A stretch of DNA of 64,000 nucleotides, taken from NCBI RefSeq assembly GCF_002261225.1, contig NZ_NEVM01000001.1, positions 310,001 through 374,000 on the forward strand, in the 5' to 3' direction. Within the stretch, counting starts at the first letter, position 1. Every line of letters starts with the position of its first letter. This document shows, piece after piece, positions 1 through 64,000 of the stretch. The DNA is from Bordetella genomosp. 10. GTDB taxonomy: Bacteria > Pseudomonadota > Gammaproteobacteria > Burkholderiales > Burkholderiaceae_B. Position numbers and translations under genes: made by a program. The notes under the pieces are model-generated. The model had not been told where the DNA came from, did no database searches, and saw only the letters and a program-made list of their open reading frames with translations.

Positions 1-1838
1 TGCGCCAGCAGGGCCGTCAGTGCCGCATAGCGCGCATGCGTCCAGACCTTTTCGTATTCGACGCGGGACGCGCTGTGGCCGAAGGTGGCCGGGGGAACCG
101 GCTCGCGGATGCGCGAGGCCCGCAGCGCCTCGGTGGCGGCGTGGTCCACCACGAGGTCGGACCCCAGGACCACGCCATAGTCTTCCCGCGCGCTGGTTCG
201 CGAAATGAAGCCGCGCGCCACGTCCTGCCGGACCAGGTCCGCCGGGCGCAGCAGCGGGTCGCCGTAGCCGCCGGCGCCGGGCCCCTGGATCAGGATGACG
301 TCGCCGGGATCGCAATTCACGATGTCTATCGAACCCAGTTCCACGCATTGCGGCGTGTCGGGGTTGCGGGCGAAGCGCGACGGCTTGCCGGCCTTGCCGC
401 CCGCCAGGCCCCAGGCCGCGAAGCGCGACCGGTCGCGATTGCGCGCCGTCACCATGGACTGCGGCGCGAAGAGCTGGAACTCCATTTCGAGTCCCGAGCC
501 CCCGCGGTATCGGCCGGGGCCGCCGGAATCCTGCACCAGACCGTAGCGGCGTATGCGTATGGGCACCTCGGCCTCGTTGATTTCCACCGGGGTGTTCTTC
601 AGGTAGGACATGTTGGCGCCGCAACCCTCGGCGCCGTCGCGCAGCGGACCGCCGCCGGCGCCGCCCGCCACCGGCCCGATGGAGGCCATGACCGGACGGC
701 CGTCGCGCGTCGAGGTCTTGACGTTCATGATGGACATGCCGCTGCCGGGCGACGCGGGCATACGGTCCGGCACCACGCGGCAGAACGCGCCGATCGTCGC
801 GACCTGGGACAGGTTGCACATCAGGCTACGCATGCCCACGGCGGCGGGCTTGACCGCGTTCATGACCGTTCCTTCGGGAAGGACGGCGCGCACCGGGCGC
901 ATCAGGCCGGCGTTCAAGGTAATGGTGGGATCCAGGCAGTACAGCGCATAGACCGCGCCCACCATGGCCAGCGAATGGCGTTCGTTGCCGCCGGTGGGCA
1001 CGTTCATGGACGAGACCAGTTGCGGATCGCTGCCGGTGTAGTCCAGGGTCATCGTGTCGCCATGGATTTTCAGCGTCACGCAGACGCGCACCGGATAGCC
1101 GTTGGCCTGGTCCTCGTCGGCGTAGTCGGCGAAGAAGTACTCGCCGTCGGGCAGGCCGCGGATGACGCTGCGGGCCTGGGCGTCGGCATAGTCCAGCAGT
1201 TGCGACATGCCGGCGCGGAAGGCTTCCTTGCCGAAGCGCCCGATGACTTCGTGGATCTTGCGTTCGCCGACGTTGGCGCAGGCGATCTGCGCGTTCAGGT
1301 CGCCCCAGTTCTGCTCGGGCAGCCGCACGTTGGTGTTGATGATCTGCAGCAGGTCTTCATTGAGCTTGCCGTCGCGCATGAGCCGCATGGGCGGAATGCG
1401 CAGGCCTTCCTGGTAGCACTCGGTCAGGCTGCGCGACAGCGAGGCGGGCACGGCGCCGCCGACGTCGGTGTTGTGCACATGGTTGCCGACGAAGCACATC
1501 AGCTCGCCTTCCCAGAAGACCGGCTTCCACATGTGCAGGTCGGGGGCGTGGGTGGCGACGAAGCCGGAGTAGGGATCGGACACCACGCAGATGTCCCCTT
1601 CGCGGTAATCGAAGCGGTCGATGACGCCGCTGTAGTCCAGGCCCGTGTACCACGTCGCGCCGAAGGTCTTGGGCGAGGCCACGGTCAGGCCCTGGGCGGT
1701 CATCACCTGGCAGGAGAAATCCTCGGTCTCTTTCACGAAGGTGGAGTAGGCCGTGCGCATCAACGTCCAGCCCATGCTTTCGGCGACGGCGGCGCAGTAG
1801 TTGGCCAGGACCTGCAATGTCATATTGGTGTGCTTCAC
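1..1838 (-). CDS. hyuB: hydantoinase B / oxoprolinase-family beta subunit (3' end beyond window)
   Basis: The reading frame is open from a GTG at 1838 to the window edge (612 codons visible), so the C-terminus is missing. The N-terminal region reads MTLQVLANYCAAVAESMGW, followed by MRTAYSTFVKETEDFS and a GNHVHNTDVGG stretch, which is typical of N-methylhydantoinase B/HyuB proteins. These pair with HyuA to hydrolyse cyclic amides such as hydantoins or 5-oxoproline in the cytoplasm, usually with ATP. The GTG start overlaps the hyuA stop (GTGA), indicating translational coupling; an ATG five codons further in (1823) is an alternative. The exact substrate cannot be read from the sequence. Confidence 0.9.
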   Translation of the reverse strand, partial: MKHTNMTLQVLANYCAAVAESMGWTLMRTAYSTFVKETEDFSCQVMTAQGLTVASPKTFGATWYTGLDYSGVIDRFDYREGDICVVSDPYSGFVATHAPDLHMWKPVFWEGELMCFVGNHVHNTDVGGAVPASLSRSLTECYQEGLRIPPMRLMRDGKLNEDLLQIINTNVRLPEQNWGDLNAQIACANVGERKIHEVIGRFGKEAFRAGMSQLLDYADAQARSVIRGLPDGEYFFADYADEDQANGYPVRVCVTLKIHGDTMTLDYTGSDPQLVSSMNVPTGGNERHSLAMVGAVYALYCLDPTITLNAGLMRPVRAVLPEGTVMNAVKPAAVGMRSLMCNLSQVATIGAFCRVVPDRMPASPGSGMSIMNVKTSTRDGRPVMASIGPVAGGAGGGPLRDGAEGCGANMSYLKNTPVEINEAEVPIRIRRYGLVQDSGGPGRYRGGSGLEMEFQLFAPQSMVTARNRDRSRFAAWGLAGGKAGKPSRFARNPDTPQCVELGSIDIVNCDPGDVILIQGPGAGGYGDPLLRPADLVRQDVARGFISRTSAREDYGVVLGSDLVVDHAATEALRASRIREPVPPATFGHSASRVEYEKVWTHARYAALTALLA

Positions 1839-3883
1839 GCTTGCTCCCCTTCGGTAATGCGGAGATTGCCGTACGCGTCCACGCGGGCGGCGTAGCCGGG
1901 CGGGACGACGGTCGTGCAGTCTTCCTGCGCGACGATGGCCGGCCCGCCGAAGTATTGGCCGGGCTTGAGGTCGGCGCGCCAGTAATGCGCCGCGTCGTGC
2001 GGGGCGCCGTCCATCCATACCCGCACGTGGCCCTTGGGCGTGGCGGCGCTGCGGTCCAGCGCCAGGCGCGGGAATTCGGGCTTGATGGTCTTGCCCGAGA
2101 TGACCAGCCGGATGCTGATGACCTGCACGGCGGCCTCGGGATCGGCGTGGCCGTAGAGGCGCTTGTGTTCCTGGTGGAATGCGTCGATCAGCGCCTGCAT
2201 GTCGCCGCGGCGGATGGCGTCGACGTCCAGGCGCGTGTCTATCTCGAAACTCTGTCCGCGATAGCGCATCTCGGCAGAGGGAATCAGTTCGTAGTCGCCG
2301 CGATAGCCCTGGCCCTCGCGCAGCCAGTGGACGGCCCGCGCTTCCAGCGCGTCGAACTCTTCGGCGATGCGCGCCATGGAGGCCGGCGCCGCGTCCACGT
2401 AGACGGTGGAGAGAAAATCGTTCTTGACGTCGGCGATGAGGCCGCCCAGCGCCGACAGCACGCCCGGCGTGGTCGGGATCACGACTTCCTTCATGCGCAG
2501 TTCCCGCGCCAGGAAGCAGGCCAGCATCGGTCCGGCGCCGCCGAACCCGAGCAGGGAGAACTCGCGCGGGTCTATGCCGAACCGGGAAATCAGCGCCGAG
2601 GTATCGGTGTACATGCCGGAGACGGCGATATTGACGATGGCCTCGGCGGTTTCCTCGACGCTGCTCTTCAACTTCTCCGCCAGTTCGCCGACGACGCGGC
2701 GCGAGGCTTCGCGGTCGACCTTGACCGCGTTGTAGCCCAGGTCGGAATGGCCGATGGCGCCCATGGCGACGAAGGCGTCCGTGATGGTGGCGCGCGTGCC
2801 GCCCCGGCCGTAGCAGGCGGGGCCCGGGGTGGATCCGGCGCTTTCGGGGCCGACGCGCAACACGTTCTGGCCGTCCACCCAGGCGATGGAGCCGCCGCCT
2901 TCGCCGATGGAGCTGACCGAGACCGACGGGATATAGATCTGGAATTCGCCGATCAGCTCGCCCACGCCGTATTGGGGCGCGCCGTCGATGATGATGGCCA
3001 CGTCGGCGCTGGTGCCGCCGATGTCCAGGCTCATGCAGCGGTCGATGCCGGCGACCTTGGCGACATAGGCCGCGCCGATCACGCCGGAGGCCGTTCCCGA
3101 CAGGATCATCTGCACGCAGTCCTGCTTGCCCTGCTCGGCCGTCATCACGCCGCCGTTGGACTTGGTCAGGCGGGGCTCGCCGCGCACGCCGGCCTCGGCC
3201 AGGGCCTTCTGCAGGGATCCCAGATATTGGGCCACGCGTGGCTGCACATAGCCGCCGATCACCGTGGTCACCGTGCGTTCGTATTCCCGGATAATGGGCC
3301 AGGTCACGCTGGAGCAGAACACGGACATGCCGGGGGCCACCGAGAGGATCACGTCCTTGACGCGCATCTCGTGCGCCGGATTGCGGTAGGAATGCAGCAG
3401 CGAGACCACGATGCCGTCGGCCTTCGCCGCCTGCGCGGCCTTGACCGCGGCCTTCACGGCATCCTCGTCCAGCGGCTCCAGCTCCTCGCCCGCGGCGTCC
3501 AGGCGGCCCGGGATGCCGAACACCATGTCCCGGGGAATCAGCGGCTCGGGACGCTTGGAAAGCAGGTTGTACATATCGGCGATCTTCAGGCGGCCGATCT
3601 CCAGCACGTCGCGAAAGCCTTCCGTGGCGAACAGCGCCAGCTTCAGGCCCTTGCGCTGGATGACGGTGTTGATGCCCACCGTGGTGCCATGCGTGAAGTA
3701 GGAGATATCGCGCGGCTTGATGCCGTAGCGCTCCTCGGCCAGGGCGATGCCGGTCATCACCTCGGCGCCCGGCTGGTCCGGGCGGGAGAAGGTCTTCAGG
3801 CTCTTCAGTGTCTGCGTCTCTTCGTCGAACAGGGCGAAGTCCGTGAAGGAGCCGCCGATGTCGACGCCTATGCGATATGCCAT
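1835..3883 (-). CDS. hyuA: hydantoinase A / N-methylhydantoinase family ATP-binding subunit
   Basis: This 682-residue protein has the ASKHA-type phosphate motifs GVDIGGSFTDF (residues 6-16) and DIGGTSADV (287-295), plus THGTTVGINTVIQ near residue 64. These are diagnostic of HyuA/5-oxoprolinase N-terminal and central domains, and length is normal for the family. The chosen ATG (3881-3883) has an AGGA-like Shine-Dalgarno site a few bases upstream; a longer frame to 3964 lacks family sequence. It works with HyuB, whose start overlaps its stop. The polyamine-type binding protein gene lies just upstream in the same direction, suggesting import and hydrolysis of a cyclic amide or N-carbamyl compound. 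Substrate specificity is unknown. Confidence 0.93.
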   Translation of the reverse strand: MAYRIGVDIGGSFTDFALFDEETQTLKSLKTFSRPDQPGAEVMTGIALAEERYGIKPRDISYFTHGTTVGINTVIQRKGLKLALFATEGFRDVLEIGRLKIADMYNLLSKRPEPLIPRDMVFGIPGRLDAAGEELEPLDEDAVKAAVKAAQAAKADGIVVSLLHSYRNPAHEMRVKDVILSVAPGMSVFCSSVTWPIIREYERTVTTVIGGYVQPRVAQYLGSLQKALAEAGVRGEPRLTKSNGGVMTAEQGKQDCVQMILSGTASGVIGAAYVAKVAGIDRCMSLDIGGTSADVAIIIDGAPQYGVGELIGEFQIYIPSVSVSSIGEGGGSIAWVDGQNVLRVGPESAGSTPGPACYGRGGTRATITDAFVAMGAIGHSDLGYNAVKVDREASRRVVGELAEKLKSSVEETAEAIVNIAVSGMYTDTSALISRFGIDPREFSLLGFGGAGPMLACFLARELRMKEVVIPTTPGVLSALGGLIADVKNDFLSTVYVDAAPASMARIAEEFDALEARAVHWLREGQGYRGDYELIPSAEMRYRGQSFEIDTRLDVDAIRRGDMQALIDAFHQEHKRLYGHADPEAAVQVISIRLVISGKTIKPEFPRLALDRSAATPKGHVRVWMDGAPHDAAHYWRADLKPGQYFGGPAIVAQEDCTTVVPPGYAARVDAYGNLRITEGEQA

Positions 3884-3978
3884 CTTGCATTCCTCATTCG
3901 GTGGAGCAGCCCGGGAACGGGTTATCCGGACGTGCGATGTAACGGCGCCCATGCCGGCGTCCATGCCGGCGGACAGCG

Positions 3979-4003
3979 CGCGGCGCCTTGCGCCGGCGCC
4001 GCG
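3979..4003 (-). other. strong intercistronic hairpin between binding protein gene and hyuA
   Basis: A perfect 9-bp G+C-only stem (CGCGGCGCC at 3979-3987, GGCGCCGCG at 3995-4003) closes a 7-nt loop, one base past the stop codon of the binding-protein gene. No T-run follows on the minus strand, so it does not look like a terminator. Such hairpins often protect the 3' end of binding-protein mRNA from exonucleases and raise its level relative to downstream genes. That role is inferred here. Confidence 0.5.
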
Positions 4004-4004
4004 G

Positions 4005-5036
4005 TCAGCGTCCGATCTGCTTGTTCCAGGCTTCCACCCACTGGTTCTGGAGCTTGTTGATCTCCACGAACGGCGGGAAGGCCAGTTGGTCGAACTTGGT
4101 GATTTCGTGCTCGACGGCCGGATCGAATTTCGCCTTGGAATTGCCCACGCCGTAGCGGATGCTGCTGCCGAAGCAGCCCTGGGCTTCGGCGCTCATGGTG
4201 AAGTTGGCGAACTCCATGGCCAGCGGGCGGGCGTTCTTGATGACCTGGGTCCAGGTCATGGCGGCCACCGCGCCGGGCGCCGGGCTGATATAGCCGAAAT
4301 TGTCCTTGTTGCCGTCGTCGATGAAGGCCCAGGCGCGGCCGTCCCAATACATGGCCAGGTCGAACTCGCCGCTTTTCAGGCCGTTGAGCACCTGGTTGGG
4401 ATCGGTCCAGAACTCCAGGTTCCCGCTCTTCTGCATCTTCTTGATGATGTCCAGGCCGGGCTGGATGTTGTGCTCGTCGCCGCCTTCGAGCTTGGCGAAG
4501 TTCCAGATATTGACGCTGGTGGATCCCGGGTAGTTGATGGACGGCATGGCCGCCGTCCAGTCGCCGGCCAGCGTGCCCTTGATGAAGTCCTGCCAGGACT
4601 TGGGCGGGTTCTTTACCGTCTTCTTGTTGTAGATGATGCCCATGGAGCCGTAGTTGTGCACCACGCCGTAGCCCTTGCCTATGTCGGCGAAATAAGGGGT
4701 GAGGTCTTTGACGTTGGGCGCGTTCTCCGGGGTAATCTTCTGGGCCATGCCGCGCTGGGCTACGTCGAAGGCATAGTCCGAAGGGATGAATATCACGTCG
4801 AAGGGCGGATGCTCGGGGCTGGCGGCGATCTGGTTGATCCATTGCACGGGTGTGCCCAGGACCACGTCCACCTTCTTGCCCGTGGCCTTTTCGAAGGCCG
4901 CGATGTCGCATTGGCGGAGGCTTTGTTCCCATTGGCCGCCGAACGCGGCGACCGTCAGGTCGGCCGCTGGCGCCGTGTGGGACAGCGTGGCGAGAAGAAC
5001 GCCGGAAACTACGTACCCAACTCGTTTCGTGTGCAT
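4005..5036 (-). CDS. periplasmic substrate-binding protein, spermidine/putrescine (PotD) type
   Basis: The 343-residue product starts with a Sec-type signal peptide (MHTKRVGYVVSGVLLATLS, cleavage near TAPAA|D). It then has the family-1 solute-binding fold: VAAFGGQWEQSL, FDVIFIPSDYAFDV, NYGSMGIIYNKK and FDLAMYWDGRAWAF. These match PotD-like and other family-1 extracellular binding proteins for polyamines, thiamine or related cations. A GGGGGT-like ribosome site precedes the ATG. No permease or ATPase gene lies next to it in the window; partners may lie beyond the left edge after hyuB. Probably it delivers the substrate of HyuAB, though this is inferred only from position. Confidence 0.85.
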   Translation of the reverse strand: MHTKRVGYVVSGVLLATLSHTAPAADLTVAAFGGQWEQSLRQCDIAAFEKATGKKVDVVLGTPVQWINQIAASPEHPPFDVIFIPSDYAFDVAQRGMAQKITPENAPNVKDLTPYFADIGKGYGVVHNYGSMGIIYNKKTVKNPPKSWQDFIKGTLAGDWTAAMPSINYPGSTSVNIWNFAKLEGGDEHNIQPGLDIIKKMQKSGNLEFWTDPNQVLNGLKSGEFDLAMYWDGRAWAFIDDGNKDNFGYISPAPGAVAAMTWTQVIKNARPLAMEFANFTMSAEAQGCFGSSIRYGVGNSKAKFDPAVEHEITKFDQLAFPPFVEINKLQNQWVEAWNKQIGR

Positions 5037-5452
5037 GAGCGACCCCCTGGGAACTGTTGTGACGCGGCTAAAATAATTTCACTGATTAAAAGAACGAGCA
5101 AGATTTTTTTAGTGGATTTCGGACTTCCGAGGGTAAACGAGAGGTGGGGGCATATCGGAATCCGGGCCAGAATGCGCTGGGAATCGCTATGGATAGATAT
5201 CAATCAATTGAAAATAAAGGACAATTGGATGCCTTTCTGGTGCGTCGCAAAAAATCCGGTCCATGGCCGCGGCAGCTTGAAGGACCTTGTGATGGAGTCT
5301 GATAATTTCAATGAAAACCCGATTGAATTTCAATGGGCGCCATTGTTAAAATCCTCGCCCGCTACTCTGGGCGCCAGAGGTACCGTGTTGGATGGCTCGA
5401 ACGGTGTCGCGCAATTCAAGCGGAGGACGCAGTCATCAGAGGAGAGGATGTG
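5037..5452. promoter_or_regulatory. A+T-rich divergent control region with repeated AATTTCANTG elements
   Basis: This 416-bp gene-free stretch separates the binding-protein gene (minus) from the XRE-cupin regulator (plus) and is visibly richer in A+T than its surroundings. ATAATTTCANTGA occurs at 5073-5085 (37-49 bp before the binding-protein start) and again at 5302-5314. A third AATTTCAATG lies at 5326-5335, 22 bp from the second copy. The last two copies are themselves palindromic (TTTCA-A-TGAAA at 5306-5316; ATTGAA-T-TTCAAT at 5322-5334). The simplest reading is an operator set for the adjacent XRE-cupin protein. No start is convincing for the longer frame that crosses this region. Confidence 0.5.
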
Positions 5453-6100
5453 ATGGATAACGAGAACATCGTGGCGCCCGAGGAAGCCGTCAGGGAGGCC
5501 ACGAAGGAAGGCCCGTCGGGAGCGGGCAAGGGCGTGGGCGCGATCTTGCGCCGCCTGCGCATGGAGAAGGGTTGGACGCTGCAGGAACTGGCGCGCGCCT
5601 CGGGCGTTTCCGTGGGCATGATCAGCCAGATCGAGCGTGACCTGGCCAATCCGTCGGTGCGCGTGCTGACCGCCATCCGGCAAGCCCTCGGCGCGCCCGT
5701 GCCCGCCGTGTTCAGCGAAGTGGCGCCCTCGCGCGCAGGCGGGGAATCCGGGGATCCGGCATTCGTGCGGCGGGCGTCGCAGCGGCCTTTCCTGGAACTG
5801 GGTTCCGTGCGCAAGGAGCTGCTGACGTCCAGCGGACATCACCATCTGCAGATGATGATCCTGCACATCGAGCCCGGCGGGCATTCCGGCAAGACGGCCT
5901 TGAGCTATCCCGCGGAAAAAGGCGGCATGGTGCTGTCCGGCGAGCTGCTGCTCAAGGTCGACGGGCGCGAGGCGCGCTTGAAGGAAGGCGATAGCTTCGT
6001 CTTCGACAGCGCGCTGGCGCACAGCTTCAGCAATCCCACGGACAAGCCGACCCAGGTCATGTGGATCATCGGCAGCGTCCAGTTGGACCGCCATCTGTAG
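5453..6100 (+). CDS. XRE-family transcriptional regulator with C-terminal cupin domain
   Basis: The 215-residue protein has an N-terminal helix-turn-helix (residues about 28-82: LRRLRMEKGWTLQELARASG, then SVGMISQIERDLANPS) and a C-terminal cupin (about 115-212) ending PTQVMWIIGSVQLD. The layout is that of PuuR/SutR-like repressors, in which the cupin senses a small ligand such as an amino acid or polyamine. The ATG at 5453 is preceded by GGAGAGGATG; a longer frame from 5333 runs through probable operator sequence and is rejected. Divergence from the polyamine-type binding protein and hyuAB suggests it controls that transcription unit and itself. Confidence 0.88.
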   Translation: MDNENIVAPEEAVREATKEGPSGAGKGVGAILRRLRMEKGWTLQELARASGVSVGMISQIERDLANPSVRVLTAIRQALGAPVPAVFSEVAPSRAGGESGDPAFVRRASQRPFLELGSVRKELLTSSGHHHLQMMILHIEPGGHSGKTALSYPAEKGGMVLSGELLLKVDGREARLKEGDSFVFDSALAHSFSNPTDKPTQVMWIIGSVQLDRHL

Positions 6101-6127
6101 CCGTCCAGGCTATACCGCTAAGCCATA

Positions 6128-7057
6128 TCACTTTGATCTGGCTCGTTTCTTGCCGAAATTGAAGACGCACAGGCGGTTGAGCCTGGCCAATTCCGCGAGC
6201 ACGATCTCGCGCAGCGCCGCCAGCGCGGTGCTGGGGGCGCCCTCGATGCGGGTCGCCATCATCAGGTGGCGGTTCAACTGGACGCCGGACACCTCGGTGA
6301 GCGTGACGCTGGCGGCGCTGCGCGGCTCCTTGAACACCGACACCGGCATCAGCGTGCACCAGTCGCCCTCGTGCACCAGTTCGCGGATGGCGTCGACCGA
6401 ATCGATTTCCGAGTGAATGTTCAGGTGCACGCCCATGGGTTGGAGCTGGCGTTCCACCACGGTGCGGTGCAGCGTGGTCATCAGCAGCGGGATGCGGGAC
6501 AGTTCGGCCAGCGAAATGATGGGATCCATCTTCATGGACTTCGGCGTGGCCAGCGCGAACGGTTCGCCCACCAGCGGATGCAGCGCGAGCGGACGGCCCG
6601 CGCTGGCGCCCATGCTGGTGATGATGGCCATGTCCAGCATGCCTTTCTCCAGCATGTCCAGCAGTTCGGGCGTAAAGGCCTCGCGCACGACCAGTTGCAT
6701 CCGGTCCAGCGTGCGGTGGCAGCGCTCGAACAGGCCGGGCACCAGCACGCGCGACAGGGTGGGGGACACGCCGAGGACCACGCGGCTTTCGCCGCTTTCC
6801 GCCGGCCCGGCCAACTGGCGCTTCACGCGCTGGGCCTCGTCCAGCATGCGCTGCGCGGCCTCGTAGAGCGTCACGCCGGCCTGGGTCAGGCGCACGCCGC
6901 GCGCGGTGCGCTGCAGCAGGGGCACGCCCATCTCTTCTTCCAGCGCGTGCATTTGCCGGCTGAGCGCCGGCTGCGCGATCGCGATGGCCTCGGCGGCGGC
7001 CGTCAGGCTGCCCGCGTCGGCGATCGCCACGAAGTATTTCAAGGTACGGAGGTTCAC
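6128..7057 (-). CDS. LysR-family transcriptional regulator
   Basis: The 309-residue product begins NLRTLKYFVAIADAGSLTAA and has the LysR winged helix (residues about 3-62, with QPALSRQMHALEEEMGVPLL) followed by a periplasmic-binding-like effector domain. The start is a GTG at 7057, chosen because family homology begins exactly there; the frame continues upstream without family sequence. It is divergent from the small cupin gene at 7217, the usual arrangement for a LysR regulator and its target. The XRE-cupin gene converges on it from the other side with a 27-bp gap. The effector is unknown. Confidence 0.9.
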   Translation of the reverse strand: MNLRTLKYFVAIADAGSLTAAAEAIAIAQPALSRQMHALEEEMGVPLLQRTARGVRLTQAGVTLYEAAQRMLDEAQRVKRQLAGPAESGESRVVLGVSPTLSRVLVPGLFERCHRTLDRMQLVVREAFTPELLDMLEKGMLDMAIITSMGASAGRPLALHPLVGEPFALATPKSMKMDPIISLAELSRIPLLMTTLHRTVVERQLQPMGVHLNIHSEIDSVDAIRELVHEGDWCTLMPVSVFKEPRSAASVTLTEVSGVQLNRHLMMATRIEGAPSTALAALREIVLAELARLNRLCVFNFGKKRARSK

Positions 7058-7144
7058 TGCCGCTCGCCTTAAAGGTCCATCGCAGAATGATATACCTGCC
7101 TGCCCATTCGGCATTGGACGCTGGCGGCGCCGGGTGTCTAGACT

Positions 7145-7195
7145 TTCAGGATTCGTGACCGCTGGCGGCGGGTCCGCCGCGCCACATATCCTGAA
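7145..7195. promoter_or_regulatory. inverted repeat TTCAGGAT...ATCCTGAA upstream of cupin gene
   Basis: Eight-base arms at 7145-7152 and 7188-7195 are perfect inverted copies separated by 35 bp, within the 159-bp space between the divergent LysR and cupin genes. This could be a binding site pair for the LysR protein, although the spacing is longer than a classic T-N11-A box. The right arm lies just before the cupin ribosome-binding site, so it could also affect the 5' untranslated region. Confidence 0.3.
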
Positions 7196-7216
7196 TATTG
7201 ACGAGGAGCACGCAGC

Positions 7217-7660
7217 ATGACCCCCACCGCGCAAGCCCAGGCCCCGGCGCAGGCCGGCCTCAACAAGCCCCAGATCTTCCATCCGGACCAGATGAAGGCT
7301 TACGAGCGCGGCGGCGGCGCCCGCACCATTCCGCTGGCCAGCGCCTCCAAGGGCGCGGAAGCCTTCATCAACGGCATTACCGAATTCGGGCCCGGCGCCA
7401 GGATTCCCTTCCACTATCACAACTGTGAAGAGAGCGTCATGCTGCTGGAGGGCGACGCCATGTTCGACATCGACGGACAGGAATTCCACCTCAAGCCCAT
7501 GGACACCACCTGGATCCCGGCCGGCGTCCCGCACCGCTTCCGCAACCTGTCGGAGACCGAGGGAATGAAAATCCTGTGGATCTACGGCTCGGTCAACGCG
7601 ACCCGCACCTTGGTGGAGACCGGCGAAACGCGGCCGATCACGGCGGAGCACAAGGGCTGA
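7217..7660 (+). CDS. small cupin-domain protein
   Basis: The 147-residue single-domain protein has a cupin barrel with the metal-binding pattern PFHYHNCEESVMLLEG (motif 1, two His and a Glu) and IPAGVPHRFRNLSE (motif 2, His). It has no signal peptide, so it should be cytoplasmic. An AGGAG-like site precedes the ATG. The metal ligands are intact, so it may be a small dioxygenase or isomerase or a ligand-binding protein; similar proteins accompany aromatic or amino-acid catabolic genes. Its probable regulator is the divergent LysR protein. The reaction cannot be assigned. Confidence 0.82.
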   Translation: MTPTAQAQAPAQAGLNKPQIFHPDQMKAYERGGGARTIPLASASKGAEAFINGITEFGPGARIPFHYHNCEESVMLLEGDAMFDIDGQEFHLKPMDTTWIPAGVPHRFRNLSETEGMKILWIYGSVNATRTLVETGETRPITAEHKG

Positions 7661-7724
7661 CGAGGAGGACGCCAGGCCGGTAGCGCATACCGGCTGCGGC
7701 GCAGGCCTTCGGCGCGTCGCCGCG

Positions 7725-8039
7725 CTACTTTACCGTCTGGATAACCTCGAAACCCTCGAATTCGGGGTGACCGAGATAGAGCGACCGGGTCCCGCCGCCG
7801 GCATTGCGATGCGCGGCGCGGAATGCCTCGGACCGCGTCCAGCCTTCGAAGGAGGCCTGGTCGGCCCAGACCGTGTGGCTCGAATACAGGACATGGTCCT
7901 CCTTCTTCGGGCCTCTCAGCAGATGGAACTCGACAAAACCGGGCACTTCCTTCAGGTGCGTATCCCGGTTCGTCCACAGTTGCTCGAACTCGAGCTCGGC
8001 GCCCGGGGCTACCTTGAAACGGTTCATGGCGATGTACAT
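7725..8039 (-). CDS. antibiotic-biosynthesis-monooxygenase fold protein, IsdG/HmoA-like haem-degrading type
   Basis: The 104-residue protein is a single ABM ferredoxin-like domain. It carries the three residues used by IsdG-type haem monooxygenases at nearly the same numbers: Asn6 (MYIAMN), Trp67 (FEGW) and His77 (FRAAH). Between them is PGFVEFHLLRG, as in HmoA. The ATG at 8039 has AAGGA upstream; a longer frame to 8120 adds no family sequence. IsdG enzymes open the haem ring to release iron. It stands alone, converging on the cupin gene and divergent from the SDR gene, with no haem transport genes nearby, so a quinol or general ABM role is still possible. Confidence 0.8.
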   Translation of the reverse strand: MYIAMNRFKVAPGAELEFEQLWTNRDTHLKEVPGFVEFHLLRGPKKEDHVLYSSHTVWADQASFEGWTRSEAFRAAHRNAGGGTRSLYLGHPEFEGFEVIQTVK

Positions 8040-8205
8040 GGCGGGTGATCCTTGTCGAAACATGATGGCTACGCCACTGTACCCGACTGGGGCCGCCGGC
8101 CGCATCGCCATGGGTTCCACTTAAGGGGACTTCAATATATCTGAACTTGCGCCGCTCGAACGTCGCTACAGTGACTCGATCAAGCTGCCAGGAAGAGGAT
8201 ATCAA

Positions 8206-8952
8206 ATGAGTGTCGAAGGCCGCATCGCCATAGTCACGGGCTCGTCGGGAGGCATCGGCGCGGCAACCGCGCGCGCATTGTCGGAAGCGGGGGCGACGGT
8301 TGTCGGCGTGGATGTCCGGGAACCGGCCGGCAAGGCGATGCGGTGCGCGGCGTTCCACCTCGCCGACGTCCGCATTCCGAAGACCTTCAGGGATGTCGTT
8401 TCGTCCGTTCTCGAACATCACCATCGCATAGACCTGCTCGTCAATGTCGCCGGCGTCGGATCCACGGGGCCGTCGGAGGGAATCAGCGAGGCCGAGTGGG
8501 ATCGCGTGCTGGAAATCAATCTCAAGGGGACGTTCTTCTGTTGCCAAGCCGTAATCCCCGGCATGAAAAAACAAGGCGGCGGCAGCATCGTCAACATCGG
8601 TTCCGTCGTCGGCAAGAACGGCGGCAATGCGCGTTGCTGGATCGATCCCGATGAACAGTCGGGGGTATCGAACGCGGCGTACGGCGCCGCAAAAGCGGGC
8701 GTGCATCTGCTGACTGCCTACCTGGCCCGCGAACTGGCAGCAAGCCGGATAAGAGTCAACGCCGTTGCGCCCGGGCCCATCGCGACCCCCATGACGACGG
8801 TTTTCCCGGAGGCGCTTCGCTCCCTGATCCCGGTGGGAAGAATGGGCCAGCTCGACGACGTGGCAAATGCGGTGCTGTTTCTGGCCGACGGCAGGAATAG
8901 CTTCATCACCGGCGAAGTCCTGGATGTCAACGGAGGCATATGGTGTGACTGA
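8206..8952 (+). CDS. short-chain dehydrogenase/reductase
   Basis: The 248-residue SDR has the nucleotide-binding TGSSGGIG (residues 11-18), NVAGVG (80-85), Ser133, and the catalytic pair Tyr159/Lys163 (YGAAK). It ends with VNGGIWCD. The distance from Ser133 to Tyr159 is about twice the usual 13 residues, because of an insert containing CWIDPDEQ, which would reshape the active-site lid. A GGAAGAGG site precedes the ATG. It heads a plus-strand run with the racemase-like protein and a Bug receptor, so it probably oxidises or reduces a hydroxy-acid or polyol taken up by that receptor. Confidence 0.9.
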   Translation: MSVEGRIAIVTGSSGGIGAATARALSEAGATVVGVDVREPAGKAMRCAAFHLADVRIPKTFRDVVSSVLEHHHRIDLLVNVAGVGSTGPSEGISEAEWDRVLEINLKGTFFCCQAVIPGMKKQGGGSIVNIGSVVGKNGGNARCWIDPDEQSGVSNAAYGAAKAGVHLLTAYLARELAASRIRVNAVAPGPIATPMTTVFPEALRSLIPVGRMGQLDDVANAVLFLADGRNSFITGEVLDVNGGIWCD

Positions 8953-9026
8953 CCGGCAGCAGAACGTCGAGTGACGCGTGACGAACGACGTGCTTGAAAT
9001 AAAACCAAAGAACGAGAGGAGCGGAC

Positions 9027-9830
9027 ATGAAAATCTGGTACCAGAGTTTGACTCGAAAGGATCGCTGGCAGGGCTATAACGTCGCCCTGCAGGCGTTACT
9101 CGACGCGGCCAAGGAGCCCGACACGACGATAGAAATCCACTGCGTAGAAAAGCGCGGCGGTATCGGAGACCAATTTCATTACCTTGAGTCCATTGAGGCG
9201 CAAGAGGTTCTGGAAAATGTCGAGCGCGCGGGCCGTGAGGGTTTCGATGCCTTCGTGATCGGCAACATCGGCGACCCCGGGCTGCGCGAGGCGCGGGAAA
9301 TCGCCGCATTTCCCGTTTTCGGCCTTTGCGAGACATCGGTTCATCTGGCCGCGATGATGGGCGGCAACTTCGCCCTGGTGACGGGCAACGAAAAACATGG
9401 CGCGCGTATCGTCGACAATATCGGCCGCTATGGCCTGCGCGAGAAGCTGCATAGCGTCCGCACGATGTCGGTGGAGCGGTTGGTCGATCTCGAATCCGGC
9501 TTCGGCAATACCGCGGCGCGGGAGGCCCTGGTCAACACATTCATCGAGGCCGGCGAAGCCGCCGCGGCGGAGGGCGCGGAGGTAATCATCCCTTCCATCG
9601 GCGTATTGATGGTGCTGCTTTCTTCGCAGGGGGTGCACGCCCTGCGGCAGGGGACCGTGCCCGTGCTAAACGGTTCCGCCGCGCTGATAAAGATTGCGGA
9701 AAGCGCCGTCAAGCTCAAGAAAATCATGGGCGGCCAATGGACCAGTCGCCGTGCCCATTATGCACAGCCCCCGCTCGATCAGTTGGAAGAACTGCGCGGC
9801 GCCTACGGCGACGTATTCCTGACCATGTGA
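9027..9830 (+). CDS. aspartate/glutamate/hydantoin racemase-fold protein lacking both catalytic cysteines
   Basis: The 267-residue protein resembles hydantoin racemases: GDPGLREAREIA near residues 82-93, FGLCETSVH at 99-106 and a C-terminal NGSAALIKIAES. In active family members a Cys precedes the GDPG motif and a second lies in a GCAG motif. Here the first is Asn80 (IGNIGDPG) and the second region reads IIPSIGV (187-193). The only cysteines are at 39 and 101. It is therefore unlikely to be a two-base racemase; a decarboxylase, isomerase or lyase variant using another residue is possible. It has AGGAG upstream and is followed after 7 bp by the Bug receptor. Confidence 0.8.
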   Translation: MKIWYQSLTRKDRWQGYNVALQALLDAAKEPDTTIEIHCVEKRGGIGDQFHYLESIEAQEVLENVERAGREGFDAFVIGNIGDPGLREAREIAAFPVFGLCETSVHLAAMMGGNFALVTGNEKHGARIVDNIGRYGLREKLHSVRTMSVERLVDLESGFGNTAAREALVNTFIEAGEAAAAEGAEVIIPSIGVLMVLLSSQGVHALRQGTVPVLNGSAALIKIAESAVKLKKIMGGQWTSRRAHYAQPPLDQLEELRGAYGDVFLTM

Positions 9831-9837
9831 GGTTGCC

Positions 9838-10833
9838 ATGACGACGCGCCGTTGCCGCAGCCGGCGCCGATTGATCCTCGGTGCGGCCGGAAGCCTTGCT
9901 CTCCTGGCGCTGCCGACACGGTCAGGCGCCCAATCCAATTATCCGGATCATCCTATCCAATTGATCGTGCCTTATGGCGCGGGGGGCGCCGTCGACATCC
10001 TGGCACGCTCCATCGGCGAACTGATGGGCATGCAACTGGGGAAGCCCATCGTCGTCCAGAATCGGCCGGGGGCGGGAAGCAATATCGGATCTCAATTAGT
10101 CGCGAGAGCGGCGCCGGACGGCTACACGTTGTTGATGGCATCGCCTGCCAATGCCATCAACCAATATCTGTATCCGAAGATGCCGTACGATGTCTTCAAG
10201 GATTTGGAGCCCGTCGGCCTGGCCGCGCAAATCCCCATCGTATTGGTGGCGGCGCCGTCCGTTACGGCCACCACCGTCGCGGACGTGATAAAGCGCGGCA
10301 AGGATCGCAAAAACCCGATAACGGTGGCATCGGGAGGCAGTGGTTCGACCGAGCATCTCGCCGCCGAGCTGTTCAAGATGCACACCGGCATCGAATTTAC
10401 CCATGTCCCCTACCAGGGCGGGGCGGCCGCCTTTCCCGACCTGATGAGCGGGCGCGTCCAATTCATGTTCACCAACCTGCTGGGCGTGCTTCCGCTCATA
10501 CGCGGCGGAAAGCTGAAAGTCATCGCCGTCGCGGACGATATACGTTCCCCGCTGATTCCGGACGTGCCCACATTATCGGAATCCGGTGTGCAGGGAATGA
10601 ACGTGTCCGTCTGGTATGGATTCATGGCGCCCAAGGGCGTGCCCGGCGCAGTCGTCCAACGCCTGAACGACGCCATGCGCAAGGCGCTCTCCGATCCGGC
10701 GTTGAAGGATCGCTTGCAGCAAAGCGGCGCCCGCATCCTGGCCAAGTCTCCGAAGGATTTCGCCGTTTTCCTGAAAGCGGAATCCACGCGTTGGGGGGAC
10801 GTCATCCGCACGGCGCATATCAAGCTCGAGTGA
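9838..10833 (+). CDS. Bug-family (TctC) tripartite tricarboxylate transporter binding protein
   Basis: The 331-residue periplasmic protein begins with a twin-arginine-like leader (SRRRLILGAAGSLALLAL) and then has the Bug fold: IQLIVPYGAGGAVDILAR, VVQNRPGAGSNIGSQ and THVPYQGGAAAFPDLMSG. Bug proteins bind carboxylated small molecules for TctAB-type permeases. No tctA or tctB gene adjoins it; the only such pair in the window is at 60.6-62.6 kb, so it may be an orphan receptor. It is separated by 7 bp from the racemase-fold gene and is followed by a LysR gene on the same strand. Confidence 0.92.
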   Translation: MTTRRCRSRRRLILGAAGSLALLALPTRSGAQSNYPDHPIQLIVPYGAGGAVDILARSIGELMGMQLGKPIVVQNRPGAGSNIGSQLVARAAPDGYTLLMASPANAINQYLYPKMPYDVFKDLEPVGLAAQIPIVLVAAPSVTATTVADVIKRGKDRKNPITVASGGSGSTEHLAAELFKMHTGIEFTHVPYQGGAAAFPDLMSGRVQFMFTNLLGVLPLIRGGKLKVIAVADDIRSPLIPDVPTLSESGVQGMNVSVWYGFMAPKGVPGAVVQRLNDAMRKALSDPALKDRLQQSGARILAKSPKDFAVFLKAESTRWGDVIRTAHIKLE

Positions 10834-10946
10834 TGTTCAACCGTAAATCGACGAAGGGCGCTCCTCACGCGAGCCAATCGGATGGTGCTCATCCTTATCG
10901 ACTTGCGGAACGAGAGCTATGATCGGATTTCAACTCCCCGCGCGAG

Positions 10947-11924
10947 GTGGCCGGCGTGCATGCGACAGTTGGAATCGGAATCAATTCGCCTCGTTTTGAC
11001 TTCGCGGATCTATGGCTGTTCGTCTGCGTCGCCCGGAGCGCCAGCCTCACGCTTGCCGCCGAGCGGGCGTGTCTGTCGCTTCCTGCCGCGAGCATGCGTA
11101 TCAAGCAGCTCGAGACGGCGGTGGGCGCGACGCTGCTCTATCGTCGCCAGCGCGGCACCTCGCTGACGGCCGCGGGCGAATGCTTCCTGAAACATGCCGA
11201 ACATCTGCTTCGCTACGCCGAAGAGGCTACGGCTGACATGGCCCACTTTGCCGATGGCCGTCGGGGGCATGTAATCATCTGGGCCAATACCACTGCATTC
11301 CGGGATTTCCTTCCCTCGGATCTGGTGGGTTTCCTGGCCGATCACCCTGAAATCGATGTCGAGCTTCGCGAACGTCCTAGCGCCGAGATCATTCGCGCGC
11401 TGCGCGATGGCACCATAGAGATCGGCATCGTCTCCGAAGCGGCGGATACGGATGGCCTGGAGGCCTTGCCTTACAAGGTGGATGAACTCGTGATGGCCGT
11501 GCCCGGGAATCATCCGCTTGCAGCGCGCAAAACGGTTCGCTTTTCCGAGTGCCTGGTATACGACTTCGTCGGGCTCGCGTCGGCCAGCGCCTTACAGACC
11601 TATGTCCAGGCAGCCGCCGTCTCCACCGGAAGGCCGTTGAGGCTCAGAATCGAAGTGGCGAGTTTCGACGATCTCGCGCATTTGGTCGGGGCCGGAATCG
11701 GCATCGCCGTCTTTCCGATCTCCATCGCCCGCCGGCTGGGCGACGCGATCCGCGTGCTCCAGCTTGACGATCCGTGGTCGATTACGGCGCTGAGGATCTG
11801 CCGGAACGGCAGCCGGAATATATCCGGGGCGGCGAACAGATTGGTGGCTTATCTTCAAAGCCGCTCGTCGCTGCCCGGCGGCGGGAAGTTGAAAATGGCC
11901 GGCGAAAGGAAGAAGTCGATCTGA
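10947..11924 (+). CDS. LysR-family transcriptional regulator
   Basis: The 325-residue protein has an N-terminal winged helix (FADLWLFVCVARSASLTLAA, then PAASMRIKQLETAVGATLLY) and an effector domain with VSEAADTDGLEALPYKVDEL. Homology starts about 15 residues in; the GTG at 10947 or one at 10956 is the likely start. It follows the Bug receptor by 113 bp on the same strand, so it may be co-transcribed with, or control, the SDR/racemase-fold/receptor genes. It converges on the MarR gene with a 24-bp gap. The effector is unknown. Confidence 0.88.
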   Translation: MAGVHATVGIGINSPRFDFADLWLFVCVARSASLTLAAERACLSLPAASMRIKQLETAVGATLLYRRQRGTSLTAAGECFLKHAEHLLRYAEEATADMAHFADGRRGHVIIWANTTAFRDFLPSDLVGFLADHPEIDVELRERPSAEIIRALRDGTIEIGIVSEAADTDGLEALPYKVDELVMAVPGNHPLAARKTVRFSECLVYDFVGLASASALQTYVQAAAVSTGRPLRLRIEVASFDDLAHLVGAGIGIAVFPISIARRLGDAIRVLQLDDPWSITALRICRNGSRNISGAANRLVAYLQSRSSLPGGGKLKMAGERKKSI

Positions 11925-11948
11925 TGCGCCTGGGCGCAACACGAAGCG

Positions 11949-12554
11949 CTAGTCCGTGAGTGGCTCGAACGGCGTCCGCGCGCGCGGCTCCAGTTCATCG
12001 ACGATGCGATGCAGCAGCGCGAACAGGTGCTGGCGTTCCGGCTCGGTCAGGGGCGCCATCTGTTCGGCGTAGGTGGCCTCGGCCATCTTCGCAGTCTGAT
12101 TCAGGGCGCGCCGGCCCGCGGCCGTCAGGGTCAAGGTGCGCTGGCGGCGGTCTATTTCCGCCTTCTTGCGGGTGATCCAGCCGCGGGCTTCAAGCGCCTG
12201 GACGATCTGCGACACGGTGACCTTGTTCATGCCTATGGCCTTGGCCAGGTCGCCCTGGTTGACGCCGTGCAGGTCATGCAAGGCGATCATGACGGAGTAC
12301 TGGGCCGGCGACAGCGACAGCTTTTCGAAGTTCGCCTCGAAGATGGCGACATAGATCTGGTGGGCGCGCCGCAGCAGGAAGCCGGGCCGCGAGTAAAGCT
12401 GGGAGAGTCGTTCGACGTGCTGAGCGGGCATGGATGTGGATAATTGAGGCGCCATGGCGCGGGACGGCGGATTCTTCGCGGTGTCCGGTGCAGGACCCGT
12501 CGCCGCGCCGGCTGCCTCGGGCTGTATGAGGGAGGGCGTCAACGGGCCCGCCAT
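11949..12554 (-). CDS. MarR-family transcriptional regulator
   Basis: The 201-residue protein has a MarR winged helix: LSPAQYSVMIALHDLHGVNQGDLAKA (about residues 80-105), the recognition helix MNKVTVSQIVQALEARGWI and the wing DRRQRTLTLTAAG. Its ATG overlaps the MFS stop codon (ATGA), so the two are translationally coupled, which decides the start; the frame continues to 12695 without homology. An Ala/Pro-rich N-terminal tail of about 45 residues is unusual. MarR proteins typically repress an adjacent exporter and respond to phenolic ligands. The operator candidate at 14102-14133 lies before the MFS gene. Confidence 0.9.
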   Translation of the reverse strand: MAGPLTPSLIQPEAAGAATGPAPDTAKNPPSRAMAPQLSTSMPAQHVERLSQLYSRPGFLLRRAHQIYVAIFEANFEKLSLSPAQYSVMIALHDLHGVNQGDLAKAIGMNKVTVSQIVQALEARGWITRKKAEIDRRQRTLTLTAAGRRALNQTAKMAEATYAEQMAPLTEPERQHLFALLHRIVDELEPRARTPFEPLTD

Positions 12555-14020
12555 CAGGGAGCCCGATGGCCGCTTAGCTCCGCCCCGTCCTGCGCGGACA
12601 AGGCCCGGTAGCGGGGCATGGCGGCGCAGGCAAACAGTGCGACCAGGACGAACGCCGCCGAGAAATCCGAATCGGCGGGCGTAGCGCGGGCGCATAGGTT
12701 AGCAGACCACTGCACGGCGAGCGCCGACAGGGAGATGCCCAGCATGATGGCCAATTGCCAGGCCATGGTGTTGAGGGTGGTGGCCGAGGCGATTTTCTCG
12801 CGGGGCAGATCGGCGTAGGACACCGCGGTCAGGGCATTGAACTGGACTGCCCGGAAGAAGCTGGCCATCGAGACGAAAGCCGTGATGCCGACCAGGCCCC
12901 AATGCGGCAGCGAGAAAAGGGCGCAGCCGGCCAAGGCCGCGGCGCACATCAAGCCGTTATAGCAAAGTACGCGGCGGAAACCCCAGCGGCGCAACAGCCG
13001 GGTGGTCTGCGTTTTGGTGAAGAACGCGATCGAGCCGCTGATCAGCAGGACGATGCCGCTTTGCAGGGCGGTGTAGCCCAGGCCCAGTTGCAGCATCAGC
13101 GGCAACAGGAAAGGCAACGCGCCGTAGCCGACGCGAACCAGGGATCCGCCCCAGAAACCGGCGGCGAAAGTCGGCAAGCGCAGCAGGCGGAAGTCCAGCA
13201 TGGGCGACGCCAGGCCACGGAAGCGGCGGACGTAGAGCCAGACGCATACTGCGAAGGCCACGGCCAACGCGGCCAGCATGGGCAGGCTGGCGCCATGCCG
13301 GGCCCGTTCGATCATCAGGATCAGCAAGGCCAGCGCGGCCCCCGCCAACAGCCATTCGCGCACGTCGAAGGTCAGGTCCGCCCGATGATGCAATTGCGGC
13401 ATGATGCTGCGCGCGGCCCACAGGCCGGCCAGGCCCACCGGCACATTGATCAGGAATACCCAATGCCAGGACAGATAGGCGGAGAACAGGCCGCCCAGGG
13501 GCGGTCCCAGCATCGGGCCCACCATGGCCGGCGTAATGAACCAGGCCAGCGCTTCGACCAGTTGCGCCTTGCTGGTGGTGTGGACGATGGCCGTGCGGCC
13601 CACCGGCACCATCATGGCCGCCGCCACGCCCTGCAATGCGCGAAACAGTGCCAGCGTGGCCAGGCTGGGCGCCATGGCGCACAATACCGAGCTCGCGGTG
13701 AACAGCCCCACCGCCCAGGAAAACACCGTGCGCGTGCCATGCCGCGCCGCCACCAGTCCGCTCATGGGCACGAACACCAGCGAGCACAGCAGATAGATGG
13801 TCATCGTCAGGTTCAAGCTCAGCGGATCGACGCCGAAGTCGCGGGCGATGTCCGGGATGACGGGGCTGATGATGGTGGCGTCCAGTTGCTCCATGAAGTA
13901 CGCCGAGCCGACCAGGATGGACAGGGGCCGGAAGCTGGTGTCCTTGGCAAGCGTCGCGGCGGCGCCGGCTGGATGAGCGGGGGGAGCGATGGGAGCCGGG
14001 TCGCGGGGGGATGAGGACAT
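12554..14020 (-). CDS. MFS transporter, DHA2 (EmrB/QacA-like) drug:H+ antiporter type
   Basis: The 488-residue inner-membrane protein begins with a short cytoplasmic Ala/Pro-rich tail. It then has the DHA2 first-helix motif MEQLDATIISPVIPDIARDFG, VPMSGLVAARHGTRTVF (motif A region) and WHWVFLINVPVGLAGL, which is typical of EmrB-type exporters with about 14 helices. The expected role is proton-driven efflux of hydrophobic compounds. No EmrA-like membrane fusion gene is present. It is the first gene of a two-gene unit with the coupled MarR regulator and is divergent from the rhodanese gene at 14184. Confidence 0.9.
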   Translation of the reverse strand: MSSSPRDPAPIAPPAHPAGAAATLAKDTSFRPLSILVGSAYFMEQLDATIISPVIPDIARDFGVDPLSLNLTMTIYLLCSLVFVPMSGLVAARHGTRTVFSWAVGLFTASSVLCAMAPSLATLALFRALQGVAAAMMVPVGRTAIVHTTSKAQLVEALAWFITPAMVGPMLGPPLGGLFSAYLSWHWVFLINVPVGLAGLWAARSIMPQLHHRADLTFDVREWLLAGAALALLILMIERARHGASLPMLAALAVAFAVCVWLYVRRFRGLASPMLDFRLLRLPTFAAGFWGGSLVRVGYGALPFLLPLMLQLGLGYTALQSGIVLLISGSIAFFTKTQTTRLLRRWGFRRVLCYNGLMCAAALAGCALFSLPHWGLVGITAFVSMASFFRAVQFNALTAVSYADLPREKIASATTLNTMAWQLAIMLGISLSALAVQWSANLCARATPADSDFSAAFVLVALFACAAMPRYRALSAQDGAELSGHRAP

Positions 14021-14101
14021 GTATCTGGAGCCATGGAAAAGAGGAATCGCCCGCCATTTTGCGCGCTTGGGCGACCGCTCAAAAATGACGATAGTAAATA
14101 A

Positions 14102-14133
14102 GCTAACAAATTAATGAGCGTTTGATAGTTAGC
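14102..14133. promoter_or_regulatory. inverted repeat GCTAAC...GTTAGC, candidate MarR operator
   Basis: In the A+T-rich 163-bp gap between the divergent MFS and rhodanese genes, GCTAAC (14102-14107) and GTTAGC (14128-14133) are perfect inverted copies 20 bp apart. The right arm is preceded by ATA (ATAGTTAGC), which recurs in the palindrome at 24483-24502 in front of another operon. It may serve the MarR protein or a sulfur regulator acting on the plus-strand genes. Confidence 0.4.
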
Positions 14134-14183
14134 CTGCTGACGATACGATGCCTAGCATATCAGTCTGCATCATGGAGCGGGTC

Positions 14184-14993
14184 ATGGCAACTTTCGAACT
14201 GGCGACGCCGGAGTGGCTGGCGCGGCACATCGGGCAAGAGGACATCGTCCTGGTCGACACGCGGCCGGTGGCCGAGTATTGGGCCGGGCATATTCCCGGC
14301 GCGCGGCATCTGGATCCGTCTCTGTTCTCGGTCCCGCGCACCGATGGTCCTGCGCTGGCACGCCTGCAGGCCGTCCTGACGTGGAGTCTGTCCGCGCTGG
14401 GAATCGCGCCGGGATCGCGGGTGGTGGTGGCTGGCGCGCAGAACGAGGTCAACGCCGCCCGGGTGGCGTGGGCGCTGGCGTACGCGGGGGTCGAGCATAT
14501 CCTCTTGCTGGACGGCGGTGTCGACGCCTGGACGGGCGAGCGGGTGACCGCCGCGCCCGCCGTCACCGCGACACCCTTCACGGCGACGCCGCAGTCCGCT
14601 TATCTGGCGACGGCGGAAGAAGTGCTGGCTGCCGTGCGGCAGGCCCAACCCGCTGGCGTGCGCGTCATCGATGCGCGTTCCAGGGAAGAGTTTGCCGGCC
14701 AGCGCAGCAACGCCGGCCGCACGGGCCGCGTGCCGGGCGCGCGCTTCTGGGATACGAGCCGGGAACTGGCGGCCGATGGCCGTTTCGCCGCGGCCGCCCA
14801 ACTGGCTCCCGCTGTCGAGGATGTCGTGGCCGCCGATGAGCGCGCCATCGTCTATTGCGGCGGTGGCGGACGCGCGGCCCGTACCTTCATCGCCCTGCAA
14901 CTGGCAGGGCATGCCGGCGCCGCGGTCTATCCCGCGTCCTGGAACGAATGGGGCACTTCCGACAAGTTTCCGGTGGAATCCACGGCAGTCTGA
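14184..14993 (+). CDS. two-domain sulfurtransferase (rhodanese / mercaptopyruvate type)
   Basis: The 269-residue protein has two rhodanese domains. The N-terminal one (about 1-125, VLVDTRPVAEYWAGHIPGARH) is inactive, with AGAQNEV where the cysteine loop should be. The C-terminal one carries the catalytic Cys225 in the loop CGGGGRA. Tandem rhodaneses move sulfane sulfur from thiosulfate or 3-mercaptopyruvate to an acceptor. The ATG at 14184 has GGAG six bases upstream; two earlier in-frame ATGs lack this. It leads a plus-strand unit with a TauD-type dioxygenase and a sulfonate-type ABC transporter, which fits a role in handling sulfur released from organosulfur compounds. Confidence 0.92.
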   Translation: MATFELATPEWLARHIGQEDIVLVDTRPVAEYWAGHIPGARHLDPSLFSVPRTDGPALARLQAVLTWSLSALGIAPGSRVVVAGAQNEVNAARVAWALAYAGVEHILLLDGGVDAWTGERVTAAPAVTATPFTATPQSAYLATAEEVLAAVRQAQPAGVRVIDARSREEFAGQRSNAGRTGRVPGARFWDTSRELAADGRFAAAAQLAPAVEDVVAADERAIVYCGGGGRAARTFIALQLAGHAGAAVYPASWNEWGTSDKFPVESTAV

Positions 14994-15049
14994 TCGCCAT
15001 TCGAGCGCCATCCAGCACCATCCATATAGAGCAAGGGAAGCAAGACATT

Positions 15050-15970
15050 ATGTACGGCATCGTCGTCGACAACGACAGACTCGACCGGATCCAGCCGAAG
15101 ATTCTGGACATGACCCGCTATCTCGCCAGCGCCTCCGAGGCCGACGGCGTGACGGTGACGCCTTACTCGCCCACGGTGGGCGCGCGCGTGAGCGGGCTGC
15201 GCATCGACGGCAATGGCGACGTCGCGCCGGGGGTGCGCAAGCTGCTGTACGGCGCTCTGCTGCGCTATGGCTTCCTGAGCTTCGAACCGGGCACGGTCGG
15301 GGTGGAGCACTTCGAACGCCTGGTCTCGCTGTTCGGCAAAGCCAAGTTGATGAACACGCCGTACACGCCCAAGACGGGAAAAAGCGGCGAGCTGAATACC
15401 ATCGATGCGTCGACCAAGAAAACGCGCATGAACTACATCTGGCATATGGACCAGGTGTTCCAGCCCACCTCGCCACCCTACACGGCGCTGCTGGGCGAGA
15501 CCATGCCCGCGCTAGGCGGCGATACCTTGTTCGCCAATGCAACAGCGGCTTATGACTTGCTCGATCCGCTGTTGGTGTCCTACCTGGAAACGCTGACGGC
15601 GGTTCACGACGCCGATACGATGGGCTATCTGACGCTGGCCTATCACGACCTTGAAGCACGCGCCGAGCAGCGCCGCAAGTATCCGCCCATCGAAGTGCCG
15701 TTGATCCGCACGCACCCGGAGACGGGCCGCAAGCAGATCTTCGTCAACGAGCTGTACACGCATCGCATCCTGGGAGTCAGCCGGCGCACCAGTACCGCGT
15801 TGTTGGACATCCTGTTCGATGCCCTGAGTTCACCGGAGGTGCAGGCGCGCCATCGTTGGGAGAGCGGCACGGCCTTGATCTGGGACAACCGCACCGTCCA
15901 ACATCGCGGCGTACCGGATTTCGGCGCGCAGAAGCGAGTCATGCACCGGGCGCTGGTGCTGGCCGGTTGA
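15050..15970 (+). CDS. TauD/TfdA-family Fe(II)/2-oxoglutarate-dependent dioxygenase
   Basis: The 306-residue protein has the iron ligands His132-x-Asp134 (WHMDQVF) and His285 (VQHRGVPD). Arg296 and Arg300 match TauD Arg266 and Arg270 in spacing after the distal His, so 2-oxoglutarate binding looks intact. TauD enzymes hydroxylate the carbon next to a sulfonate (or sulfate ester) group, releasing sulfite and an aldehyde. The start at 15050 is where homology begins; the longer frame overlaps the rhodanese gene. Directly downstream genes encode a sulfonate-type ABC importer, so taurine or an alkyl- or arylsulfonate or sulfate ester is the likely substrate; which one is unresolved. Confidence 0.9.
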   Translation: MYGIVVDNDRLDRIQPKILDMTRYLASASEADGVTVTPYSPTVGARVSGLRIDGNGDVAPGVRKLLYGALLRYGFLSFEPGTVGVEHFERLVSLFGKAKLMNTPYTPKTGKSGELNTIDASTKKTRMNYIWHMDQVFQPTSPPYTALLGETMPALGGDTLFANATAAYDLLDPLLVSYLETLTAVHDADTMGYLTLAYHDLEARAEQRRKYPPIEVPLIRTHPETGRKQIFVNELYTHRILGVSRRTSTALLDILFDALSSPEVQARHRWESGTALIWDNRTVQHRGVPDFGAQKRVMHRALVLAG

Positions 15971-15998
15971 GATCATTCTTTCCATACGCAGACACGAA

Positions 15999-16979
15999 AT
16001 GAATCGCAGAGATTTTCTACAACTGGCGGGCGGCGCGATGGCTGCCAGCCTGCTGCCCGGCGCCACATATGCCGCCGACGCGCAAGACAGGAAGAAAGTA
16101 CGTATCACGCTGCCTTCGGCGGGCAGCGCGGGCTCGGCCTGGCGTCCGCTGGTCGAGCGCTACAAGCTGGATCAGGATCTGGGCATCGTCCTCGACTGGG
16201 TGACGGCGGACCCCGGCAAAATGCAGGTGCAGTTAAGCGCCGGCTCCCTGGATGTGGGCGTCTTCGGTTCGGTGGGCCTGGCGACGCTGGCCAACCGCGG
16301 CAGCGACATCGTACTGTTCGGCCCCGCGCTGAATAACCATGGCCGCTGGATCGTGAAGGGGGACAGCGCCTACAAATCGCCCAAGGACCTGATCGGCAAA
16401 CGCATCGCCACTACCGCCGAAACCAGCGAGACTTACCAGCAAGCGCGTATCGCGGCATCGCTGACGGGCCTGGATCTGAAGAAGGATGTGAAGGTGATCT
16501 TCGGATCGCCCACCGCCAACCTGGCGCTGTTCGAACGCGGCGACGTGGATGGCATCATCACCTTGGAGCCCACCGCCACGCGCCTGGTGGGCCGTGGCGC
16601 GCGCGAGATCGCTCGCGTCGCCGATATCTGGAAGGAGGCCACGGGCCAGGCGGACGATCCGTTCCTGGTCGGCCTGGCGGCCAGCAAGGGCTGGTATGAG
16701 CAGAACAAGGCCACCGCGGCGAAGCTGGCGACGCTGTTCGAGCGTATTGGCGCCACCATCGCCCAGCATCCCGAAAGTCTCAAGCCCATCGCCGCCGAGC
16801 TGGGCCTGAAGGCCGACGAGACGCAGGCCATCGAGCTCTTGCCCCAGCGCTTGGCGCCGACGTATTCGACCAAGTGGGACGCCAGCGTCTTCGCTACCAT
16901 AGACAAGCAGATCGAAGTCGCGGTGAAACTCGGCCTGCTGGACGCGGTGCCCTCGCGCAAACTCTATGTGAAGGCTTGA
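15999..16979 (+). CDS. ABC transporter substrate-binding protein, SsuA/TauA (NitT/TauT) type
   Basis: The 326-residue protein opens with a twin-arginine-like leader (MNRRDFLQLAGGAMAASLL). It continues with the NitT/TauT fold: KMQVQLSAGSLDVGVFG, LIGKRIATTAETSETYQQAR and FERGDVDGIITLEPTATRL. Such proteins bind sulfonates, nitrate or sulfate esters in the periplasm. It shares KEATGQADDPFLVGLAAS with the sulfonate binding protein at 21536 and with the broken copy at 23364. The permease ATG directly follows its stop codon, and an ATPase gene completes the importer. Confidence 0.92.
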   Translation: MNRRDFLQLAGGAMAASLLPGATYAADAQDRKKVRITLPSAGSAGSAWRPLVERYKLDQDLGIVLDWVTADPGKMQVQLSAGSLDVGVFGSVGLATLANRGSDIVLFGPALNNHGRWIVKGDSAYKSPKDLIGKRIATTAETSETYQQARIAASLTGLDLKKDVKVIFGSPTANLALFERGDVDGIITLEPTATRLVGRGAREIARVADIWKEATGQADDPFLVGLAASKGWYEQNKATAAKLATLFERIGATIAQHPESLKPIAAELGLKADETQAIELLPQRLAPTYSTKWDASVFATIDKQIEVAVKLGLLDAVPSRKLYVKA

Positions 16980-17828
16980 ATGCGCTCCGATAACGCGATT
17001 TTGCAAAGCGCCGATGCCGCGGTTGCGGCGGCGCCCAAGGCGCGCGGCGCCGCCGCCTGGCGCTTGCGCGCCTTGCTGGCGCGCGCGTGGCCGCCGGTGC
17101 TGTTCTTCGTACTGTTGACCGCGTGCTGGGAAGCCATGGCGGTGTGGCTGCATTCCCCCCTGGTGCCGGGCTGTGGCGCCATCGTGCGTGAGCTGGTGGA
17201 GATCGTGCGCAGCGGCTTCGCGTTTACCGAGATCGGCGTCACGTTCCTGCGCATGTCCCTGGGCTTCCTGTTGGCGCTGCTGTTCGCCTTGCCGGTAGGC
17301 ATTCTGACCGCGGTGTCGCGCAACGCCGAGCGCTTTTTCGAGCCGGGGGTGATCCTGGGGCTGACGGTGCCGGGCCTGGTCTGGGCCTTGTTGTGCGTGA
17401 TCTGGTTCGGTGTGTCGCTGGCGTCGCCGGTGGTGGCCGTGGCCTTGGGCGTGCTGCCCGCGATGGTGATTTCCGTGCACCAGGGCGTGCGCTCGCTGGA
17501 GCAGGAGCGGGTGGAGATGGTGCGGATCTTCCGTCTGCCGCCGGCGCTGGTGCTGCGCAAAGTGTGGCTGCCGCTGCTTTACAGCTTCATCGTGTCGGGC
17601 TGCCGCATCGGTTTTTCCATCGCATGGAAGGTCATCGTGCTGGTGGAAATTTTCGGTATGTCCGATGGCGTGGGGTATCAGCTTAACTCCAAGTTCAGCA
17701 CCCAGGACGTCGAAGGCGTCATCGCCTGGACCTTGGCGTTCTGGATCGCCATGCTGGCCGTCGAGCATGGCATCTTCCGGCCGCTGGAAGTCCATGCCAA
17801 TCGCTGGAAGCGAGGGAATGCGCGATGA
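16980..17828 (+). CDS. ABC transporter permease, SsuC/TauC type
   Basis: The 282-residue protein has an N-terminal cytoplasmic stretch and about six hydrophobic helices. The EAA-type loop region reads EQERVEMVRIFRLPPALVLRK, and WKVIVLVEIFGMSDGVGYQL follows, as in SsuC/TauC permeases. The ATG abuts the stop of the binding-protein gene (TGAATG) and its own stop overlaps the ATPase start (ATGA), so all three are tightly coupled. It forms the membrane channel of the importer with the two neighbouring products. Confidence 0.93.
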   Translation: MRSDNAILQSADAAVAAAPKARGAAAWRLRALLARAWPPVLFFVLLTACWEAMAVWLHSPLVPGCGAIVRELVEIVRSGFAFTEIGVTFLRMSLGFLLALLFALPVGILTAVSRNAERFFEPGVILGLTVPGLVWALLCVIWFGVSLASPVVAVALGVLPAMVISVHQGVRSLEQERVEMVRIFRLPPALVLRKVWLPLLYSFIVSGCRIGFSIAWKVIVLVEIFGMSDGVGYQLNSKFSTQDVEGVIAWTLAFWIAMLAVEHGIFRPLEVHANRWKRGNAR

Positions 17829-18577
17829 GCAGCAATATTCAACTGCGTGGCATCGCCAAGCGCTATCCGTCCTTGGGCAGCGCCCCCGAACGCACGGTCT
17901 TGACTCAGGTGGACCTCGACGTTCGCGCGGGCGAGCTGCTGGCGCTGGTCGGACCCTCCGGCTGCGGCAAGTCCACGCTGCTCAATCTCATCGCGGGACT
18001 GGATCTGCCTACGCAAGGGGACGTGAAGTTCGACCGGCCGTTCCAGGGTATCAACCTGGGCGTGGTGTTCCAGCAGCCGCGGCTGCTGGATTGGCTGAGC
18101 GTGGCCGAGAACATCGGCATCGTGCTGGCGGGCCGCAGCAAGGACAAGGAAGACGTCGCGCGGACCGTACGGCAACTGCTGCAGCGCGTCGAGCTGCCCG
18201 AGCATGCCGAGGCCTACCCACAGTTCCTGTCCGGTGGCCAGCGCCAGCGGGTGTCCATCGCGCGCGCTTTCGCGGTGCAGCCGGATGTGTTGTTGCTGGA
18301 CGAGCCTTTCAGCGCCTTGGACGAATTGACCGCCCGGCGCCTGCGGCAGTTGCTGCAGGCCATGTGGCTGTCGGGCGAGGGCCCGCGGCCCACCGGTGTG
18401 CTGGTGACCCACAACATGCTGGAAGCGGCCCTCCTGGCCGACCGCATCGCGGTCATGGGCGGATCGCCCGCCGGGATCGTGCGCATCATTGACGTCGACG
18501 TACCGCGCCCACGCGACCCCGACGATCCGACGCTGTTCGAGGTGCACAGGCAGGTAATGCAGTCGCTGCAAGGCTGA
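17825..18577 (+). CDS. ABC transporter ATP-binding protein, SsuB/TauB type
   Basis: The 250-residue ATPase has Walker [10 protein letters not shown] near residue 42, a Q-loop VVFQQPRLLDWL, signature LSGGQRQRVSIARAF, Walker B VLLLDEPFSALDE and the switch His in LVTHNM. It energises import with the two preceding gene products. It is the last gene of the plus-strand rhodanese-dioxygenase-transporter unit and converges on the FMN monooxygenase gene with only 15 bp between, leaving no room for an obvious terminator. Confidence 0.94.
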   Translation: MSSNIQLRGIAKRYPSLGSAPERTVLTQVDLDVRAGELLALVGPSGCGKSTLLNLIAGLDLPTQGDVKFDRPFQGINLGVVFQQPRLLDWLSVAENIGIVLAGRSKDKEDVARTVRQLLQRVELPEHAEAYPQFLSGGQRQRVSIARAFAVQPDVLLLDEPFSALDELTARRLRQLLQAMWLSGEGPRPTGVLVTHNMLEAALLADRIAVMGGSPAGIVRIIDVDVPRPRDPDDPTLFEVHRQVMQSLQG

Positions 18578-18592
18578 GCCTGTGGAACGCCT

Positions 18593-19921
18593 TTATTCCT
18601 TTACGTACTGGCTGGGGGGAACCGGCAGGCCAAGGTTCTCCCGAAGCGTGCTGCCCTCGTACTCCGTGCGAAACAGGCCGCGCGCACGCAGCACGGGCAG
18701 AACGCCGGCGCTGAAATCGTCCAGTCCGCCCGGAAAGTAGGGCGGCAGGATATTGAAGCCATCGGCCGCCCGCGACTCGAACCACTCCTGCAGGGTGTCG
18801 GCGATGGTCGCGGCCGTGCCCACCAGCAACAGGTGGCCGCGCGCCGCCGCGACGCTCATGGCCAACTGCCGCAGTGTCATGTTTTTGCGATGCGCCAGAT
18901 CCAGCAGCAAGGTGGTTCGGCTCTTCATCGCTTCGCTTTCCCCCAAGGTCGGCGGCAATGGCTCATCCAGCGGCAGTCCGGAGATATCGTGGCCTATGAA
19001 AAATGACAGCAGGGGAATGGCCTCTTCGATGGCGACGTATTGTTGCATGGCGTCGAATTTCCCTGCCGCCTCCTCTTCGGTGGCGCCCACGATCGGCACC
19101 ACGCCGGGCATGACCAGCACGTGGTCGGGATTTCTTCCCGCGGCCTGCGCCCGGCGCTTGACCTCGCCGTAATGCTCTCTTGCGGTGTCGAGGTCGTACT
19201 GCGCGCCAAAGGACACATCCGCATACCTGGCGGCCAGGTCCAGGCCCGGGCCGGATGCGCCGGCAACGATGGTGATCGGGTAGCCTTGCGGCGGCCGGTT
19301 CAGGTTCAAGGGGCCGCGGACAGAAAAGTGCCGGCCCTGATGATCGAGCCTGCGCATTTTCGTGGCATCAAAATACACGCCGCTTTCCTTGTCCCTGGGA
19401 AAGGCGCCTTCATCCCAACTGTCCCACAAGCCGCGGACCACCTGGACGAATTCCGTCGCGCGCTCGTAACGCTGCGCGTGCGGCACCTGGGCTTGCCCGC
19501 CGAAGTTGCCGGCGGCCTCTTTGCTGAGCGTGGTGACCACGTTCCACGCCGCGCGCCCGCCGCTCAGGTGATCCAGCGACGCGAACATGCGCGCCAGATT
19601 CATGGGTTCATGGTAGGTCGTCGACGCCGTAGCGGCCAAGCCTATGCGCCGCGTGACGCCGGACAGCGCGCTGAGCAGGGTAAGCGGCTCGAAACGGCTG
19701 ACCACGGACGGGGTTGAAGTGGCATCGCTGCCCGGCACGTCCGGGAAGAAGATGAAATCGAACTTCGCTGCCTCCGCGCTTTGCGCGATCTCCCGCATCA
19801 GGCCGACGTCCTCGCCACCCGAACGGGCTTGCGGCAGGCGCCAGCCACCCTGGTGATAACCGGCGTGCAGGACAAACAATCCGAGTTTTATCTGCCGTTT
19901 CATTTCTTGCTTGAGCGACAT
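18593..19921 (-). CDS. LLM-class FMN-dependent monooxygenase, NtaA/SnaA/DszA type
   Basis: The 442-residue product belongs to the luciferase-like group of about 440-455 residues: KLGLFVLHAGYHQGGWRLP, TASTTYHEPMNLARMFASLD and GGRAAWNVVTTLSKEAAGNF. Members include nitrilotriacetate monooxygenase and DszA (sulfone C-S cleavage) and use FMNH2 supplied by a separate reductase. The ATG at 19921 lies just past the ATPase stop with GGAAA upstream, and fixes the start against a longer frame. It is the last gene of the aldolase-SsuABC unit, so the imported sulfonate or sulfone is its likely substrate. It is one of four paralogues in the window. Confidence 0.92.
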   Translation of the reverse strand: MSLKQEMKRQIKLGLFVLHAGYHQGGWRLPQARSGGEDVGLMREIAQSAEAAKFDFIFFPDVPGSDATSTPSVVSRFEPLTLLSALSGVTRRIGLAATASTTYHEPMNLARMFASLDHLSGGRAAWNVVTTLSKEAAGNFGGQAQVPHAQRYERATEFVQVVRGLWDSWDEGAFPRDKESGVYFDATKMRRLDHQGRHFSVRGPLNLNRPPQGYPITIVAGASGPGLDLAARYADVSFGAQYDLDTAREHYGEVKRRAQAAGRNPDHVLVMPGVVPIVGATEEEAAGKFDAMQQYVAIEEAIPLLSFFIGHDISGLPLDEPLPPTLGESEAMKSRTTLLLDLAHRKNMTLRQLAMSVAAARGHLLLVGTAATIADTLQEWFESRAADGFNILPPYFPGGLDDFSAGVLPVLRARGLFRTEYEGSTLRENLGLPVPPSQYVKE

Positions 19922-19922
19922 T

Positions 19923-20747
19923 TCAGTTTCCCACCAGGTTCTTTCCAATGCCGCCAGCCACCTGGACGCCGGGATCGACGTCCAGCAGATCGAACAGCGT
20001 GGCCTTCAATCCGGAGAACGCCGGGTCGACCCGATTGCGGGGACGCGGCAGGGGATTGTCCACGATGCGTTCAATGCGTCCTGGATGGGCCGCCATCACC
20101 ACGATGTGGTCGGACAGGTAAGCGGCTTCTTCGATGTCGTGCGTCACCAGGATCATGGTCGCGCCCGAAACCCGCCAAAGCGCCTGCATTTCGTTTTGCA
20201 GCTTGAGGCGCGTGAAGGCGTCCAGCGCGCTGAAGGGTTCATCCAGCAGAAGCAGGCTGCGCGAACCCATCAGCAGGCGCGCGATGGCGACGCGCTGCGC
20301 CATGCCGCCGGAGAGTTGTCCGGGGAATTTGTCGCCGATATCGGGCAGGTTCACCCGCGCCAGTTGTGCGCGGGCGCGCGTCTTCAGCATGATGGGGCCC
20401 AGTCCTTCGTTGACCGCGCCCAACACGACGTTCTGTTCCACCGTCAGCCAGGGGAACAGGCGATGTTCCTGGAACAGCATCCCGCAGGCCGCCTGCGGGC
20501 CGTCGACCGTGTGCCCGTCGATATCGATGGCGCCTCCGTGGCCCGGTTCCAGTCCCGCGATCAGCCGCAGCAACGTCGACTTGCCGCAGCCGCTCGGGCC
20601 GACCAGGGTGACGAATTCTCCGGGGCGAACCTGAAGGTCGATATTCGACAACACGTCTTGCGGCGAGCCGGCATAGCGTTTTGAGACATCGCGCAGGCGA
20701 ACCGCTGGCGCGACGGGGAGTTCCTTGGATCGGTCCATGCTAGTCAA
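19923..20747 (-). CDS. ABC transporter ATP-binding protein, SsuB type
   Basis: The 274-residue ATPase has GPSGCGKST (Walker A), the Q-loop MLFQEHRLFPWL, LSGGMAQRVAIARLL, LLLLDEPFSALDA and the switch His in LVTHDIEE. The first codon is probably TTG at 20747, because a GGGGGAG ribosome site lies at ideal distance from it; ATG at 20738 is the alternative and would sit too far from that site. It works with the permease and binding protein just upstream and its stop nearly touches the monooxygenase start. This set is paralogous to the plus-strand importer at 16-18.6 kb. Confidence 0.92.
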   Translation of the reverse strand: MTSMDRSKELPVAPAVRLRDVSKRYAGSPQDVLSNIDLQVRPGEFVTLVGPSGCGKSTLLRLIAGLEPGHGGAIDIDGHTVDGPQAACGMLFQEHRLFPWLTVEQNVVLGAVNEGLGPIMLKTRARAQLARVNLPDIGDKFPGQLSGGMAQRVAIARLLMGSRSLLLLDEPFSALDAFTRLKLQNEMQALWRVSGATMILVTHDIEEAAYLSDHIVVMAAHPGRIERIVDNPLPRPRNRVDPAFSGLKATLFDLLDVDPGVQVAGGIGKNLVGN

Positions 20748-20762
20748 GCCATGCTCCCCCGT

Positions 20763-21539
20763 TCAGACCGCCGAGGCGCGGCGCCAGCGCAGCAGGCGCG
20801 CTTCCAGCGGCGCCAGCAGACCGTATTCGAGTATGGCCATGACCACAGCGAAGCAGAGGGTCCAGGCCAGGACGCCGGCCACGTTCTGCGCGCCGAACTC
20901 GCTGTTCAACTGGAAACCGACACCGCTGGACAGGCCGAACATTTCGACCAGCACGATGACCTTCCAAGCCAACGACAGCGCCAACCGGGCGCCGCTGAAC
21001 ACCACGGGCAGCAAGCCGGGCAGCCACAGGCGCCGCAGCCGTACGCCCAAGGGCAGGCGCAGCATGGCGGCCACTTCCAGCAGTTCGGCGTTGATGGACC
21101 GCACGCCTTGGATCAGGTTCAGCGATATCGCGGGCGCGATGGAAATGGCGACGGCGACGGCCGAACCCACCATGCTGATGCCGAACCAGATGATGCACAG
21201 GATGGCCCACACCAGGCCCGGCACCGTCAATCCCACGATCAACATCGGTTCGAAGAAGGCGGCAAGGCCGCGGCGGCGTCCCATGCCCAGCGCGAGCACG
21301 AACGCGCAGAGAAAGGCCAGGACGAAGCCTGACGCCACCCGGCCGAGCGTGGCCAACATGTTCTTGACCAGTTGGCCGCTGCCGATGATCTTGATGGTCT
21401 CCTGCCAGATATCGCCAAGGCCGGGCACCAGTGGGCTGCGCGCCACCGCCGCCATGGCCTGCCATCCCAGCAACAGGCAGGCGACAGCGGCGAATGCATA
21501 CCACGCCCGCGGGATGGCGGGAGCGAGCGCACGCGTCAT
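20763..21539 (-). CDS. ABC transporter permease, SsuC type
   Basis: The 258-residue integral membrane protein has about six helices and the conserved NAELLEVAAMLRLPLGVRLR loop for ATPase contact. WKVIVLVEMFGLSSGVGFQL follows, almost the same as in the permease at 16980. Its start overlaps the end of the binding-protein gene by four bases. It carries the same class of substrate as SsuC or TauC, inferred from family and from the neighbouring monooxygenase. Confidence 0.93.
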   Translation of the reverse strand: MTRALAPAIPRAWYAFAAVACLLLGWQAMAAVARSPLVPGLGDIWQETIKIIGSGQLVKNMLATLGRVASGFVLAFLCAFVLALGMGRRRGLAAFFEPMLIVGLTVPGLVWAILCIIWFGISMVGSAVAVAISIAPAISLNLIQGVRSINAELLEVAAMLRLPLGVRLRRLWLPGLLPVVFSGARLALSLAWKVIVLVEMFGLSSGVGFQLNSEFGAQNVAGVLAWTLCFAVVMAILEYGLLAPLEARLLRWRRASAV

Positions 21540-22534
21540 GCCAGGTACTCTTGACTGAAGATCGGCGCGGCGGGACGGGACGCCAGCAGCCCATGCTGGA
21601 CGGCCAGGTCCAGTTGCTTGTCGATATTGCGCGCCACGCTGTCATCCCACTCAACCGACGTGATGTCGGCGATCCGCTGGGGCAGCAGTTCGATGGCCCT
21701 TGTTTCGGAGGCGGGCACGCCCAAGGCGTCCAGGAAGGCTGGCTGGGTGACCAGCTCCGGGTTCTGCACGATCAGCCGGTTTATGCCGAAATACGCCTTG
21801 GCGATGGTTCTCGCGGCAGCCGGATAGCGCTTAAGCCAAGCGTCGCTGGATGCCCAGCCCACCAGGAACAAGGACTTGTCGCCCGTCGCTTCGCGCCACA
21901 GGTCGCCGACCTTGGCGATTTCGCGGGCGCCTTTGGCGACCAGCCGTGTCGAGTTCGGCTCGATGGCGATGATTGCGTCGGCATCGCCGCGTTCGAACAG
22001 GGCCAGGCTGACCAGGGCCGGCCCATAGCTCATCTGGAAGTCTTTTTTCAGATTCAAGCCGTGCAGGGCAGCGGCGAGTTCCGCCTGCCGCACGGTGTCC
22101 GTATTGATCGGCAGCGTGGCGACGCGCTTGCCTTTCAGGTCGTGGATGGTTTTGTACGGGCTGTCGGCGCGCACGATCCAACTGGAGTGATTCAGGTCGA
22201 AAGGCGCGACCAGTTTGAAGTCAGCCCCTTTTTGATTGGCCTCGGCAACGCCCAGGGCGCCGTAGCCGCTGAAGTTCAGGGCGCCGGACAGCAATTGCAG
22301 TTGCATCTGGCCAGGGGCGCTGCCGATGTATTCGATGTCCAGGCCGGACGTATCGATTTCCTTGGACTTCAGCAGCAGAGGATAGAGGGCCGACGTGCTG
22401 CCTTTGTTGCCGGCCAGCAGCGTGACTTTGGTGAGTTCGGCCGCCAGGCTGTCCAGGTTGCGTACCGACAGCGTCCCGCCGGCGGCGGCCAGCACGGCCG
22501 CCTTCAGCAGCGCGCGGCGCAGGGGTGAAGACAT
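21536..22534 (-). CDS. ABC transporter substrate-binding protein, SsuA type
   Basis: The 332-residue protein begins with a leader (SSPLRRALLKAAVLAAAGG) and continues with the NitT/TauT fold: YIGSAPGQMQLQLLSGALNF, DLKGKRVATLPINTDT, FERGDADAIIAIEPNSTRLV and WREATGDKSLFLVGW. It is a clear paralogue of the protein at 15999. The family binds aliphatic or aryl sulfonates. It lies 21 bp after the aldolase gene and overlaps the permease gene, so it belongs to the aldolase-transporter-monooxygenase operon. Confidence 0.92.
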   Translation of the reverse strand: MSSPLRRALLKAAVLAAAGGTLSVRNLDSLAAELTKVTLLAGNKGSTSALYPLLLKSKEIDTSGLDIEYIGSAPGQMQLQLLSGALNFSGYGALGVAEANQKGADFKLVAPFDLNHSSWIVRADSPYKTIHDLKGKRVATLPINTDTVRQAELAAALHGLNLKKDFQMSYGPALVSLALFERGDADAIIAIEPNSTRLVAKGAREIAKVGDLWREATGDKSLFLVGWASSDAWLKRYPAAARTIAKAYFGINRLIVQNPELVTQPAFLDALGVPASETRAIELLPQRIADITSVEWDDSVARNIDKQLDLAVQHGLLASRPAAPIFSQEYLA

Positions 22535-22555
22535 GATCGGTTCCTTTCGTGCGGC

Positions 22556-23344
22556 TCAGAGATTGAAAGTGCTGTCATTACGTTCCAGCTCGCGCCGGAA
22601 CGCTTGCCAGGTGCGCTCCGTGTACGTGCCGCCGACGCCACGCCAATAGACGGTGGCGGCCTCCGCCACGACCGCTTCGGCCGGCCGCCGCAATGCGCCG
22701 CCCCCAGCCTGCGCGGCGATCTGGATGCCACAGGCGCGCTCGAGGAAGTACAGGTGATGGAAGGCCTCGCCGATGCTGCCGCCCGCGGTCAACAATCCGT
22801 GGTTGCGCAGGATGAGAATGCGGTGCTCGCCGATGTCGCGGATCAGCCTGGCCTGCTCTTCCCGATTGAATGCGAAGCCCTCGTAGTCGTGGTATGCCAC
22901 ATGGCCGTGGAAGCGCGCGGCTTGCTGGGACAGATACGTCAGCAGGCCGTGCTCCTGCGCGGACACCGCCACCCCCGGCGTCGTGTGCGTATGCAGGATG
23001 CAGGTAAGATCCGGCCGCGCGCTATGGATGGCGCCGTGAATGACGTAGCCGGCCAGGTTGTGGCCGCGTCCGAGCGGGTCGTAGAGCACATTGCCTTCGA
23101 TGTCGATCCGTACCAGGTTGGACGCGCTGACTTCATGGAAGGTCAAGCCATAGGAGTTGATCAGGAAATAGTCGTGTATCCCGGGGATGCGCGCGGAGAA
23201 GTGCGTGAAGATGTGGTCGGTCCAGCCGAAGCGCGCCGCGAGCCGGTAAGCGGCCGCCAGTTCCTCGCGTACGGCCCATTCCGCTTCGCCCACGGCTGCG
23301 CGCACTTCGCGCGCATCTGGGAATACGATGGCTTGTGTAGTCAT
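22556..23344 (-). CDS. class II aldolase/adducin-family protein
   Basis: The 262-residue protein has the zinc ligands of class II (L-fuculose-1-phosphate type) aldolases: His118 and His120 (LHTHTTPG) and His182 (LRNHGLLTAGG). FHEVSASNLVRIDIEG at about 69-84 is also typical. The start was placed at ATG 23344, where homology begins; the frame runs on to 23668 through unrelated sequence. Enzymes of this family cleave phosphorylated or free hydroxy-ketones or decarboxylate hydroxy-acids. Three paralogues in the window all neighbour DszA-type monooxygenases, which suggests cleavage of the carbon product left after C-S bond breakage. Confidence 0.9.
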   Translation of the reverse strand: MTTQAIVFPDAREVRAAVGEAEWAVREELAAAYRLAARFGWTDHIFTHFSARIPGIHDYFLINSYGLTFHEVSASNLVRIDIEGNVLYDPLGRGHNLAGYVIHGAIHSARPDLTCILHTHTTPGVAVSAQEHGLLTYLSQQAARFHGHVAYHDYEGFAFNREEQARLIRDIGEHRILILRNHGLLTAGGSIGEAFHHLYFLERACGIQIAAQAGGGALRRPAEAVVAEAATVYWRGVGGTYTERTWQAFRRELERNDSTFNL

Positions 23345-23363
23345 GCTATGTGACGCTCCAGTG

Positions 23364-23607
23364 TCATGCCAGGGCCACGCCGTCATGGATAGGCGCGTCC
23401 GCGGCTTGCTTATCGAGAATGCCGGCCGCGGTCGTCGTGGATTTCGCGTAGCACTTCCGGATGCGCGGTGATGGCCGCGTTGGTTTGGGCGAAAGCGCGA
23501 GCCAGCCGCGTGGCGACCGTTCGATTCGCCTCGATCCAGCTTCGTTGCGCAGCCAGGCCGACGAGGAAGGGATCGGCGCTGTCGCCCGTGGCCTCGCGTC
23601 CTGCGTC
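23364..23607 (-). pseudogene. decayed C-terminal fragment of an SsuA-type binding protein
   Basis: Directly behind the stop at 23608-23610, in the same frame, the sequence reads GREATGDSADPFLVGLAAQR, then SWIEANRTVATRLARAFAQT and ITAHPEVLREI before a TAA at 23410. This closely matches KEATGQADDPFLVGLAASK and what follows it in the intact sulfonate binding protein at 15999. A second frame then gives GILDKQAADAPIHD to a TGA at 23364, resembling the TIDKQ region of the intact paralogues. The N-terminal two thirds are missing and at least one frameshift is present, so it is a relic of a third sulfonate binding protein gene. Confidence 0.8.
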
Positions 23608-23667
23608 CTACAGGACCAGTTGTTCGTACTGGTCGCGCTGCAGGTCCAGGTCCCAGGTGCCCATCCA

Positions 23668-24465
23668 CTACGCCGTGTAGGCAAAGCGGCCTTCGTCCAT
23701 GGGGCGGCTGTGCGCGTAGCGGAAGAACTGGTCGCTGATCTCGTGCGGTTCGATGCGGCCGCGGATCGGGGCGGTGATCAGGTGATGCTTGTACGCATCG
23801 CGGTTGGCCTGAATGATTTCGGTCGCTTCGTTCACGGCGGCCAGATAGGCCTCGCGTACGTCCTGCGGCAAATCCGGCGAGATCACTTCGGCGCCGCGAT
23901 AGAAATTCACGCCTATGATGTGCGCGCCTTCCTTCAGCGCCAGGCTGACATAGGGCTCCATCAGGGACGCCGCGCGCAGTGTGCCCGCCTTCAACTGTTC
24001 ATAGCGCACGTAGGGCTCGCCGACGTGCTCCAGCACGACCTGCTCGCGCGGCAGCGCACCGTCCAGGAATTGCAGGGCGGTGTAGTGGGAGCCCGTGAAT
24101 TCATTGATGCCGATGGGCACGCCGGCCAGGTCGCGCAGTTCCTGGATCGCGGGATCGAAAGACAGGATGACCTGGGCCACGACCGCCGGACGCAGGGCAA
24201 ATACGCGGCTGCCCCGTTCGCTGCGGTCGGATCGGTCCAGCCCCGCCCACTCGCACAGGTTGTAGGCGTCGGCCTTGCCGCATTCGTACAGCGACTCCTT
24301 CTGCCGTTGGAAAGCGTCCTTGCTCGATGTGACGGGATCGTGCTTGTCGACGAACTGGACATGTAGGCCGCGTTTCTGGAAGAGACCTTGCTCCAGGGCG
24401 ACCGTGATGGGCAGATCGAAAACGGGAACGTTAGGGGCGATGCGAAGCGTGTATGGGCTGGTCAT
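23668..24465 (-). CDS. NMT1/THI5-like substrate-binding protein, no signal peptide, possibly truncated by a nonsense codon
   Basis: The 265-residue product (YTLRIAPNVPVFDLPITVAL, GIPIGINEF-like motif at GVPIGINEFTGSHYTALQFL) resembles NitT/THI5 binding proteins, but it starts without any signal peptide. An in-frame TAG sits eight codons before the ATG, so no longer start exists. After its TAG (23668-23670) the same frame continues WMGTWDLDLQRDQYEQLVL to a second TAG at 23608-23610. This looks like the natural C-terminus of the family, so TAG may have replaced a sense codon. It may be a cytoplasmic ligand-binding protein or a gene losing function. It heads the aldolase-SsuABC unit. Confidence 0.7.
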   Translation of the reverse strand: MTSPYTLRIAPNVPVFDLPITVALEQGLFQKRGLHVQFVDKHDPVTSSKDAFQRQKESLYECGKADAYNLCEWAGLDRSDRSERGSRVFALRPAVVAQVILSFDPAIQELRDLAGVPIGINEFTGSHYTALQFLDGALPREQVVLEHVGEPYVRYEQLKAGTLRAASLMEPYVSLALKEGAHIIGVNFYRGAEVISPDLPQDVREAYLAAVNEATEIIQANRDAYKHHLITAPIRGRIEPHEISDQFFRYAHSRPMDEGRFAYTA

Positions 24466-24482
24466 GGCGGAATGATTTGCGG

Positions 24483-24502
24483 ACTAACCAAAAATAGTTA
24501 GT
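24483..24502. promoter_or_regulatory. palindrome ACTAAC...GTTAGT before the aldolase-Ssu operon
   Basis: The 20-bp element ACTAACCAAAAATAGTTAGT has perfect 6-bp inverted arms. It lies 18-37 bp upstream of the first ATG (24465) of the minus-strand sulfonate operon, where an operator would sit. Its right half ATAGTTAG is identical to the right half of the element at 14102-14133, which suggests a common regulator for the two units. Confidence 0.4.
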
Positions 24503-24738
24503 GGGCTGTCTATTTCGCATACTAGGATTCTTCGTGCGCAGCCAGCCAATACCTTTTCCTCATGAATTAATGCGAAGGTGAGTGGCGCCCTGGTCATGGC
24601 CATCCAAGAGATTGCACATACGCGGGTGCTTTATGGATTCTCTTCGGCAAGAAGTCGGCGTTGGACTTCGAAATTTGGCGTTTGGACAACGTTGCGGCCA
24701 TCGCCGCTCACGCCCCCGGGGGGGAGAGACCGCGCGCT

Positions 24739-26376
24739 CTACGCCGGTGTTGGCGAAATCCATACGTTCTTCAATGAAGAACGCGCACCGTCCGGATCGA
24801 AGTCCAGTCCATGCACCCTGCGGTTGTAAAGGGTATAGAACGGGGCGTCCATTAGCGGAAGCAGGGGTAGGTCTTGCATGGCCAGGCGTTGAACGTCGCC
24901 GAACAGCTTGATCCGCTTGGCAGGATCAAGCTCACGTTGATAGGCCTCGATGGTACGGTCCATGTCGGCACTAGCGTATCCTGTCGCGGAAATGTAAGGA
25001 ACGCCGCGGGAGACAGCTTTGGACCAGTACAGCCGCGTGAGCCCCATCTCCGGATCGAACAGCGTCGAGAAACCGTTGATGATGATGTCGTAGTCGTAGT
25101 TGGTCCAGATCTTCTTCACGTAGCTGGGCGCTTCGGATGAGACGGGACGGATCTCGATGCCGACCTTGCTGAAATTTTGTCGCAGGTATTCTCCCGCCTG
25201 GACGAAGGCGGGGGCGCTGGGCGATAGATCGAGTTGCAGTGAGAAGCGGATGCCGTTCGACTTGCGAGGGTAGCCGGCCTCGTCTAGAAGTTTCTCGGCC
25301 AGCGCCGGATCATAGGCGTATTCGGGCTTGTCTTTCGTGTAGTAGCGCTTCAGCGATTTTGGAATGGGACCATCCGAGCGCGCGCTCAGTCCATACCAGA
25401 CGGTGTCGATGAGCCCTTGCTTGTCGACCGCGTGTGCAAACGCCTGCCGGACTTTGAGATTGCCAGTGATCGGACGCTTTAGGTTGAACATCAGATAGTA
25501 GATCTGCGCGTTATAGGAGTAGCCGCGTTGATCCAGCACCAGATTCTTGTTCTTGCGCAGGCGTTCGACGTCCGAGAACGGTACCCCTGCGAACGGCAGG
25601 TATAGGATATCCCCCGTCTCCAGGGCAGCTGCGCGGCTAGCCGGGTCGGGAATGTCGCGGAAGATCACCCTATCCAGATAAGGTCTGTCCGGATCCCAGT
25701 AATCGGGATTGCGCTCAAGTTCGACGTACTGGCCTTTTTTCCAGTCCTTGAAGCGGAAGGGACCGGTGCCTATGGGCTTGCCATTGTGTGGATTGGTCCG
25801 CACATCTGTACCTTCGTACAGATGCTGGGGAATAATCTGGGCTTCTACCGCATTCAACGTATTCAGGATCACGGGCGCGGGGCGGGACAAACGCAGAATC
25901 GCGGTGTGCGCGTCGGGCGTTTCGACGTCCCGGACGGCACTGAACGTGATACGCGCACGCGGATGCACTTTCTTCAGCACCTCCAGGATGCTGTAGCGGA
26001 CATCCGCTGAAGTGAAGGGATGACCGTCGTGCCATTTGACCCCTTCGCGCAACTTCAGGGTGATCGCTAACCCATCGGACGACGTATCCCATGACGTCGC
26101 CAATACCGGTTGCGGGTTCTGGTCATCGTCGTAAGTCAGCAGTCCGTCGAATATGTTGGCGGACACCGCGGAGTTGGCGTATTGATTGTTGAAAGTGACA
26201 TTCAGCGTATTAGGCGGGGGAAAGATCGCGGCGATCAACGTGCCGCCGCGCACCGGCTTGGCGTCGGCGCTTGCCGTTTGCGCGAACGACGGCGTATTCG
26301 CTATCAAGGGAGAAAAAATGGCGGCTTGCAGCAGGCGGCGGCGCGAGACGTCGGCTGCATTTTCAGGTTTGGACAT
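24739..26376 (-). CDS. family-5 (DppA/OppA-type) ABC substrate-binding protein
   Basis: The 545-residue periplasmic protein has a twin-arginine-like leader (VSRRRLLQAAIFSPLIA), then family-5 motifs: PVRGGTLIAAIFPPPNTLN, LKLREGVKWHDGHPFTSADV and GTGPFRFKDWKKGQYVELER. Family-5 proteins bind peptides, glutathione, nickel chelates or other large solutes for Dpp/Opp-like importers. It is the last gene of the operon that starts with dppB at 39012, giving that transporter two binding proteins (the other at 27761). The three family-5 proteins in the window share their C-terminal pattern (GARSSLK-W). The ligand is unknown. Confidence 0.93.
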   Translation of the reverse strand: MSKPENAADVSRRRLLQAAIFSPLIANTPSFAQTASADAKPVRGGTLIAAIFPPPNTLNVTFNNQYANSAVSANIFDGLLTYDDDQNPQPVLATSWDTSSDGLAITLKLREGVKWHDGHPFTSADVRYSILEVLKKVHPRARITFSAVRDVETPDAHTAILRLSRPAPVILNTLNAVEAQIIPQHLYEGTDVRTNPHNGKPIGTGPFRFKDWKKGQYVELERNPDYWDPDRPYLDRVIFRDIPDPASRAAALETGDILYLPFAGVPFSDVERLRKNKNLVLDQRGYSYNAQIYYLMFNLKRPITGNLKVRQAFAHAVDKQGLIDTVWYGLSARSDGPIPKSLKRYYTKDKPEYAYDPALAEKLLDEAGYPRKSNGIRFSLQLDLSPSAPAFVQAGEYLRQNFSKVGIEIRPVSSEAPSYVKKIWTNYDYDIIINGFSTLFDPEMGLTRLYWSKAVSRGVPYISATGYASADMDRTIEAYQRELDPAKRIKLFGDVQRLAMQDLPLLPLMDAPFYTLYNRRVHGLDFDPDGARSSLKNVWISPTPA

Positions 26377-26405
26377 GGCGAAGCTCCGTATTGCGGGGAG
26401 AAAAA

Positions 26406-27764
26406 CTAATGAGTAAAGGCGTCGAACAGGTCCGCGACATCCGGCACGTCCTCTACAGCCAACAGGTGGTCTACGAGTTCACGCGCGCGGGCATGCCCGA
26501 TATCCAATCCTTCGACGAGTGCAGCGGCCGCCTTTGCGCGCACGGCGTGCTCATCGATGGATCCGTCCGCGGATGATCCGGGCAGCCGGGACACGGTGAT
26601 TCCAGTGGTTTTACCGTCCGTAAACTGCAGGCGCAGGGTCGCGGGAGCCATCGTGCCCACGCCTTCCTTGCGAACGACGACGCGCTCGATCAAGGGCTGC
26701 AAGGCAGGGTCGAATACCGCCGCTGGGGTAATCTGCGCGACGCCGAAAACGCCGTAATGTAGCGCTGCCGCTACCGCATACTGGGCGCAGAACTGTCCTG
26801 TCACTTCCGCGTTGGCGTCGGTCGAGTAGGGCGCGCCCACGAGTGCATGCATCTCTTCCGTGATTGTGAGCTCGACGCGCACGATGGTCTTGGTGTCCAG
26901 ACAGCCAGGGCCGGCGCGGTTGGCGAGCTGCACGGCAGCCTCGATCGCGGCATGTGCCCGTCCGCAGGCCGGGTAGTGCTTGTACGTGGTCTGCTCCAGC
27001 AGGTAGACGCGACCCAATCCCGCAAGGACCCGCGCTGGATCGTGGCTGCCGTAAAGCGCGAACAGCCCATGTCGACCCTCGAAGGTCTCATGCGGACCTG
27101 TGATTCCGGCCTGGGCGAGCAGCGCGCTCTGAACACCGGCGCGCGCTGCAAAGGCGGACAGGAGCCGCTTGCTCAACGCTCGTTCGATGTGACCTTGCTG
27201 TGTTCCGGCCACTTGGCCAAGTGCGATACCCAGTGCTGCCGCCGTGCCCCTGGCGTCGAGGCCAAGCAGTCTTGCGGCCGCCGCGGCTGCGCCGAATACG
27301 CCATAGACCGACGTGCGGAACCAGCCGCCCGGCGCTTGGCCAGCGTGCGCGAGCCGGTAAGCCAGCTCGGATCCTGCCGCGATCGCCGCCATCAGGGCCG
27401 CACCGCTGGCGTGAACGAGTTCCGCAACCGCGAGGGCCGCGGGGATGACCACGGCATCAATATGGCTGGCATATGGGTTGAGGGAGTCAAAGTCCAACGC
27501 GGCCGCGTAGCTCCCGTTGTGAAACGCCGCGGCAGCGGGCGGAACACGCAAGCCACTGCCGTTCCAAAGCAGGCTCCGAGGCGATCCGCCATCGGCCTCG
27601 GTCAGTGCGGATACTGCGCGCATCCCTTCGGAGCGACGTGCAGCCCAAGCTACGGCGACAGTATCCAGAAGGCTGTAGCGCAGCGATCGCCGCGTCGGCT
27701 CAGGAAGGCTGGCGGGATCGGAGCCGGCCAGCCACGCCACGATTGATGTGAGGTTTCGGTTCAC
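26406..27764 (-). CDS. MmgE/PrpD-family protein
   Basis: The 452-residue protein matches the MmgE/PrpD superfamily along its length: SLLDTVAVAWAARRSEGM, AALDFDSLNPYASHIDAVVI-like region near residue 90, and TTYKHYPACGRAHAAIEAAV near 255. Family members include 2-methylcitrate dehydratase and epimerases of iminodisuccinate or related dicarboxylates. The start is a GTG at 27764 overlapping the stop of the binding-protein gene (GTGA). Position between two family-5 binding proteins argues for a role on the imported compound rather than in propionate metabolism; no prpB or prpC genes are present. Confidence 0.88.
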   Translation of the reverse strand: MNRNLTSIVAWLAGSDPASLPEPTRRSLRYSLLDTVAVAWAARRSEGMRAVSALTEADGGSPRSLLWNGSGLRVPPAAAAFHNGSYAAALDFDSLNPYASHIDAVVIPAALAVAELVHASGAALMAAIAAGSELAYRLAHAGQAPGGWFRTSVYGVFGAAAAAARLLGLDARGTAAALGIALGQVAGTQQGHIERALSKRLLSAFAARAGVQSALLAQAGITGPHETFEGRHGLFALYGSHDPARVLAGLGRVYLLEQTTYKHYPACGRAHAAIEAAVQLANRAGPGCLDTKTIVRVELTITEEMHALVGAPYSTDANAEVTGQFCAQYAVAAALHYGVFGVAQITPAAVFDPALQPLIERVVVRKEGVGTMAPATLRLQFTDGKTTGITVSRLPGSSADGSIDEHAVRAKAAAALVEGLDIGHARARELVDHLLAVEDVPDVADLFDAFTH

Positions 27765-29434
27765 CGCGCTGCCCCCGTCGGCTGTAGCCAGACGTCGGCG
27801 AGCGCCGAGCGTGCCGCGTCCGGTCCCGTCTCTAGTCCGCGGACGCGTTGATTGGAGAAAGTGAAGAACGGCGAGTCCATGATCGGGAGCAACGGCAGAT
27901 CGGCGCCCAACTCGCGCTGGAGCTCACGGAACAGCGCTTGGCGTTTTGCGGGGTCCTGCTCGCTGCGGTAAGCCTTGACGATGCTGTCCGTCCGCGCACT
28001 GGCGTATCCGGACGCGTTGACATAAGGAACTCCGCGCGACGCGCCTTCGGACCAGATGATGCGGGTCAGGCCCAGTTCCGGGTCCAACATGATGGAGTAG
28101 CCTTGGATCAGCATGTTGAAGTCGTACTCCGTATAGATCTTGCGGATGTACGTGGGCCCGTCATAGCGCTCGATGTTCAGCGCGATGCCTACCCGCTTGA
28201 GATCCTGCCTGATCATCTCCGCCGCTTGCACGTAGGCCTCGGTCGACGGAGAAGGCGTAAAGCTGATCTTGAAGCGTTCGCCGCCCGCTTTTCGCGGCAC
28301 GCCGGCCTGGTCCAGCAGCGCCTCGGCCTTTGCTGGATCGTAGGGATAGGTAGGCTTGTCTTCCGTGTAGAACTGCTTGAGCGAGCGTGGGATGACGCCA
28401 TCCTCGCGTTGACTCAAGCCGTACCAGACCGTATCGATCAGGCTTTGGCGATTGATCGCATGCGCGATTGCGCGCCTGACCCTGACATCGGAAATATGCG
28501 GACGGCGCAGATTGAATTCAATAACATAGATCTGTGCGCTGTATTCGTAACCGCGCGATTCGAAGCGCAATTGGGGATTCTTGCGAAGACGTGCCACATC
28601 GGAATAGGGGACACCGGAGTAGGGCAAATAGTGCAGGTCGCCGACTTCAAGCGCTGCCGCCCGGCTCGCGCCGTCGGGGAGCGAGCGGAAGATCACCCGA
28701 TCGAGATAAGGTTTGCTCCCTTCCCAGTAATCAGGATTCCGTTCCAGCTCGATGTATTCTCCCTTCTTCCAATTTTTGAAGCGGAAGGGACCCGTGCCGA
28801 TGGGTCTGAGATTGTAGGGATTGGTCCGGACGTCGGTCCCTTCGTACAGATGCCGCGGGATCAGTTGGCTCTCCGACGGACTCAAGGCGTTCATGATGAC
28901 GGGGGCAGGCCGAGAGAGCCGGAGAATCGCCGTCAAGGCATCCGGGGTCTCGACGCTGGTCACCGGCGCGAAGGTGATACGTCCGCGTGCATGAACCTTT
29001 TTCCACACTTCCAGGACGTTGTAAGCGACGTCGGCCGAGGAGAACGGCGTGCCGTCATGCCACTTCACGCCCGAGCGTAGCCTGAAGGTGATGGCCAACC
29101 CATCCTGCGACACATCCCACGCGGTAGCGAGCACGGCTCGCGGCTTCTGATCCTCGCCATAGCTCAGCAGGCCGTCGAAGATATTGGATGACACCACCGC
29201 GTTGGCGTATTGATTATTCACCGCGACGATCAGCGCCGAAGGTTCCGGATGCACGGCGGCGATCAGCGTGCCGCCGCGCACGGGCTGATCTGCCGCGTCA
29301 TTTTCCGTCGCCGCTGCGGCCAAGCTGGCCAGGCGCGGCGGAAGGCCCGACAACGCACCGGCGACGGTCGTCATGGCAAGGAGACGTCGTCGCAGGGGGG
29401 CTGGCACTGCCGGATTCTTGGGGGTTACAGGCAT
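27761..29434 (-). CDS. family-5 ABC substrate-binding protein
   Basis: The 557-residue protein has a leader (LRRRLLAMTTVAGALSGLPP) and family-5 motifs PVRGGTLIAAVHPEPSALI, FRLRSGVKWHDGTPFSSADV and GTGPFRFKNWKKGEYIELER. ATG 29434 was chosen because the leader begins there; the open frame runs to 29869 through the HD gene and lacks homology. It lies 7 bp after the HD gene and overlaps the PrpD gene, within the dppBCDF-led operon. It is closest in sequence to the binding proteins at 24739 and 46217, so the three are probably duplicates with changed ligand range. Confidence 0.92.
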   Translation of the reverse strand: MPVTPKNPAVPAPLRRRLLAMTTVAGALSGLPPRLASLAAAATENDAADQPVRGGTLIAAVHPEPSALIVAVNNQYANAVVSSNIFDGLLSYGEDQKPRAVLATAWDVSQDGLAITFRLRSGVKWHDGTPFSSADVAYNVLEVWKKVHARGRITFAPVTSVETPDALTAILRLSRPAPVIMNALSPSESQLIPRHLYEGTDVRTNPYNLRPIGTGPFRFKNWKKGEYIELERNPDYWEGSKPYLDRVIFRSLPDGASRAAALEVGDLHYLPYSGVPYSDVARLRKNPQLRFESRGYEYSAQIYVIEFNLRRPHISDVRVRRAIAHAINRQSLIDTVWYGLSQREDGVIPRSLKQFYTEDKPTYPYDPAKAEALLDQAGVPRKAGGERFKISFTPSPSTEAYVQAAEMIRQDLKRVGIALNIERYDGPTYIRKIYTEYDFNMLIQGYSIMLDPELGLTRIIWSEGASRGVPYVNASGYASARTDSIVKAYRSEQDPAKRQALFRELQRELGADLPLLPIMDSPFFTFSNQRVRGLETGPDAARSALADVWLQPTGAAR

Positions 29435-29441
29435 GGTGGAG

Positions 29442-30083
29442 TCAGAGAAATCTGTCGGCGGGATGGGCCTGTCCATGCGGGCCCCATTTCGGTTTGGCGA
29501 AGAGACGCTCCACCATGGGTTTGAAAAAATTGAGCGGCAGGCTTTCATAATCCGGGTCGAAGGAGGCGCCGTCATAGCGGTCGCAGAACTCCGCGACGCT
29601 GTCGAACCACGGATGGTCGCGGTATCTGTCGCGAGCGTTCCGGTCCCGGCCTGTGAAATGAAAGAAGTAATAGCCTTGAAAGATGTTGTGCTTCTCGACG
29701 ATCCAGTGGTTCTGCGGGGAAACGAAAGGCTTGAGCACCGCCGCGGCCAGGTCGGCGTGGTTGAACGAGGCCAGCGTGTCGCCGATATCGTGAAGTAGCG
29801 CACACACCACATACTCTTCGTCGCGGCCATCACGGTACGCCCGGGTGGCTGTCTGCAAAGAGTGCTCATAGCGATCGATGAGAAACCCTTCGGTGTCGCC
29901 CTTGAGCAGTTCCAGATGGGCCAGCACCCGTTCGGGCAAGGCTCGCTTGTAGCCCGCGCGTCTCGCGAGCAGGATGTCGGAATCCGCTTGGTTACGATCC
30001 TTCATATGGCGAAACGAGACCGTTGCGGTCAGTAGGCTTGCGTCGCTCGGAGATGCCTCCGGAGCGGTGGTGTGTTGCGTCAT
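29442..30083 (-). CDS. HD-domain protein, candidate mixed-valent diiron oxygenase (PhnZ/MIOX-like)
   Basis: The 213-residue protein has an HD domain: EHSLQTATRAYRDG with His74, ALLHDIGD with His98-Asp99, then His109 (FNHADL), His132 (EKHNIF) and a later Asp near 171 (RYDGASFD). The order H...HD...H...H...D and the EH-x-LQ-x-A opening resemble PhnZ, TmpB and myo-inositol oxygenase, which are diiron oxygenases, rather than simple phosphohydrolases. The 24-residue spacing of the first His to the HD pair is the same as in PhnZ. No phosphonate genes are nearby. In this operon it may oxidise a fragment of the imported sulfur compound; a phosphohydrolase remains possible. Confidence 0.75.
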   Translation of the reverse strand: MTQHTTAPEASPSDASLLTATVSFRHMKDRNQADSDILLARRAGYKRALPERVLAHLELLKGDTEGFLIDRYEHSLQTATRAYRDGRDEEYVVCALLHDIGDTLASFNHADLAAAVLKPFVSPQNHWIVEKHNIFQGYYFFHFTGRDRNARDRYRDHPWFDSVAEFCDRYDGASFDPDYESLPLNFFKPMVERLFAKPKWGPHGQAHPADRFL

Positions 30084-30101
30084 GATCGGTTCCAGAGGAA
30101 G

Positions 30102-30896
30102 TCAGGCGTTGTAGCCCGGAAAGTCACGATCTGCCTTGCGGCGGAAGGCCGCCCACTCGTGCTTGGCCTTGGGCGACCAATGGCGGTCCGAGTAGATGGT
30201 GCGGCCGCGTTCGATGCTGGCGCGCACCACCTCGGCATCGACGTCGTGTAGCTTCAGGCCGCCGGCCAAGGCGGCCACCTGGATGCCGCAGGCCCGTTCC
30301 GTCCGTGCGATCAACGCGAAGGCTTCGCCGATGCTGCGGCCGGCTGCAAGCGTGCCGTGATTGCGCATGAACAGCACCGAGCCATCGCCCAATTGTTCGG
30401 CCATACGGGTCCATTCCTCGCTGGGCAGGCGCGAGCCGCGGTAGTCGTAGTAGCGCACCCGGTTCAGCAGTAGCATGGCATTCTGTGAAATAGGCAGGAG
30501 TCCGCCCTCCTGCGCGCCCACCGCGGTACCGGCCACTGAATGCAGGTGCATGATGGCCTGGATATCTGGCCGGGCCGTGTAGAGCGCGCCGTGGATTTCA
30601 TCCGCCGCCGGATTCACGCCGTTCGGGCTGGGGCTGAGCTGATTGCCGTCAAGGTCGATCTTGACCAGGCTGGACGCCGTGATTTCCTCGAAGAAATAGC
30701 CGGCGGGATTGACGAGATAGTGATCCGGCTCTCCCGGGACCCGTAGGGAGAAGTGCGTGCCAAGCAGATCGTGCCATCCGTATTGCGCCGCCAGGCGATA
30801 GGCGGCGGCAAGGTCGACACGGGCGTCCCATTCCTGCTGGGAGCAGGATGCGCGCACGGAGGAGGGCGTGGAAGTCGCGGAGGGAAGTGCACTCAT
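30102..30896 (-). CDS. class II aldolase/adducin-family protein
   Basis: The 264-residue protein keeps the zinc ligands His117 and His119 (MHLHSVAG) and His180 (FMRNHGTLAAG), with FFEEITASSLVKIDLDG before them. It is about as similar in layout to the aldolases at 22556 and 47989 as they are to each other. Its ATG overlaps the stop of the upstream FMN monooxygenase gene (ATGA), tying the two enzymes together. It probably acts on the carbonyl product of that monooxygenase, an inference from coupling only. Confidence 0.9.
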   Translation of the reverse strand: MSALPSATSTPSSVRASCSQQEWDARVDLAAAYRLAAQYGWHDLLGTHFSLRVPGEPDHYLVNPAGYFFEEITASSLVKIDLDGNQLSPSPNGVNPAADEIHGALYTARPDIQAIMHLHSVAGTAVGAQEGGLLPISQNAMLLLNRVRYYDYRGSRLPSEEWTRMAEQLGDGSVLFMRNHGTLAAGRSIGEAFALIARTERACGIQVAALAGGLKLHDVDAEVVRASIERGRTIYSDRHWSPKAKHEWAAFRRKADRDFPGYNA

Positions 30897-32245
30897 GGAA
30901 GCTCCTGTTCTAAAGGCTGGGGCAGATTGAGGTTGGCGGGGATGGGAAGGCCAAGGTGGTCACGTAGGGTCTTTCCTCGATAGGCATGCCGGAAACGGCC
31001 GCGCCGCCGCAATTCCGGCACCAACTGGTCCACGACATCGTCGAGCGCGGCGGGCAGCCATGGCAGCATCAGGTTGAACCCGTCGGCGCCGTCACCGTCC
31101 ACCCAGGCTTCCATCTGATCGGCGACCTGGGCCGCCGTGCCGATGGCAAGCAGGTGCCCGCGGGCGCCGACAACCTTCTGGTAGAACTGGCGGACGGTAA
31201 GCCGCTCCTTGACGGCCATGTCGATCAGCAGCTTCTGGCGGCTGGGGAAGTCGGGGGTGAGGGCCAGCTGCGGGAAAGGGCTGTCCGGGCCCAGATGCGA
31301 CACGTCGATGCCGAGATGCCGCTTCAGGACGATCCAACCCACTTCGGGTTCGATCAGGTCCTGCAGTCGCTCGTATTTTTCGCGTGCTTCCGCAGCTGTG
31401 GCGCCGATGAACGTCATGACGCCAGGCATGATCTTCAGGTGCGCCGGATCACGCCCGGTAGCCGCCGCCTGTGCCTTGACGTCGGCGTAGAACGCTCGCG
31501 CGGCTTCCAGGCTGGGCTGTGCGGTGAAGACCACTTCAGCCCGTGTGGCAGCAAAGTGGCGTCCGTCGCTCGACGACCCTGCCTGCACGATGACCGGCTG
31601 GCCCTGCGGCGAGCGCGGGATGTTCAAAGGGCCACGCGTTGTGAAATACGTGCCGCGATGTTCCTGCACATGAAGCTTGTTTGGATCGAAGAACAGGCCA
31701 CTGGCTTTGTCGCGCAGGAACGCGTCTTCCTCCCAGCTGTCCCACAGGGCCTGCACCACGTCGACGAACTCCTGGGCCCGTTCGTATCGCTGGGCATGGC
31801 TTCGCACGGTTTGCTGATTGAAGTTCTGGGCTTCGCGGTCGTTGAAGGACGTTACCACGTTCCAGCCAGACCGGCCGCCACTCAACTGATCCAGGCTGGC
31901 GAACTTGCGGGCTACGTGAAACGGTTCGAAGTAGCTGGTCGACACCGTGCCGACCAGGCCCAGGTGAGACGTACTGGCGGCCAGCGCGGCCAGCAAGGTC
32001 GTGGGCTCCAGGCGGGTGACGCGCGACGTCCGCCCGACCGTTTCGTCGTCCGGATATTGTGCCGCCATCTGGTCACCGAAGAAGATCATGTCCAGCGTGC
32101 CGCGCTCCGCCGTCTGTGCCAGGCTTCGATAGAAAGAGAGCGTGGACCCGCCGTCGGCAGGAACATCCGGGTGCCGCCAGGCGGCGATGTGGTGGCCGAC
32201 ATCCAGGGGAAAGGCGCCGAGATGGATATGCGAACGTTTAGGCAT
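30893..32245 (-). CDS. LLM-class FMN-dependent monooxygenase, NtaA/DszA type
   Basis: The 450-residue protein shows SHIHLGAFPLDVGHHIAAWR, GTVSTSYFEPFHVARKFASL, GGRSGWNVVTSFNDREAQNF and QPVIVQAGSSSDGRHFAATR, the NtaA/SnaA/DszA pattern. It should use free FMNH2 and O2. It lies 10 bp after the DszC-like gene and overlaps the aldolase gene, giving a DszC-like plus DszA-like pair in one operon as in sulfone and thiophene desulfurisation. No dedicated flavin reductase was found in the window. Confidence 0.92.
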   Translation of the reverse strand: MPKRSHIHLGAFPLDVGHHIAAWRHPDVPADGGSTLSFYRSLAQTAERGTLDMIFFGDQMAAQYPDDETVGRTSRVTRLEPTTLLAALAASTSHLGLVGTVSTSYFEPFHVARKFASLDQLSGGRSGWNVVTSFNDREAQNFNQQTVRSHAQRYERAQEFVDVVQALWDSWEEDAFLRDKASGLFFDPNKLHVQEHRGTYFTTRGPLNIPRSPQGQPVIVQAGSSSDGRHFAATRAEVVFTAQPSLEAARAFYADVKAQAAATGRDPAHLKIMPGVMTFIGATAAEAREKYERLQDLIEPEVGWIVLKRHLGIDVSHLGPDSPFPQLALTPDFPSRQKLLIDMAVKERLTVRQFYQKVVGARGHLLAIGTAAQVADQMEAWVDGDGADGFNLMLPWLPAALDDVVDQLVPELRRRGRFRHAYRGKTLRDHLGLPIPANLNLPQPLEQELP

Positions 32246-32255
32246 GTTGATCGCC

Positions 32256-33419
32256 TCAGAGGCGCGCGGTGACGTCGTAGGCCTGGCCCAGATGAAACTT
32301 GCCCACTGTGGCGGCGGTCTTGTCGTAGTTCTCGTGCAGGGTTTGGAATCTCAGGTCACGGATGAACCGCGAGATGTCGCTGTCTGCGTCCAGTGCGCTG
32401 GAACCGGCTACTTGGGCGCCGCGGTCGATGGCGAGCACGGCTGCCGCGATGGCCTGATGCTTGGCGTTCATGGAAAACAGTTCGGCGGCGGCGCTGTCGC
32501 GGGTCCAGAGCCAGGCGGCGCGGTAGGTGAGCCAGCGCGCCGCATCGATGGCGATACGCAATTCGCCGATGCGCAGCTGGGCGTAGCCGTCGCCTGCCGT
32601 GCCGCGGTTGGGCAGATAGGCCGTCAGCAAATCGAACAGGCCTTCCGACGCCCCTATGTACTGGGCCGCGAAGCTTAGGTGGCTCTTTGCCTGCCATCTC
32701 CCCTTGGCCGACTCGCCCAGGGCGCCGAGCTGATTCCGGTCGGGTACGAACACGTCTTTCAGGCGCAGGACCGGGCTGAACGCCCCACGCATGCCGATCG
32801 GATTCCACGAGCCGGGCTCTATGGTCAGCCCTTCCACGCCCTGGGGCAGGGCAAGCATAAGGTGGCCGTCCGGGACGGGAACGTCCTTGGCGACCGCCGC
32901 AAGGGTATGGTAATGAACTGCATCGGCGAGCGTCGCATAGTTCTTGACCCCGTTGACGACCCACCCGCCAGGCACTTTCTCAGCCACCGTTTGCAGGTTG
33001 TACAGGCCGCGCGCCGTCCGGCCGGGTTCGCTGCCGGTGGAGTTGACGAACTTGCCGGCATGCACCACGGGGCCGAGGATACGGTCCACCTGTTCCGCGG
33101 AGCCGATCTGCTCAAGACGATGCGAAGCGTTGTAATGGATATGGATACTCTGTGCGGTCGACGGGCAATAGCGTGCGGTCTGCTCCACGACAAGGAGGGA
33201 CGCCAGCGGGTCGGTGCCGAGCGCACCTCCACCCAAGCCGCCCAAGTCCTCGCTCAGGGATGCGGCGCCGTAGCCAGCGTCGACCAGGTCCTGTAGGTTT
33301 TCCACGGGGCTGGCGGTGCCCACTTCCAAGGCGGCGGCGCGCGGCGCGAAACGGGTCCGGCCAAGTTCGCCGACGGTGTTGTAGATAGCTTGCTGCTTGG
33401 GGGTGTAATCGAAGTTCAT
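32256..33419 (-). CDS. acyl-CoA-dehydrogenase-fold flavin monooxygenase, DszC/SfnB-like
   Basis: The 387-residue protein has the acyl-CoA dehydrogenase fold (NSTGSEPGRTARGLYNLQT, GGWVVNGVKNYATLADAVHY, FAAQYIGASEGLFDLLTAYL). Its C-terminal segment TLHENYDKTAATVGKFHLG resembles the HDP-type motif of DszC and SfnB monooxygenases rather than the catalytic Glu region of true dehydrogenases. DszC-type enzymes add oxygen to sulfur using FMNH2. ATG 33419 marks the start of homology. It sits between the four-rhodanese gene and the DszA-like gene, which strongly favours a sulfur-oxygenation role over fatty-acid oxidation. Confidence 0.85.
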   Translation of the reverse strand: MNFDYTPKQQAIYNTVGELGRTRFAPRAAALEVGTASPVENLQDLVDAGYGAASLSEDLGGLGGGALGTDPLASLLVVEQTARYCPSTAQSIHIHYNASHRLEQIGSAEQVDRILGPVVHAGKFVNSTGSEPGRTARGLYNLQTVAEKVPGGWVVNGVKNYATLADAVHYHTLAAVAKDVPVPDGHLMLALPQGVEGLTIEPGSWNPIGMRGAFSPVLRLKDVFVPDRNQLGALGESAKGRWQAKSHLSFAAQYIGASEGLFDLLTAYLPNRGTAGDGYAQLRIGELRIAIDAARWLTYRAAWLWTRDSAAAELFSMNAKHQAIAAAVLAIDRGAQVAGSSALDADSDISRFIRDLRFQTLHENYDKTAATVGKFHLGQAYDVTARL

Positions 33420-33438
33420 AGCGGAGATGAAAAAAATT

Positions 33439-35034
33439 TCAGGCGGTGTGCTGCATGCGGAATCCAGCCGCGGCGGGCTGGCCCAGGGCACCTACCAGAC
33501 TTTCTTCCCACGCCAGGTAGGCACGCGAGTGTTCCTCGCTGCCGGTGTGGCGCTGGTGCAGCCAGAACAGGTGATCGATGCGCAATGCCGGCGGGATGTC
33601 TATCTTTCTGTCGTCGACGGCGAGGCCCGCTTCCCGCCATTCTGCGAGCCCGCCGGCTACAGAATGGATGGACAGGCTGGGGTGGCTTTCTCGCAGGTCG
33701 ATGGCGGCGAGACGGTTCGCATCGTCATTCGTACCGAAGATCAATACCGTGCTGGCCGTGTCCAACGCCGGTGTAATGGCTTTCAGCCGTGAACGATTCG
33801 TCCATACGGCGCCCCTGACGCGGTACTGGGCATAGTCGGCGCTTGTTCTGACGTCCAGCACCAGCGCATTCGCCGCCAGCAGTGGTGCGGCGTCGGCGGG
33901 CGCCAACGTTTCAGGAGCGCTGGCCAACGGTTCCGGAAGGTCCGCCCTCGCGTCCTTGCGCAGCGCTTCTGGCAATTCAGGGTCGTCGAGCACGACCACC
34001 AGCCAGCCCAGTTGTTGAAGCCAGTACGCCGTCACGTCGGCGCGCGCGGCCAGGTCGTCGACCAGTACGATGCGCGCGCCTCGCACGACGGCCCAGCGGT
34101 CCAGCGTCTGTACCAACTGGCCGCCGGGGACGTTGATGGTGCCAGGCAGGCGGGCCTTCGAAAATTCCGCCGGGCTGCGCACGTCGATCACGTAGGTCGT
34201 TCGCTGCGGATCGCGCTTCCAGTCCTCCAGCAATGCAAGGTTGATCCGTTCGATGCCGGCCTTGTCGGCCAGGGCACGAGCGCGCTGCCGCCCCGTGGCG
34301 ATGCCTGCCGCACTGAAGGCGGGCGCCGGCTCGCCCGCGCCGTTCACCACTGCCAAGCCGGCCAGTTTCCATCCTTGCGTGCCGCCCGCCAGGGAGTAGA
34401 CCGGATTCGGTACGCCCGCGCTGATCAGCGACTGTGCTCCCATGATGCCGCGTGTGCGTCCTGCGCAGCTGACGACCACGGGCACCGTGGGGTCCTGCAC
34501 GAAGTCGGCGAATCGCAGCACTAGGTCGGCATTGGCGCAATGACGCGCGCCTGGCACGTGGTAGCGCGCGAACTCTTCGGCCGTGCGGCCGTCCAGAATC
34601 ACCGGCGGCTTGGGGCCGGCGCGCCAGGCTTCCAGGTCGCGCGCGCTTACCGCAGGGGTGTGGAAGGTGTGTTCGACGAACTCGGCGAAAGCCTTGCTGG
34701 GCACATGGATGCTGGGAAAAAGCGGGAAGCCGGCCTTCACCCAGCCATCGGTCCCGCCTTGAAGCAGGGACACGTTGTTGTAGCCCAGCTGCGCCAGCCT
34801 GCGTGACGCTGCCGCCGCGTTTTCCTGTTCGCCAACGAGCACGATACGGGTGCCGCGCCGAGGAACACGCCGCGTGATTTCACTTTCCAGGCGGCTGTAG
34901 GGCAGATTGCTGGAGAGCAGCAGATGGCCTTCGCCGAAGATTCCGGGTTCTCGGATGTCCAGCAAGGCAATTTCGCTGGATTCGGTCAAGAGACGCTGCA
35001 GTTCGGCAGCAGCGATTGAAAAGGCCTGTGTCAT
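33439..35034 (-). CDS. four-domain rhodanese (sulfurtransferase) protein
   Basis: The 531-residue protein contains four rhodanese-like repeats beginning near residues 8, 128, 262 and 385 (IALLDIREPGIFGEGH, PVILDGRTAEEFARYHVPGA, YVIDVRSPAEFSKARLPGTI, LVLDVRTSADYAQYRVRGAV). Only the second has a cysteine loop, Cys190 in VVVSCAGRTRG; the others read VGEQEN, VDDLAA and FGTNDD at that place. There is no signal peptide. It is thus a large cytoplasmic sulfurtransferase with one active site and three degenerate domains. It lies between dppF and the DszC-like gene and probably accepts sulfur or sulfite released by the oxygenases. A paralogue is at 50182. Confidence 0.9.
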   Translation of the reverse strand: MTQAFSIAAAELQRLLTESSEIALLDIREPGIFGEGHLLLSSNLPYSRLESEITRRVPRRGTRIVLVGEQENAAAASRRLAQLGYNNVSLLQGGTDGWVKAGFPLFPSIHVPSKAFAEFVEHTFHTPAVSARDLEAWRAGPKPPVILDGRTAEEFARYHVPGARHCANADLVLRFADFVQDPTVPVVVSCAGRTRGIMGAQSLISAGVPNPVYSLAGGTQGWKLAGLAVVNGAGEPAPAFSAAGIATGRQRARALADKAGIERINLALLEDWKRDPQRTTYVIDVRSPAEFSKARLPGTINVPGGQLVQTLDRWAVVRGARIVLVDDLAARADVTAYWLQQLGWLVVVLDDPELPEALRKDARADLPEPLASAPETLAPADAAPLLAANALVLDVRTSADYAQYRVRGAVWTNRSRLKAITPALDTASTVLIFGTNDDANRLAAIDLRESHPSLSIHSVAGGLAEWREAGLAVDDRKIDIPPALRIDHLFWLHQRHTGSEEHSRAYLAWEESLVGALGQPAAAGFRMQHTA

Positions 35035-35040
35035 GGTTGA

Positions 35041-36126
35041 TCAGTCGTCCGAGTAGTGGGTGAGGTCGGCGGTTTCAAGGCGGACCGGTGCTAGGTTTTG
35101 TGTGGGCGCACGCAAGAAATTGATCACCTGGCCGTCGACGCGTGAAGGACTGGCGGCGGGGTCGCCCTGCGCCGCGACGGCGTGGCACGCGACACCGTGT
35201 CCTTGCGTCAGCACCGTCCACGCGGGTGGCGCGACGGCGCAGACCGGCAGCGCGATGGGACAACGGGTGTAGAAACCGCAACCCTGCGGCGGGGCATAAG
35301 GGTCCGGCAGGTCGCCCTGCAGCAGACCCCGTCTGGCCCCCGCGCTCCGCTCTTCTGCCGGCGTGATAGCGGGCGCGGCGGCAATGAGGGCGCGCGTGTA
35401 AGGATGAGCGGGCTGTCGCCAGATGCGCTCGCGTGGACCGGTTTCTACGATGCGGCCTAGATACATCACCGCTACGCGGTCGGCCAGATGCTGAACGACG
35501 CCAAGATCGTGGCTGATAAACAAGTACGCTACGCCCAGATCACTCTGAAGGTCACCCAGCAGGTTAAGGATCTGTGCCTGTAGCGACACATCCAGGGCCG
35601 ACACCGGTTCGTCGCAGACCACCAGCTTGGGCTCGGGAGCCAGCGCGCGTGCAATGGCGATACGCTGGCGCTGGCCGCCGGAGAACTCATGCGGCAATCG
35701 CTCTGCCACGGCGCTCGACAGCCCGACCCGCTCCAGCAATTCGTCCACCCGTTTTGCGGCGGCGCGACGGGTCAGGTCAGGCCTGGTCAGGCGCAATGGC
35801 GTGCTGAGTATCCGCCGAACCGTCTGGCGCGGATCCAGTGATCCGCCTGGGTCCTGAAAGACCATCTGGAACTGGCTTCGCAACGGTCGCAGTTTCCGGA
35901 GCTTGAGTTCGGTGATGTCCTGGCCGAGGATGCGGATACGCCCCGAGTCAGGGTGGGCCAGGCGCATCACGGCCTTGCCTAGCGACGACTTGCCGCAACC
36001 GGACTCGCCGACCAGCCCCAGCGTTTCCCCCGGCGCAACGTGCAGGCTTACGTCCGCCACCGCGTGCAGCGTACCTCTTGCAGTGCGATAGCAAACATGC
36101 AGATTGTCGATATCCAGGATGTTCAT
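35041..36126 (-). CDS. dipeptide/oligopeptide-type ABC transporter ATP-binding protein (DppF-like)
   Basis: The 361-residue ATPase has [19 protein letters not shown] (Walker A), [14 protein letters not shown] (Q-loop), [20 protein letters not shown] (signature) and [19 protein letters not shown] (Walker B). Near residue 280 the Dpp/Opp C-terminal extension has [14 protein letters not shown], whose cysteines may bind an Fe-S cluster as in other DppD/DppF proteins. Its start overlaps the stop of the partner ATPase gene by four bases. Confidence 0.93.
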
Positions 36127-37148
36127 CCGACTATCTCCCGCTGCAAGGAAGCTTCTTCCTCGGCGCGATGGCAGGCAACCTCGCGCGCGCTGCCAGTGCC
36201 AGCGGTGCCCAGGCTACGCAGCGCCGGGACCGCCGCATGGCAGGACGCGGCGGCAATATCACAACGGCTGACGAAGGCGCAGCCGGCGTCTAGCGTGCCG
36301 GGCGCCGGAACCGCGCCCGGGATCTCGAGCAAGCGACGGCGCGTTCCCATGTATCCACTGTCGAACTGTGGGCGTGCCTGCACGAGCAGTCGTGTGTACG
36401 GGTGCGCTGGTGCTCGGAAAAGCGCCTGGACCGACTGCTGCTCGACGACCCGCCCCGCATACATCACGATCACCCGGTCCGCGGTTTCCGCGACGACGCC
36501 AAGATCATGCGTGATCAGGATGAGAGCCATGCCCAACTCGCGTTGGAGCTGGGTCAGCAAAGCCATGATCTGCGCCTGGATCGTGACGTCCAGCGCAGTG
36601 GTGGGTTCGTCGGCGATCAACAGAGCGGGGCGGCAGGCAAGCGCCATGGCGATGGCGACACGCTGGCGCATGCCGCCGGAGAGCCGGTGTGGGTAATCAT
36701 GCAGGCGCCGAGCGGCTTGCGGGATGTGGACCAGATCGAGCAGGGCGTGAGCACGCGCCCACGCCGTCCTGGCATTCATTTTTTCGTGGGCGCGCACCGC
36801 TTCGGCGATTTGCGCGCCTACCGTCATGACCGGATTCAGCGCAGCCATGGGGTCCTGGAATATGGTTGCTAGGCGGGAACCGCGCAGCGCGCGCATGTCT
36901 TTGTCCGGCAACGCCAGCAGCTCGCGATCCTGGAAACGAATCAGGCCTTGCACGCGTGCGCGCGGCGGCAGCAGGCGGGTCAGCGCCAATGCCGTCATGG
37001 ATTTGCCGCAGCCGGATTCCCCAACGATCGCCAGCGTCTCGCCAGCGGCCACTGAGAAGGTCACATCATCGACGACCGTGATCGGCGCGGGGCGGCCGGG
37101 AAACGTCACGCGCAGGCTATCGACCTGAAGTAATTTCGGGGAGTTCAT
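36123..37148 (-). CDS. dipeptide/oligopeptide-type ABC transporter ATP-binding protein (DppD-like)
   Basis: The 341-residue ATPase has [57 protein letters not shown] and [19 protein letters not shown], the DppD pattern, with the C-terminal region [17 protein letters not shown] containing clustered cysteines. It forms a heterodimeric motor with the DppF-like protein. Both its ends overlap neighbours by four bases. Confidence 0.93.
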
Positions 37149-37987
37149 CGCAGGCGTGCCTTGGGGTTGAAGACATCATTCAGGCCATTGCCCAGCAAGG
37201 TAAATGCCATGACCGTGAAGAAGATCGCCAGCCCGGGTTCGGCGGTCATGTACCAGGCGGTGCGCAGTACCTGGCGGGCGTCGCCTATCATGCTGCCCCA
37301 GGACATCGCGTCCGTGTCGCCCAAGCCCAGGAATGACAGCGCGGCTTCCGCCAGGATGACCGACGCGATCAGCTCGGACGCGGCCACCATCACCGGCACC
37401 AGGCTGTTGGGCAGGATGTGGCGCACGATGATGCCAAGATGACCCATTCCCATCGTGACCGCCGCATTGACATAGTCGTGGCCACGAATGCGCAGTGCTT
37501 CGGCGCGCACCAGCCGCGCGATCTGCGGCCAGGCCGTCAGCCCAAGCGCCAGGGCGATGCTGGCTTCGGAGGGCCCTAGAATGATGACGACGGCGATAGC
37601 GAACAACAGCGTCGGCATCGTCAGGAAGATTTCGGTGAAGCGCATCAGTGCGTCATCGACATGCCCGCCAAAGTAGCCGCTGACCACGCCAAGGACGATG
37701 CCCAGCGCCAAGGCCAACGTCGACGCGCCGAAAGCGACCAGCAGCGATTGACGCGCACCGTGCATCAGCGCGGCCGCCATATCCCGGCCCAGCATGTCAG
37801 TGCCCAGGGGGAAGGCCGCGCGGGCGCCAGGCCAGAGGGTGGCGGGCCCGGCCATGTCGCGCGGGTCGCCCGGATAGGCCCAGGCCGCGCTCAACGCGCT
37901 CAGCACCACGAAGGCGACCATAAGCAAGCCCGAGACTGCGGCAGGCGAGCGCAGGATGCGGCGGGACAGCCGGTTGTCGGCGCTCAT
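37145..37987 (-). CDS. dipeptide-type ABC transporter permease (DppC-like)
   Basis: The 280-residue inner-membrane protein has an N-terminal helix, LGTDMLGRDMAAALMHGARQ (typical DppC), and the EAA-type loop RAEALRIRGHDYVNAAVTMG followed by HILPNSLVPVMVAASELIA. It pairs with the DppB-like permease to form the channel. It overlaps both neighbouring genes by four bases. Confidence 0.94.
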   Translation of the reverse strand: MSADNRLSRRILRSPAAVSGLLMVAFVVLSALSAAWAYPGDPRDMAGPATLWPGARAAFPLGTDMLGRDMAAALMHGARQSLLVAFGASTLALALGIVLGVVSGYFGGHVDDALMRFTEIFLTMPTLLFAIAVVIILGPSEASIALALGLTAWPQIARLVRAEALRIRGHDYVNAAVTMGMGHLGIIVRHILPNSLVPVMVAASELIASVILAEAALSFLGLGDTDAMSWGSMIGDARQVLRTAWYMTAEPGLAIFFTVMAFTLLGNGLNDVFNPKARLR

Positions 37988-39012
37988 CGGGCCACCTCGA
38001 TCCGGGGATCCAGGACGGCGTAGAGAAAGTCCACCGCCAGGTTCATGCTGATGACGAGCACCGAGCTACAAAGAAAAATCGACAGGAACAGGTTGAGGTC
38101 GCGGGCGCCCACCGCATCGTAGGCCAACCTTCCCAGGCCAGGCCAGCCGAATACGGTTTCGATGACGACCGTGCCGCTGAACAGGCCGCCAAGGTGCAAG
38201 CCGGTGATCGTGACGATGGGCAGCAGGGCGTTGCGCAGCACGTGGCGCAGCAGCACGCGCCGCTCGGTAAGGCCTTTGGCGCGCGCGGTGCGGACGAAGT
38301 CGAGATCCAGGATGTCGAGCATGGCCGAGCGGGTGAGCCTGACGTAGAGGGCAAGGTAATAGATGCCCAGCGACAGCGCGGGCAACACCAGATGCATTCC
38401 GACATCCTTGATGTATTGCCAGGTGTTGGCATAGTCCGCGCCTACGGTGCTGAATCCGGCGACCGGCAGCCAGCGCAGCTTCACGCCGAAGAAGACGATG
38501 AACATCAGCCCGATCCAGAACAGGGGCGTCGCGAAGCCTATGCTTGAAAACACGGTGATGCCCGTGTCCAACGCTGTTCCCCGATAGCGCGCGCTGAGAA
38601 CGCCAAGTGCGACCCCGACGATCAACGCGAACGCCAGCGCACTGAGCGACAGCAACAGTGTGGCAGGAAGGGCGCCGGCGATCAGGGTGGAGACAGGCAT
38701 GCTGTCACGGAAGGAGTAGCCGAGATCAAGATGGATGACGCGATTCATGAAGGTGAGGAACTGCTTCTGGATCGGCGCGTCCAGGCCATAGAGTTCGCGC
38801 ATCTCCTGCATGTACTCCGCGGTTGCGCCGCCGGACTCGCCCGCCATCACGTCGACGAGGTCCCCCGGCGCGGCTTTCATCAGCGCGAACGAAACCAGCA
38901 CGATGACGAAGACGGTTGGGACGACCTGCAGCAGACGGTAAAAGAGGCGCCGCCACACGGGACGGACGCCGCGGTAGGCCATGTCGGCCTTCGGTAGGAT
39001 GACGGTATTCAT
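37984..39012 (-). CDS. dipeptide-type ABC transporter permease (DppB-like), first gene of operon
   Basis: The 342-residue protein has the DppB pattern: YRLLQVVPTVFVIVLVSFAL, MQEMRELYGLDAPIQKQFL, and the loop LDFVRTARAKGLTERRVLLR before HVLRNALLPIVTITG. ATG 39012 is preferred; a TTG at 39015 is adjacent and in frame. It opens a 12-gene minus-strand operon reaching 24739, in which almost all genes overlap or are less than 40 bp apart. The divergent LysR gene at 39329 is the likely regulator. Confidence 0.92.
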   Translation of the reverse strand: MNTVILPKADMAYRGVRPVWRRLFYRLLQVVPTVFVIVLVSFALMKAAPGDLVDVMAGESGGATAEYMQEMRELYGLDAPIQKQFLTFMNRVIHLDLGYSFRDSMPVSTLIAGALPATLLLSLSALAFALIVGVALGVLSARYRGTALDTGITVFSSIGFATPLFWIGLMFIVFFGVKLRWLPVAGFSTVGADYANTWQYIKDVGMHLVLPALSLGIYYLALYVRLTRSAMLDILDLDFVRTARAKGLTERRVLLRHVLRNALLPIVTITGLHLGGLFSGTVVIETVFGWPGLGRLAYDAVGARDLNLFLSIFLCSSVLVISMNLAVDFLYAVLDPRIEVAR

Positions 39013-39328
39013 CAAGATTTCGCGCGCGCCGGCGCACCTGGAGCAGGGCGTTGAGGGTGGTGCGCAGTGCGTTGGGGAGAGCGATACTTTGTCGCAAACG
39101 CGCTGCGATACGAAGTATTTTTTGTTTTTATGAATATTCGATATCGCTAATATTTTTATTCAATGCAAGCATATGCGATAGATATGATTCGCTGCCAGGC
39201 ATAACGATATGGAGGCGTCACGGATCACGTAGACCTACAATCCGCTTTCACATCACTCGTTCTACGGACTGTCCGCGGCGATAGCGGAGTGACGACATGA
39301 CCGTAGCTCTATTGCCTAGAGGTTTCTT
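39013..39328. promoter_or_regulatory. divergent control region between the dpp-rhodanese operon and LysR
   Basis: This 316-bp gene-free stretch contains a markedly A+T-rich core (about 39100-39205) in otherwise G+C-rich DNA. It holds the palindromes GAATATTC, CGATATCG and GCATATGC (39169-39176). AAGCATATG at 39167-39175 recurs at 51954-51962 before the second sulfur operon, which has a paralogous LysR. It should contain promoters for both directions, but no -35/-10 pair is convincing enough to mark. Confidence 0.5.
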
Positions 39329-40255
39329 GTGGAGTTACGCCATCTCCGGTACTTCGTGGCCGTGGCGGAAGAAGAGCACGTCACGCGCGCCGCGCGCCGC
39401 CTGGGCATGCAGCAGCCGCCATTGACGCAGCAAATCCAGGCGCTGGAGGCCGAACTGGGGGTGCCGTTGTTCGAACGTCGGCCAAGAAGCATCCAGCTCA
39501 ACGAAGCCGGCCGTGCCTTTCTGGAAGATGCGCGCCGCCTGCTGCAGGACGCGGATGCCGCAGTCTCGCGGATTCAGCGTTACGCGCAGGCGGCCGATGC
39601 CGTGCTGCGCATCGGCATGACCACGACGTCGGCGCTTCACCATCGTACACGCGCGCTGCTGCGGGCGTTTCGTGGACAAAGACCCGAGGTGGTGCTGCAA
39701 CTGGAAGAGGGGGCAGCGGCGGATCTCCTTGGCGGCCTTGAACGTGGCGAGCATGATGTCGTATTGATACGCGGTCCCGGGCCCGAAGTGTCGACGTTTG
39801 CCACCCAGTGGCTCAGCGAAGACGATCTTATGGTGGCCGTGCCGGCACAGCATCCCATCGCTCATTCCGATGGGATCGATCTCGGCGATTTGCGCCACGA
39901 GGATCTCATTCTTTATCGGCAGGGTGGCTACATGGGACTTTCCAGCCGCCTCATGGCGACCTTCGAGCGCCAAGGCATACAGCCGCGCGTGGGTGCAGAG
40001 GCGCGCAGGTTGCTATCGGCGGTGAATATGGTTGCGACCGGAATGGGTATCACGGTGGTGCCGCGGTCGCTCGAGGCGCTGCGGATAGACTCGGTGATCT
40101 ACCTGCCGCTGCAGACGCAACCCGTGGACCGCGCGCCCGTCACGATGATTTATCGCCGCACCGATTGCCATCCGTTGTTGCACGAGTTTCTCGATGTCGG
40201 TGAACGGGTTGCGCGCAGCATCGGCCCCGCCAGGGACGTGCCCCTGGAAGCCTGA
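39329..40255 (+). CDS. LysR-family regulator, probable activator of the divergent sulfur operon
   Basis: The 308-residue protein starts at a GTG (39329) with an AGAGG site and reads ELRHLRYFVAVAEEEHVTRA, then QQPPLTQQIQALEAELGVPL (winged helix), followed by an effector domain with TGMGITVVPRSLEAL near 240. It is a close paralogue of the LysR at 52071 (same opening ELRHLRYFVAVAEEE). Each stands at the head of one of the two rhodanese/FMN-monooxygenase operons. Control of those operons in response to a sulfur signal is inferred from position. Confidence 0.9.
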   Translation: MELRHLRYFVAVAEEEHVTRAARRLGMQQPPLTQQIQALEAELGVPLFERRPRSIQLNEAGRAFLEDARRLLQDADAAVSRIQRYAQAADAVLRIGMTTTSALHHRTRALLRAFRGQRPEVVLQLEEGAAADLLGGLERGEHDVVLIRGPGPEVSTFATQWLSEDDLMVAVPAQHPIAHSDGIDLGDLRHEDLILYRQGGYMGLSSRLMATFERQGIQPRVGAEARRLLSAVNMVATGMGITVVPRSLEALRIDSVIYLPLQTQPVDRAPVTMIYRRTDCHPLLHEFLDVGERVARSIGPARDVPLEA

Positions 40256-40286
40256 CGACGAGGCGTGCCGCGGCGCCATTACAGCA

Positions 40287-41411
40287 TCAGAAGCTGTGCC
40301 TCATCCCGATCAGGAATTGTGTCGCGCTCCAGTCTCTGGCCGACACGCCCGTGGTCGCACTGTCGAACCAGGCGCCGTCCAGATAGGAGACGTAGGTGTA
40401 GAGGTTGGTGCGCTTGCTCAGCGGATAGGAGTAGCCGAGACTGTAGATCCGTTGCGTGTGTCCCGGCTGGTCGTTGCGGCGCACCCCGCGGTTCGGGTCG
40501 CTCAGCTGGTACTGCGCGAGCACTGTGCCCGTGCCAAGCTTTGCGGAGACCCCCAGGGTATAGCCGTTGACCAAGCCGCCGCGGAAGACGGCCGTTTGTC
40601 CGGTGTTGTTCGGGAGTATGCCGTTGATGTAGGCGTCACGGTGCTGGGCGAACGCTCCATGCAGGGTGACGGGACCCACATTGACGGTGCCGCCGACGCC
40701 GTACTCACGCGGCCGCACATCCTGGTGTACGCCGGATGAGTACGTATTATCCTGGAGAAAGGCCGCCTGATAGTAGCTGACCAGCTGCCAGGTGGAGGCC
40801 CGGTAGCGTGTCACGACGCTAAGAATGCGGTCGCTGCCGTTGTTGAAATAGGGATTCGTCCTCCCGTCGGTATTCTGCGCCAGATGACCGTCGAAGGCAT
40901 AGCTGACGGCGGCTTGCAGGTTGTTGAATGCAGGGCTGATGTACTTCAATGAGTTATCGGCGCGGGGTGTAGTGTTGCTGTTCACGGAACTGCCCCCGCC
41001 GGCCAGTTTGAAACTGGTTCCAAATGGGCTGTAGACGCCCGTGTAGTCGGTGGCCGCCAACGTCTGCCGGCCGGCGCGTAGTTCGCCCCAGGAACCGCTC
41101 AGGCCGACCCAGGACGCGCGGCCGAACAGCCGGTTGTTCTGCGTGGACTGTCCATTGGCGCTGTCGAATCCGCTTTCAAGCTGGTAGTTCGCCTTCAGGC
41201 CGTCGCCCAGATCCTCCGACCCGCGTAGGCCCCAGCGTGAGCCGGATTCGCCGCCGCTCACTAGGTCTTGTGAGCTGCCTTCGCCCTTTATACGAAACGA
41301 TTGATAGCCTGCGTCAACGATGCCGTATAGCGTGACCGAGCTGGTTGCGGCGAATGAGGGGGTGGCCAGGGATATCGTTGTCAGACCTAATGCGAGCGTG
41401 TAGCGTTTCAT
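40287..41411 (-). CDS. Gram-negative (Burkholderiales-type) outer-membrane porin
   Basis: The 374-residue protein has a Sec signal (KRYTLALGLTTISLATPSFA), the porin opening SSVTLYGIVDAGYQ, SGSRWGLRGSEDLGDGLKAN, and GRASWVGLSGSWGELRAGRQ. It ends FLIGMRHSF with the C-terminal Phe needed for outer-membrane assembly. It should form a trimeric 16-strand channel. It lies downstream of the second sulfur cluster and converges on the LysR gene. Porins near sulfonate genes often enlarge uptake of anionic compounds; here that link is only positional. Confidence 0.93.
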   Translation of the reverse strand: MKRYTLALGLTTISLATPSFAATSSVTLYGIVDAGYQSFRIKGEGSSQDLVSGGESGSRWGLRGSEDLGDGLKANYQLESGFDSANGQSTQNNRLFGRASWVGLSGSWGELRAGRQTLAATDYTGVYSPFGTSFKLAGGGSSVNSNTTPRADNSLKYISPAFNNLQAAVSYAFDGHLAQNTDGRTNPYFNNGSDRILSVVTRYRASTWQLVSYYQAAFLQDNTYSSGVHQDVRPREYGVGGTVNVGPVTLHGAFAQHRDAYINGILPNNTGQTAVFRGGLVNGYTLGVSAKLGTGTVLAQYQLSDPNRGVRRNDQPGHTQRIYSLGYSYPLSKRTNLYTYVSYLDGAWFDSATTGVSARDWSATQFLIGMRHSF

Positions 41412-41534
41412 TATTGATGCTTTGATAAGGTGGGATGGAAAGGGCGCTTTTGAAACTGCGGAGCAAAAGCGCAGGACAAACTCCGCCCTCCGCGCGGATG
41501 GCGGATGAATGGAGAAGACGGAAGAGGCGAGGGC

Positions 41535-42227
41535 CTAGGCGCCAGGAAGCGAGCGGCGGGCCGCAGCGTCTGCGCGCTGAAGCAGCAACGCCAGCAGCAG
41601 ATCGAGCGTGGGCGTGGCCATGTCAAATTGTCTGGCGTGGCCAGACCTGTGCTGCGAGCGACTGCGCATCGATCTCCAGAGGCTTGCCGGCAAGCAGATC
41701 CTGGAGCATCGACGACCGGTGCGGCGTCTGCCGCATGCGGCCCGGCCGCGCGACGATGTCGACTTGCACATCAAGCGCTTAGGAACACGTCCGGTTTCGC
41801 TGATACATCGTGCGAAGAGGTCGCATAAAACCGGAGTCTCGGCCACCTCCTTACCGGTGGCCAGAGTGAGGCACGCGATTGGAGACAGCCTGTGCTTATG
41901 GAAGTACCGCCACGGCAAGCCATTGACCGCGAATATCACAGGGGTACTTGCGTCTAGGAGCGGCAGCAAGTCGGCAACGGAGCCAGGACGAGTGTGCGCT
42001 TCGGCGGCGACGATGACGGCATCCTGGGGACCCAGACCCCGGGCGTTGACCGTGGCGGCAACGGCCACATGCCAGGATTCGTGCTCGCTTTGATAACGCA
42101 GGCCATGCGTGCGTATGGCCTTCACCTGGCTCTTGCGGACCACGACACTAACCGGCAGGCCTGTACGCGCCAGACAGGCGGCAAAGAAGGAGCCGATGGC
42201 GCCTGCACCGAGAACGGCAATCTTCAT
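41535..42227 (-). pseudogene. panE: ketopantoate reductase (PanE/ApbA) family, internally deleted and frameshifted
   Basis: The N-terminal 130 codons are intact: KIAVLGAGAIGSFFAACLAR (Rossmann motif) and PVIFAVNGLPWRYFHKHRLS. After LTLATGKEVAETP about half the protein is missing. The conserved C-terminal region then appears in two frames: SSMLQDLLAGKPLEIDAQ in another frame (about 41659-41717), and back in the first frame ATPTLDLLLALLLQRA before the stop. Hence there is one internal deletion and two opposite frameshifts. The 230-codon open frame is an accident of these changes. It was probably a 2-dehydropantoate 2-reductase-like enzyme of the sulfur cluster, now lost. Confidence 0.82.
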
Positions 42228-42466
42228 CGCCAGCCCGGGAATATCTGGTGCTTGCCGGCGGCCGGCGCCGAGCCAGCGCTCCCCCGCGCCTGGAGGTGGC
42301 GCTTGAACATGGCGCTAAGCAGATCGACGCATGCGAGGTCATAACCTGTATGCACGGTATTGAGAATTGACGCGTCAACGGCGGTGAGGGTCTCGTCGTT
42401 GATTGAACGGCTGGATAGTACGGGGCGTGGCGACATGGAAGATCGATACTTGGATAAAAGAGACAT
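42224..42466 (-). CDS. hypothetical small protein or gene remnant coupled to the panE pseudogene
   Basis: An 80-codon frame (ATG at 42466) ends with TGA overlapping the ATG of the panE relic (ATGA), the spacing seen between true genes in this region. The product has no signal peptide or membrane helix, and the stretch VHTGYDLACVDLLSAMFKRH looks protein-like. I do not recognise a family. It may be the C-terminal remnant of a longer gene whose 5' part was lost, since the neighbouring panE is also broken. Low certainty. Confidence 0.35.
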   Translation of the reverse strand: MSLLSKYRSSMSPRPVLSSRSINDETLTAVDASILNTVHTGYDLACVDLLSAMFKRHLQARGSAGSAPAAGKHQIFPGWR

Positions 42467-42796
42467 GCTTGGATAGGTGTTTACGCATTGCCTTCAGTCT
42501 CGACTCCATGTGCTGTTCTGTAAAATTCCCGTTCTTGTCGATTCGATATTTTTAGGATATGGCGGTCATTGCGACGTCGGATTGGATCCGTCTGCGAATT
42601 ACTAAATACCGCCTTGGTTTTGGGCGTCGCAGCGAAAGCGCGGGGCTACTGCTGTTGCGTTAGGCTCTCCGTCGTGGCCCCTCGTATGCACTCTCAACGG
42701 CATAAACATCGTTGGAATCGGTCTGTTAATGTGTTGTTCAGCTACACCGCCAGATGCTTCATCACCAGACTTGGTGGTTTCGTTGCCTCTCGGGCG
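42467..42796. other. gene-free stretch in a degraded zone
   Basis: This 330-bp stretch lies between the end of the SDR gene and the small ORF before the panE relic. It is of mixed, lower G+C content than the genes around it, with no family-like reading frame in either direction. No transposase, tRNA or strong hairpin was recognised. Given the broken gene next to it, it is probably remnant sequence of deleted genes. Confidence 0.4.
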
Positions 42797-43624
42797 CTAG
42801 AGGATGGCGCGTTGCCCGCCGTCCGCGGAGATGGACGCGCCGACGATGTAGCTTGCCCTCTCGCTGGCGACGAAGGCGATGAGATTGGCGATCTCTTCGG
42901 GTCTGCCGTAGCGGCCCAGAGGGGAGCGCGCCGCGCCACGCGAATAGGCTTCCTCCCTGTCTATGCCCTGGCGTTGTGCTTCGGCGCGCAGCGTCTCTTC
43001 CATTCTGTCGGTCAGGGTAACGCCGGGGTTCACCGAATTGATGCGTATCCCGTAGCGACCATAGAACTGGGCGAGCCCCATTGTCGAAATCAGCAGCGCG
43101 GCATTGGCGGCGCTGCCAGGAAGGTGCGTTTCCGTAGGTGCTTTGCCACCCATTCCCACGACATTGACGACTGCGCCGTGCTGACGCTCGTGAACGCCGC
43201 CAGGAAGCGTGCCTGCAGCTTCGGCTCTTGCCCGCATGCGTTTCAGGACTTCGTCCTGAATGTAGACGTAGGAGAAGAATTTGGCGCAGAGGCCGGCTTG
43301 CCAGGCGTCAGGACCGAGGTCGTCCACTGCGGTGCGCCTGGCGCTGCCGGCGCTGTTGACCAGGATGTCGATCGGCCCAACCTCCAGCTCGACGTCCGCG
43401 GCCAGTCGCGCCGCCGCGCCGGCATTGCTGAGGTCCGCCGCCTTTCCCCACAAGACCGCTCCCGATCCTTCCAGCGCCCGCAGCGCCTTGTCCACGTTGG
43501 CCTGGCTTCGCGATACGATTGCGACCGTTGCGCCCTCGCGTAGAAACACCCTGGCCGTCTCCAATCCAATTCCTTTGGTGCCGCCTGTCACGAGCACGAT
43601 CTTGCCTTTCAGATTCAGATCCAT
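42797..43624 (-). CDS. SDR-family protein lacking the Tyr-x3-Lys catalytic pair
   Basis: The 275-residue protein has the cofactor motif TGGTKGIG (residues 13-20) and NSAGSARR (90-97), but the catalytic region reads HLPGSAANAALL (167-178): Gly170 stands for Tyr and Asn174 for Lys. A subgroup of SDR proteins shares the SAANAAL form. The C-terminus (GASISADGGQRAIL) is normal. It may be a non-classical reductase or a binding protein. It is downstream of the DszC-like gene in the second sulfur cluster, 27 bp away, and so is likely co-transcribed. Confidence 0.85.
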   Translation of the reverse strand: MDLNLKGKIVLVTGGTKGIGLETARVFLREGATVAIVSRSQANVDKALRALEGSGAVLWGKAADLSNAGAAARLAADVELEVGPIDILVNSAGSARRTAVDDLGPDAWQAGLCAKFFSYVYIQDEVLKRMRARAEAAGTLPGGVHERQHGAVVNVVGMGGKAPTETHLPGSAANAALLISTMGLAQFYGRYGIRINSVNPGVTLTDRMEETLRAEAQRQGIDREEAYSRGAARSPLGRYGRPEEIANLIAFVASERASYIVGASISADGGQRAIL

Positions 43625-43651
43625 ATTTAATCTAAGGTAGTTGAGAAAAAT

Positions 43652-44821
43652 TCATAGGCGCGCGCTGACGTCGAAGTGCTCCCCGAGCAGCGCCCGGCCG
43701 ATTTCAGTGGCTGTCGTGTCCGGATTCTCGTGCAACGATTGATAGCGCAGGTCGCGCAGGAAGCGTGACAGCACGCTGCGCGCCGTGAGGGCACTGGAGC
43801 CCGCTATCTGCGCTGATTTTTCGATGACGCTTGTTGCGCACTTCAGTGCGACGTGCTTCGCTTTCATGGAAGCAAGTTCGGCGTTGTCGGTGGCGCCTTG
43901 TTGCCATAGCCAGGCAGCGTGATAGAGACTGTTGCGCGCGGCGTCGATGGCGATGCGGATTTCGCCCAGCCGCAGTTGCGTATGCGAATTGCCGGATGTG
44001 CCCCGCTTCGGGATGTAGTCGCACAGGAAGTCGACGACGCCTTCGCTTCCGCCGACATACTGTGCGGCGAAGCTGAGATGGCTTTTCGCGGTCCAGCGGC
44101 CGCGCGCATAATCGCCAGCTTTACCCAACACGTCACGGTCTGCGACGAAGCAATCTCTCAGGGTCAAGGTGGGGCTGTATGCGGCCCGCATGCCCATGGG
44201 ATCCCAGGAGTCCGGCTCTATCGTCAAGCCAGCGGCATGCCTTGGCACGGCGAAGAACTGAATCGCGGATTTGCCGGTATCGCCATCGGTGACGACAGCG
44301 GATATGGCATTGAAATGCACCACATCGGCCATCGTCGAGTAGTTCTTGACGCCGTTCAACAGCCACCCGCCATCGGTTTTTCTGGCGGATGTCCGTAGAT
44401 TAAGAAGACCGCGGCCAGTGCGCCCTGGTTCGCTGCCTGTGTTGTTGACGAACGCGCCTTGATCCACGATGGGCTTGATGATTCGCTCGATCTGGTCCGC
44501 GTTCGCGGTCTGGTCGAGACGGTGCGAGGTGTTGTAGTGGATGTGCAGGCATTGGGCGGTGGACAGGCAGTACCGCGCGGAGTGCTCGACAATCAGGAGT
44601 GACGCAAGCGGATCCAATCCCAACGCGCCGCCGCCCAGGCCGCCGATTTCCTCGCGCAAGGCAGCTGCGTTCAAGCCGGCCGCGACGACGTCTTGGAGGT
44701 TGCGGGTAGGCGTCGCGGCCAGGATGTCATGCTCGGCGGCGCGTGGGGCAAAGGCGCTGCGGCCTAGATAAGTCACCTTGTCGATGATGTCCCGGTGTTT
44801 CCTGGTGAAGATGGCGTCCAT
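43652..44821 (-). CDS. acyl-CoA-dehydrogenase-fold flavin monooxygenase, DszC/SfnB-like
   Basis: The 389-residue protein is a paralogue of the one at 32256: NNTGSEPGRTGRGLLNLRT, GGWLLNGVKNYSTMADVVHF and FAAQYVGGSEGVVDFLCDYI. Its C-terminal motif SLHENPDTTATEIG is again of the DszC/SfnB sort without a dehydrogenase-type Glu base. It follows a DszA-like gene after 8 bp, so the order is reversed relative to the first cluster. Oxygenation of a sulfur atom with FMNH2 is the likely reaction; true acyl-CoA oxidation is less likely. Confidence 0.85.
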   Translation of the reverse strand: MDAIFTRKHRDIIDKVTYLGRSAFAPRAAEHDILAATPTRNLQDVVAAGLNAAALREEIGGLGGGALGLDPLASLLIVEHSARYCLSTAQCLHIHYNTSHRLDQTANADQIERIIKPIVDQGAFVNNTGSEPGRTGRGLLNLRTSARKTDGGWLLNGVKNYSTMADVVHFNAISAVVTDGDTGKSAIQFFAVPRHAAGLTIEPDSWDPMGMRAAYSPTLTLRDCFVADRDVLGKAGDYARGRWTAKSHLSFAAQYVGGSEGVVDFLCDYIPKRGTSGNSHTQLRLGEIRIAIDAARNSLYHAAWLWQQGATDNAELASMKAKHVALKCATSVIEKSAQIAGSSALTARSVLSRFLRDLRYQSLHENPDTTATEIGRALLGEHFDVSARL

Positions 44822-44829
44822 TCCCGTCC

Positions 44830-46152
44830 TTACTTCTGAATATGGGCAGGAAGGCCGTAGTGCTCCCGCAGTGTGCTTCCTTCGTATTCGTAGCGAAAGA
44901 GGCCGCGTTGACGCAGAATTGGGATGACCCCGTCCACAAAGGCGTCCAGTCCCTGCGGCAGCACTGCAGGCATGTAGTTGAAGCCGTCAGCCGCGCCGTT
45001 CTCGAACCATTCGGCGATACGGTCGGCAACCTGCTCCACGCTGCCAACCAGGGTCTGATGGCCACGGGCTCCCGCAAGGCGCCCGATCAGCTGCCTCACC
45101 GTGAGATTTTCGCGTTTGGAGGATTCCAGGATGATGGTGGCGCGGCTACGGTGCCCCTCTATATTGTCCAGAGCGGGAAATGCCTCCAGGGGAACCGGCT
45201 TGTCGAGCGGATAGCCGCTCAGGTCCACACCCGTGAAATGGCGGATCTGGCGCAGACCCGCCTCGGGTACGATCAGCTCTTCCAGATCCTTGGCCAGACG
45301 TTGCGCTTCAGCTTCAGTGCCCGCCAGTATCGGACTCAGGCCGACCATGACCCGAAGGTTATCGGGATTGCGTCCCGAGCGCGCGGCTTGCTCCCGGATG
45401 CGCCGGTAGTAGGACTGGGCGCCCGCGAGCGTGTCCTGCGCCGTGAACACCGCATCGGCGTGGCGGGCGGCGAATGCAATGCCCGTCTCCGACGATCCGG
45501 CCTGGATCAGCACGGGCCGTCCCTGTGGCGACGGCGGCAGGTTCAGCGGACCCAGCACCTTGAAATACTTGCCCTGGTGATTGATCTGGCGGATTTTCGT
45601 CAGATCGGCGTAGACGCCATTCGTCTTGTCGTTTACGACAGCACCTGGCAACCAGCTGTCCCAGAGTCGCGTGACGACCTGGACGAATTCTTCAGCGCGC
45701 CGATAGCGCTCGGCGTGGGCAAGTCTGTCGTCGAGCCCGAAGTTACGCGCCGCGTTGTCGCTATTGGTCGTCACGATGTTCCAGCCGATCCGCCCCTTGG
45801 ACAGGTGATCCAGCGAGAGCAGCTTGCGCGCCAGATTGAAGGGCTCGTTGAACGACGTGGATGCGGTGACCGCCAAGCCGATGTGGCTCGTGGCGACACT
45901 CAACGCCCCCTGTAGCGCGATGGGGTCGAGTTGCTCGCTGGGACGATAGCCGATGCTGGAGTAGAGCATGGGTTGGTCGCCATAGAAGACGGCATCCAGC
46001 TTGCCGCGTTCAGCGGTGACCGCAACCTGGCGGTGCGCTTCGAAGTGGGTGAGATCGGCGCTGGCGGCGTCAGGCAGACGCCAGGCCGCTTCGTGATTCG
46101 ATCCAAAGGAGACATGGACATTGAAATGAAGTTTTCTCGGTGGCGTTGCCAT
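44830..46152 (-). CDS. LLM-class FMN-dependent monooxygenase, NtaA/DszA type
   Basis: The 440-residue protein shows LHFNVHVSFGSNHEAAWRLP, AVTASTSFNEPFNLARKLLS, GRIGWNIVTTNSDNAARNFG and GRPVLIQAGSSETGIAFAAR. It is nearest in length to the paralogue at 18593. It lies 64 bp after a family-5 binding-protein gene and 8 bp before the DszC-like gene. One cluster with two DszA-like enzymes (this and 48806) suggests two sequential oxidations or two related substrates. Confidence 0.92.
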   Translation of the reverse strand: MATPPRKLHFNVHVSFGSNHEAAWRLPDAASADLTHFEAHRQVAVTAERGKLDAVFYGDQPMLYSSIGYRPSEQLDPIALQGALSVATSHIGLAVTASTSFNEPFNLARKLLSLDHLSKGRIGWNIVTTNSDNAARNFGLDDRLAHAERYRRAEEFVQVVTRLWDSWLPGAVVNDKTNGVYADLTKIRQINHQGKYFKVLGPLNLPPSPQGRPVLIQAGSSETGIAFAARHADAVFTAQDTLAGAQSYYRRIREQAARSGRNPDNLRVMVGLSPILAGTEAEAQRLAKDLEELIVPEAGLRQIRHFTGVDLSGYPLDKPVPLEAFPALDNIEGHRSRATIILESSKRENLTVRQLIGRLAGARGHQTLVGSVEQVADRIAEWFENGAADGFNYMPAVLPQGLDAFVDGVIPILRQRGLFRYEYEGSTLREHYGLPAHIQK

Positions 46153-46216
46153 GACCTGTGCTTTTACTGAAATTCGGGTTGGGAAAGGGGCGGGCCGCGG
46201 AAGCGTTGTGGGCGGG

Positions 46217-47830
46217 TCAGGGTTCTATCCAGGCATCCTTGAGCGAGGATCGGGCGCCATCGGAACTGGTGTCCACGCCGTGCACGCGCTTGTTATAGAA
46301 AGTGAAATAGGGTGCCTCCATGACGGGAATCAGGGGCAGGTCTGTCAGGAGTACGCGCTGCAGATCATGAAAGGCTTCATAGCGCTTGCGCGGGTCGAGC
46401 TCTTGCTGGTAATGGGCGATCAGGGCGTCGACGCGCGGCGATGCGTAAGCGAACGCATTGACATTGGGCACGCCCTTGGCGCCGGCCTTGGACCAGACGA
46501 GACGGGTCAATCCAAGTTCCGGGTCCATCAGGGTGGAGAAGCCCTGGAACAGGATGTCGAAGTCGTAGTCGGTCCAGATTCGCTTCAGGAACGCACCCTG
46601 CTCGGTCAGGACAGGCTTGACGTCGATGCCGACCTTTGCCAGGTTTTGCCGGATGTACTCGCCGGCTAGGGGAAACGCTTCGCCATTGATGGATAGGTCC
46701 AGCTTCACGGTGAAGCGTTTGCCATCCGGCTTGCGCGGCAGGCCGGCTTCGTCCAGCAGTTTCTCCGCCTCGATGGGGTCGTAAGGATAGGCAGGCTTGT
46801 CCTTCGCATAAAAATCGCCCAGTGCCGGCACGATGGGGCTGTCGGCGGTTCGGGCCACGCCGTGCCAGACGGTGTCGACCAGCCCCTGCTTGTCCAGCGC
46901 ATAGGCGATAGCCTCGCGTACCTTTACCTGGTCTACATGCGGACGGCGCAGATTGAATGCCAGATAAAACACCTGGGCGTTGTATTCATAGCCATGTGGT
47001 TCGAACACGAGGTTTGGATTCGACTTCAGCCGCTTCACGTCGGCGAGGGGCACCCCGCCAAAGGGTTGATACTGGATTTCCCCGGTTTCCAGCGCCGCGG
47101 CTCGGGTTGCGCTGTCGGGCAGACTGCGGAAGATGACGCGGTCGAGATAGGGTTTGCCGCTATCCCAATAATCGGGATTGCGTTCTAGGATGATTTGCTG
47201 CGATTTTTTCCATTCCTTGAATCGGAAGGGGCCCGTGCCGACCGGATGCTGATTGACGGGATTGCTGCGCACATCCGTTCCCTCATAGAGGTGGCGCGGC
47301 AGTATCGGCGCTTCCGCCGCGTCCAGCGAGTTAAGAATGACAGGCGCCGGACGCCGCAGCCGGAAGATCGCCGTGGATGCATCCGGTGTATCCACGGCCA
47401 GCAAAGGCTCAAAGGTTACCCGCGCGCGCGGACCGACCTTTTTCCATACTTCCAGGGCGGTGTATTGCACATCCGCGGAAGTGAAAGGTTTGCCGTCATG
47501 CCAACGGACGCCGCTACGCAACTTGAACGCGATGCTCAGGCCGTCGTCGGACACCTCCCAGCGAGTGGCCAGTGCCGGGACAGCACGGTTGTCCTTGTCG
47601 TAAGACACCAGGCCTTCGAAGATATTGCTCCCTGCGACGGCATTGGCATATTGATTATGGAAAGCCGTGCTGAGTTGTGCGGGGTCCGGGTTGACCGCGA
47701 CGACCAGGGTGCCGCCCCGCACCGGGGTCTGTCCGGCGGCGAGGCCGGTTGGCGCTGCGCCGGCAATGCCAGGAATGGCTAGCGTCAGGTTGGCGCCGAC
47801 AAGCAGGGTACGCACGAGTTTGCGAAGCAT
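46217..47830 (-). CDS. family-5 ABC substrate-binding protein
   Basis: The 537-residue protein has a Sec-type signal (LRKLVRTLLVGANLTLAIPG) rather than the twin-arginine leaders of its paralogues. Motifs are TPVRGGTLVVAVNPDPAQLS, FKLRSGVRWHDGKPFTSADV and GTGPFRFKEWKKSQQIILER. No permease or ATPase gene of the Dpp type lies in this cluster, so it probably docks on the dppBCDF system at 35-39 kb. A 158-bp gap with a small CCCTC/GAGGG hairpin near 47909 separates it from the aldolase gene upstream. Confidence 0.92.
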   Translation of the reverse strand: MLRKLVRTLLVGANLTLAIPGIAGAAPTGLAAGQTPVRGGTLVVAVNPDPAQLSTAFHNQYANAVAGSNIFEGLVSYDKDNRAVPALATRWEVSDDGLSIAFKLRSGVRWHDGKPFTSADVQYTALEVWKKVGPRARVTFEPLLAVDTPDASTAIFRLRRPAPVILNSLDAAEAPILPRHLYEGTDVRSNPVNQHPVGTGPFRFKEWKKSQQIILERNPDYWDSGKPYLDRVIFRSLPDSATRAAALETGEIQYQPFGGVPLADVKRLKSNPNLVFEPHGYEYNAQVFYLAFNLRRPHVDQVKVREAIAYALDKQGLVDTVWHGVARTADSPIVPALGDFYAKDKPAYPYDPIEAEKLLDEAGLPRKPDGKRFTVKLDLSINGEAFPLAGEYIRQNLAKVGIDVKPVLTEQGAFLKRIWTDYDFDILFQGFSTLMDPELGLTRLVWSKAGAKGVPNVNAFAYASPRVDALIAHYQQELDPRKRYEAFHDLQRVLLTDLPLIPVMEAPYFTFYNKRVHGVDTSSDGARSSLKDAWIEP

Positions 47831-47988
47831 GGGATGGAATCTTTGTAGAAATACGGTGGCCCTGCGTAGCAGGTGTCCCGGAGAGCGCGCGCGGGAGCGC
47901 CCCGCGTACCCTCAGAAAGAGGGCACGCAGCAGGGTGGATCGTTGAGTGAGGCCTATTGGCGGCGAGTTACTGCGCGGGGGAGCTTGG

Positions 47989-48795
47989 TCAGCGCTGGTA
48001 GTCTTTCGTCTGTCTGTCGAGGCTGCGGCGCAGCGCCTCCCAGTCATTGCCGCCGATACGCGCCCAGCCGTTCTTGGAGACGATGCGGGACGCTTGCGTC
48101 GATGCCCGCTCAATCACCTCGGTCGGTAACTCATTGAGTTCGGTGCTTACCGTGCCGATCTGGGCCGCGAGCTGCATGACGCAAGCGCGTTGTATCCGCC
48201 AGGCAAAGCCGAACGCTTCGCCAACGGACTCGCCCACGGTGAGCGTCCCGTGGTTGCGCAGAATGAGCACGCTGCCATCGCCGATATCGGACGCAATGCT
48301 ATCGCGCTCGTCCTCGTCGGAGAAACCCAGGAAGTCATGGTAGCGGACGTAAGGGAGGATGGAGAGTGCCATCTGTGTCAACGGCAGCAATCCGCGCTTC
48401 TGGCTGGCTACGGCCACGCCTTCGCGCGTATGCAGATGGATGGCGCATTTTAGGTCGGGACGGCTGATGTGTACCGCGCTGTGGATGGCCCACGCGCCGC
48501 TGCCCACGATACGCTGCCCGGGAATGGCGTCGATAGCTTGGCCGTCGGCCGTCCCATCGAAACCGACCTTCACCAGATTCGAGGCGGTGATCTCATCGAA
48601 GAGCAGGCCATAGCGGTTGATCAGGAATTGGTCAGTGGTGCCGGGCACCATCAAGGAGATGTGCGATGACAGCAGGTCTGTCCATCCGAGCGTGGCCACC
48701 AGTCGGAATGCCGCGGCAAGCTCGACCCGGGCCGCCCACTCTTCGTTGGAATAGCTGGCGGATTGAGATGGAATGGAACTGGGATTGATGCTCAT
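47989..48795 (-). CDS. class II aldolase/adducin-family protein
   Basis: The 268-residue protein has zinc ligands His120 and His122 (IHLHTREG) and a third His in LILRNHGTLTVGE, with LFDEITASNLVKVGFDG before them. ATG 48795 has AAGGA at a good distance; an upstream ATG at 48822 would overlap the monooxygenase stop and lacks this. It follows the DszA-like gene by 10 bp, the same order as in the first cluster (monooxygenase then aldolase). Confidence 0.88.
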   Translation of the reverse strand: MSINPSSIPSQSASYSNEEWAARVELAAAFRLVATLGWTDLLSSHISLMVPGTTDQFLINRYGLLFDEITASNLVKVGFDGTADGQAIDAIPGQRIVGSGAWAIHSAVHISRPDLKCAIHLHTREGVAVASQKRGLLPLTQMALSILPYVRYHDFLGFSDEDERDSIASDIGDGSVLILRNHGTLTVGESVGEAFGFAWRIQRACVMQLAAQIGTVSTELNELPTEVIERASTQASRIVSKNGWARIGGNDWEALRRSLDRQTKDYQR

Positions 48796-48805
48796 GCTGG
48801 GATCC

Positions 48806-50164
48806 TTAAACGGTCGTGGCATCGTTGCTGGGTACGGCTTGGCGCCGTGTGGCAGGGCGGTCTATGCCAAGGTGGTCGCGTAATGTGGCGCCTCCGTAAT
48901 CGCTTCTGAATATCCCGCGAGATTGCAGGATCGGGATGACCTGGTCGACAAAATCGGTCAAGGAAGCGGGCAGGCTGGGCGGTATCAGGTTGAAGCCGTC
49001 GGCAGCGCCTGACTCGTACCAGCGGATCAGCTCGCTGGCGACCTGTTCCGGCGTTCCGACGATCGGGTAATGGCCCCGCCCGGCGCTCAAACGGCGCAGT
49101 AGCTGTCGCAGGGTGAGCGTCTCGCGATCGGTGAGGTCCTGCACCAGCTCTCGCCGGCTATGCAAGTGTTCCTGACCGGAGCGCCGCGGCGGGATCCGGA
49201 CCGTTGCGTCAAGGTCGTGTCCGCTGAAATCCTCCCCCGTGATCCGCAGCAGTTCCGCGATGCCATAGCTGGGCAGAATGAGGTTTTCATACGATGACTG
49301 CAGCGCGCGCGCCTGCGCCTCCGTACCGCCGAGAAAGAAGCTGATGCCAGGCAATACCAGGACTTGAGCAGGATCGCGCCCGGCCTGCGCAACCTGGGCT
49401 TTCGATCCTTTATAGAAGTGTTGTGCGTCCTCCAGGCGTGTTTGCGCTGTGAAGATCGCGTCCGCGTAACGCGCGGCCAAGCGCTGGCCGGCACCGGACG
49501 AGCCCGCCTGGAACAGCACCGGCCGGCCTTGCGGTGACCGCGGCACCTCCAGCGGGCCCGCCACCTGGAAGTAGTCGCCAGCGTGGTCGATGCGATGCAC
49601 CTTGCTGCGATCCAGGAACACGCCAGCCGACTTGTCGGCCCTGATGGCGTCGTCATCCCAACTATCCCAGAGCCCAAGCACCACTTCCAGGAACTCCTCG
49701 GCGCGCGCGTAGCGGCTGTCGGGGTCGGGATGCGCCGGCAGCCCGAAATTGCCCGCCGCTTCACGGTTCACCGTCGTCACGACGTTCCAGGCTGCGCGGC
49801 CCCGGCTGACATGATCAAGGGAGGCATACCGACGCGCCAGGCTGTAGGGATCGTTGTAAGTCGTTGAACCCGTCGCCACCAGGCCGATGTGGTCGGTGAC
49901 GCCGGAGAGCGCAGCTACCAGGATCAGAGGGTCCAGCAGATCCCACGGCCGGTCCTGGGACCGTGCATTAAGGACGGGATGATCAGCAAGGAAGATGGCA
50001 TCCAGCTTGCCGCGTTCCGCCTCCCGCGCTAGATGGCGATAGTGAACGATGTTGACGACGTCCTCCGTGCGGGCTTCTGGCAAGCGCCAGGCGGCTTCGT
50101 GCTGACCGATATTGCGCAGGAAGACATTCAGGTGCATTTGGCGTGACGGGCGGTGCTTGGCCAT
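48806..50164 (-). CDS. LLM-class FMN-dependent monooxygenase, NtaA/DszA type
   Basis: The 452-residue protein shows MHLNVFLRNIGQHEAAWRLP, ATGSTTYNDPYSLARRYASL, RGRAAWNVVTTVNREAAGNF and GRPVLFQAGSSGAGQRLAAR. It is the longest of the four paralogues and about equal to DszA (453). It stands between the four-rhodanese gene (17 bp upstream) and the aldolase gene. Sulfone or sulfonate C-S cleavage is inferred from these neighbours. Confidence 0.92.
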   Translation of the reverse strand: MAKHRPSRQMHLNVFLRNIGQHEAAWRLPEARTEDVVNIVHYRHLAREAERGKLDAIFLADHPVLNARSQDRPWDLLDPLILVAALSGVTDHIGLVATGSTTYNDPYSLARRYASLDHVSRGRAAWNVVTTVNREAAGNFGLPAHPDPDSRYARAEEFLEVVLGLWDSWDDDAIRADKSAGVFLDRSKVHRIDHAGDYFQVAGPLEVPRSPQGRPVLFQAGSSGAGQRLAARYADAIFTAQTRLEDAQHFYKGSKAQVAQAGRDPAQVLVLPGISFFLGGTEAQARALQSSYENLILPSYGIAELLRITGEDFSGHDLDATVRIPPRRSGQEHLHSRRELVQDLTDRETLTLRQLLRRLSAGRGHYPIVGTPEQVASELIRWYESGAADGFNLIPPSLPASLTDFVDQVIPILQSRGIFRSDYGGATLRDHLGIDRPATRRQAVPSNDATTV

Positions 50165-50181
50165 GGCTGATTAACCGATAA

Positions 50182-51831
50182 TCAACGGGTGGCGGCCGGC
50201 GCGGCCTCGAAAACCGGCGCGGGACGTTCAATCTGACGGTAATGTGCCTCGCCGCCAGACCGCTTCAACTGTGCGGTCAAGCCGTGTTCCCACGCCAGAT
50301 ATTCTCGGAACCGTTGATGACGGACTGCCTCTTCGGCGTAGACGTACGCGCCGTAGCGCGTATCGTCTTCGCCGGTCAGGCGCTGCTGGTCACCGTTGCC
50401 CAACGGTAGGCCGGCGCGCTTCCAGGCTTCGGTGCCGCCCTGGATAGCCCGTACGTCGAGCTCGCCGGTCCGGTGCGCTGCCGCGACGCGGCCCGCCAGA
50501 ACACCATCGCGCGACGTCAACAGGATGGATTTGCCAGGGAACTTGCTGGCGCTCAATTCCCGCAGGCGGTGGGGTGCGATGAACCAGGCGCCTTCCGGAT
50601 GCTGCTTCCTGTATTGGAGGCTGTTATCGATGTCGATGATGACGGCCCCGTCCCGCTGCCGCCCGTGGGCGCTCGCGGGAGCGATCCACGGAGTCGGCCC
50701 AACGGCGGGATCGAGCCGCAACAGCCTCGGGGCCGGTCCGAGTTGCAAATCGGCGGGCGTGCCTGTGCGGTAAAGATGAACGTCATAGACGCCGAATTGC
50801 GCCAGCCAGGCCGCGGCTGCCGGTGCGCGCACGCCATCCCAGTCCGCCAGGACGACGCGCGCGCCCCGAGTGCCGATATGCTTGTCTGGTCCTTGAACCA
50901 ACTGACCACCCGGCACCCACCACCAGCCTGGAAGATGACCGTCGACGTATTCTTCCTCGGTACGCACATCCAGAAGATATAGGCTGCGGCGCGTGTCAGC
51001 GCTCAGGCGGGCCAGGCCGGCGTCGTCGACATAGGACACGCCAGCCCGTTGCAACAGGTCCGCGGCGGCAGCCCGCGCTTGCGTCAAGTGGACCGCGCCG
51101 GGTTCAGGCAGTTCGGTCACGCGTCCATGCTCGAGCTGTAGGCCATTCAGCAACCAGGCCATCGTGCCGTCTTCCAGCGCAACGACGGGATTGGGTATCC
51201 CCGCGTCGATCAGGGTCTGGGCGCCGACGATGCTGCGAGTTCGACCCGCACAGTTCACCACCACCAGCGTATCGGGCTTCGGTGCGAGTTCGCGAATACG
51301 GTAGGGAAGTTCGATATTCGGAACGTTGAATGCCCCAGGTAGGGAGAAGTTCTTGAATTCAGCGGGAGTGCGGCCGTCGACGATGACGACGTCCTCACCA
51401 CTGGCGATGCGCCGTCGCAACTCGCGCACGTCGATATGAGGCGTCTGCGCTTTCTCTTCGATCCACTCACCAAAGGCCTTGCCCGGCACGTTCTCGTCCT
51501 GGAAGACCTCCAGTCCGGCGGCTTCCCAGCCGTCGACGCCGCCTTCGAGTAAAGCAATGTCGGTGTAAGCCAGACGTTGTAGTCTTTCGGCAGCGGCTTG
51601 CAGGGTTTGCCCATCGGCATCCACGAGAACGATAGGGGTGTCCAGCCGTGGCACCAGACGGGCGATTTCGAGTTCGAGCCGGAAATAGGGGATGCTGATT
51701 CCCCACAGCAGGCTCTTGCGGGCAAAAAGACCCTGTTCGCGCACGTCGATGACGGCGATTTCCGCCGGCCCGAGCAGGGCGTCACGCAGCGCGGTCGGAG
51801 AGACCGAGCGAAAATTTGATGAAGTACTCAT
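50182..51831 (-). CDS. four-domain rhodanese (sulfurtransferase) protein
   Basis: The 549-residue protein is a paralogue of the one at 33439, again with four rhodanese-like repeats (IAVIDVREQGLFARKSLLWG, VVIVDGRTPAEFKNFSLPGA, YLLDVRTEEEYVDGHLPGWW, GAVIIDIDNSLQYRKQHPEG). Only domain two has the cysteine loop, Cys194 in VVNCAGRTRS; the equivalents are VDADGQ, LADWDG and TSRDGV. The C-terminal tail YLAWEHGLTAQL matches YLAWEESLVGAL in the paralogue, so the tail is conserved as well. It opens the second sulfur operon. A 239-bp gap with an A+T-rich patch precedes it. Confidence 0.9.
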   Translation of the reverse strand: MSTSSNFRSVSPTALRDALLGPAEIAVIDVREQGLFARKSLLWGISIPYFRLELEIARLVPRLDTPIVLVDADGQTLQAAAERLQRLAYTDIALLEGGVDGWEAAGLEVFQDENVPGKAFGEWIEEKAQTPHIDVRELRRRIASGEDVVIVDGRTPAEFKNFSLPGAFNVPNIELPYRIRELAPKPDTLVVVNCAGRTRSIVGAQTLIDAGIPNPVVALEDGTMAWLLNGLQLEHGRVTELPEPGAVHLTQARAAAADLLQRAGVSYVDDAGLARLSADTRRSLYLLDVRTEEEYVDGHLPGWWWVPGGQLVQGPDKHIGTRGARVVLADWDGVRAPAAAAWLAQFGVYDVHLYRTGTPADLQLGPAPRLLRLDPAVGPTPWIAPASAHGRQRDGAVIIDIDNSLQYRKQHPEGAWFIAPHRLRELSASKFPGKSILLTSRDGVLAGRVAAAHRTGELDVRAIQGGTEAWKRAGLPLGNGDQQRLTGEDDTRYGAYVYAEEAVRHQRFREYLAWEHGLTAQLKRSGGEAHYRQIERPAPVFEAAPAATR

Positions 51832-52070
51832 GGCTACGCTCGCTGTAAAGAGGCTATCTGGATGGTCCGACTATCGGCTTGGCCGGGGCAGCAGCGTAGA
51901 AGATGTTAGGCGGCGGGCACGAGACGAGGAAAATACTTGCTTGCTATAAAAATAAGCATATGTATGGGATATAACGAGCGTAAGTCTGCCGCCTCGTGCG
52001 GAGGTCCCAGCAAGCGGGTATTGATACGCGGAGGATATGCAAGTCAGCGGGCAGTCGCGCTATCCATCGC
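51832..52070. promoter_or_regulatory. control region of the second rhodanese operon
   Basis: Between the LysR stop and the rhodanese start lies a 239-bp stretch with an A+T-rich patch at 51930-51975. It contains TGCT-N9-AGCA (51943-51959), which fits the T-N11-A form of LysR sites, overlapping AAGCATATG (51954-51962) shared with the region before the first rhodanese operon. The minus-strand promoter for the operon is expected here; no exact boxes are claimed. Confidence 0.4.
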
Positions 52071-53012
52071 TCAACTGCCAGATGACCGGAACAGCGTGGG
52101 CGTGGACAGTACTGACAAGGGGATTTCCGCAAGCTCCGCCGCCTTTCCAAGGAAGCCCGCCAACGCGGGGGATCGGGCCTCTCGCCTCGATACGAGGTTC
52201 AGCGGCGCCACATAGGATGATCGGGGAGCCAGCGGCCGGTACGTGACGAACTGCAGGGGAAAAGACCGCACGCTGGCGGCCACTACGGCAATGCCCATGC
52301 CAGTAGCCACCATTCCCAATGCTGCATTGGTGCGCCGGGGCTCATGACGGACTCGTGGTGCAAAGCCTGCCATCTCACAATTCTGTATCAGCGTCCCGCT
52401 CATTCCTCTGTTGGCTTTCTGTATGGGAAGAATGAACTCTTCGTCGTGGAGATCGGCAAGATTGAGGGATTTCGCCTGCGTATACCTGTGCGTGGAGGGC
52501 ATCGCCACGACCAGGGGCTCGTCCGCGAGCCGTTGGGATTCCAAACCTGGATAGTCGGTCGTTTCTGTTCGAATCAGTGCAACGTCCAGGGATTCGTCGT
52601 CAACCGCATTCAGGAGATCCAGCGTTGCCCCATCCTCGATCCTGACCTCCACGTCCGGGTATTGAAGTCGGAAGGCATGTAACAGGGCCTGGGTACGCTC
52701 GTGCAAAAGGGCTGATGTAGTCAGTCCGACCCGCAGCATCGATCGGCAGCCCCGCGCTTGAATGCGCACTTTGGCGATGGCCTGCTCCGATGCCTTGAGC
52801 AACCGCAGAGCTTCGTCGAGGAAGACGCGGCCTGAATCGTTCAGGGTGATCTTGCGCGGACTGCGGTGGAACAGTTGGACGCCGAGCTCGCGCTCCAGGA
52901 TCTGGATCTGCTGAGTTAGAGGAGGCTGACGCATCTGCAGGCGCTTCGCTGCACGCGTTACGTTCTCCTCTTCCGCCACCGCGACGAAGTAGCGGAGATG
53001 GCGTAGTTCCAT
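52071..53012 (-). CDS. LysR-family regulator, paralogue of the one at 39329
   Basis: The 313-residue protein begins MELRHLRYFVAVAEEENVTR and has RQPPLTQQIQILERELGVQL, then an effector domain with GMVATGMGIAVVAASVRSF. ATG 53012 is where homology starts. Unlike the first LysR, it points in the same direction as its presumed target operon. It is 42 bp downstream of a transporter operon, so it may be read through from that promoter. Control of the rhodanese operon is inferred from similarity and position. Confidence 0.9.
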   Translation of the reverse strand: MELRHLRYFVAVAEEENVTRAAKRLQMRQPPLTQQIQILERELGVQLFHRSPRKITLNDSGRVFLDEALRLLKASEQAIAKVRIQARGCRSMLRVGLTTSALLHERTQALLHAFRLQYPDVEVRIEDGATLDLLNAVDDESLDVALIRTETTDYPGLESQRLADEPLVVAMPSTHRYTQAKSLNLADLHDEEFILPIQKANRGMSGTLIQNCEMAGFAPRVRHEPRRTNAALGMVATGMGIAVVAASVRSFPLQFVTYRPLAPRSSYVAPLNLVSRREARSPALAGFLGKAAELAEIPLSVLSTPTLFRSSGS

Positions 53013-53054
53013 GGGAAACTCCTGACGGGGTTGTGGGGGCTCAGGGCCACCCAA

Positions 53055-54008
53055 TCAACTATGGCAGACCAAGCCGTCCTTCAAGGTGGCGACTTCAAAA
53101 CTCACTTCACCGGCGCGCGCCTGGCGTGCTTCCTGCTGCGCGCCGCTGGCGAGCCATCGCCGCACCACCTTGTCCAGGTAGCGCGCCGACTCGCCATCGG
53201 GGCGGCTAAGGATGATCTGCGCACCTTGCCCAGCCCGCACCTTGACGGGGACCGGCTTATAGAAGCGCCAGTCTTCTCGCGCCAGCAGGCGTTTCAGCAC
53301 TTCGTTATCCTCGGCCAGGATGTCGCAGTCGCCGCTCATGAAGGCATAGGCAGCGTGGACGCTGGAAGCGTATACGAGCGGCTGGGCGCCTTGCTCGCCC
53401 GCGAGGCTGGCCGCATAGGGGCTGCCTTGTTGCAGGCACACGCTGTGGCCGGCAGCCTTGTCCGGCAGCGCGGCGCGTAGCGCGATGAGTTCGGCGCGGC
53501 CGGTGATGTAGGGGGTCGACACGACCTGTTCAGCCGACGGTGCACTAACGGCGCCCCCGAGCGGAATGCCATAACGGGTGCCGCCAATGATGAGGTCGGC
53601 CGCGGGCAGGGAAGGCGGCGCCAGCTTGCCGGAGATGCCGGCGGTTTGCTGGCCGGGAGCGGGCAGGTTGACGATGCGCACAGGCACGCCGAGCGTTCCG
53701 GCCACGTAGCGTGCCAAGGCGGCATCATAATCATCCGGCTCGGCCGGCGCGGGCACGCCGGGCGGAGCCGGGCGCGGATAGGCGCGTACGGCCACCACCA
53801 GCTCCCCACGTTGCGTGGCTTGCTGGAGCAGGGGGCCACGGGGCAGGGCTTGCCAATCGGGCGTGCCCGCCACCCCTTCCATCCAAAGTCGCGCGTGGCT
53901 CAAAAAACCATCCTCCGCCGCGGACGACAGGGTCAGCAGGCTTGCCGCCGCGCCGGCCAGGACCAAGCCGGCAATGGTTGCGCGCAAGCGAAAGGAATGC
54001 GACGCCAT
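53055..54008 (-). CDS. periplasmic solute-binding protein, family-3-like
   Basis: The 317-residue protein has a signal peptide (FRLRATIAGLVLAGAAASLL). It then has a family-3-like domain: TQRGELVVAVRAYPRPAPPG, YDAALARYVAGTLGVPVRIV, and ADLIIGGTRYGIPLG; amino-acid and opine binding proteins and some quinate/methanol-related proteins look similar. It is 13 bp downstream of a sulfonate-type permease gene whose unit already has its own NMT1-type binding protein, so it may be an accessory receptor. Cys residues near 194 and 231 could form a disulfide. Ligand unknown. Confidence 0.75.
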   Translation of the reverse strand: MASHSFRLRATIAGLVLAGAAASLLTLSSAAEDGFLSHARLWMEGVAGTPDWQALPRGPLLQQATQRGELVVAVRAYPRPAPPGVPAPAEPDDYDAALARYVAGTLGVPVRIVNLPAPGQQTAGISGKLAPPSLPAADLIIGGTRYGIPLGGAVSAPSAEQVVSTPYITGRAELIALRAALPDKAAGHSVCLQQGSPYAASLAGEQGAQPLVYASSVHAAYAFMSGDCDILAEDNEVLKRLLAREDWRFYKPVPVKVRAGQGAQIILSRPDGESARYLDKVVRRWLASGAQQEARQARAGEVSFEVATLKDGLVCHS

Positions 54009-54021
54009 GACCTGGCCACCC

Positions 54022-54804
54022 TTATGACGCCAGGCTCTGGCGCCAGCGCAGGCTCCAGCGCTCGATCAGCGACAGCACGAAGTTCAGCAGCAATCCCAGC
54101 AGGGCCAGGAGCAGGATGCCCGCGTACATCGACGGGATCTGGAAGACTTCCTGCGAGTTCAACGTCAGGAATCCCAGCCCGGAATGCGCGCCTATCATCT
54201 CGGCCGCCACCAGGGCGGTGATGCAATACGTGCCTGCCAGCCTGACACCCGTGAAGATCGACGGCGCCGCCGCCGGCAACACCACCTTGCGGAAGACAAA
54301 TGCACTGGACGCGCCCATCGAACGGGCGGAGTTGATGAGCAGGGGATCCACCTGCGTGACGCCGCTGATCGTGTTCAGCAACACCGGCCAGAACGAGGCC
54401 CAGAAGATGATGGCCACTTTCGACGATTCGCCAATGCCGAAGAACAGGATGAATACCGGGAACAGGGCCAATGCCGAGGTCTGCCGGAACAACTGCAGGA
54501 TGGGGCCCAGCACCCTCGCGAGCCGGGGCAGGCGTCCCATCAGCAGGCCGAGCAGGACGCCCAATCCGATGGCGAGCAGCAGGCCCCAGAGGGAACGTTG
54601 CAAGCTGGCCCAGATGTGCTTGAACAGTTGGCCTTGCGAGAACAACTGCTCGATCGCCTGCAGCACTTGGGAAGGCGGGCTGAGGTACGCTTCACTCACC
54701 ACATGCAGACGGGGCAGCAGCTCCCACAGGACCAGAAACCCGGCGATCCCCACCAGCCCCAGCCCGTGGTCGCGCAGCCGGCCGCGCGCGCTGTATCGGC
54801 TCAT
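54022..54804 (-). CDS. ABC transporter permease, SsuC/TauC type
   Basis: The 260-residue protein has about six hydrophobic helices with the loop [20 protein letters not shown] and [20 protein letters not shown], as in NitT/TauT permeases. It overlaps the ATPase gene by four bases. It is less similar to the two SsuC proteins of region 14-24 kb than they are to each other, so it is a separate transporter. Confidence 0.92.
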
Positions 54805-55673
54805 GGCGTGGCCTCCGCGGTGCGCGCCTCGTTGCCGCGCTCGGCGGGATTGGCGGTGGCGCCCAATGGCCGCGGCGTTGCCGCGGGATTGAGAAACTGC
54901 ACTTCGTCCTTGAGGATGTCCCAGGCACGCTGGCGCAGGTGGACAAAGGCCTCGGTGTTGCGCAGTTCCGGATTGCGTGGACGAGGCAGGGGCACGTCGA
55001 TGATTTCCTTGATAGTGCCGGGGCGCTTCGTCATCACCGCGATCCGGTCGGACAGGAATATGGCCTCGTCCAGGCTATGGGTAATGAACACGATGGTCTT
55101 CTTGTGCTGCTCCCAGATGCGCAGCAGTTCGTACTGCAGGATTTCGCGAGTCTGCGCGTCGAGGGCCGCGAAGGGTTCATCCATCAGCAGCACGTCGGGC
55201 TTGTAGGCGAGCGACCGGGCGATCGCCACGCGCTGCTTCATGCCGCCCGAAATCTCGTGCGGGTAACGGTTGCCGAATCCATCCAGACCCACCAGTTGCA
55301 GGTATTCCTGCGCGACGCGGCGGCGCTCCCGTTTGGGAACGCCGCGTATCTCCAGGCCGAATTCGATATTCTCCAGCACGGTCTGCCAGGGAAACAGCGC
55401 ATAGCCTTGGAACACGACACCCTGGTTGGGATTGATGCCCTTGAGTTCCTGCCCGTTGATGGCGACGCTGCCCGCGCTGCGCTCGGTCAGTCCCGCCAGG
55501 ATGCTCAGAAACGTCGACTTGCCGCAGCCTGACGGCCCCAGAATGGAGATGAATTCGCCTTCGCGTATGTCCAGATCGAAGTCGTGCAGCACGCTGATGG
55601 TGCTGCGTCTGCCGTTCTCGTCGCGTGCGGCGTACTCCTTGCCCAAGCCCCGCGTGGAGATCTTCTCCGTCAT
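54801..55673 (-). CDS. ABC transporter ATP-binding protein, SsuB/TauB type
   Basis: The 290-residue ATPase has [76 protein letters not shown] and the switch His in [12 protein letters not shown] 55673 fixes the start; the longer frame to 55826 overlaps the binding-protein gene. A tail of about 35 residues beyond the ATPase core is Ala/Pro-rich. It follows the binding-protein gene by 4 bp. Confidence 0.92.
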
Positions 55674-55677
55674 GGGT

Positions 55678-56688
55678 TCAGGCTGCCTTGGCGTAAGGAT
55701 TGAAGTCGTTCGTGTAGATGTCCTTGACCGTGACCTTGCCCTTTTGCAGCTTGCCTTCGCGCTCCAGTACATCGATGTAGTACTGGATTGGGGGTTCGGT
55801 GACGACCAGGTTTTCCACATAGGCATATCGGTCCACGAATTCGAGCTTCAAGTTGGTGCGCTTGGAGATCAGCTTGCGGGCTTCCTCGGGATTTGCGTTG
55901 ACCCAGTTGCCGGCCTTGGCGATGGCGGTGACCACGTCGCGCACGGCCTGCGGATGTTCCTTGATGAACTTGCCGTGAGCGCTATACGGAGACATCCCTC
56001 CCAGGCCGCCGTCCAGGTCGTAATCACTCCACAGGCGGGTCAACTGGGGAGACTTGTCGGCGCGGCCCGAGAAGGGCGCGTGGATGATCGCGAGGTCGGT
56101 GTTGCCGGTTACCAACGTCTGCTCGGCGTTGTCATCCGGGACGACAACGAAGTTGACCTTGTTGGGATCCACGCCGTTCTGGCGCATCCAGGTCTTGGTC
56201 ACGAACTCCGCGCAGGCGCCGAAGCTGTTGAACCCGATGGTCTTGCCTTCCAGGTCCTTCGGCTTGCTGATGCCACTATCTTTGCGCACGAAGTACTTCA
56301 TGTGCGGCGCTTCCTGCAGCGTCTTGCCACCCGCCGCGACGACCTTGATGTCGCCGCCCGCGGCCACGGCGGAGATCACCAGCGGCACCATGCGGGAGCC
56401 GAAGTCGATTTCGCCGATGCTTGTCAGCGGGATGATCTGCGGCGAGGACACGCGGCCGATGTACTCCGGACGTGTCGTGGTGCCTTCGAAATAACCCAGG
56501 TCCTCGGCCAGGTAGATCAGGTCGAACGACGGGTTCAGTGGATACTTGAATGTCGTCTTGTCGCCGACCGCGCGCACGATGGCGGGTGCCGCGAGCAAGC
56601 TGGCGCCGGCGCCGAACATGGCCAAGGAGCCGATTTTCCCGAGGGCGTTACGGCGAGCTTTGAAGGTGGACGTAGCGGTATCAGTCAT
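55678..56688 (-). CDS. ABC transporter substrate-binding protein, NMT1/NitT type
   Basis: The 336-residue protein has a leader with [20 protein letters not shown] and the NitT fold: [40 protein letters not shown] and [23 protein letters not shown] 56688 begins the leader; the upstream ATG at 56724 adds a short proline-rich stretch without homology. It is the first gene of the four-gene transport unit that ends at 53055. The ligand could be a sulfonate, a nitrile or a pyrimidine-like compound. Confidence 0.88.
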
Positions 56689-56782
56689 GGATGGGGCTGG
56701 GCTCGGAGGATGGAAATATGGCACCGTGTGAGCCGCAAAGTGTACGAGTCGTCATTTGCCCCACTTAATACTTTTTCCAGAT

Positions 56783-56842
56783 AAAAAAATGCCGTGGCGC
56801 CGCGAGGGACGATGCGATTCGTTCCTCGCGGCGCCACGGCAT
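56783..56842 (-). terminator. strong intrinsic terminator of the TetR-tct-PrpD operon
   Basis: A perfect 19-bp inverted repeat (56789-56807 and 56824-56842, rich in G+C) forms a long stem with a 16-nt loop. On the minus strand it is followed at once by seven T residues (56783-56789). It begins 25 bp past the stop of the last PrpD gene (56868). It is the clearest rho-independent terminator in the window. Confidence 0.9.
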
Positions 56843-56867
56843 CCCCGCGCGACCACGGGTTGCAGCG

Positions 56868-58229
56868 CTATTTCTCGCCTTTGAGCAGCGTATCGATGCG
56901 GGCCAGCGTGCCGGCTTCACCGAACCGCCAGGCGGCATCGAGCAGCGCGTCCGCCGCCGTGACCCCGATGACCGGTTCCGCCAAAGCGCGGAATTTCTCC
57001 GTCAGTCCCGCATCCGGCACCGGGTTCTCGGGATGCCCCAGGATGACGCTGGTGCTCTCCCGCAGCACATCGCCATCGGCCAGTTCGACCGTCACATGGG
57101 CTGACGCGGGCGACTGGCCCACGACAGGCTCGATCTCGATGCGCGGCAGCAGCGCCTTTATGCGCGGGTCCGCCAGGGTTTCGTCGACGAAATCGGTCCA
57201 TGCCAGGCGGTAGCCGCTCAAGGCCATCGCCACGCAGCAGGCCACGCTGAACTTGGCCTCCAATCCCGTCGAGGGCGCGGTCTTGCCCGCCGTGACCAGG
57301 GCGCCGGGATGCACCTTGACGCGGACGCGCTTCACATCGCGGCCCCGGATGGCATCGACCAATGCCTGTGCCGTCTGGGCCGATGCATGTGTCGCCCGGC
57401 AGCTTGCGTAGAGCTTGTAGCCATTGCGCAGCAGCTCGTAACGGGCGTCGAAATCCAGCGGCGGAACCTCTACCTGGCGGTCCTGGATGAACGCATCCAG
57501 CCAGCCTCCCTGGAGTTCGAACGCATGATTCGCGCCGATGTAGCCCTCGGCCGCCAGATCGGCCGCCAGGATACCGTCCATCGCCGCCTTGCCCGCATGG
57601 AAGGGTTTGCCATGCGTGCCGAAGGACGCCACCAGGCCCCCGGCCGTGGTCGCGGCATTGCTCAGGGCGTGCAGCGAGCGCGTGGCATCCAGTCCATACA
57701 GGCTGGCTGCCACCGCCGCCGCGCCCATGCGCCCGACCACCGACGTGGGATGAAAGCCCTTGCGCTGAAGGCTGCGGCCGACGCCCGGCACGAAGCCGCC
57801 GCCCAGCCTTGCCATGACTTCCACGCCGGCCACGAAGGCCGCCAGGACGCGTTGCTCGTCGTCGCCATGCTCCTGGCCTATGGCCAAGGCCGTGGACCAG
57901 CAGGGGGCGCCGGGATGCCCAGCGCCAAGATAATGGACGTCGTCGTAGTCCATGGCATGCACCGCGGTGCCATTGACCAGCGCCGCCAAGGCAGGCGTGG
58001 TGGTCCCGCCCAGGACGATGCGGGCTTTACCGCGCGCCTGCCAGCGGCGCACGGTGCCGCGCAGCGGGACGACCACGGGATCGTGCGCGGCCACCAGAGC
58101 CAGCCCCAGGTAGTCGACCAATGCTCGGCGGGCCTCGTGCAGGACTTCGTCCGGATGGCGCCGCTGCTGGCTATCCGCGATATAGCGGCCCAGGGTCTCG
58201 CCACGTTCGTTGATACGTGTTTGGGTCAT
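56868..58229 (-). CDS. MmgE/PrpD-family protein
   Basis: The 453-residue protein shows DYLGLALVAAHDPVVVPLRG, VNGTAVHAMDYDDVHYLGAG, GFHPTSVVGRMGAAAVAASL and KFSVACCVAMALSGY, the superfamily pattern. ATG 58229 lies one base past the stop of the paralogous gene (TGACATG); the frame extends to a TTG at 58253, which is rejected. It is the last gene before the terminator. As part of a tricarboxylate-type transporter operon it probably dehydrates or epimerises the imported carboxylate. Confidence 0.9.
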   Translation of the reverse strand: MTQTRINERGETLGRYIADSQQRRHPDEVLHEARRALVDYLGLALVAAHDPVVVPLRGTVRRWQARGKARIVLGGTTTPALAALVNGTAVHAMDYDDVHYLGAGHPGAPCWSTALAIGQEHGDDEQRVLAAFVAGVEVMARLGGGFVPGVGRSLQRKGFHPTSVVGRMGAAAVAASLYGLDATRSLHALSNAATTAGGLVASFGTHGKPFHAGKAAMDGILAADLAAEGYIGANHAFELQGGWLDAFIQDRQVEVPPLDFDARYELLRNGYKLYASCRATHASAQTAQALVDAIRGRDVKRVRVKVHPGALVTAGKTAPSTGLEAKFSVACCVAMALSGYRLAWTDFVDETLADPRIKALLPRIEIEPVVGQSPASAHVTVELADGDVLRESTSVILGHPENPVPDAGLTEKFRALAEPVIGVTAADALLDAAWRFGEAGTLARIDTLLKGEK

Positions 58230-58230
58230 G

Positions 58231-59565
58231 TCAGGCGTACTGATCCTGTTCAAGGCGTTGCAATAAAGCCTCGGCAGCCGCCGGCGTCAGCACGCGGCCC
58301 GCGCAGTTGAGGAATTTCTGCTCAAGCGTTTCGGCGCTGAGCGGCAGGTCATGGGTGGTGCCCACCGCCGCCTCCACATAGCGCTCGTGGACCTGGCCGC
58401 CGTTTGTCCGGATGACGACCGTCGCGCCGCTCGGGTTATCGCGCTCATAGACGGACAGGCTCACTTTGGGCATCAAGGCGCGTGTCGCCGTGTCGTTGAA
58501 GCGGCTTTCATGCTCGAAATCTTCCATCGTGATGGCGCCCTGGACCAGCGCGCGTGCCACGGCGTAGCTGGTCGAGAACTTGCCGCCCAGCGGATCCACC
58601 GGATTCGGCACGTTGATGTGCGGGAAACGAATGGCATGGACGCCGATCGCCACGCTGGCGATATCGTCGGGGCGCAGATCATGTTCCGCACGCAGTGCCA
58701 ACACGCCATCGAGCACCGGCGCCAGCGCGAAGCAGCAGGGGTAGCGCTTCTGCTTTACGCCTTTCTCGCGGTCCAGGATGCGCGGTTCAGCGTCCCAGTC
58801 TTCCGTCAGGAACTGGGGCGCATACGTGTCGGGGCCGCCGTTGAACACCGCGAAATAGCCCTGCGGATGCTCGAAGGCCTGCGCGCCGGCGGTGTGGCCG
58901 TTCTTCGCGAGCAACACGGCGAGCAGGGCGTTGCGGTTCGCGTGGCCGACGATCAGCGGCTTGGTCATGCTGCCGAAGTTGGACTTGATGCCGGCGGCGA
59001 AGGACGCCGCTATGCCCAGGGCCGTGGCCAGTTGCGCTTCGTTCAACGCCAGCAATACGCCCGCCGCCGCCACGGCGCCGAAAATGCCGATGGTGGTGGT
59101 CGGGTGCCAGCCGTGCGTATATTGGCGTCGCCCGACCGTGCTGCCCAGGCGCGCCACGGCCTCGAAGCCGGTGATGTAGGCCTGGAGCAGCGTTTGGCCA
59201 TCTATGCCGTGTTCGTCGGCGACGGCCAGCGCGGCCGGCAGGATGGCGACCGATGGATGCCCGTGCAGGTAGGAGTTGGAGTCGTCGTAATCCAGCATGT
59301 GCGCGGCCTGCCCGTTGAGCAGCGCGGCATCCAGGCTGTTGAGCCTGAGGTCGGTGCCCAGCACGCGGGATTTGCCTTGCGCCGCTGTGGGCTCGATCAC
59401 CGAGCGCAGGATGGCGCTGCCGTCATGGCGGCTGCCTGCCAGCGTGACGCCAATCGTATCGATGATGGCGGAACGAGCGCGCACGAAGGCGGCTTCGGGT
59501 AATTGACGGCGCGAGAAGGCCAGGATGTTGCGGGCGAAAGCCAGCGAAATGGGGAGGGTGGTCAT
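58231..59565 (-). CDS. MmgE/PrpD-family protein
   Basis: The 444-residue protein shows ALLNGQAAHMLDYDDSNSYL, THGWHPTTTIGIFGAVAAAG and QKRYPCCFALAPVLDGVLAL. It is a divergent paralogue of the next gene in the operon, not a recent copy. Two adjacent PrpD proteins may form a hetero-oligomer or act on different stereoisomers. It lies 41 bp after the tctC gene. Confidence 0.9.
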   Translation of the reverse strand: MTTLPISLAFARNILAFSRRQLPEAAFVRARSAIIDTIGVTLAGSRHDGSAILRSVIEPTAAQGKSRVLGTDLRLNSLDAALLNGQAAHMLDYDDSNSYLHGHPSVAILPAALAVADEHGIDGQTLLQAYITGFEAVARLGSTVGRRQYTHGWHPTTTIGIFGAVAAAGVLLALNEAQLATALGIAASFAAGIKSNFGSMTKPLIVGHANRNALLAVLLAKNGHTAGAQAFEHPQGYFAVFNGGPDTYAPQFLTEDWDAEPRILDREKGVKQKRYPCCFALAPVLDGVLALRAEHDLRPDDIASVAIGVHAIRFPHINVPNPVDPLGGKFSTSYAVARALVQGAITMEDFEHESRFNDTATRALMPKVSLSVYERDNPSGATVVIRTNGGQVHERYVEAAVGTTHDLPLSAETLEQKFLNCAGRVLTPAAAEALLQRLEQDQYA

Positions 59566-59606
59566 GGTCGTCCGTGTTCAGGGTAGGCGTCGATGCGTGT
59601 GTGGAT

Positions 59607-60620
59607 TCAACGGCTGAAGCCGCCAAGCAATTCGCGGAAGCGCTTGTCCTCGCTCCGCAGATAGGCGGCGGTCTGGGCGCTGTCCAGGCGGTGCGCCACC
59701 AGCAGTTCGGCATCCAGCATGGCCTTCCATTCGGCGGTGGCGGTGATGGCTGCGAATGCCTTGTCCCAATACGCGACCTGGGCAGGCGTCAGTCCGGGCG
59801 GCGCCAGAACGCCCCGCCAGGCGGGCACGACGACGTCGTAGCCCAATTCACGCCACGTGGGCACCTGCGCAAGGGGGCCGGTGGCGCGCTCGGCGCTGGC
59901 GACGGCGATGTAGCGCAAATCGCGCGATTCAACGAAAGGATTCAGCGCGAAAGGCGTGGTGACGGCGACTTCCACGTGCCCGCCTATGGTTGCCGTCACG
60001 CCCTCCGTGGACGAGTTGAAGCTGATGGCCTTGATCTTCTTCAGGTCCAGGCCCAGTTGTTTCGCCAGGAGCAGCACGCTGACGTGGTTGGTGGTGCCTA
60101 TCCCGGACGAGATGGAGAACGACACCGAGGCCGGGTCCTGTTTCAGTCTGGCGATGAGGTCGGCCGGTGTCTTGATCGACGATTTGCTGCCGACCGCGAA
60201 GACCATCAGTTCATCGAACAGGATGGAGATGGGTGTGAACTGCGAGTACGAGATCGGACTGCGGCCCAGGATATTGTTGGACAGCACGACGCCGCCGACG
60301 ACCTGCAGGATATTGGCCTCCTTGGCGTGCTTGAGCGTATAGGCCATCGCGACGGCGTGGCCGCCGCCTGGGCGGTTGGACACGACGCTGCCCGCCGGGG
60401 CATAGCCGGCTTGCTTCAGGAAGCGCTCCACGTCCCGGCCGGTGCGATCCTGCGCGCCGCCAGGGCCCACGCCGACGACGATTTCCACGGGGCGGTCGGG
60501 AACCCATGCGCCGGCTGGGGATTGAGCGCGGGACAAAGCCGGCAGCGCAGCCCATCCCAAGCCGGCGGAAGCGGCAAGAAGGGCGCGGCGGCGCGGCAGG
60601 GAGATCGGATCAGGATTCAT
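59607..60620 (-). CDS. tctC: tripartite tricarboxylate transporter binding protein (TctC/Bug)
   Basis: The 337-residue protein has a twin-arginine-like leader (LPRRRALLAASAGLGWAALP) and the Bug motifs VEIVVGVGPGGAQDRTGRDV and VVSNRPGGGHAVAMAYTLK. Its ATG (60620) lies inside the end of tctA, an 11-bp overlap; the earlier in-frame ATG at 60668 would place non-family sequence before the leader. It delivers a carboxylated compound to TctAB. Confidence 0.9.
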   Translation of the reverse strand: MNPDPISLPRRRALLAASAGLGWAALPALSRAQSPAGAWVPDRPVEIVVGVGPGGAQDRTGRDVERFLKQAGYAPAGSVVSNRPGGGHAVAMAYTLKHAKEANILQVVGGVVLSNNILGRSPISYSQFTPISILFDELMVFAVGSKSSIKTPADLIARLKQDPASVSFSISSGIGTTNHVSVLLLAKQLGLDLKKIKAISFNSSTEGVTATIGGHVEVAVTTPFALNPFVESRDLRYIAVASAERATGPLAQVPTWRELGYDVVVPAWRGVLAPPGLTPAQVAYWDKAFAAITATAEWKAMLDAELLVAHRLDSAQTAAYLRSEDKRFRELLGGFSR

Positions 60621-62163
60621 CGGTGGAGGTCTGTGGTGATGGACGGGAGGAAGGCGCGGTCCGGCCACGTAGCAGGGCGGCCAGGCGGGTCCGGTGTTTC
60701 CAGGCGTAAGGCAGGAGGAACATCAGCGCGGCCAGGATCAGGAAGGTCACCGACAGGCCGCTGGATAGAAAGATGGCGGGATCGGCGCTGGACAGGGTCA
60801 TCGATTGCCGGAACGATTGCTCCAGGCTCTTGCCCAGCACCACGGCCAGCACCATGGGAGCCAGCGGCACATCGAGCTTGCGAAACACATAGCCGACCAG
60901 GCCGAAGCCCAGGATCAAGCCAAGGTCCAGCGTGCTGCCGTCGATCGAGTAAACGCCTATGGTGGCGATGGCCAGGATCAAGGGCAGCAGGATGCCGGCC
61001 GGGACATGGAGCAGGCGCACGAAGATGAATACCAGCGGCAGGTTGAGCACGAACAGCATGACGTTGCCCAGGTACATGCTGTCGATCAGCCCCCAGACCA
61101 CTTCCGGATTGCGGGTCATCATCAGCGGGCCAGGCTGCAGGCCGTACATGACGAAAGCCCCGAGCAGCACGGCGGTCGTGCCATTGCTAGGCAGGCCCAG
61201 GGTCAGCAGGGGAACCATCGAGCCGCCGGCCGCGGCGTTATTGGCCGCCTCGGGGCCCGCCACGCCCTCGATCATGCCGGTGCCGAACTTATGCTTGTCT
61301 TTGTGGATACCGCGCTCCAGGCCGTAGGACAGGATGGTGGCGATGGTGGCGCCGGGGCCTGGCAGGATGCCCTTGACGAAGCCGATCAGCGTGCCGCGCA
61401 CGATGGGCATGACCGAGCGTGACCATTCTTCGCGCGTGAGCCACAGCCTGCCGCGGATGCGCATCGCGGGCGCCATGCCGCGGCAATGCTCCTCGAAGGT
61501 AACGAAGACTTCGGATATCGCGAACATGCCCACCGCCACCGCCAGGAAGCTGATGCCGTCCTGCAGCTCGGGCACTGCGCCGGTGAAGCGGGGCGAGCCG
61601 CTCTGCAGGTCTATGCCCACCGTGGCGATCATCAGGCCCAGCACCATGGACAGCAGGCCCTTGGCCAGCGACGCGCCGGTCAGGCTGGACACCGCCGACA
61701 TGGAGAACAACATCAGGCTGAAGTATTCGACCGGACCGAATTTCAGGCCGAAGCGCGCCAACGGCACGGCCAGCACGCTTAGCGCCACGACGCTGAACGT
61801 GCCGGCGATGAAGGACCCGATGGCGGAGACGGCCAGCGCCGCGCCGGCACGCCCGTTCTTGGCCATCTGATAGCCGTCGAGCGTGGTCATCACCGATGCG
61901 GATTCGCCCGGGGTGTTGATCAGGATGGAGGTCGTCGATCCGCCATACATGGCGCCGTAGTACATGCCGGCGACCATGATGAGCGCGCTGGTGGGATCCA
62001 TGCCGAAGGTCAGCGGCAACAGCAGCGCGATGCCCGCCGCGGGCCCCAGGCCAGGTAGTACGCCCACCACGGTACCCAGGATGCTGCCTATCAGCACGAA
62101 AAGCAGATTGCGCGGTTCGACGGCTGCGGCGAAGCCGTGCAGCATGTGCTCGAAGTTATTCAT
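60610..62163 (-). CDS. tctA: tripartite tricarboxylate transporter large membrane subunit
   Basis: The 517-residue protein has about 12 helices with the TctA motifs VVGVLPGLGPAAGIALLLP, MYYGAMYGGSTTSILINTPG and KGILPGPGATIATILSYGLE. It uses an ion gradient for uptake with TctB and TctC. The gene lies 13 bp after tctB and overlaps tctC. Length is normal for the family. Confidence 0.94.
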   Translation of the reverse strand: MNNFEHMLHGFAAAVEPRNLLFVLIGSILGTVVGVLPGLGPAAGIALLLPLTFGMDPTSALIMVAGMYYGAMYGGSTTSILINTPGESASVMTTLDGYQMAKNGRAGAALAVSAIGSFIAGTFSVVALSVLAVPLARFGLKFGPVEYFSLMLFSMSAVSSLTGASLAKGLLSMVLGLMIATVGIDLQSGSPRFTGAVPELQDGISFLAVAVGMFAISEVFVTFEEHCRGMAPAMRIRGRLWLTREEWSRSVMPIVRGTLIGFVKGILPGPGATIATILSYGLERGIHKDKHKFGTGMIEGVAGPEAANNAAAGGSMVPLLTLGLPSNGTTAVLLGAFVMYGLQPGPLMMTRNPEVVWGLIDSMYLGNVMLFVLNLPLVFIFVRLLHVPAGILLPLILAIATIGVYSIDGSTLDLGLILGFGLVGYVFRKLDVPLAPMVLAVVLGKSLEQSFRQSMTLSSADPAIFLSSGLSVTFLILAALMFLLPYAWKHRTRLAALLRGRTAPSSRPSPQTSTDES

Positions 62164-62176
62164 GGTATTGCCGCGT

Positions 62177-62641
62177 TCAAAAGGGGAGGAAGCCGACGGG
62201 CAGGGGAACGCCGAACAGGCCGGCGAACAGCAGATAGCTGCCGCCGGCGAAAAGAATGGCGACGGCGGCGCCCGCGTAACGGTTGCCGTGATGAAAGCGC
62301 AGGATCAGGCCCAGCAGAAATGCCGCGGTCGCCAGGGCATAGCCCAAGGTCTCGAAAAACAGGAAATAGAGCCCGGTCCAGATCGACACGGTCAACAGCA
62401 CGCGGAAATCCTGATCGCGCACGTAGCGGTAGAAGCGGGCGCCGTCCGCGCGCAGTGCGGCCCGGGCGCACCCTTGCACGATCAAGACGATGCCGACGAT
62501 GATCAAGGCGATTGTGAGCACCTCGGGGAACAGGCGCGGCCCCAATGGGTCGCCGAACTGAAGCACGGGAATCTGCGAGATGCCCCAGCCGTAGATCAGG
62601 GCAATGATGAGGGCGGCGGCGCCCAGGGCAAGCTGTGTCAT
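62177..62641 (-). CDS. tctB: tripartite tricarboxylate transporter small membrane subunit
   Basis: The 154-residue protein has four predicted helices, including LGAAALIIALIYGWGISQIP, PEVLTIALIIVGIVLIVQG and IWTGLYFLFFETLGYALATA. This matches the TctB family. Its ATG overlaps the stop of the TetR gene (ATGA). A longer open frame through the TetR gene has no homology. Confidence 0.88.
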   Translation of the reverse strand: MTQLALGAAALIIALIYGWGISQIPVLQFGDPLGPRLFPEVLTIALIIVGIVLIVQGCARAALRADGARFYRYVRDQDFRVLLTVSIWTGLYFLFFETLGYALATAAFLLGLILRFHHGNRYAGAAVAILFAGGSYLLFAGLFGVPLPVGFLPF

Positions 62642-63255
62642 TGCGCGGCCCCGCACGATGTGTCTTTGCGCCCGCTCAGCAGCATGGCCACGATGGCGCG
62701 GGCCGTGGTGGCGGGCCGCGCTTGCGGACGCAGTACCGACGCGGCAAGCGCGCCTTCGTAGAGCAGCAGCAGTTGGTCGGCCAGCGCGTCGCTGGCGCCG
62801 TTCACGCCGTTCTTCCGGTCCGGCTCGGCCTGCAACAGCCGGACGAAGAGGGCACGTAAAAATGCCTTGTGCTCCTGGCCCACCGCGAAGATGGCCTCCG
62901 ATCGCGGATTCTCCGTCACCGCGATGACGAACGCGCAACCGCGATAGTGTTCGTCGCGGGTCTTCGTTTCCAGGCTGGCGAAGATGGCGTCTACGGCCTC
63001 GGCGCCGGATTTGTCTGTGACCAGGTCCAGTAGCTGTCGGCTGACGCATTCATGCCGATGCCGAAGATAAGCCAGCACCAGTCCTTCCTTGCCGCGGAAA
63101 TGCCTGTATAGCGTCGCGCGGGTGATGCGCAAATGCCGCACGAGGCTATCAACGCCAAGCAGATACGTCCCATGTCGATAAAACAACTCGCCGACCGCCG
63201 CGATGATGCGATCACGGGTGGGCAAGGAGGAATCAAGCGATGATGCAGTTTGCAT
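62638..63255 (-). CDS. TetR-family transcriptional regulator
   Basis: The 205-residue protein has an N-terminal helix-turn-helix (residues about 13-58: RDRIIAAVGELFYRHGTYLL, then RITRATLYRHFRGKEGLVLA) and a C-terminal ligand domain with CAFVIAVTENPRS. It is the first gene of its own operon, coupled to tctB, so it should repress the transporter and PrpD genes and itself until the substrate appears. A near-perfect palindrome begins four bases upstream of its ATG. Confidence 0.9.
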   Translation of the reverse strand: MQTASSLDSSLPTRDRIIAAVGELFYRHGTYLLGVDSLVRHLRITRATLYRHFRGKEGLVLAYLRHRHECVSRQLLDLVTDKSGAEAVDAIFASLETKTRDEHYRGCAFVIAVTENPRSEAIFAVGQEHKAFLRALFVRLLQAEPDRKNGVNGASDALADQLLLLYEGALAASVLRPQARPATTARAIVAMLLSGRKDTSCGAAQ

Positions 63256-63258
63256 GGC

Positions 63259-63284
63259 CGGTAGAAAGAACGTTCGTTCTACCG
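63259..63284. promoter_or_regulatory. 26-bp palindrome, probable TetR operator
   Basis: Centred on AACGTT, the element has 13-base half-sites (left CGGTAGAAAGAAC, right GTTCGTTCTACCG) that pair at 12 of 13 positions. Its right place, 4-29 bp before the TetR start codon, and its size fit a TetR operator that overlaps the promoter or the start of the transcript. Autorepression of the operon is the likely effect. Confidence 0.75.
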
Positions 63285-63440
63285 AAGAATACGTGGCGTC
63301 CCGGGGTGGACCAACGTCAAATAATTCATCTGCAAATAGCCGAAAGCAGTGACTCTCAGCTGCTGTTCAGCTTGTTGGCCACCGCGTTTCGCGTATTCGA
63401 GCTGACGCAATCTCAAGCGCCCTTGCCCGGCAAGGACTAG

Positions 63441-63760
63441 GTGCGTGTCATCGTGATTGACCTGTCCGAGACGGACCTATAGATCGCCCGCCAGTATTCC
63501 CCACCGCGATGATCGTGGCCGACCGCTTTCACGTTGTGCGCCTGGTCAATCAGAACTTTCCCAGGCTATGGCAGCAACGGACCCCGAAGGCCGGAAGAAC
63601 CGGGGCTCGCTCAGCCTGGTCATCGCCATCACTGGAAGCTGACGGCCTCGCAAAAGGAACGTCGACACTTGTACCTGGCGCAATCGCGGTGTTGCAGGCG
63701 CTGTATTTCGCCAAGCAGCAATTGGACAGCTTTGGGAGGCTTCCACTCGCTGCCCGCATT
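63441..63760 (+). mobile_element. ISL3-family transposase remnant, multiply frameshifted
   Basis: Pieces of an ISL3-type transposase occur in order but in different frames: VRVIVIDLSETDL (from 63441), MIVADRFHVVRLVNQNF (from 63509), GRKNRGSLSL (about 63590), LTASQKERRHLYLAQ (about 63640) and VLQALYFAKQQL (about 63690). All three forward frames are used, with at least four shifts in about 250 bp, and an in-frame stop follows ETDL. The ends and any inverted repeats are not identifiable. It is a dead relic beside the LysR gene. Confidence 0.8.
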
Positions 63761-63764
63761 CACG

Positions 63765-64000
63765 CTAGATCAGCATCCGAACACCTTCGGCGCGGGCCGA
63801 GCGCGGGATCTCCTGGAGCATTAGTTCGAGCAAGGCTTCGGCTGCCGGTGTCAGGCTACGCTGGTCAGGCTGGACCAGACACATCTGGCGGTGGCAGGTG
63901 GGGTCTTCCAACAGGCGGCATTGCAGCTTGTTTAGGGGAACTCGCTTTGCCGACAACGACGGCAGCGCACAGATGCCCAGGCCCTGATTGATCAATGATT
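63765..64000 (-). CDS. LysR-family regulator, C-terminal part (5' end beyond window)
   Basis: The frame is open from the window edge to a stop at 63765. It reads INQGLGICALPSLSAKRVPL and ends with a DPTCHRQMCLVQPDQRSLTP stretch, typical of the last third of a LysR effector domain. The N-terminus with the DNA-binding helix lies beyond position 64000, so nothing can be said about its target. The transposase relic directly adjoins its 3' end. Confidence 0.75.
   Translation of the reverse strand, partial: SLINQGLGICALPSLSAKRVPLNKLQCRLLEDPTCHRQMCLVQPDQRSLTPAAEALLELMLQEIPRSARAEGVRMLI

Follow-up and report, generated by a model that had tools for sequence, protein, structure and literature searches.

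The stretch analysed, referred to below as the window, comprises 64,000 nt of contig NZ_NEVM01000001.1 of Bordetella genomosp. 10, and all coordinates are positions within it. Two gene clusters, A at 24739-39015 and B at 42797-51831, are each encoded on one strand. Both contain genes for a four-domain rhodanese (Rhd4), a flavoenzyme with the acyl-CoA dehydrogenase fold (ACAD) and a class II aldolase, along with one or more NtaA/DszA-type FMN monooxygenases (LLM) and one or more family-5 binding proteins (Table 1). The gene order is dppB-dppC-dppD-dppF-Rhd4-ACAD-LLM-aldolase-HD-SBP5-PrpD-SBP5 in A and Rhd4-LLM-aldolase-SBP5-LLM-ACAD-SDR in B. A preliminary description of this DNA had reported two operons with these families in differing order, each with a paralogous LysR gene, and every gene that it named, the regulators included, was found in its place. 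Cluster A looks like a single transcription unit, since its successive genes are spaced by -53 to +29 bp and several pairs overlap by 4 bp; in B the spacing is -17 to +158 bp. The extent given in that description (24739..51831) cuts the island short, as a third sulfur module (14148-24465), comprising a two-domain rhodanese, TauD, an importer, an LLM, a second importer and an aldolase, lies to one side, and an ssu/tau-like importer (53055-56724) to the other. The part of the third module at 18593..24465 was found complete beside G110 and G109 and partial beside G091. Both A and B look accessory.

Table 1. Features of clusters A and B and of the flanking modules (coordinates within the window)
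Feature	Position	Strand	Evidence or remarks
Two-domain rhodanese, TauD-family dioxygenase, NMT1-type binding protein, permease, ATPase (flanking)	14148..18577	+	
Two-domain rhodanese (flanking)	14148-14993	+	
TauD-family dioxygenase (flanking)	14855-15970	+	overlaps rhodanese ORF; start uncertain
LLM, ATPase, permease, binding protein, class II aldolase, SsuA-fold protein (flanking)	18593..24465	-	permease by tblastn only, no Pfam match
SsuA-fold protein, 265 aa, no signal peptide	23668-24465	-	
SBP5_a, family-5 solute-binding protein (A)	24739..26376	-	PF00496 316 bits
MmgE/PrpD family protein (A)	26406..27764	-	PF03972 + PF19305; 68% to Verticiella-locus gene
SBP5_b, second family-5 binding protein (A)	27761..29434	-	PF00496 305 bits; 60% to SBP5_a; listed ORF (27761-29869) over-extended into HD gene, likely start ~29434 judged by eye from sequence
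HD-domain protein, PhnZ/TmpB/inositol-oxygenase-like kind (A)	29442..30083	-	PF01966
Ald_A, class II aldolase (A)	30102..30896	-	PF00596; NF005451 280.6 bits (cut-off 207)
LLM_A (A)	30893..32245	-	TIGR03860 570.2 bits
ACAD_A (A)	32256..33491	-	PF02771/02770/08028
Rhd4_A, four rhodanese domains (A)	33439..35034	-	4 PF00581 stretches; CAGRTR in domain 2
DppF-type ATPase (A)	35041..36126	-	PF00005, PF08352
DppD-type ATPase (A)	36123..37148	-	PF00005, PF08352
DppC-type permease (A)	37145..37987	-	PF00528
DppB-type permease (A)	37984..39015	-	PF00528, PF19300
LysR_A, divergent regulator	39329..40255	+	PF00126, PF03466; AlsR/HcaR-like, below cut-offs
Porin	40287..41411	-	PF13609; 63% to homologue in Verticiella locus L009
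SDR oxidoreductase (B)	42797..43624	-	PF13561
ACAD_B (B)	43652..44821	-	PF08028 and others; 57% to ACAD_A; model pLDDT 91.7
LLM_B1 (B)	44830..46152	-	TIGR03860 532.0 bits
SBP5_c (B)	46217..47830	-	PF00496
Ald_B, class II aldolase (B)	47989..48822	-	PF00596; NF005451 268.6 bits (cut-off 207)
LLM_B2 (B)	48806..50164	-	TIGR03860 544.6 bits
Rhd4_B, four rhodanese domains (B)	50182..51831	-	4 PF00581 stretches; CAGRTR in domain 2
LysR_B	52071..53054	-	PF00126, PF03466; 46.5% to LysR_A
ssu/tau-like importer: 317-aa protein, permease, ATPase, NMT1 binding protein (55678-56724)	53055..56724	-	317-aa protein with signal-like start, no Pfam match; some ORF starts overlap, uncertain

Alignment of the Rhd4 proteins revealed that, of the four domains, only the second carries a catalytic Cys loop. 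Its CAGRTR motif was retained in all 105 Rhd4 sequences counted (short duplicate loci L089-L093 and L101-L107 excluded), the 80 genome loci having been located with two patterns, one of which contains CAGRTR, and five further loci having been found via ACAD, independently of the patterns. Rhd4_B, the one of the pair compared with the PDB, matched 1yt8, which we take to be PA2603, with 351.9 bits over residues 15-528. Four domains in both proteins, the full-length match of Rhd4_B and the Cys loop identify these as four-domain rhodaneses of the PA2603 type. A genome scan with Rhd4_B alone as query returned no relative. Several Rhd4 loci are plasmid-borne.

The genes beside Rhd4 vary. Thiol dioxygenases adjoin it in 28 of 80 loci (in L002 the match lies inside the same 750-aa ORF), MetC-like lyases in 29 and LLMs in 11; there are also nine TauD-family matches on the Rhd4 strand and TauE sulfite-exporter genes in L067, Pfam confirming five TauD and two TauE. 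No thiol dioxygenase was detected in the window by tblastn with two dioxygenase queries, and A and B are thus not loci of the 3MDO/Msdo-Rhd4 type; PF05995 proved too insensitive for such enzymes, giving no match in G1042, yet the locus of that genome, L054, has a 68% dioxygenase match. Within 40 genomes, drawn from 40 of the 80 loci with many Pseudomonas among them, TIGR03860-type LLM genes (10 versus 0.69 expected, p 4e-9) and aldolases (10 versus 0.77 expected, p 1e-8) were enriched near Rhd4, kinship being uncorrected, genome-wide counts being made by HMMs and local counts by tblastn. An ACAD-only search located at least six places in five genomes, five of the six adjoining Rhd4; with G001, already found by the Rhd4 scan, set aside, four of five adjoin it, these four being new. 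As scoring in the ACAD searches was confined to the top 4-7 candidates in each genome, the apparent rarity of this ACAD rests on a count that is a lower bound; the samples overlap. The gene neighbourhood is therefore real and above chance; surveys finding these families not conserved side by side had been named beforehand as a refutation of the earlier interpretation, which passes this check. A nearly complete gene set is present in a Verticiella locus (L009) and on a Sodalis plasmid (L112), LLM_A being 84% identical to its Verticiella counterpart (80% for ACAD_A) and 58% to that of Sodalis.

The preliminary description regarded A and B as two rearranged copies. That both originated from a local duplication later rearranged is scarcely credible: the same families do lie side by side, with 55-59% identity between SBP5 proteins, 57% between the ACADs and 46.5% between the LysRs, but family trees reject A and B as one clade for Rhd4 (tested with 41 of 105 sequences), ACAD and LLM, and ACAD_A and LLM_A are 80% and 84% identical to their Verticiella counterparts. 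These three shared families, which the trees cover, have descended separately; a partial duplication involving other genes may have occurred.

All four LLMs, including that of the flanking module (532.6 bits), exceed the TIGR03860 cut-off of 279.7. The closest solved relative of LLM_A, 3sdo, is named as nitrilotriacetate monooxygenase, and the family also includes EDTA monooxygenase, which would favour breakdown of a nitrogen compound by NtaA/EmoA-like amine cleavage, with Rhd4 incidental. This is nonetheless quite improbable, given that Rhd4 is present in both clusters and recurs beside LLM genes elsewhere, and that the genes flanking A and B include TauD, a second rhodanese and ssu-like importers.

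The ACADs, previously termed DszC-like, resemble DszC at the level of fold and guild but do not belong to its family (NF043015; 39.4 bits for A and 66.9 for B, cut-off 850). They are likewise neither SfnB (TIGR04022; 69.1 and 77.2 bits, cut-off 430.9) nor 3-sulfinopropanoyl-CoA desulfinase (NF042439; 64.3 and 78.1 bits, cut-off 600). The fit to acyl-CoA dehydrogenases is equally good or marginally better, and fold comparison did not separate monooxygenase from dehydrogenase; SfnB was absent among the matches listed in that comparison, which excludes nothing, and a viral fold library gave no useful match. At the column of the dehydrogenase base the family has Glu in 38, Ser in 3 and Asn in 2 of 43 rows, the preceding His being present in all 43. 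The ACADs do have the fold of group D two-component flavin monooxygenases, and a reductase-dependent oxygenase of this group is indirectly suggested by flavin-reductase matches (tblastn) next after the ACAD of relatives L094, L095 and L096; on a Variovorax plasmid (L098) with Rhd4-ACAD, flavin reductases lie ~9 kb away. The window itself yielded no flavin reductase, and a reductase would therefore have to act in trans. Alternatively, the ACAD could be an acyl-CoA desulfinase or dehydrogenase, like the 3-sulfinopropionyl-CoA desulfinase of Advenella, in a route via CoA thioesters in which initial C-S cleavage falls to the LLM. This seems unlikely in view of the adjacent reductase matches in three loci, the second ACAD already present in L094, L095, L098 and L108, the low desulfinase scores and the Pfam matches of both clusters, which include no CoA ligase.

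The best PDB matches of the HD protein are PhnZ and TmpB, aligned over residues 63-108 only. Residues H74, H98, D99, H109, H132 and D171 are invariant in 10 rows, 11 of 15 plasmid records supplying the relatives, and these six His/Asp residues may correspond to the six metal ligands of the PhnZ site. RxGG, which we assume to be a DszB-like motif, was present in none of the window proteins tested, and in binding-protein-like Rhd4 neighbours 2 of 11 gave unspecific matches. The signal-less SsuA-fold protein has an invariant Cys71.

With respect to import, the Dpp-type carrier previously described is borne out for A. SBP5_a reaches the cut-off of none of the NCBIfam models listed, Dpp, Gsi and Nik included, and is assignable neither to GsiB (glutathione; 162.8 of 594 bits) nor to DppA (dipeptide; 140 of 1005 bits). 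For both LysRs the matches are to AlsR/HcaR/BenM-type models, with scores under the cut-off. Regulation of the CysB type was rejected, since the families listed at E <= 1e-30 include neither CysB nor Cbl and identity to a CysB-like regulator is 26-27%. Pathway-specific induction thus seems as likely as induction by sulfur limitation. No operator shared by A and B was apparent (best 17-bp match 13/17, within shuffles). The A and Verticiella promoters share a 15/17 match, above 20 shuffles (maximum 14), which is weak evidence; B and Verticiella share 14/17, within shuffles. The PA2594-PA2603 regulon is reportedly part of the sulfate-starvation response of P. aeruginosa, the subject of a 2007 study by Tralau et al. 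Membership of PA2594 in that regulon is documented (PMC7760384).

Taken as a whole, the data are best explained if A and B are operons for organosulfur catabolism or scavenging, to which, with the steps proposed below, a probability of approximately 55% is assigned. The gene content, operon layout, conserved neighbourhood, single Cys loop and separate ancestry of three shared families are established directly, whereas substrate, order of steps and Rhd4 chemistry are inferred. An organosulfur substrate is very likely, and a polar thioether, sulfoxide or sulfone is probable. The compound would enter by way of a porin and an ABC importer of the Dpp type, served by family-5 binding proteins, the carrier being encoded in A; B has a binding protein and adjoins the ssu-like importer. 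The ACAD, whose oxygenase role is moderately favoured, would oxidise the sulfur, acting as a flavin monooxygenase of the two-component group D, after which the group C LLMs would cleave the C-S bond to yield a carbonyl compound and sulfinate or sulfite; the odds on this order of steps are about even. The carbon would then be processed by the SDR (B) and class II aldolase, together with the PrpD and HD proteins in A. Rhd4, whose four domains contain a single active site, may take up the released oxidised sulfur, most plausibly making thiosulfate from sulfite and sulfane sulfur, although this sulfite role is proposed tentatively. Of the earlier interpretation, the organosulfur context, the Dpp-type carrier (A) and the conserved neighbours thus stand, and the rearranged copies do not.

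Rhodaneses are classically thiosulfate:cyanide sulfurtransferases. Rhd4 could on that account serve general detoxification of cyanide or sulfite, the operons being united by co-transfer only, as the plasmid location of several loci and the accessory appearance of A and B might suggest. This is very improbable, as neighbour type tracks the Rhd4 tree (17 changes versus 56.9 in shuffles, near-copies adding to the effect; 103 of 105 Rhd4 used, L013_46 and L033_10001 being too short), as if Rhd4 were fitted to its partners.

An NtaA-family monooxygenase comparable to those of A and B reportedly acts on a thioether in S-(2-succino)cysteine breakdown by the yxe operon of Bacillus subtilis, which differs in having N-acetylation and deacetylation steps; we know of no Rhd4, ACAD or aldolase in that system. 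The 3mdo-tst operon of Pseudomonas (PA2602-PA2603 homologues) resembles A and B in coupling an Rhd4 homologue to a thiol-oxidising enzyme in one apparent unit (PMC12947264), but that enzyme is a thiol dioxygenase in place of flavin enzymes and a Dpp carrier. Similarly, in Advenella and Variovorax the locus for mercaptosuccinate dioxygenase combines a rhodanese with an enzyme acting on C-S bonds, and a LysR gene there adjoins an ABC importer (PMC5373536); a thiol dioxygenase, a cystathionine beta-lyase and an importer for amino acids take the place of the ACAD, LLM, aldolase and Dpp of A and B. Oxidation of DMS and DMSO in Acinetobacter baylyi is carried out by group D enzymes, and methanesulfonate is a substrate of SsuD, a group C enzyme (PMC13352529). 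The likeness of that route and of the 4S (Dsz) pathway to A and B is one of fold and guild only; the word 'rhodanese' does not occur in PMC13352529, and import in the present case is by a peptide-type carrier. Breakdown of 4,4'-dithiodibutyrate couples LLM and rhodaneses, from separate loci (PMC5157978). No paper on the present gene set was found in the open-access literature, subscription journals being outside the scope; related Rhd4 loci with thiol dioxygenases are already published, and the flavin-enzyme set of A and B was not found described.

A broader reading, decidedly a long shot, is that otherwise unrelated routes of C-S cleavage, whether by thiol dioxygenases, by group D/C flavin enzymes or by TauD-type dioxygenases, would all end in Rhd4, whose one active site would capture sulfite or sulfinate on its release and pass it on as sulfane sulfur. 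On this reading Rhd4 would here complete a 4S-like route built from non-orthologous parts, in which the SsuA-fold protein might serve as a DszB-like desulfinase, the toolkit having been assembled at least twice. Sulfurtransferases of the Rhd4 type are common and a structure has been solved, yet no clear role is assigned to them in the open-access papers found. In the survey Rhd4 is tied to a number of different systems for C-S cleavage, so that the hypothesis of one acceptor common to them, taking up the oxidised sulfur that they release, can be tested directly. It also provides a gene signature for an organosulfur route, namely Dpp carrier, LLM, aldolase, Rhd4 and SDR, with or without ACAD, that occurs in Beta-, Gamma- and Alphaproteobacteria.

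Clusters A and B are real, conserved and sulfur-linked. All of the genes listed in the preliminary description were found in the window, with intergenic gaps of -53 to +29 bp in cluster A, and the families proved to be conserved as neighbours in a survey of other genomes, in which genes for NtaA/DszA-type FMN monooxygenases (LLM) and aldolases were enriched near four-domain rhodanese (Rhd4) genes. The Rhd4 loci held 10 LLM genes (nine loci) against 0.69 expected from 208 such genes in 40 genomes, and 10 aldolase genes (10 loci) against 0.77 expected from 240 genes across 40 genomes; genome-wide counts were by HMM and local counts by tblastn bit cut-offs, with kinship uncorrected.

Features of the window and of related loci
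Feature	Coordinates	Strand	Content
Two-domain rhodanese and TauD-family dioxygenase	14148-15970		Adjacent to each other and to an NMT1-type importer; ORFs overlap, starts uncertain
265-aa protein	23668-24465		SsuA/Thi5/DszB fold, no signal peptide, invariant Cys71; possible cytoplasmic enzyme or sensor
Cluster A, 12 genes	24739-39015	minus	dppBCDF, Rhd4, ACAD, LLM, class II aldolase, HD protein, SBP5, PrpD, SBP5
HD protein (cluster A)	29442-30083		PhnZ/TmpB/inositol-oxygenase kind
Ketopantoate-reductase-like ORF	41535-42227		230 aa; only first ~112 residues matched (family ~300 residues); probably a short or broken gene
Cluster B, 7 genes	42797-51831		Rhd4, LLM, aldolase, SBP5, LLM, ACAD, SDR
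PrpD/Tct genes	56868-63049		Two PrpD-family genes, TctA/TctB/TctC transporter genes
Sodalis L005			Order similar to PrpD/Tct genes: PrpD-PrpD-Tct-LysR-dioxygenase-Rhd4
Verticiella L009			SDR, dppBCDF, Rhd4, ACAD, LLM, PrpD, aldolase (opposite strand), SBP5, LysR, porin
Sodalis plasmid pHS1 (L112)			SBP5, aldolase, ACAD-type, LLM, LLM, ACAD-type, SDR
pHS1, divergent genes			Dpp ATPase, MR/MLE, Rhd4, permeases
Variovorax L002	19332-21584		Rhd4 and tblastn dioxygenase match in single 750-aa ORF, annotated sulfurtransferase
L001 ORF	18630-21596		Similar by eye to L002: thiol-dioxygenase-like N-terminus, Rhd4
Rhodospirillaceae MAG L067	3926-20020		Rhd4 between TauD-family dioxygenase genes

The flavoenzymes of acyl-CoA-dehydrogenase fold (ACAD) on the Sodalis plasmid belong to a different subfamily (24%). 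Loci in Achromobacter (L010), Pseudomonas (L011) and Xanthobacter (L015) carry Dpp, family-5 binding protein (SBP5), Rhd4 and aldolase genes and an SDR match, with a more distant LLM (29-35%) and no ACAD match. The solved relatives of LLM_A include nitrilotriacetate monooxygenase, YtnJ/MoxC and a dibenzothiophene desulfurization enzyme A at near-equal scores (352-373 bits), and since relatives of differing function score alike, the protein gives no pointer to substrate. Among 11 relatives of the HD protein examined, a class II aldolase directly adjoins two (L119, L120) and lies close by a third (L116).

The preliminary description had also regarded A and B as rearranged copies of a single organosulfur scavenging system. 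Identity between their proteins is 55-59% for SBP5, 57% for ACAD, 46.5% for LysR, 44% for both LLM and aldolase, and 35% for Rhd4. In the three families tested, descent as a duplicated pair has to be abandoned, the A+B grouping being rejected for Rhd4 (p-AU 9.3e-58, 41 rows), for ACAD (p-AU 1.4e-9, 43 rows) and for the LLMs, of which A and B have three (2e-7, 29 rows, with long branches in the tree). Rhd4_A and LLM_A pair with Verticiella, with which ACAD_A shares one small clade, and the company of Rhd4_B in its tree is Rhd4s fused to a dioxygenase or linked to an LLM. LLM_B1 and LLM_B2 may be sisters (91/88, not starred).

Together the two clusters appear to form an accessory island with a sulfur theme, because genomes sharing the flanking module at 14-24 kb show neither cluster nearby. 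The module recurs in G110 and G109, with 61-94% protein identity over the stretch compared, and G091 has a portion at 80-89%, without the LLM and second ATPase/permease; in all three genomes, A and B are absent within roughly 9.5 kb past the module, and there was no ACAD match among the best 4-7 candidates scored per genome. Beyond the module, G091 has a dioxygenase-Rhd4 pair in place of A/B. G196, the fourth genome that encodes the 265-aa protein, has no other part of the module.

ACAD is rare, as judged from the best 4-7 candidates per genome: ACAD-only searches of three overlapping samples gave relatives in at least 4 of 268 genomes from the Verticiella family, at least 3 of 399 in the order and at least 1 of 369 in the class, at least six places in five genomes in total. 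Rhd4 directly adjoins ACAD at five of the six, an independent count of four of five since the Rhd4 scan had also yielded Verticiella (G001), and lies about 5 kb off at the sixth (L096, 34% identity). Four of the five ACAD genomes and the Variovorax plasmid carry one or two Rhd4 genes each (G639 outside this count); Rhd4 is absent from both plasmid records with ACAD relatives at 36-37% identity (three of four such records examined).

On balance, we favour ACAD as a flavin-reductase-fed oxygenase over a dehydrogenase. A flavin-reductase match follows ACAD at L094, L095 and L096 (tblastn), L094 having a further one confirmed by Pfam, and flavin reductases lie about 9 kb from the ACAD locus on the Variovorax plasmid (L098); tblastn gave no such match at L108. 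The ACAD model (pLDDT 91.7) has an acyl-CoA-dehydrogenase fold, for which Foldseek placed a flavin monooxygenase and DszC within the top three, but dehydrogenases were slightly ahead in the VIA comparison (46.1 vs 44.3 and 44.1) and likewise in the sequence profile. Of 43 rows, 38 have E at the base position, three have S and two have N; the His preceding this position is invariant. A second Rhd4-ACAD arrangement, at L094, L095 and L108, is a separate cluster, of which no description was found; all three loci have another ACAD, PrpD and SDR, with AcnX and CoA-ligase Pfam matches in L094 and L108 (both scanned) and a CoA transferase in L094.

Rhd4_A and Rhd4_B each comprise four rhodanese domains, with the CAGRTR active-site loop confined to the second, and belong to the family of PDB 1yt8. 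An alignment-based second genome scan gave at least 582 Rhd4 relatives among at least 599 stretches, and 80 loci were kept from the matches listed. Within 6 kb of Rhd4 these have a MetC-like lyase (29 loci), thiol-dioxygenase match (28), aldolase (13), Ssu-type permease (12) or LLM (11). Counting dioxygenase, lyase, LLM, Ssu permease and ACAD, 52 loci have one or more nearby and 28 have none with the queries used. Neighbour type clusters on the Rhd4 tree (103 sequences; 17 changes vs 56.9 in shuffles, none of 200 as low), although near-copies in the tree favour such clustering. Locus L067 has nine TauD-family genes on the Rhd4 strand by tblastn, five confirmed by Pfam, and beside Rhd4 TauE-type sulfite exporter genes, two of them confirmed by Pfam; the product of TauD is sulfite. 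An NMT1 binding protein also occurs in this run.

Parallels to A/B exist in 3mdo-tst (PMC12947264), in the locus for mercaptosuccinate dioxygenase (PMC5373536) and in DMS assimilation (PMC13352529). In P. protegens, tst deletion caused no significant change in 3-mercaptopropionate (PMC12947264), which disfavours a role before thiol oxidation and is compatible with a later one. Sulfinosuccinate is reported to decay to sulfite (PMC5373536). The product common to most Rhd4-linked systems is sulfite, or sulfinate decaying to sulfite, this being less clear for the lyase loci.
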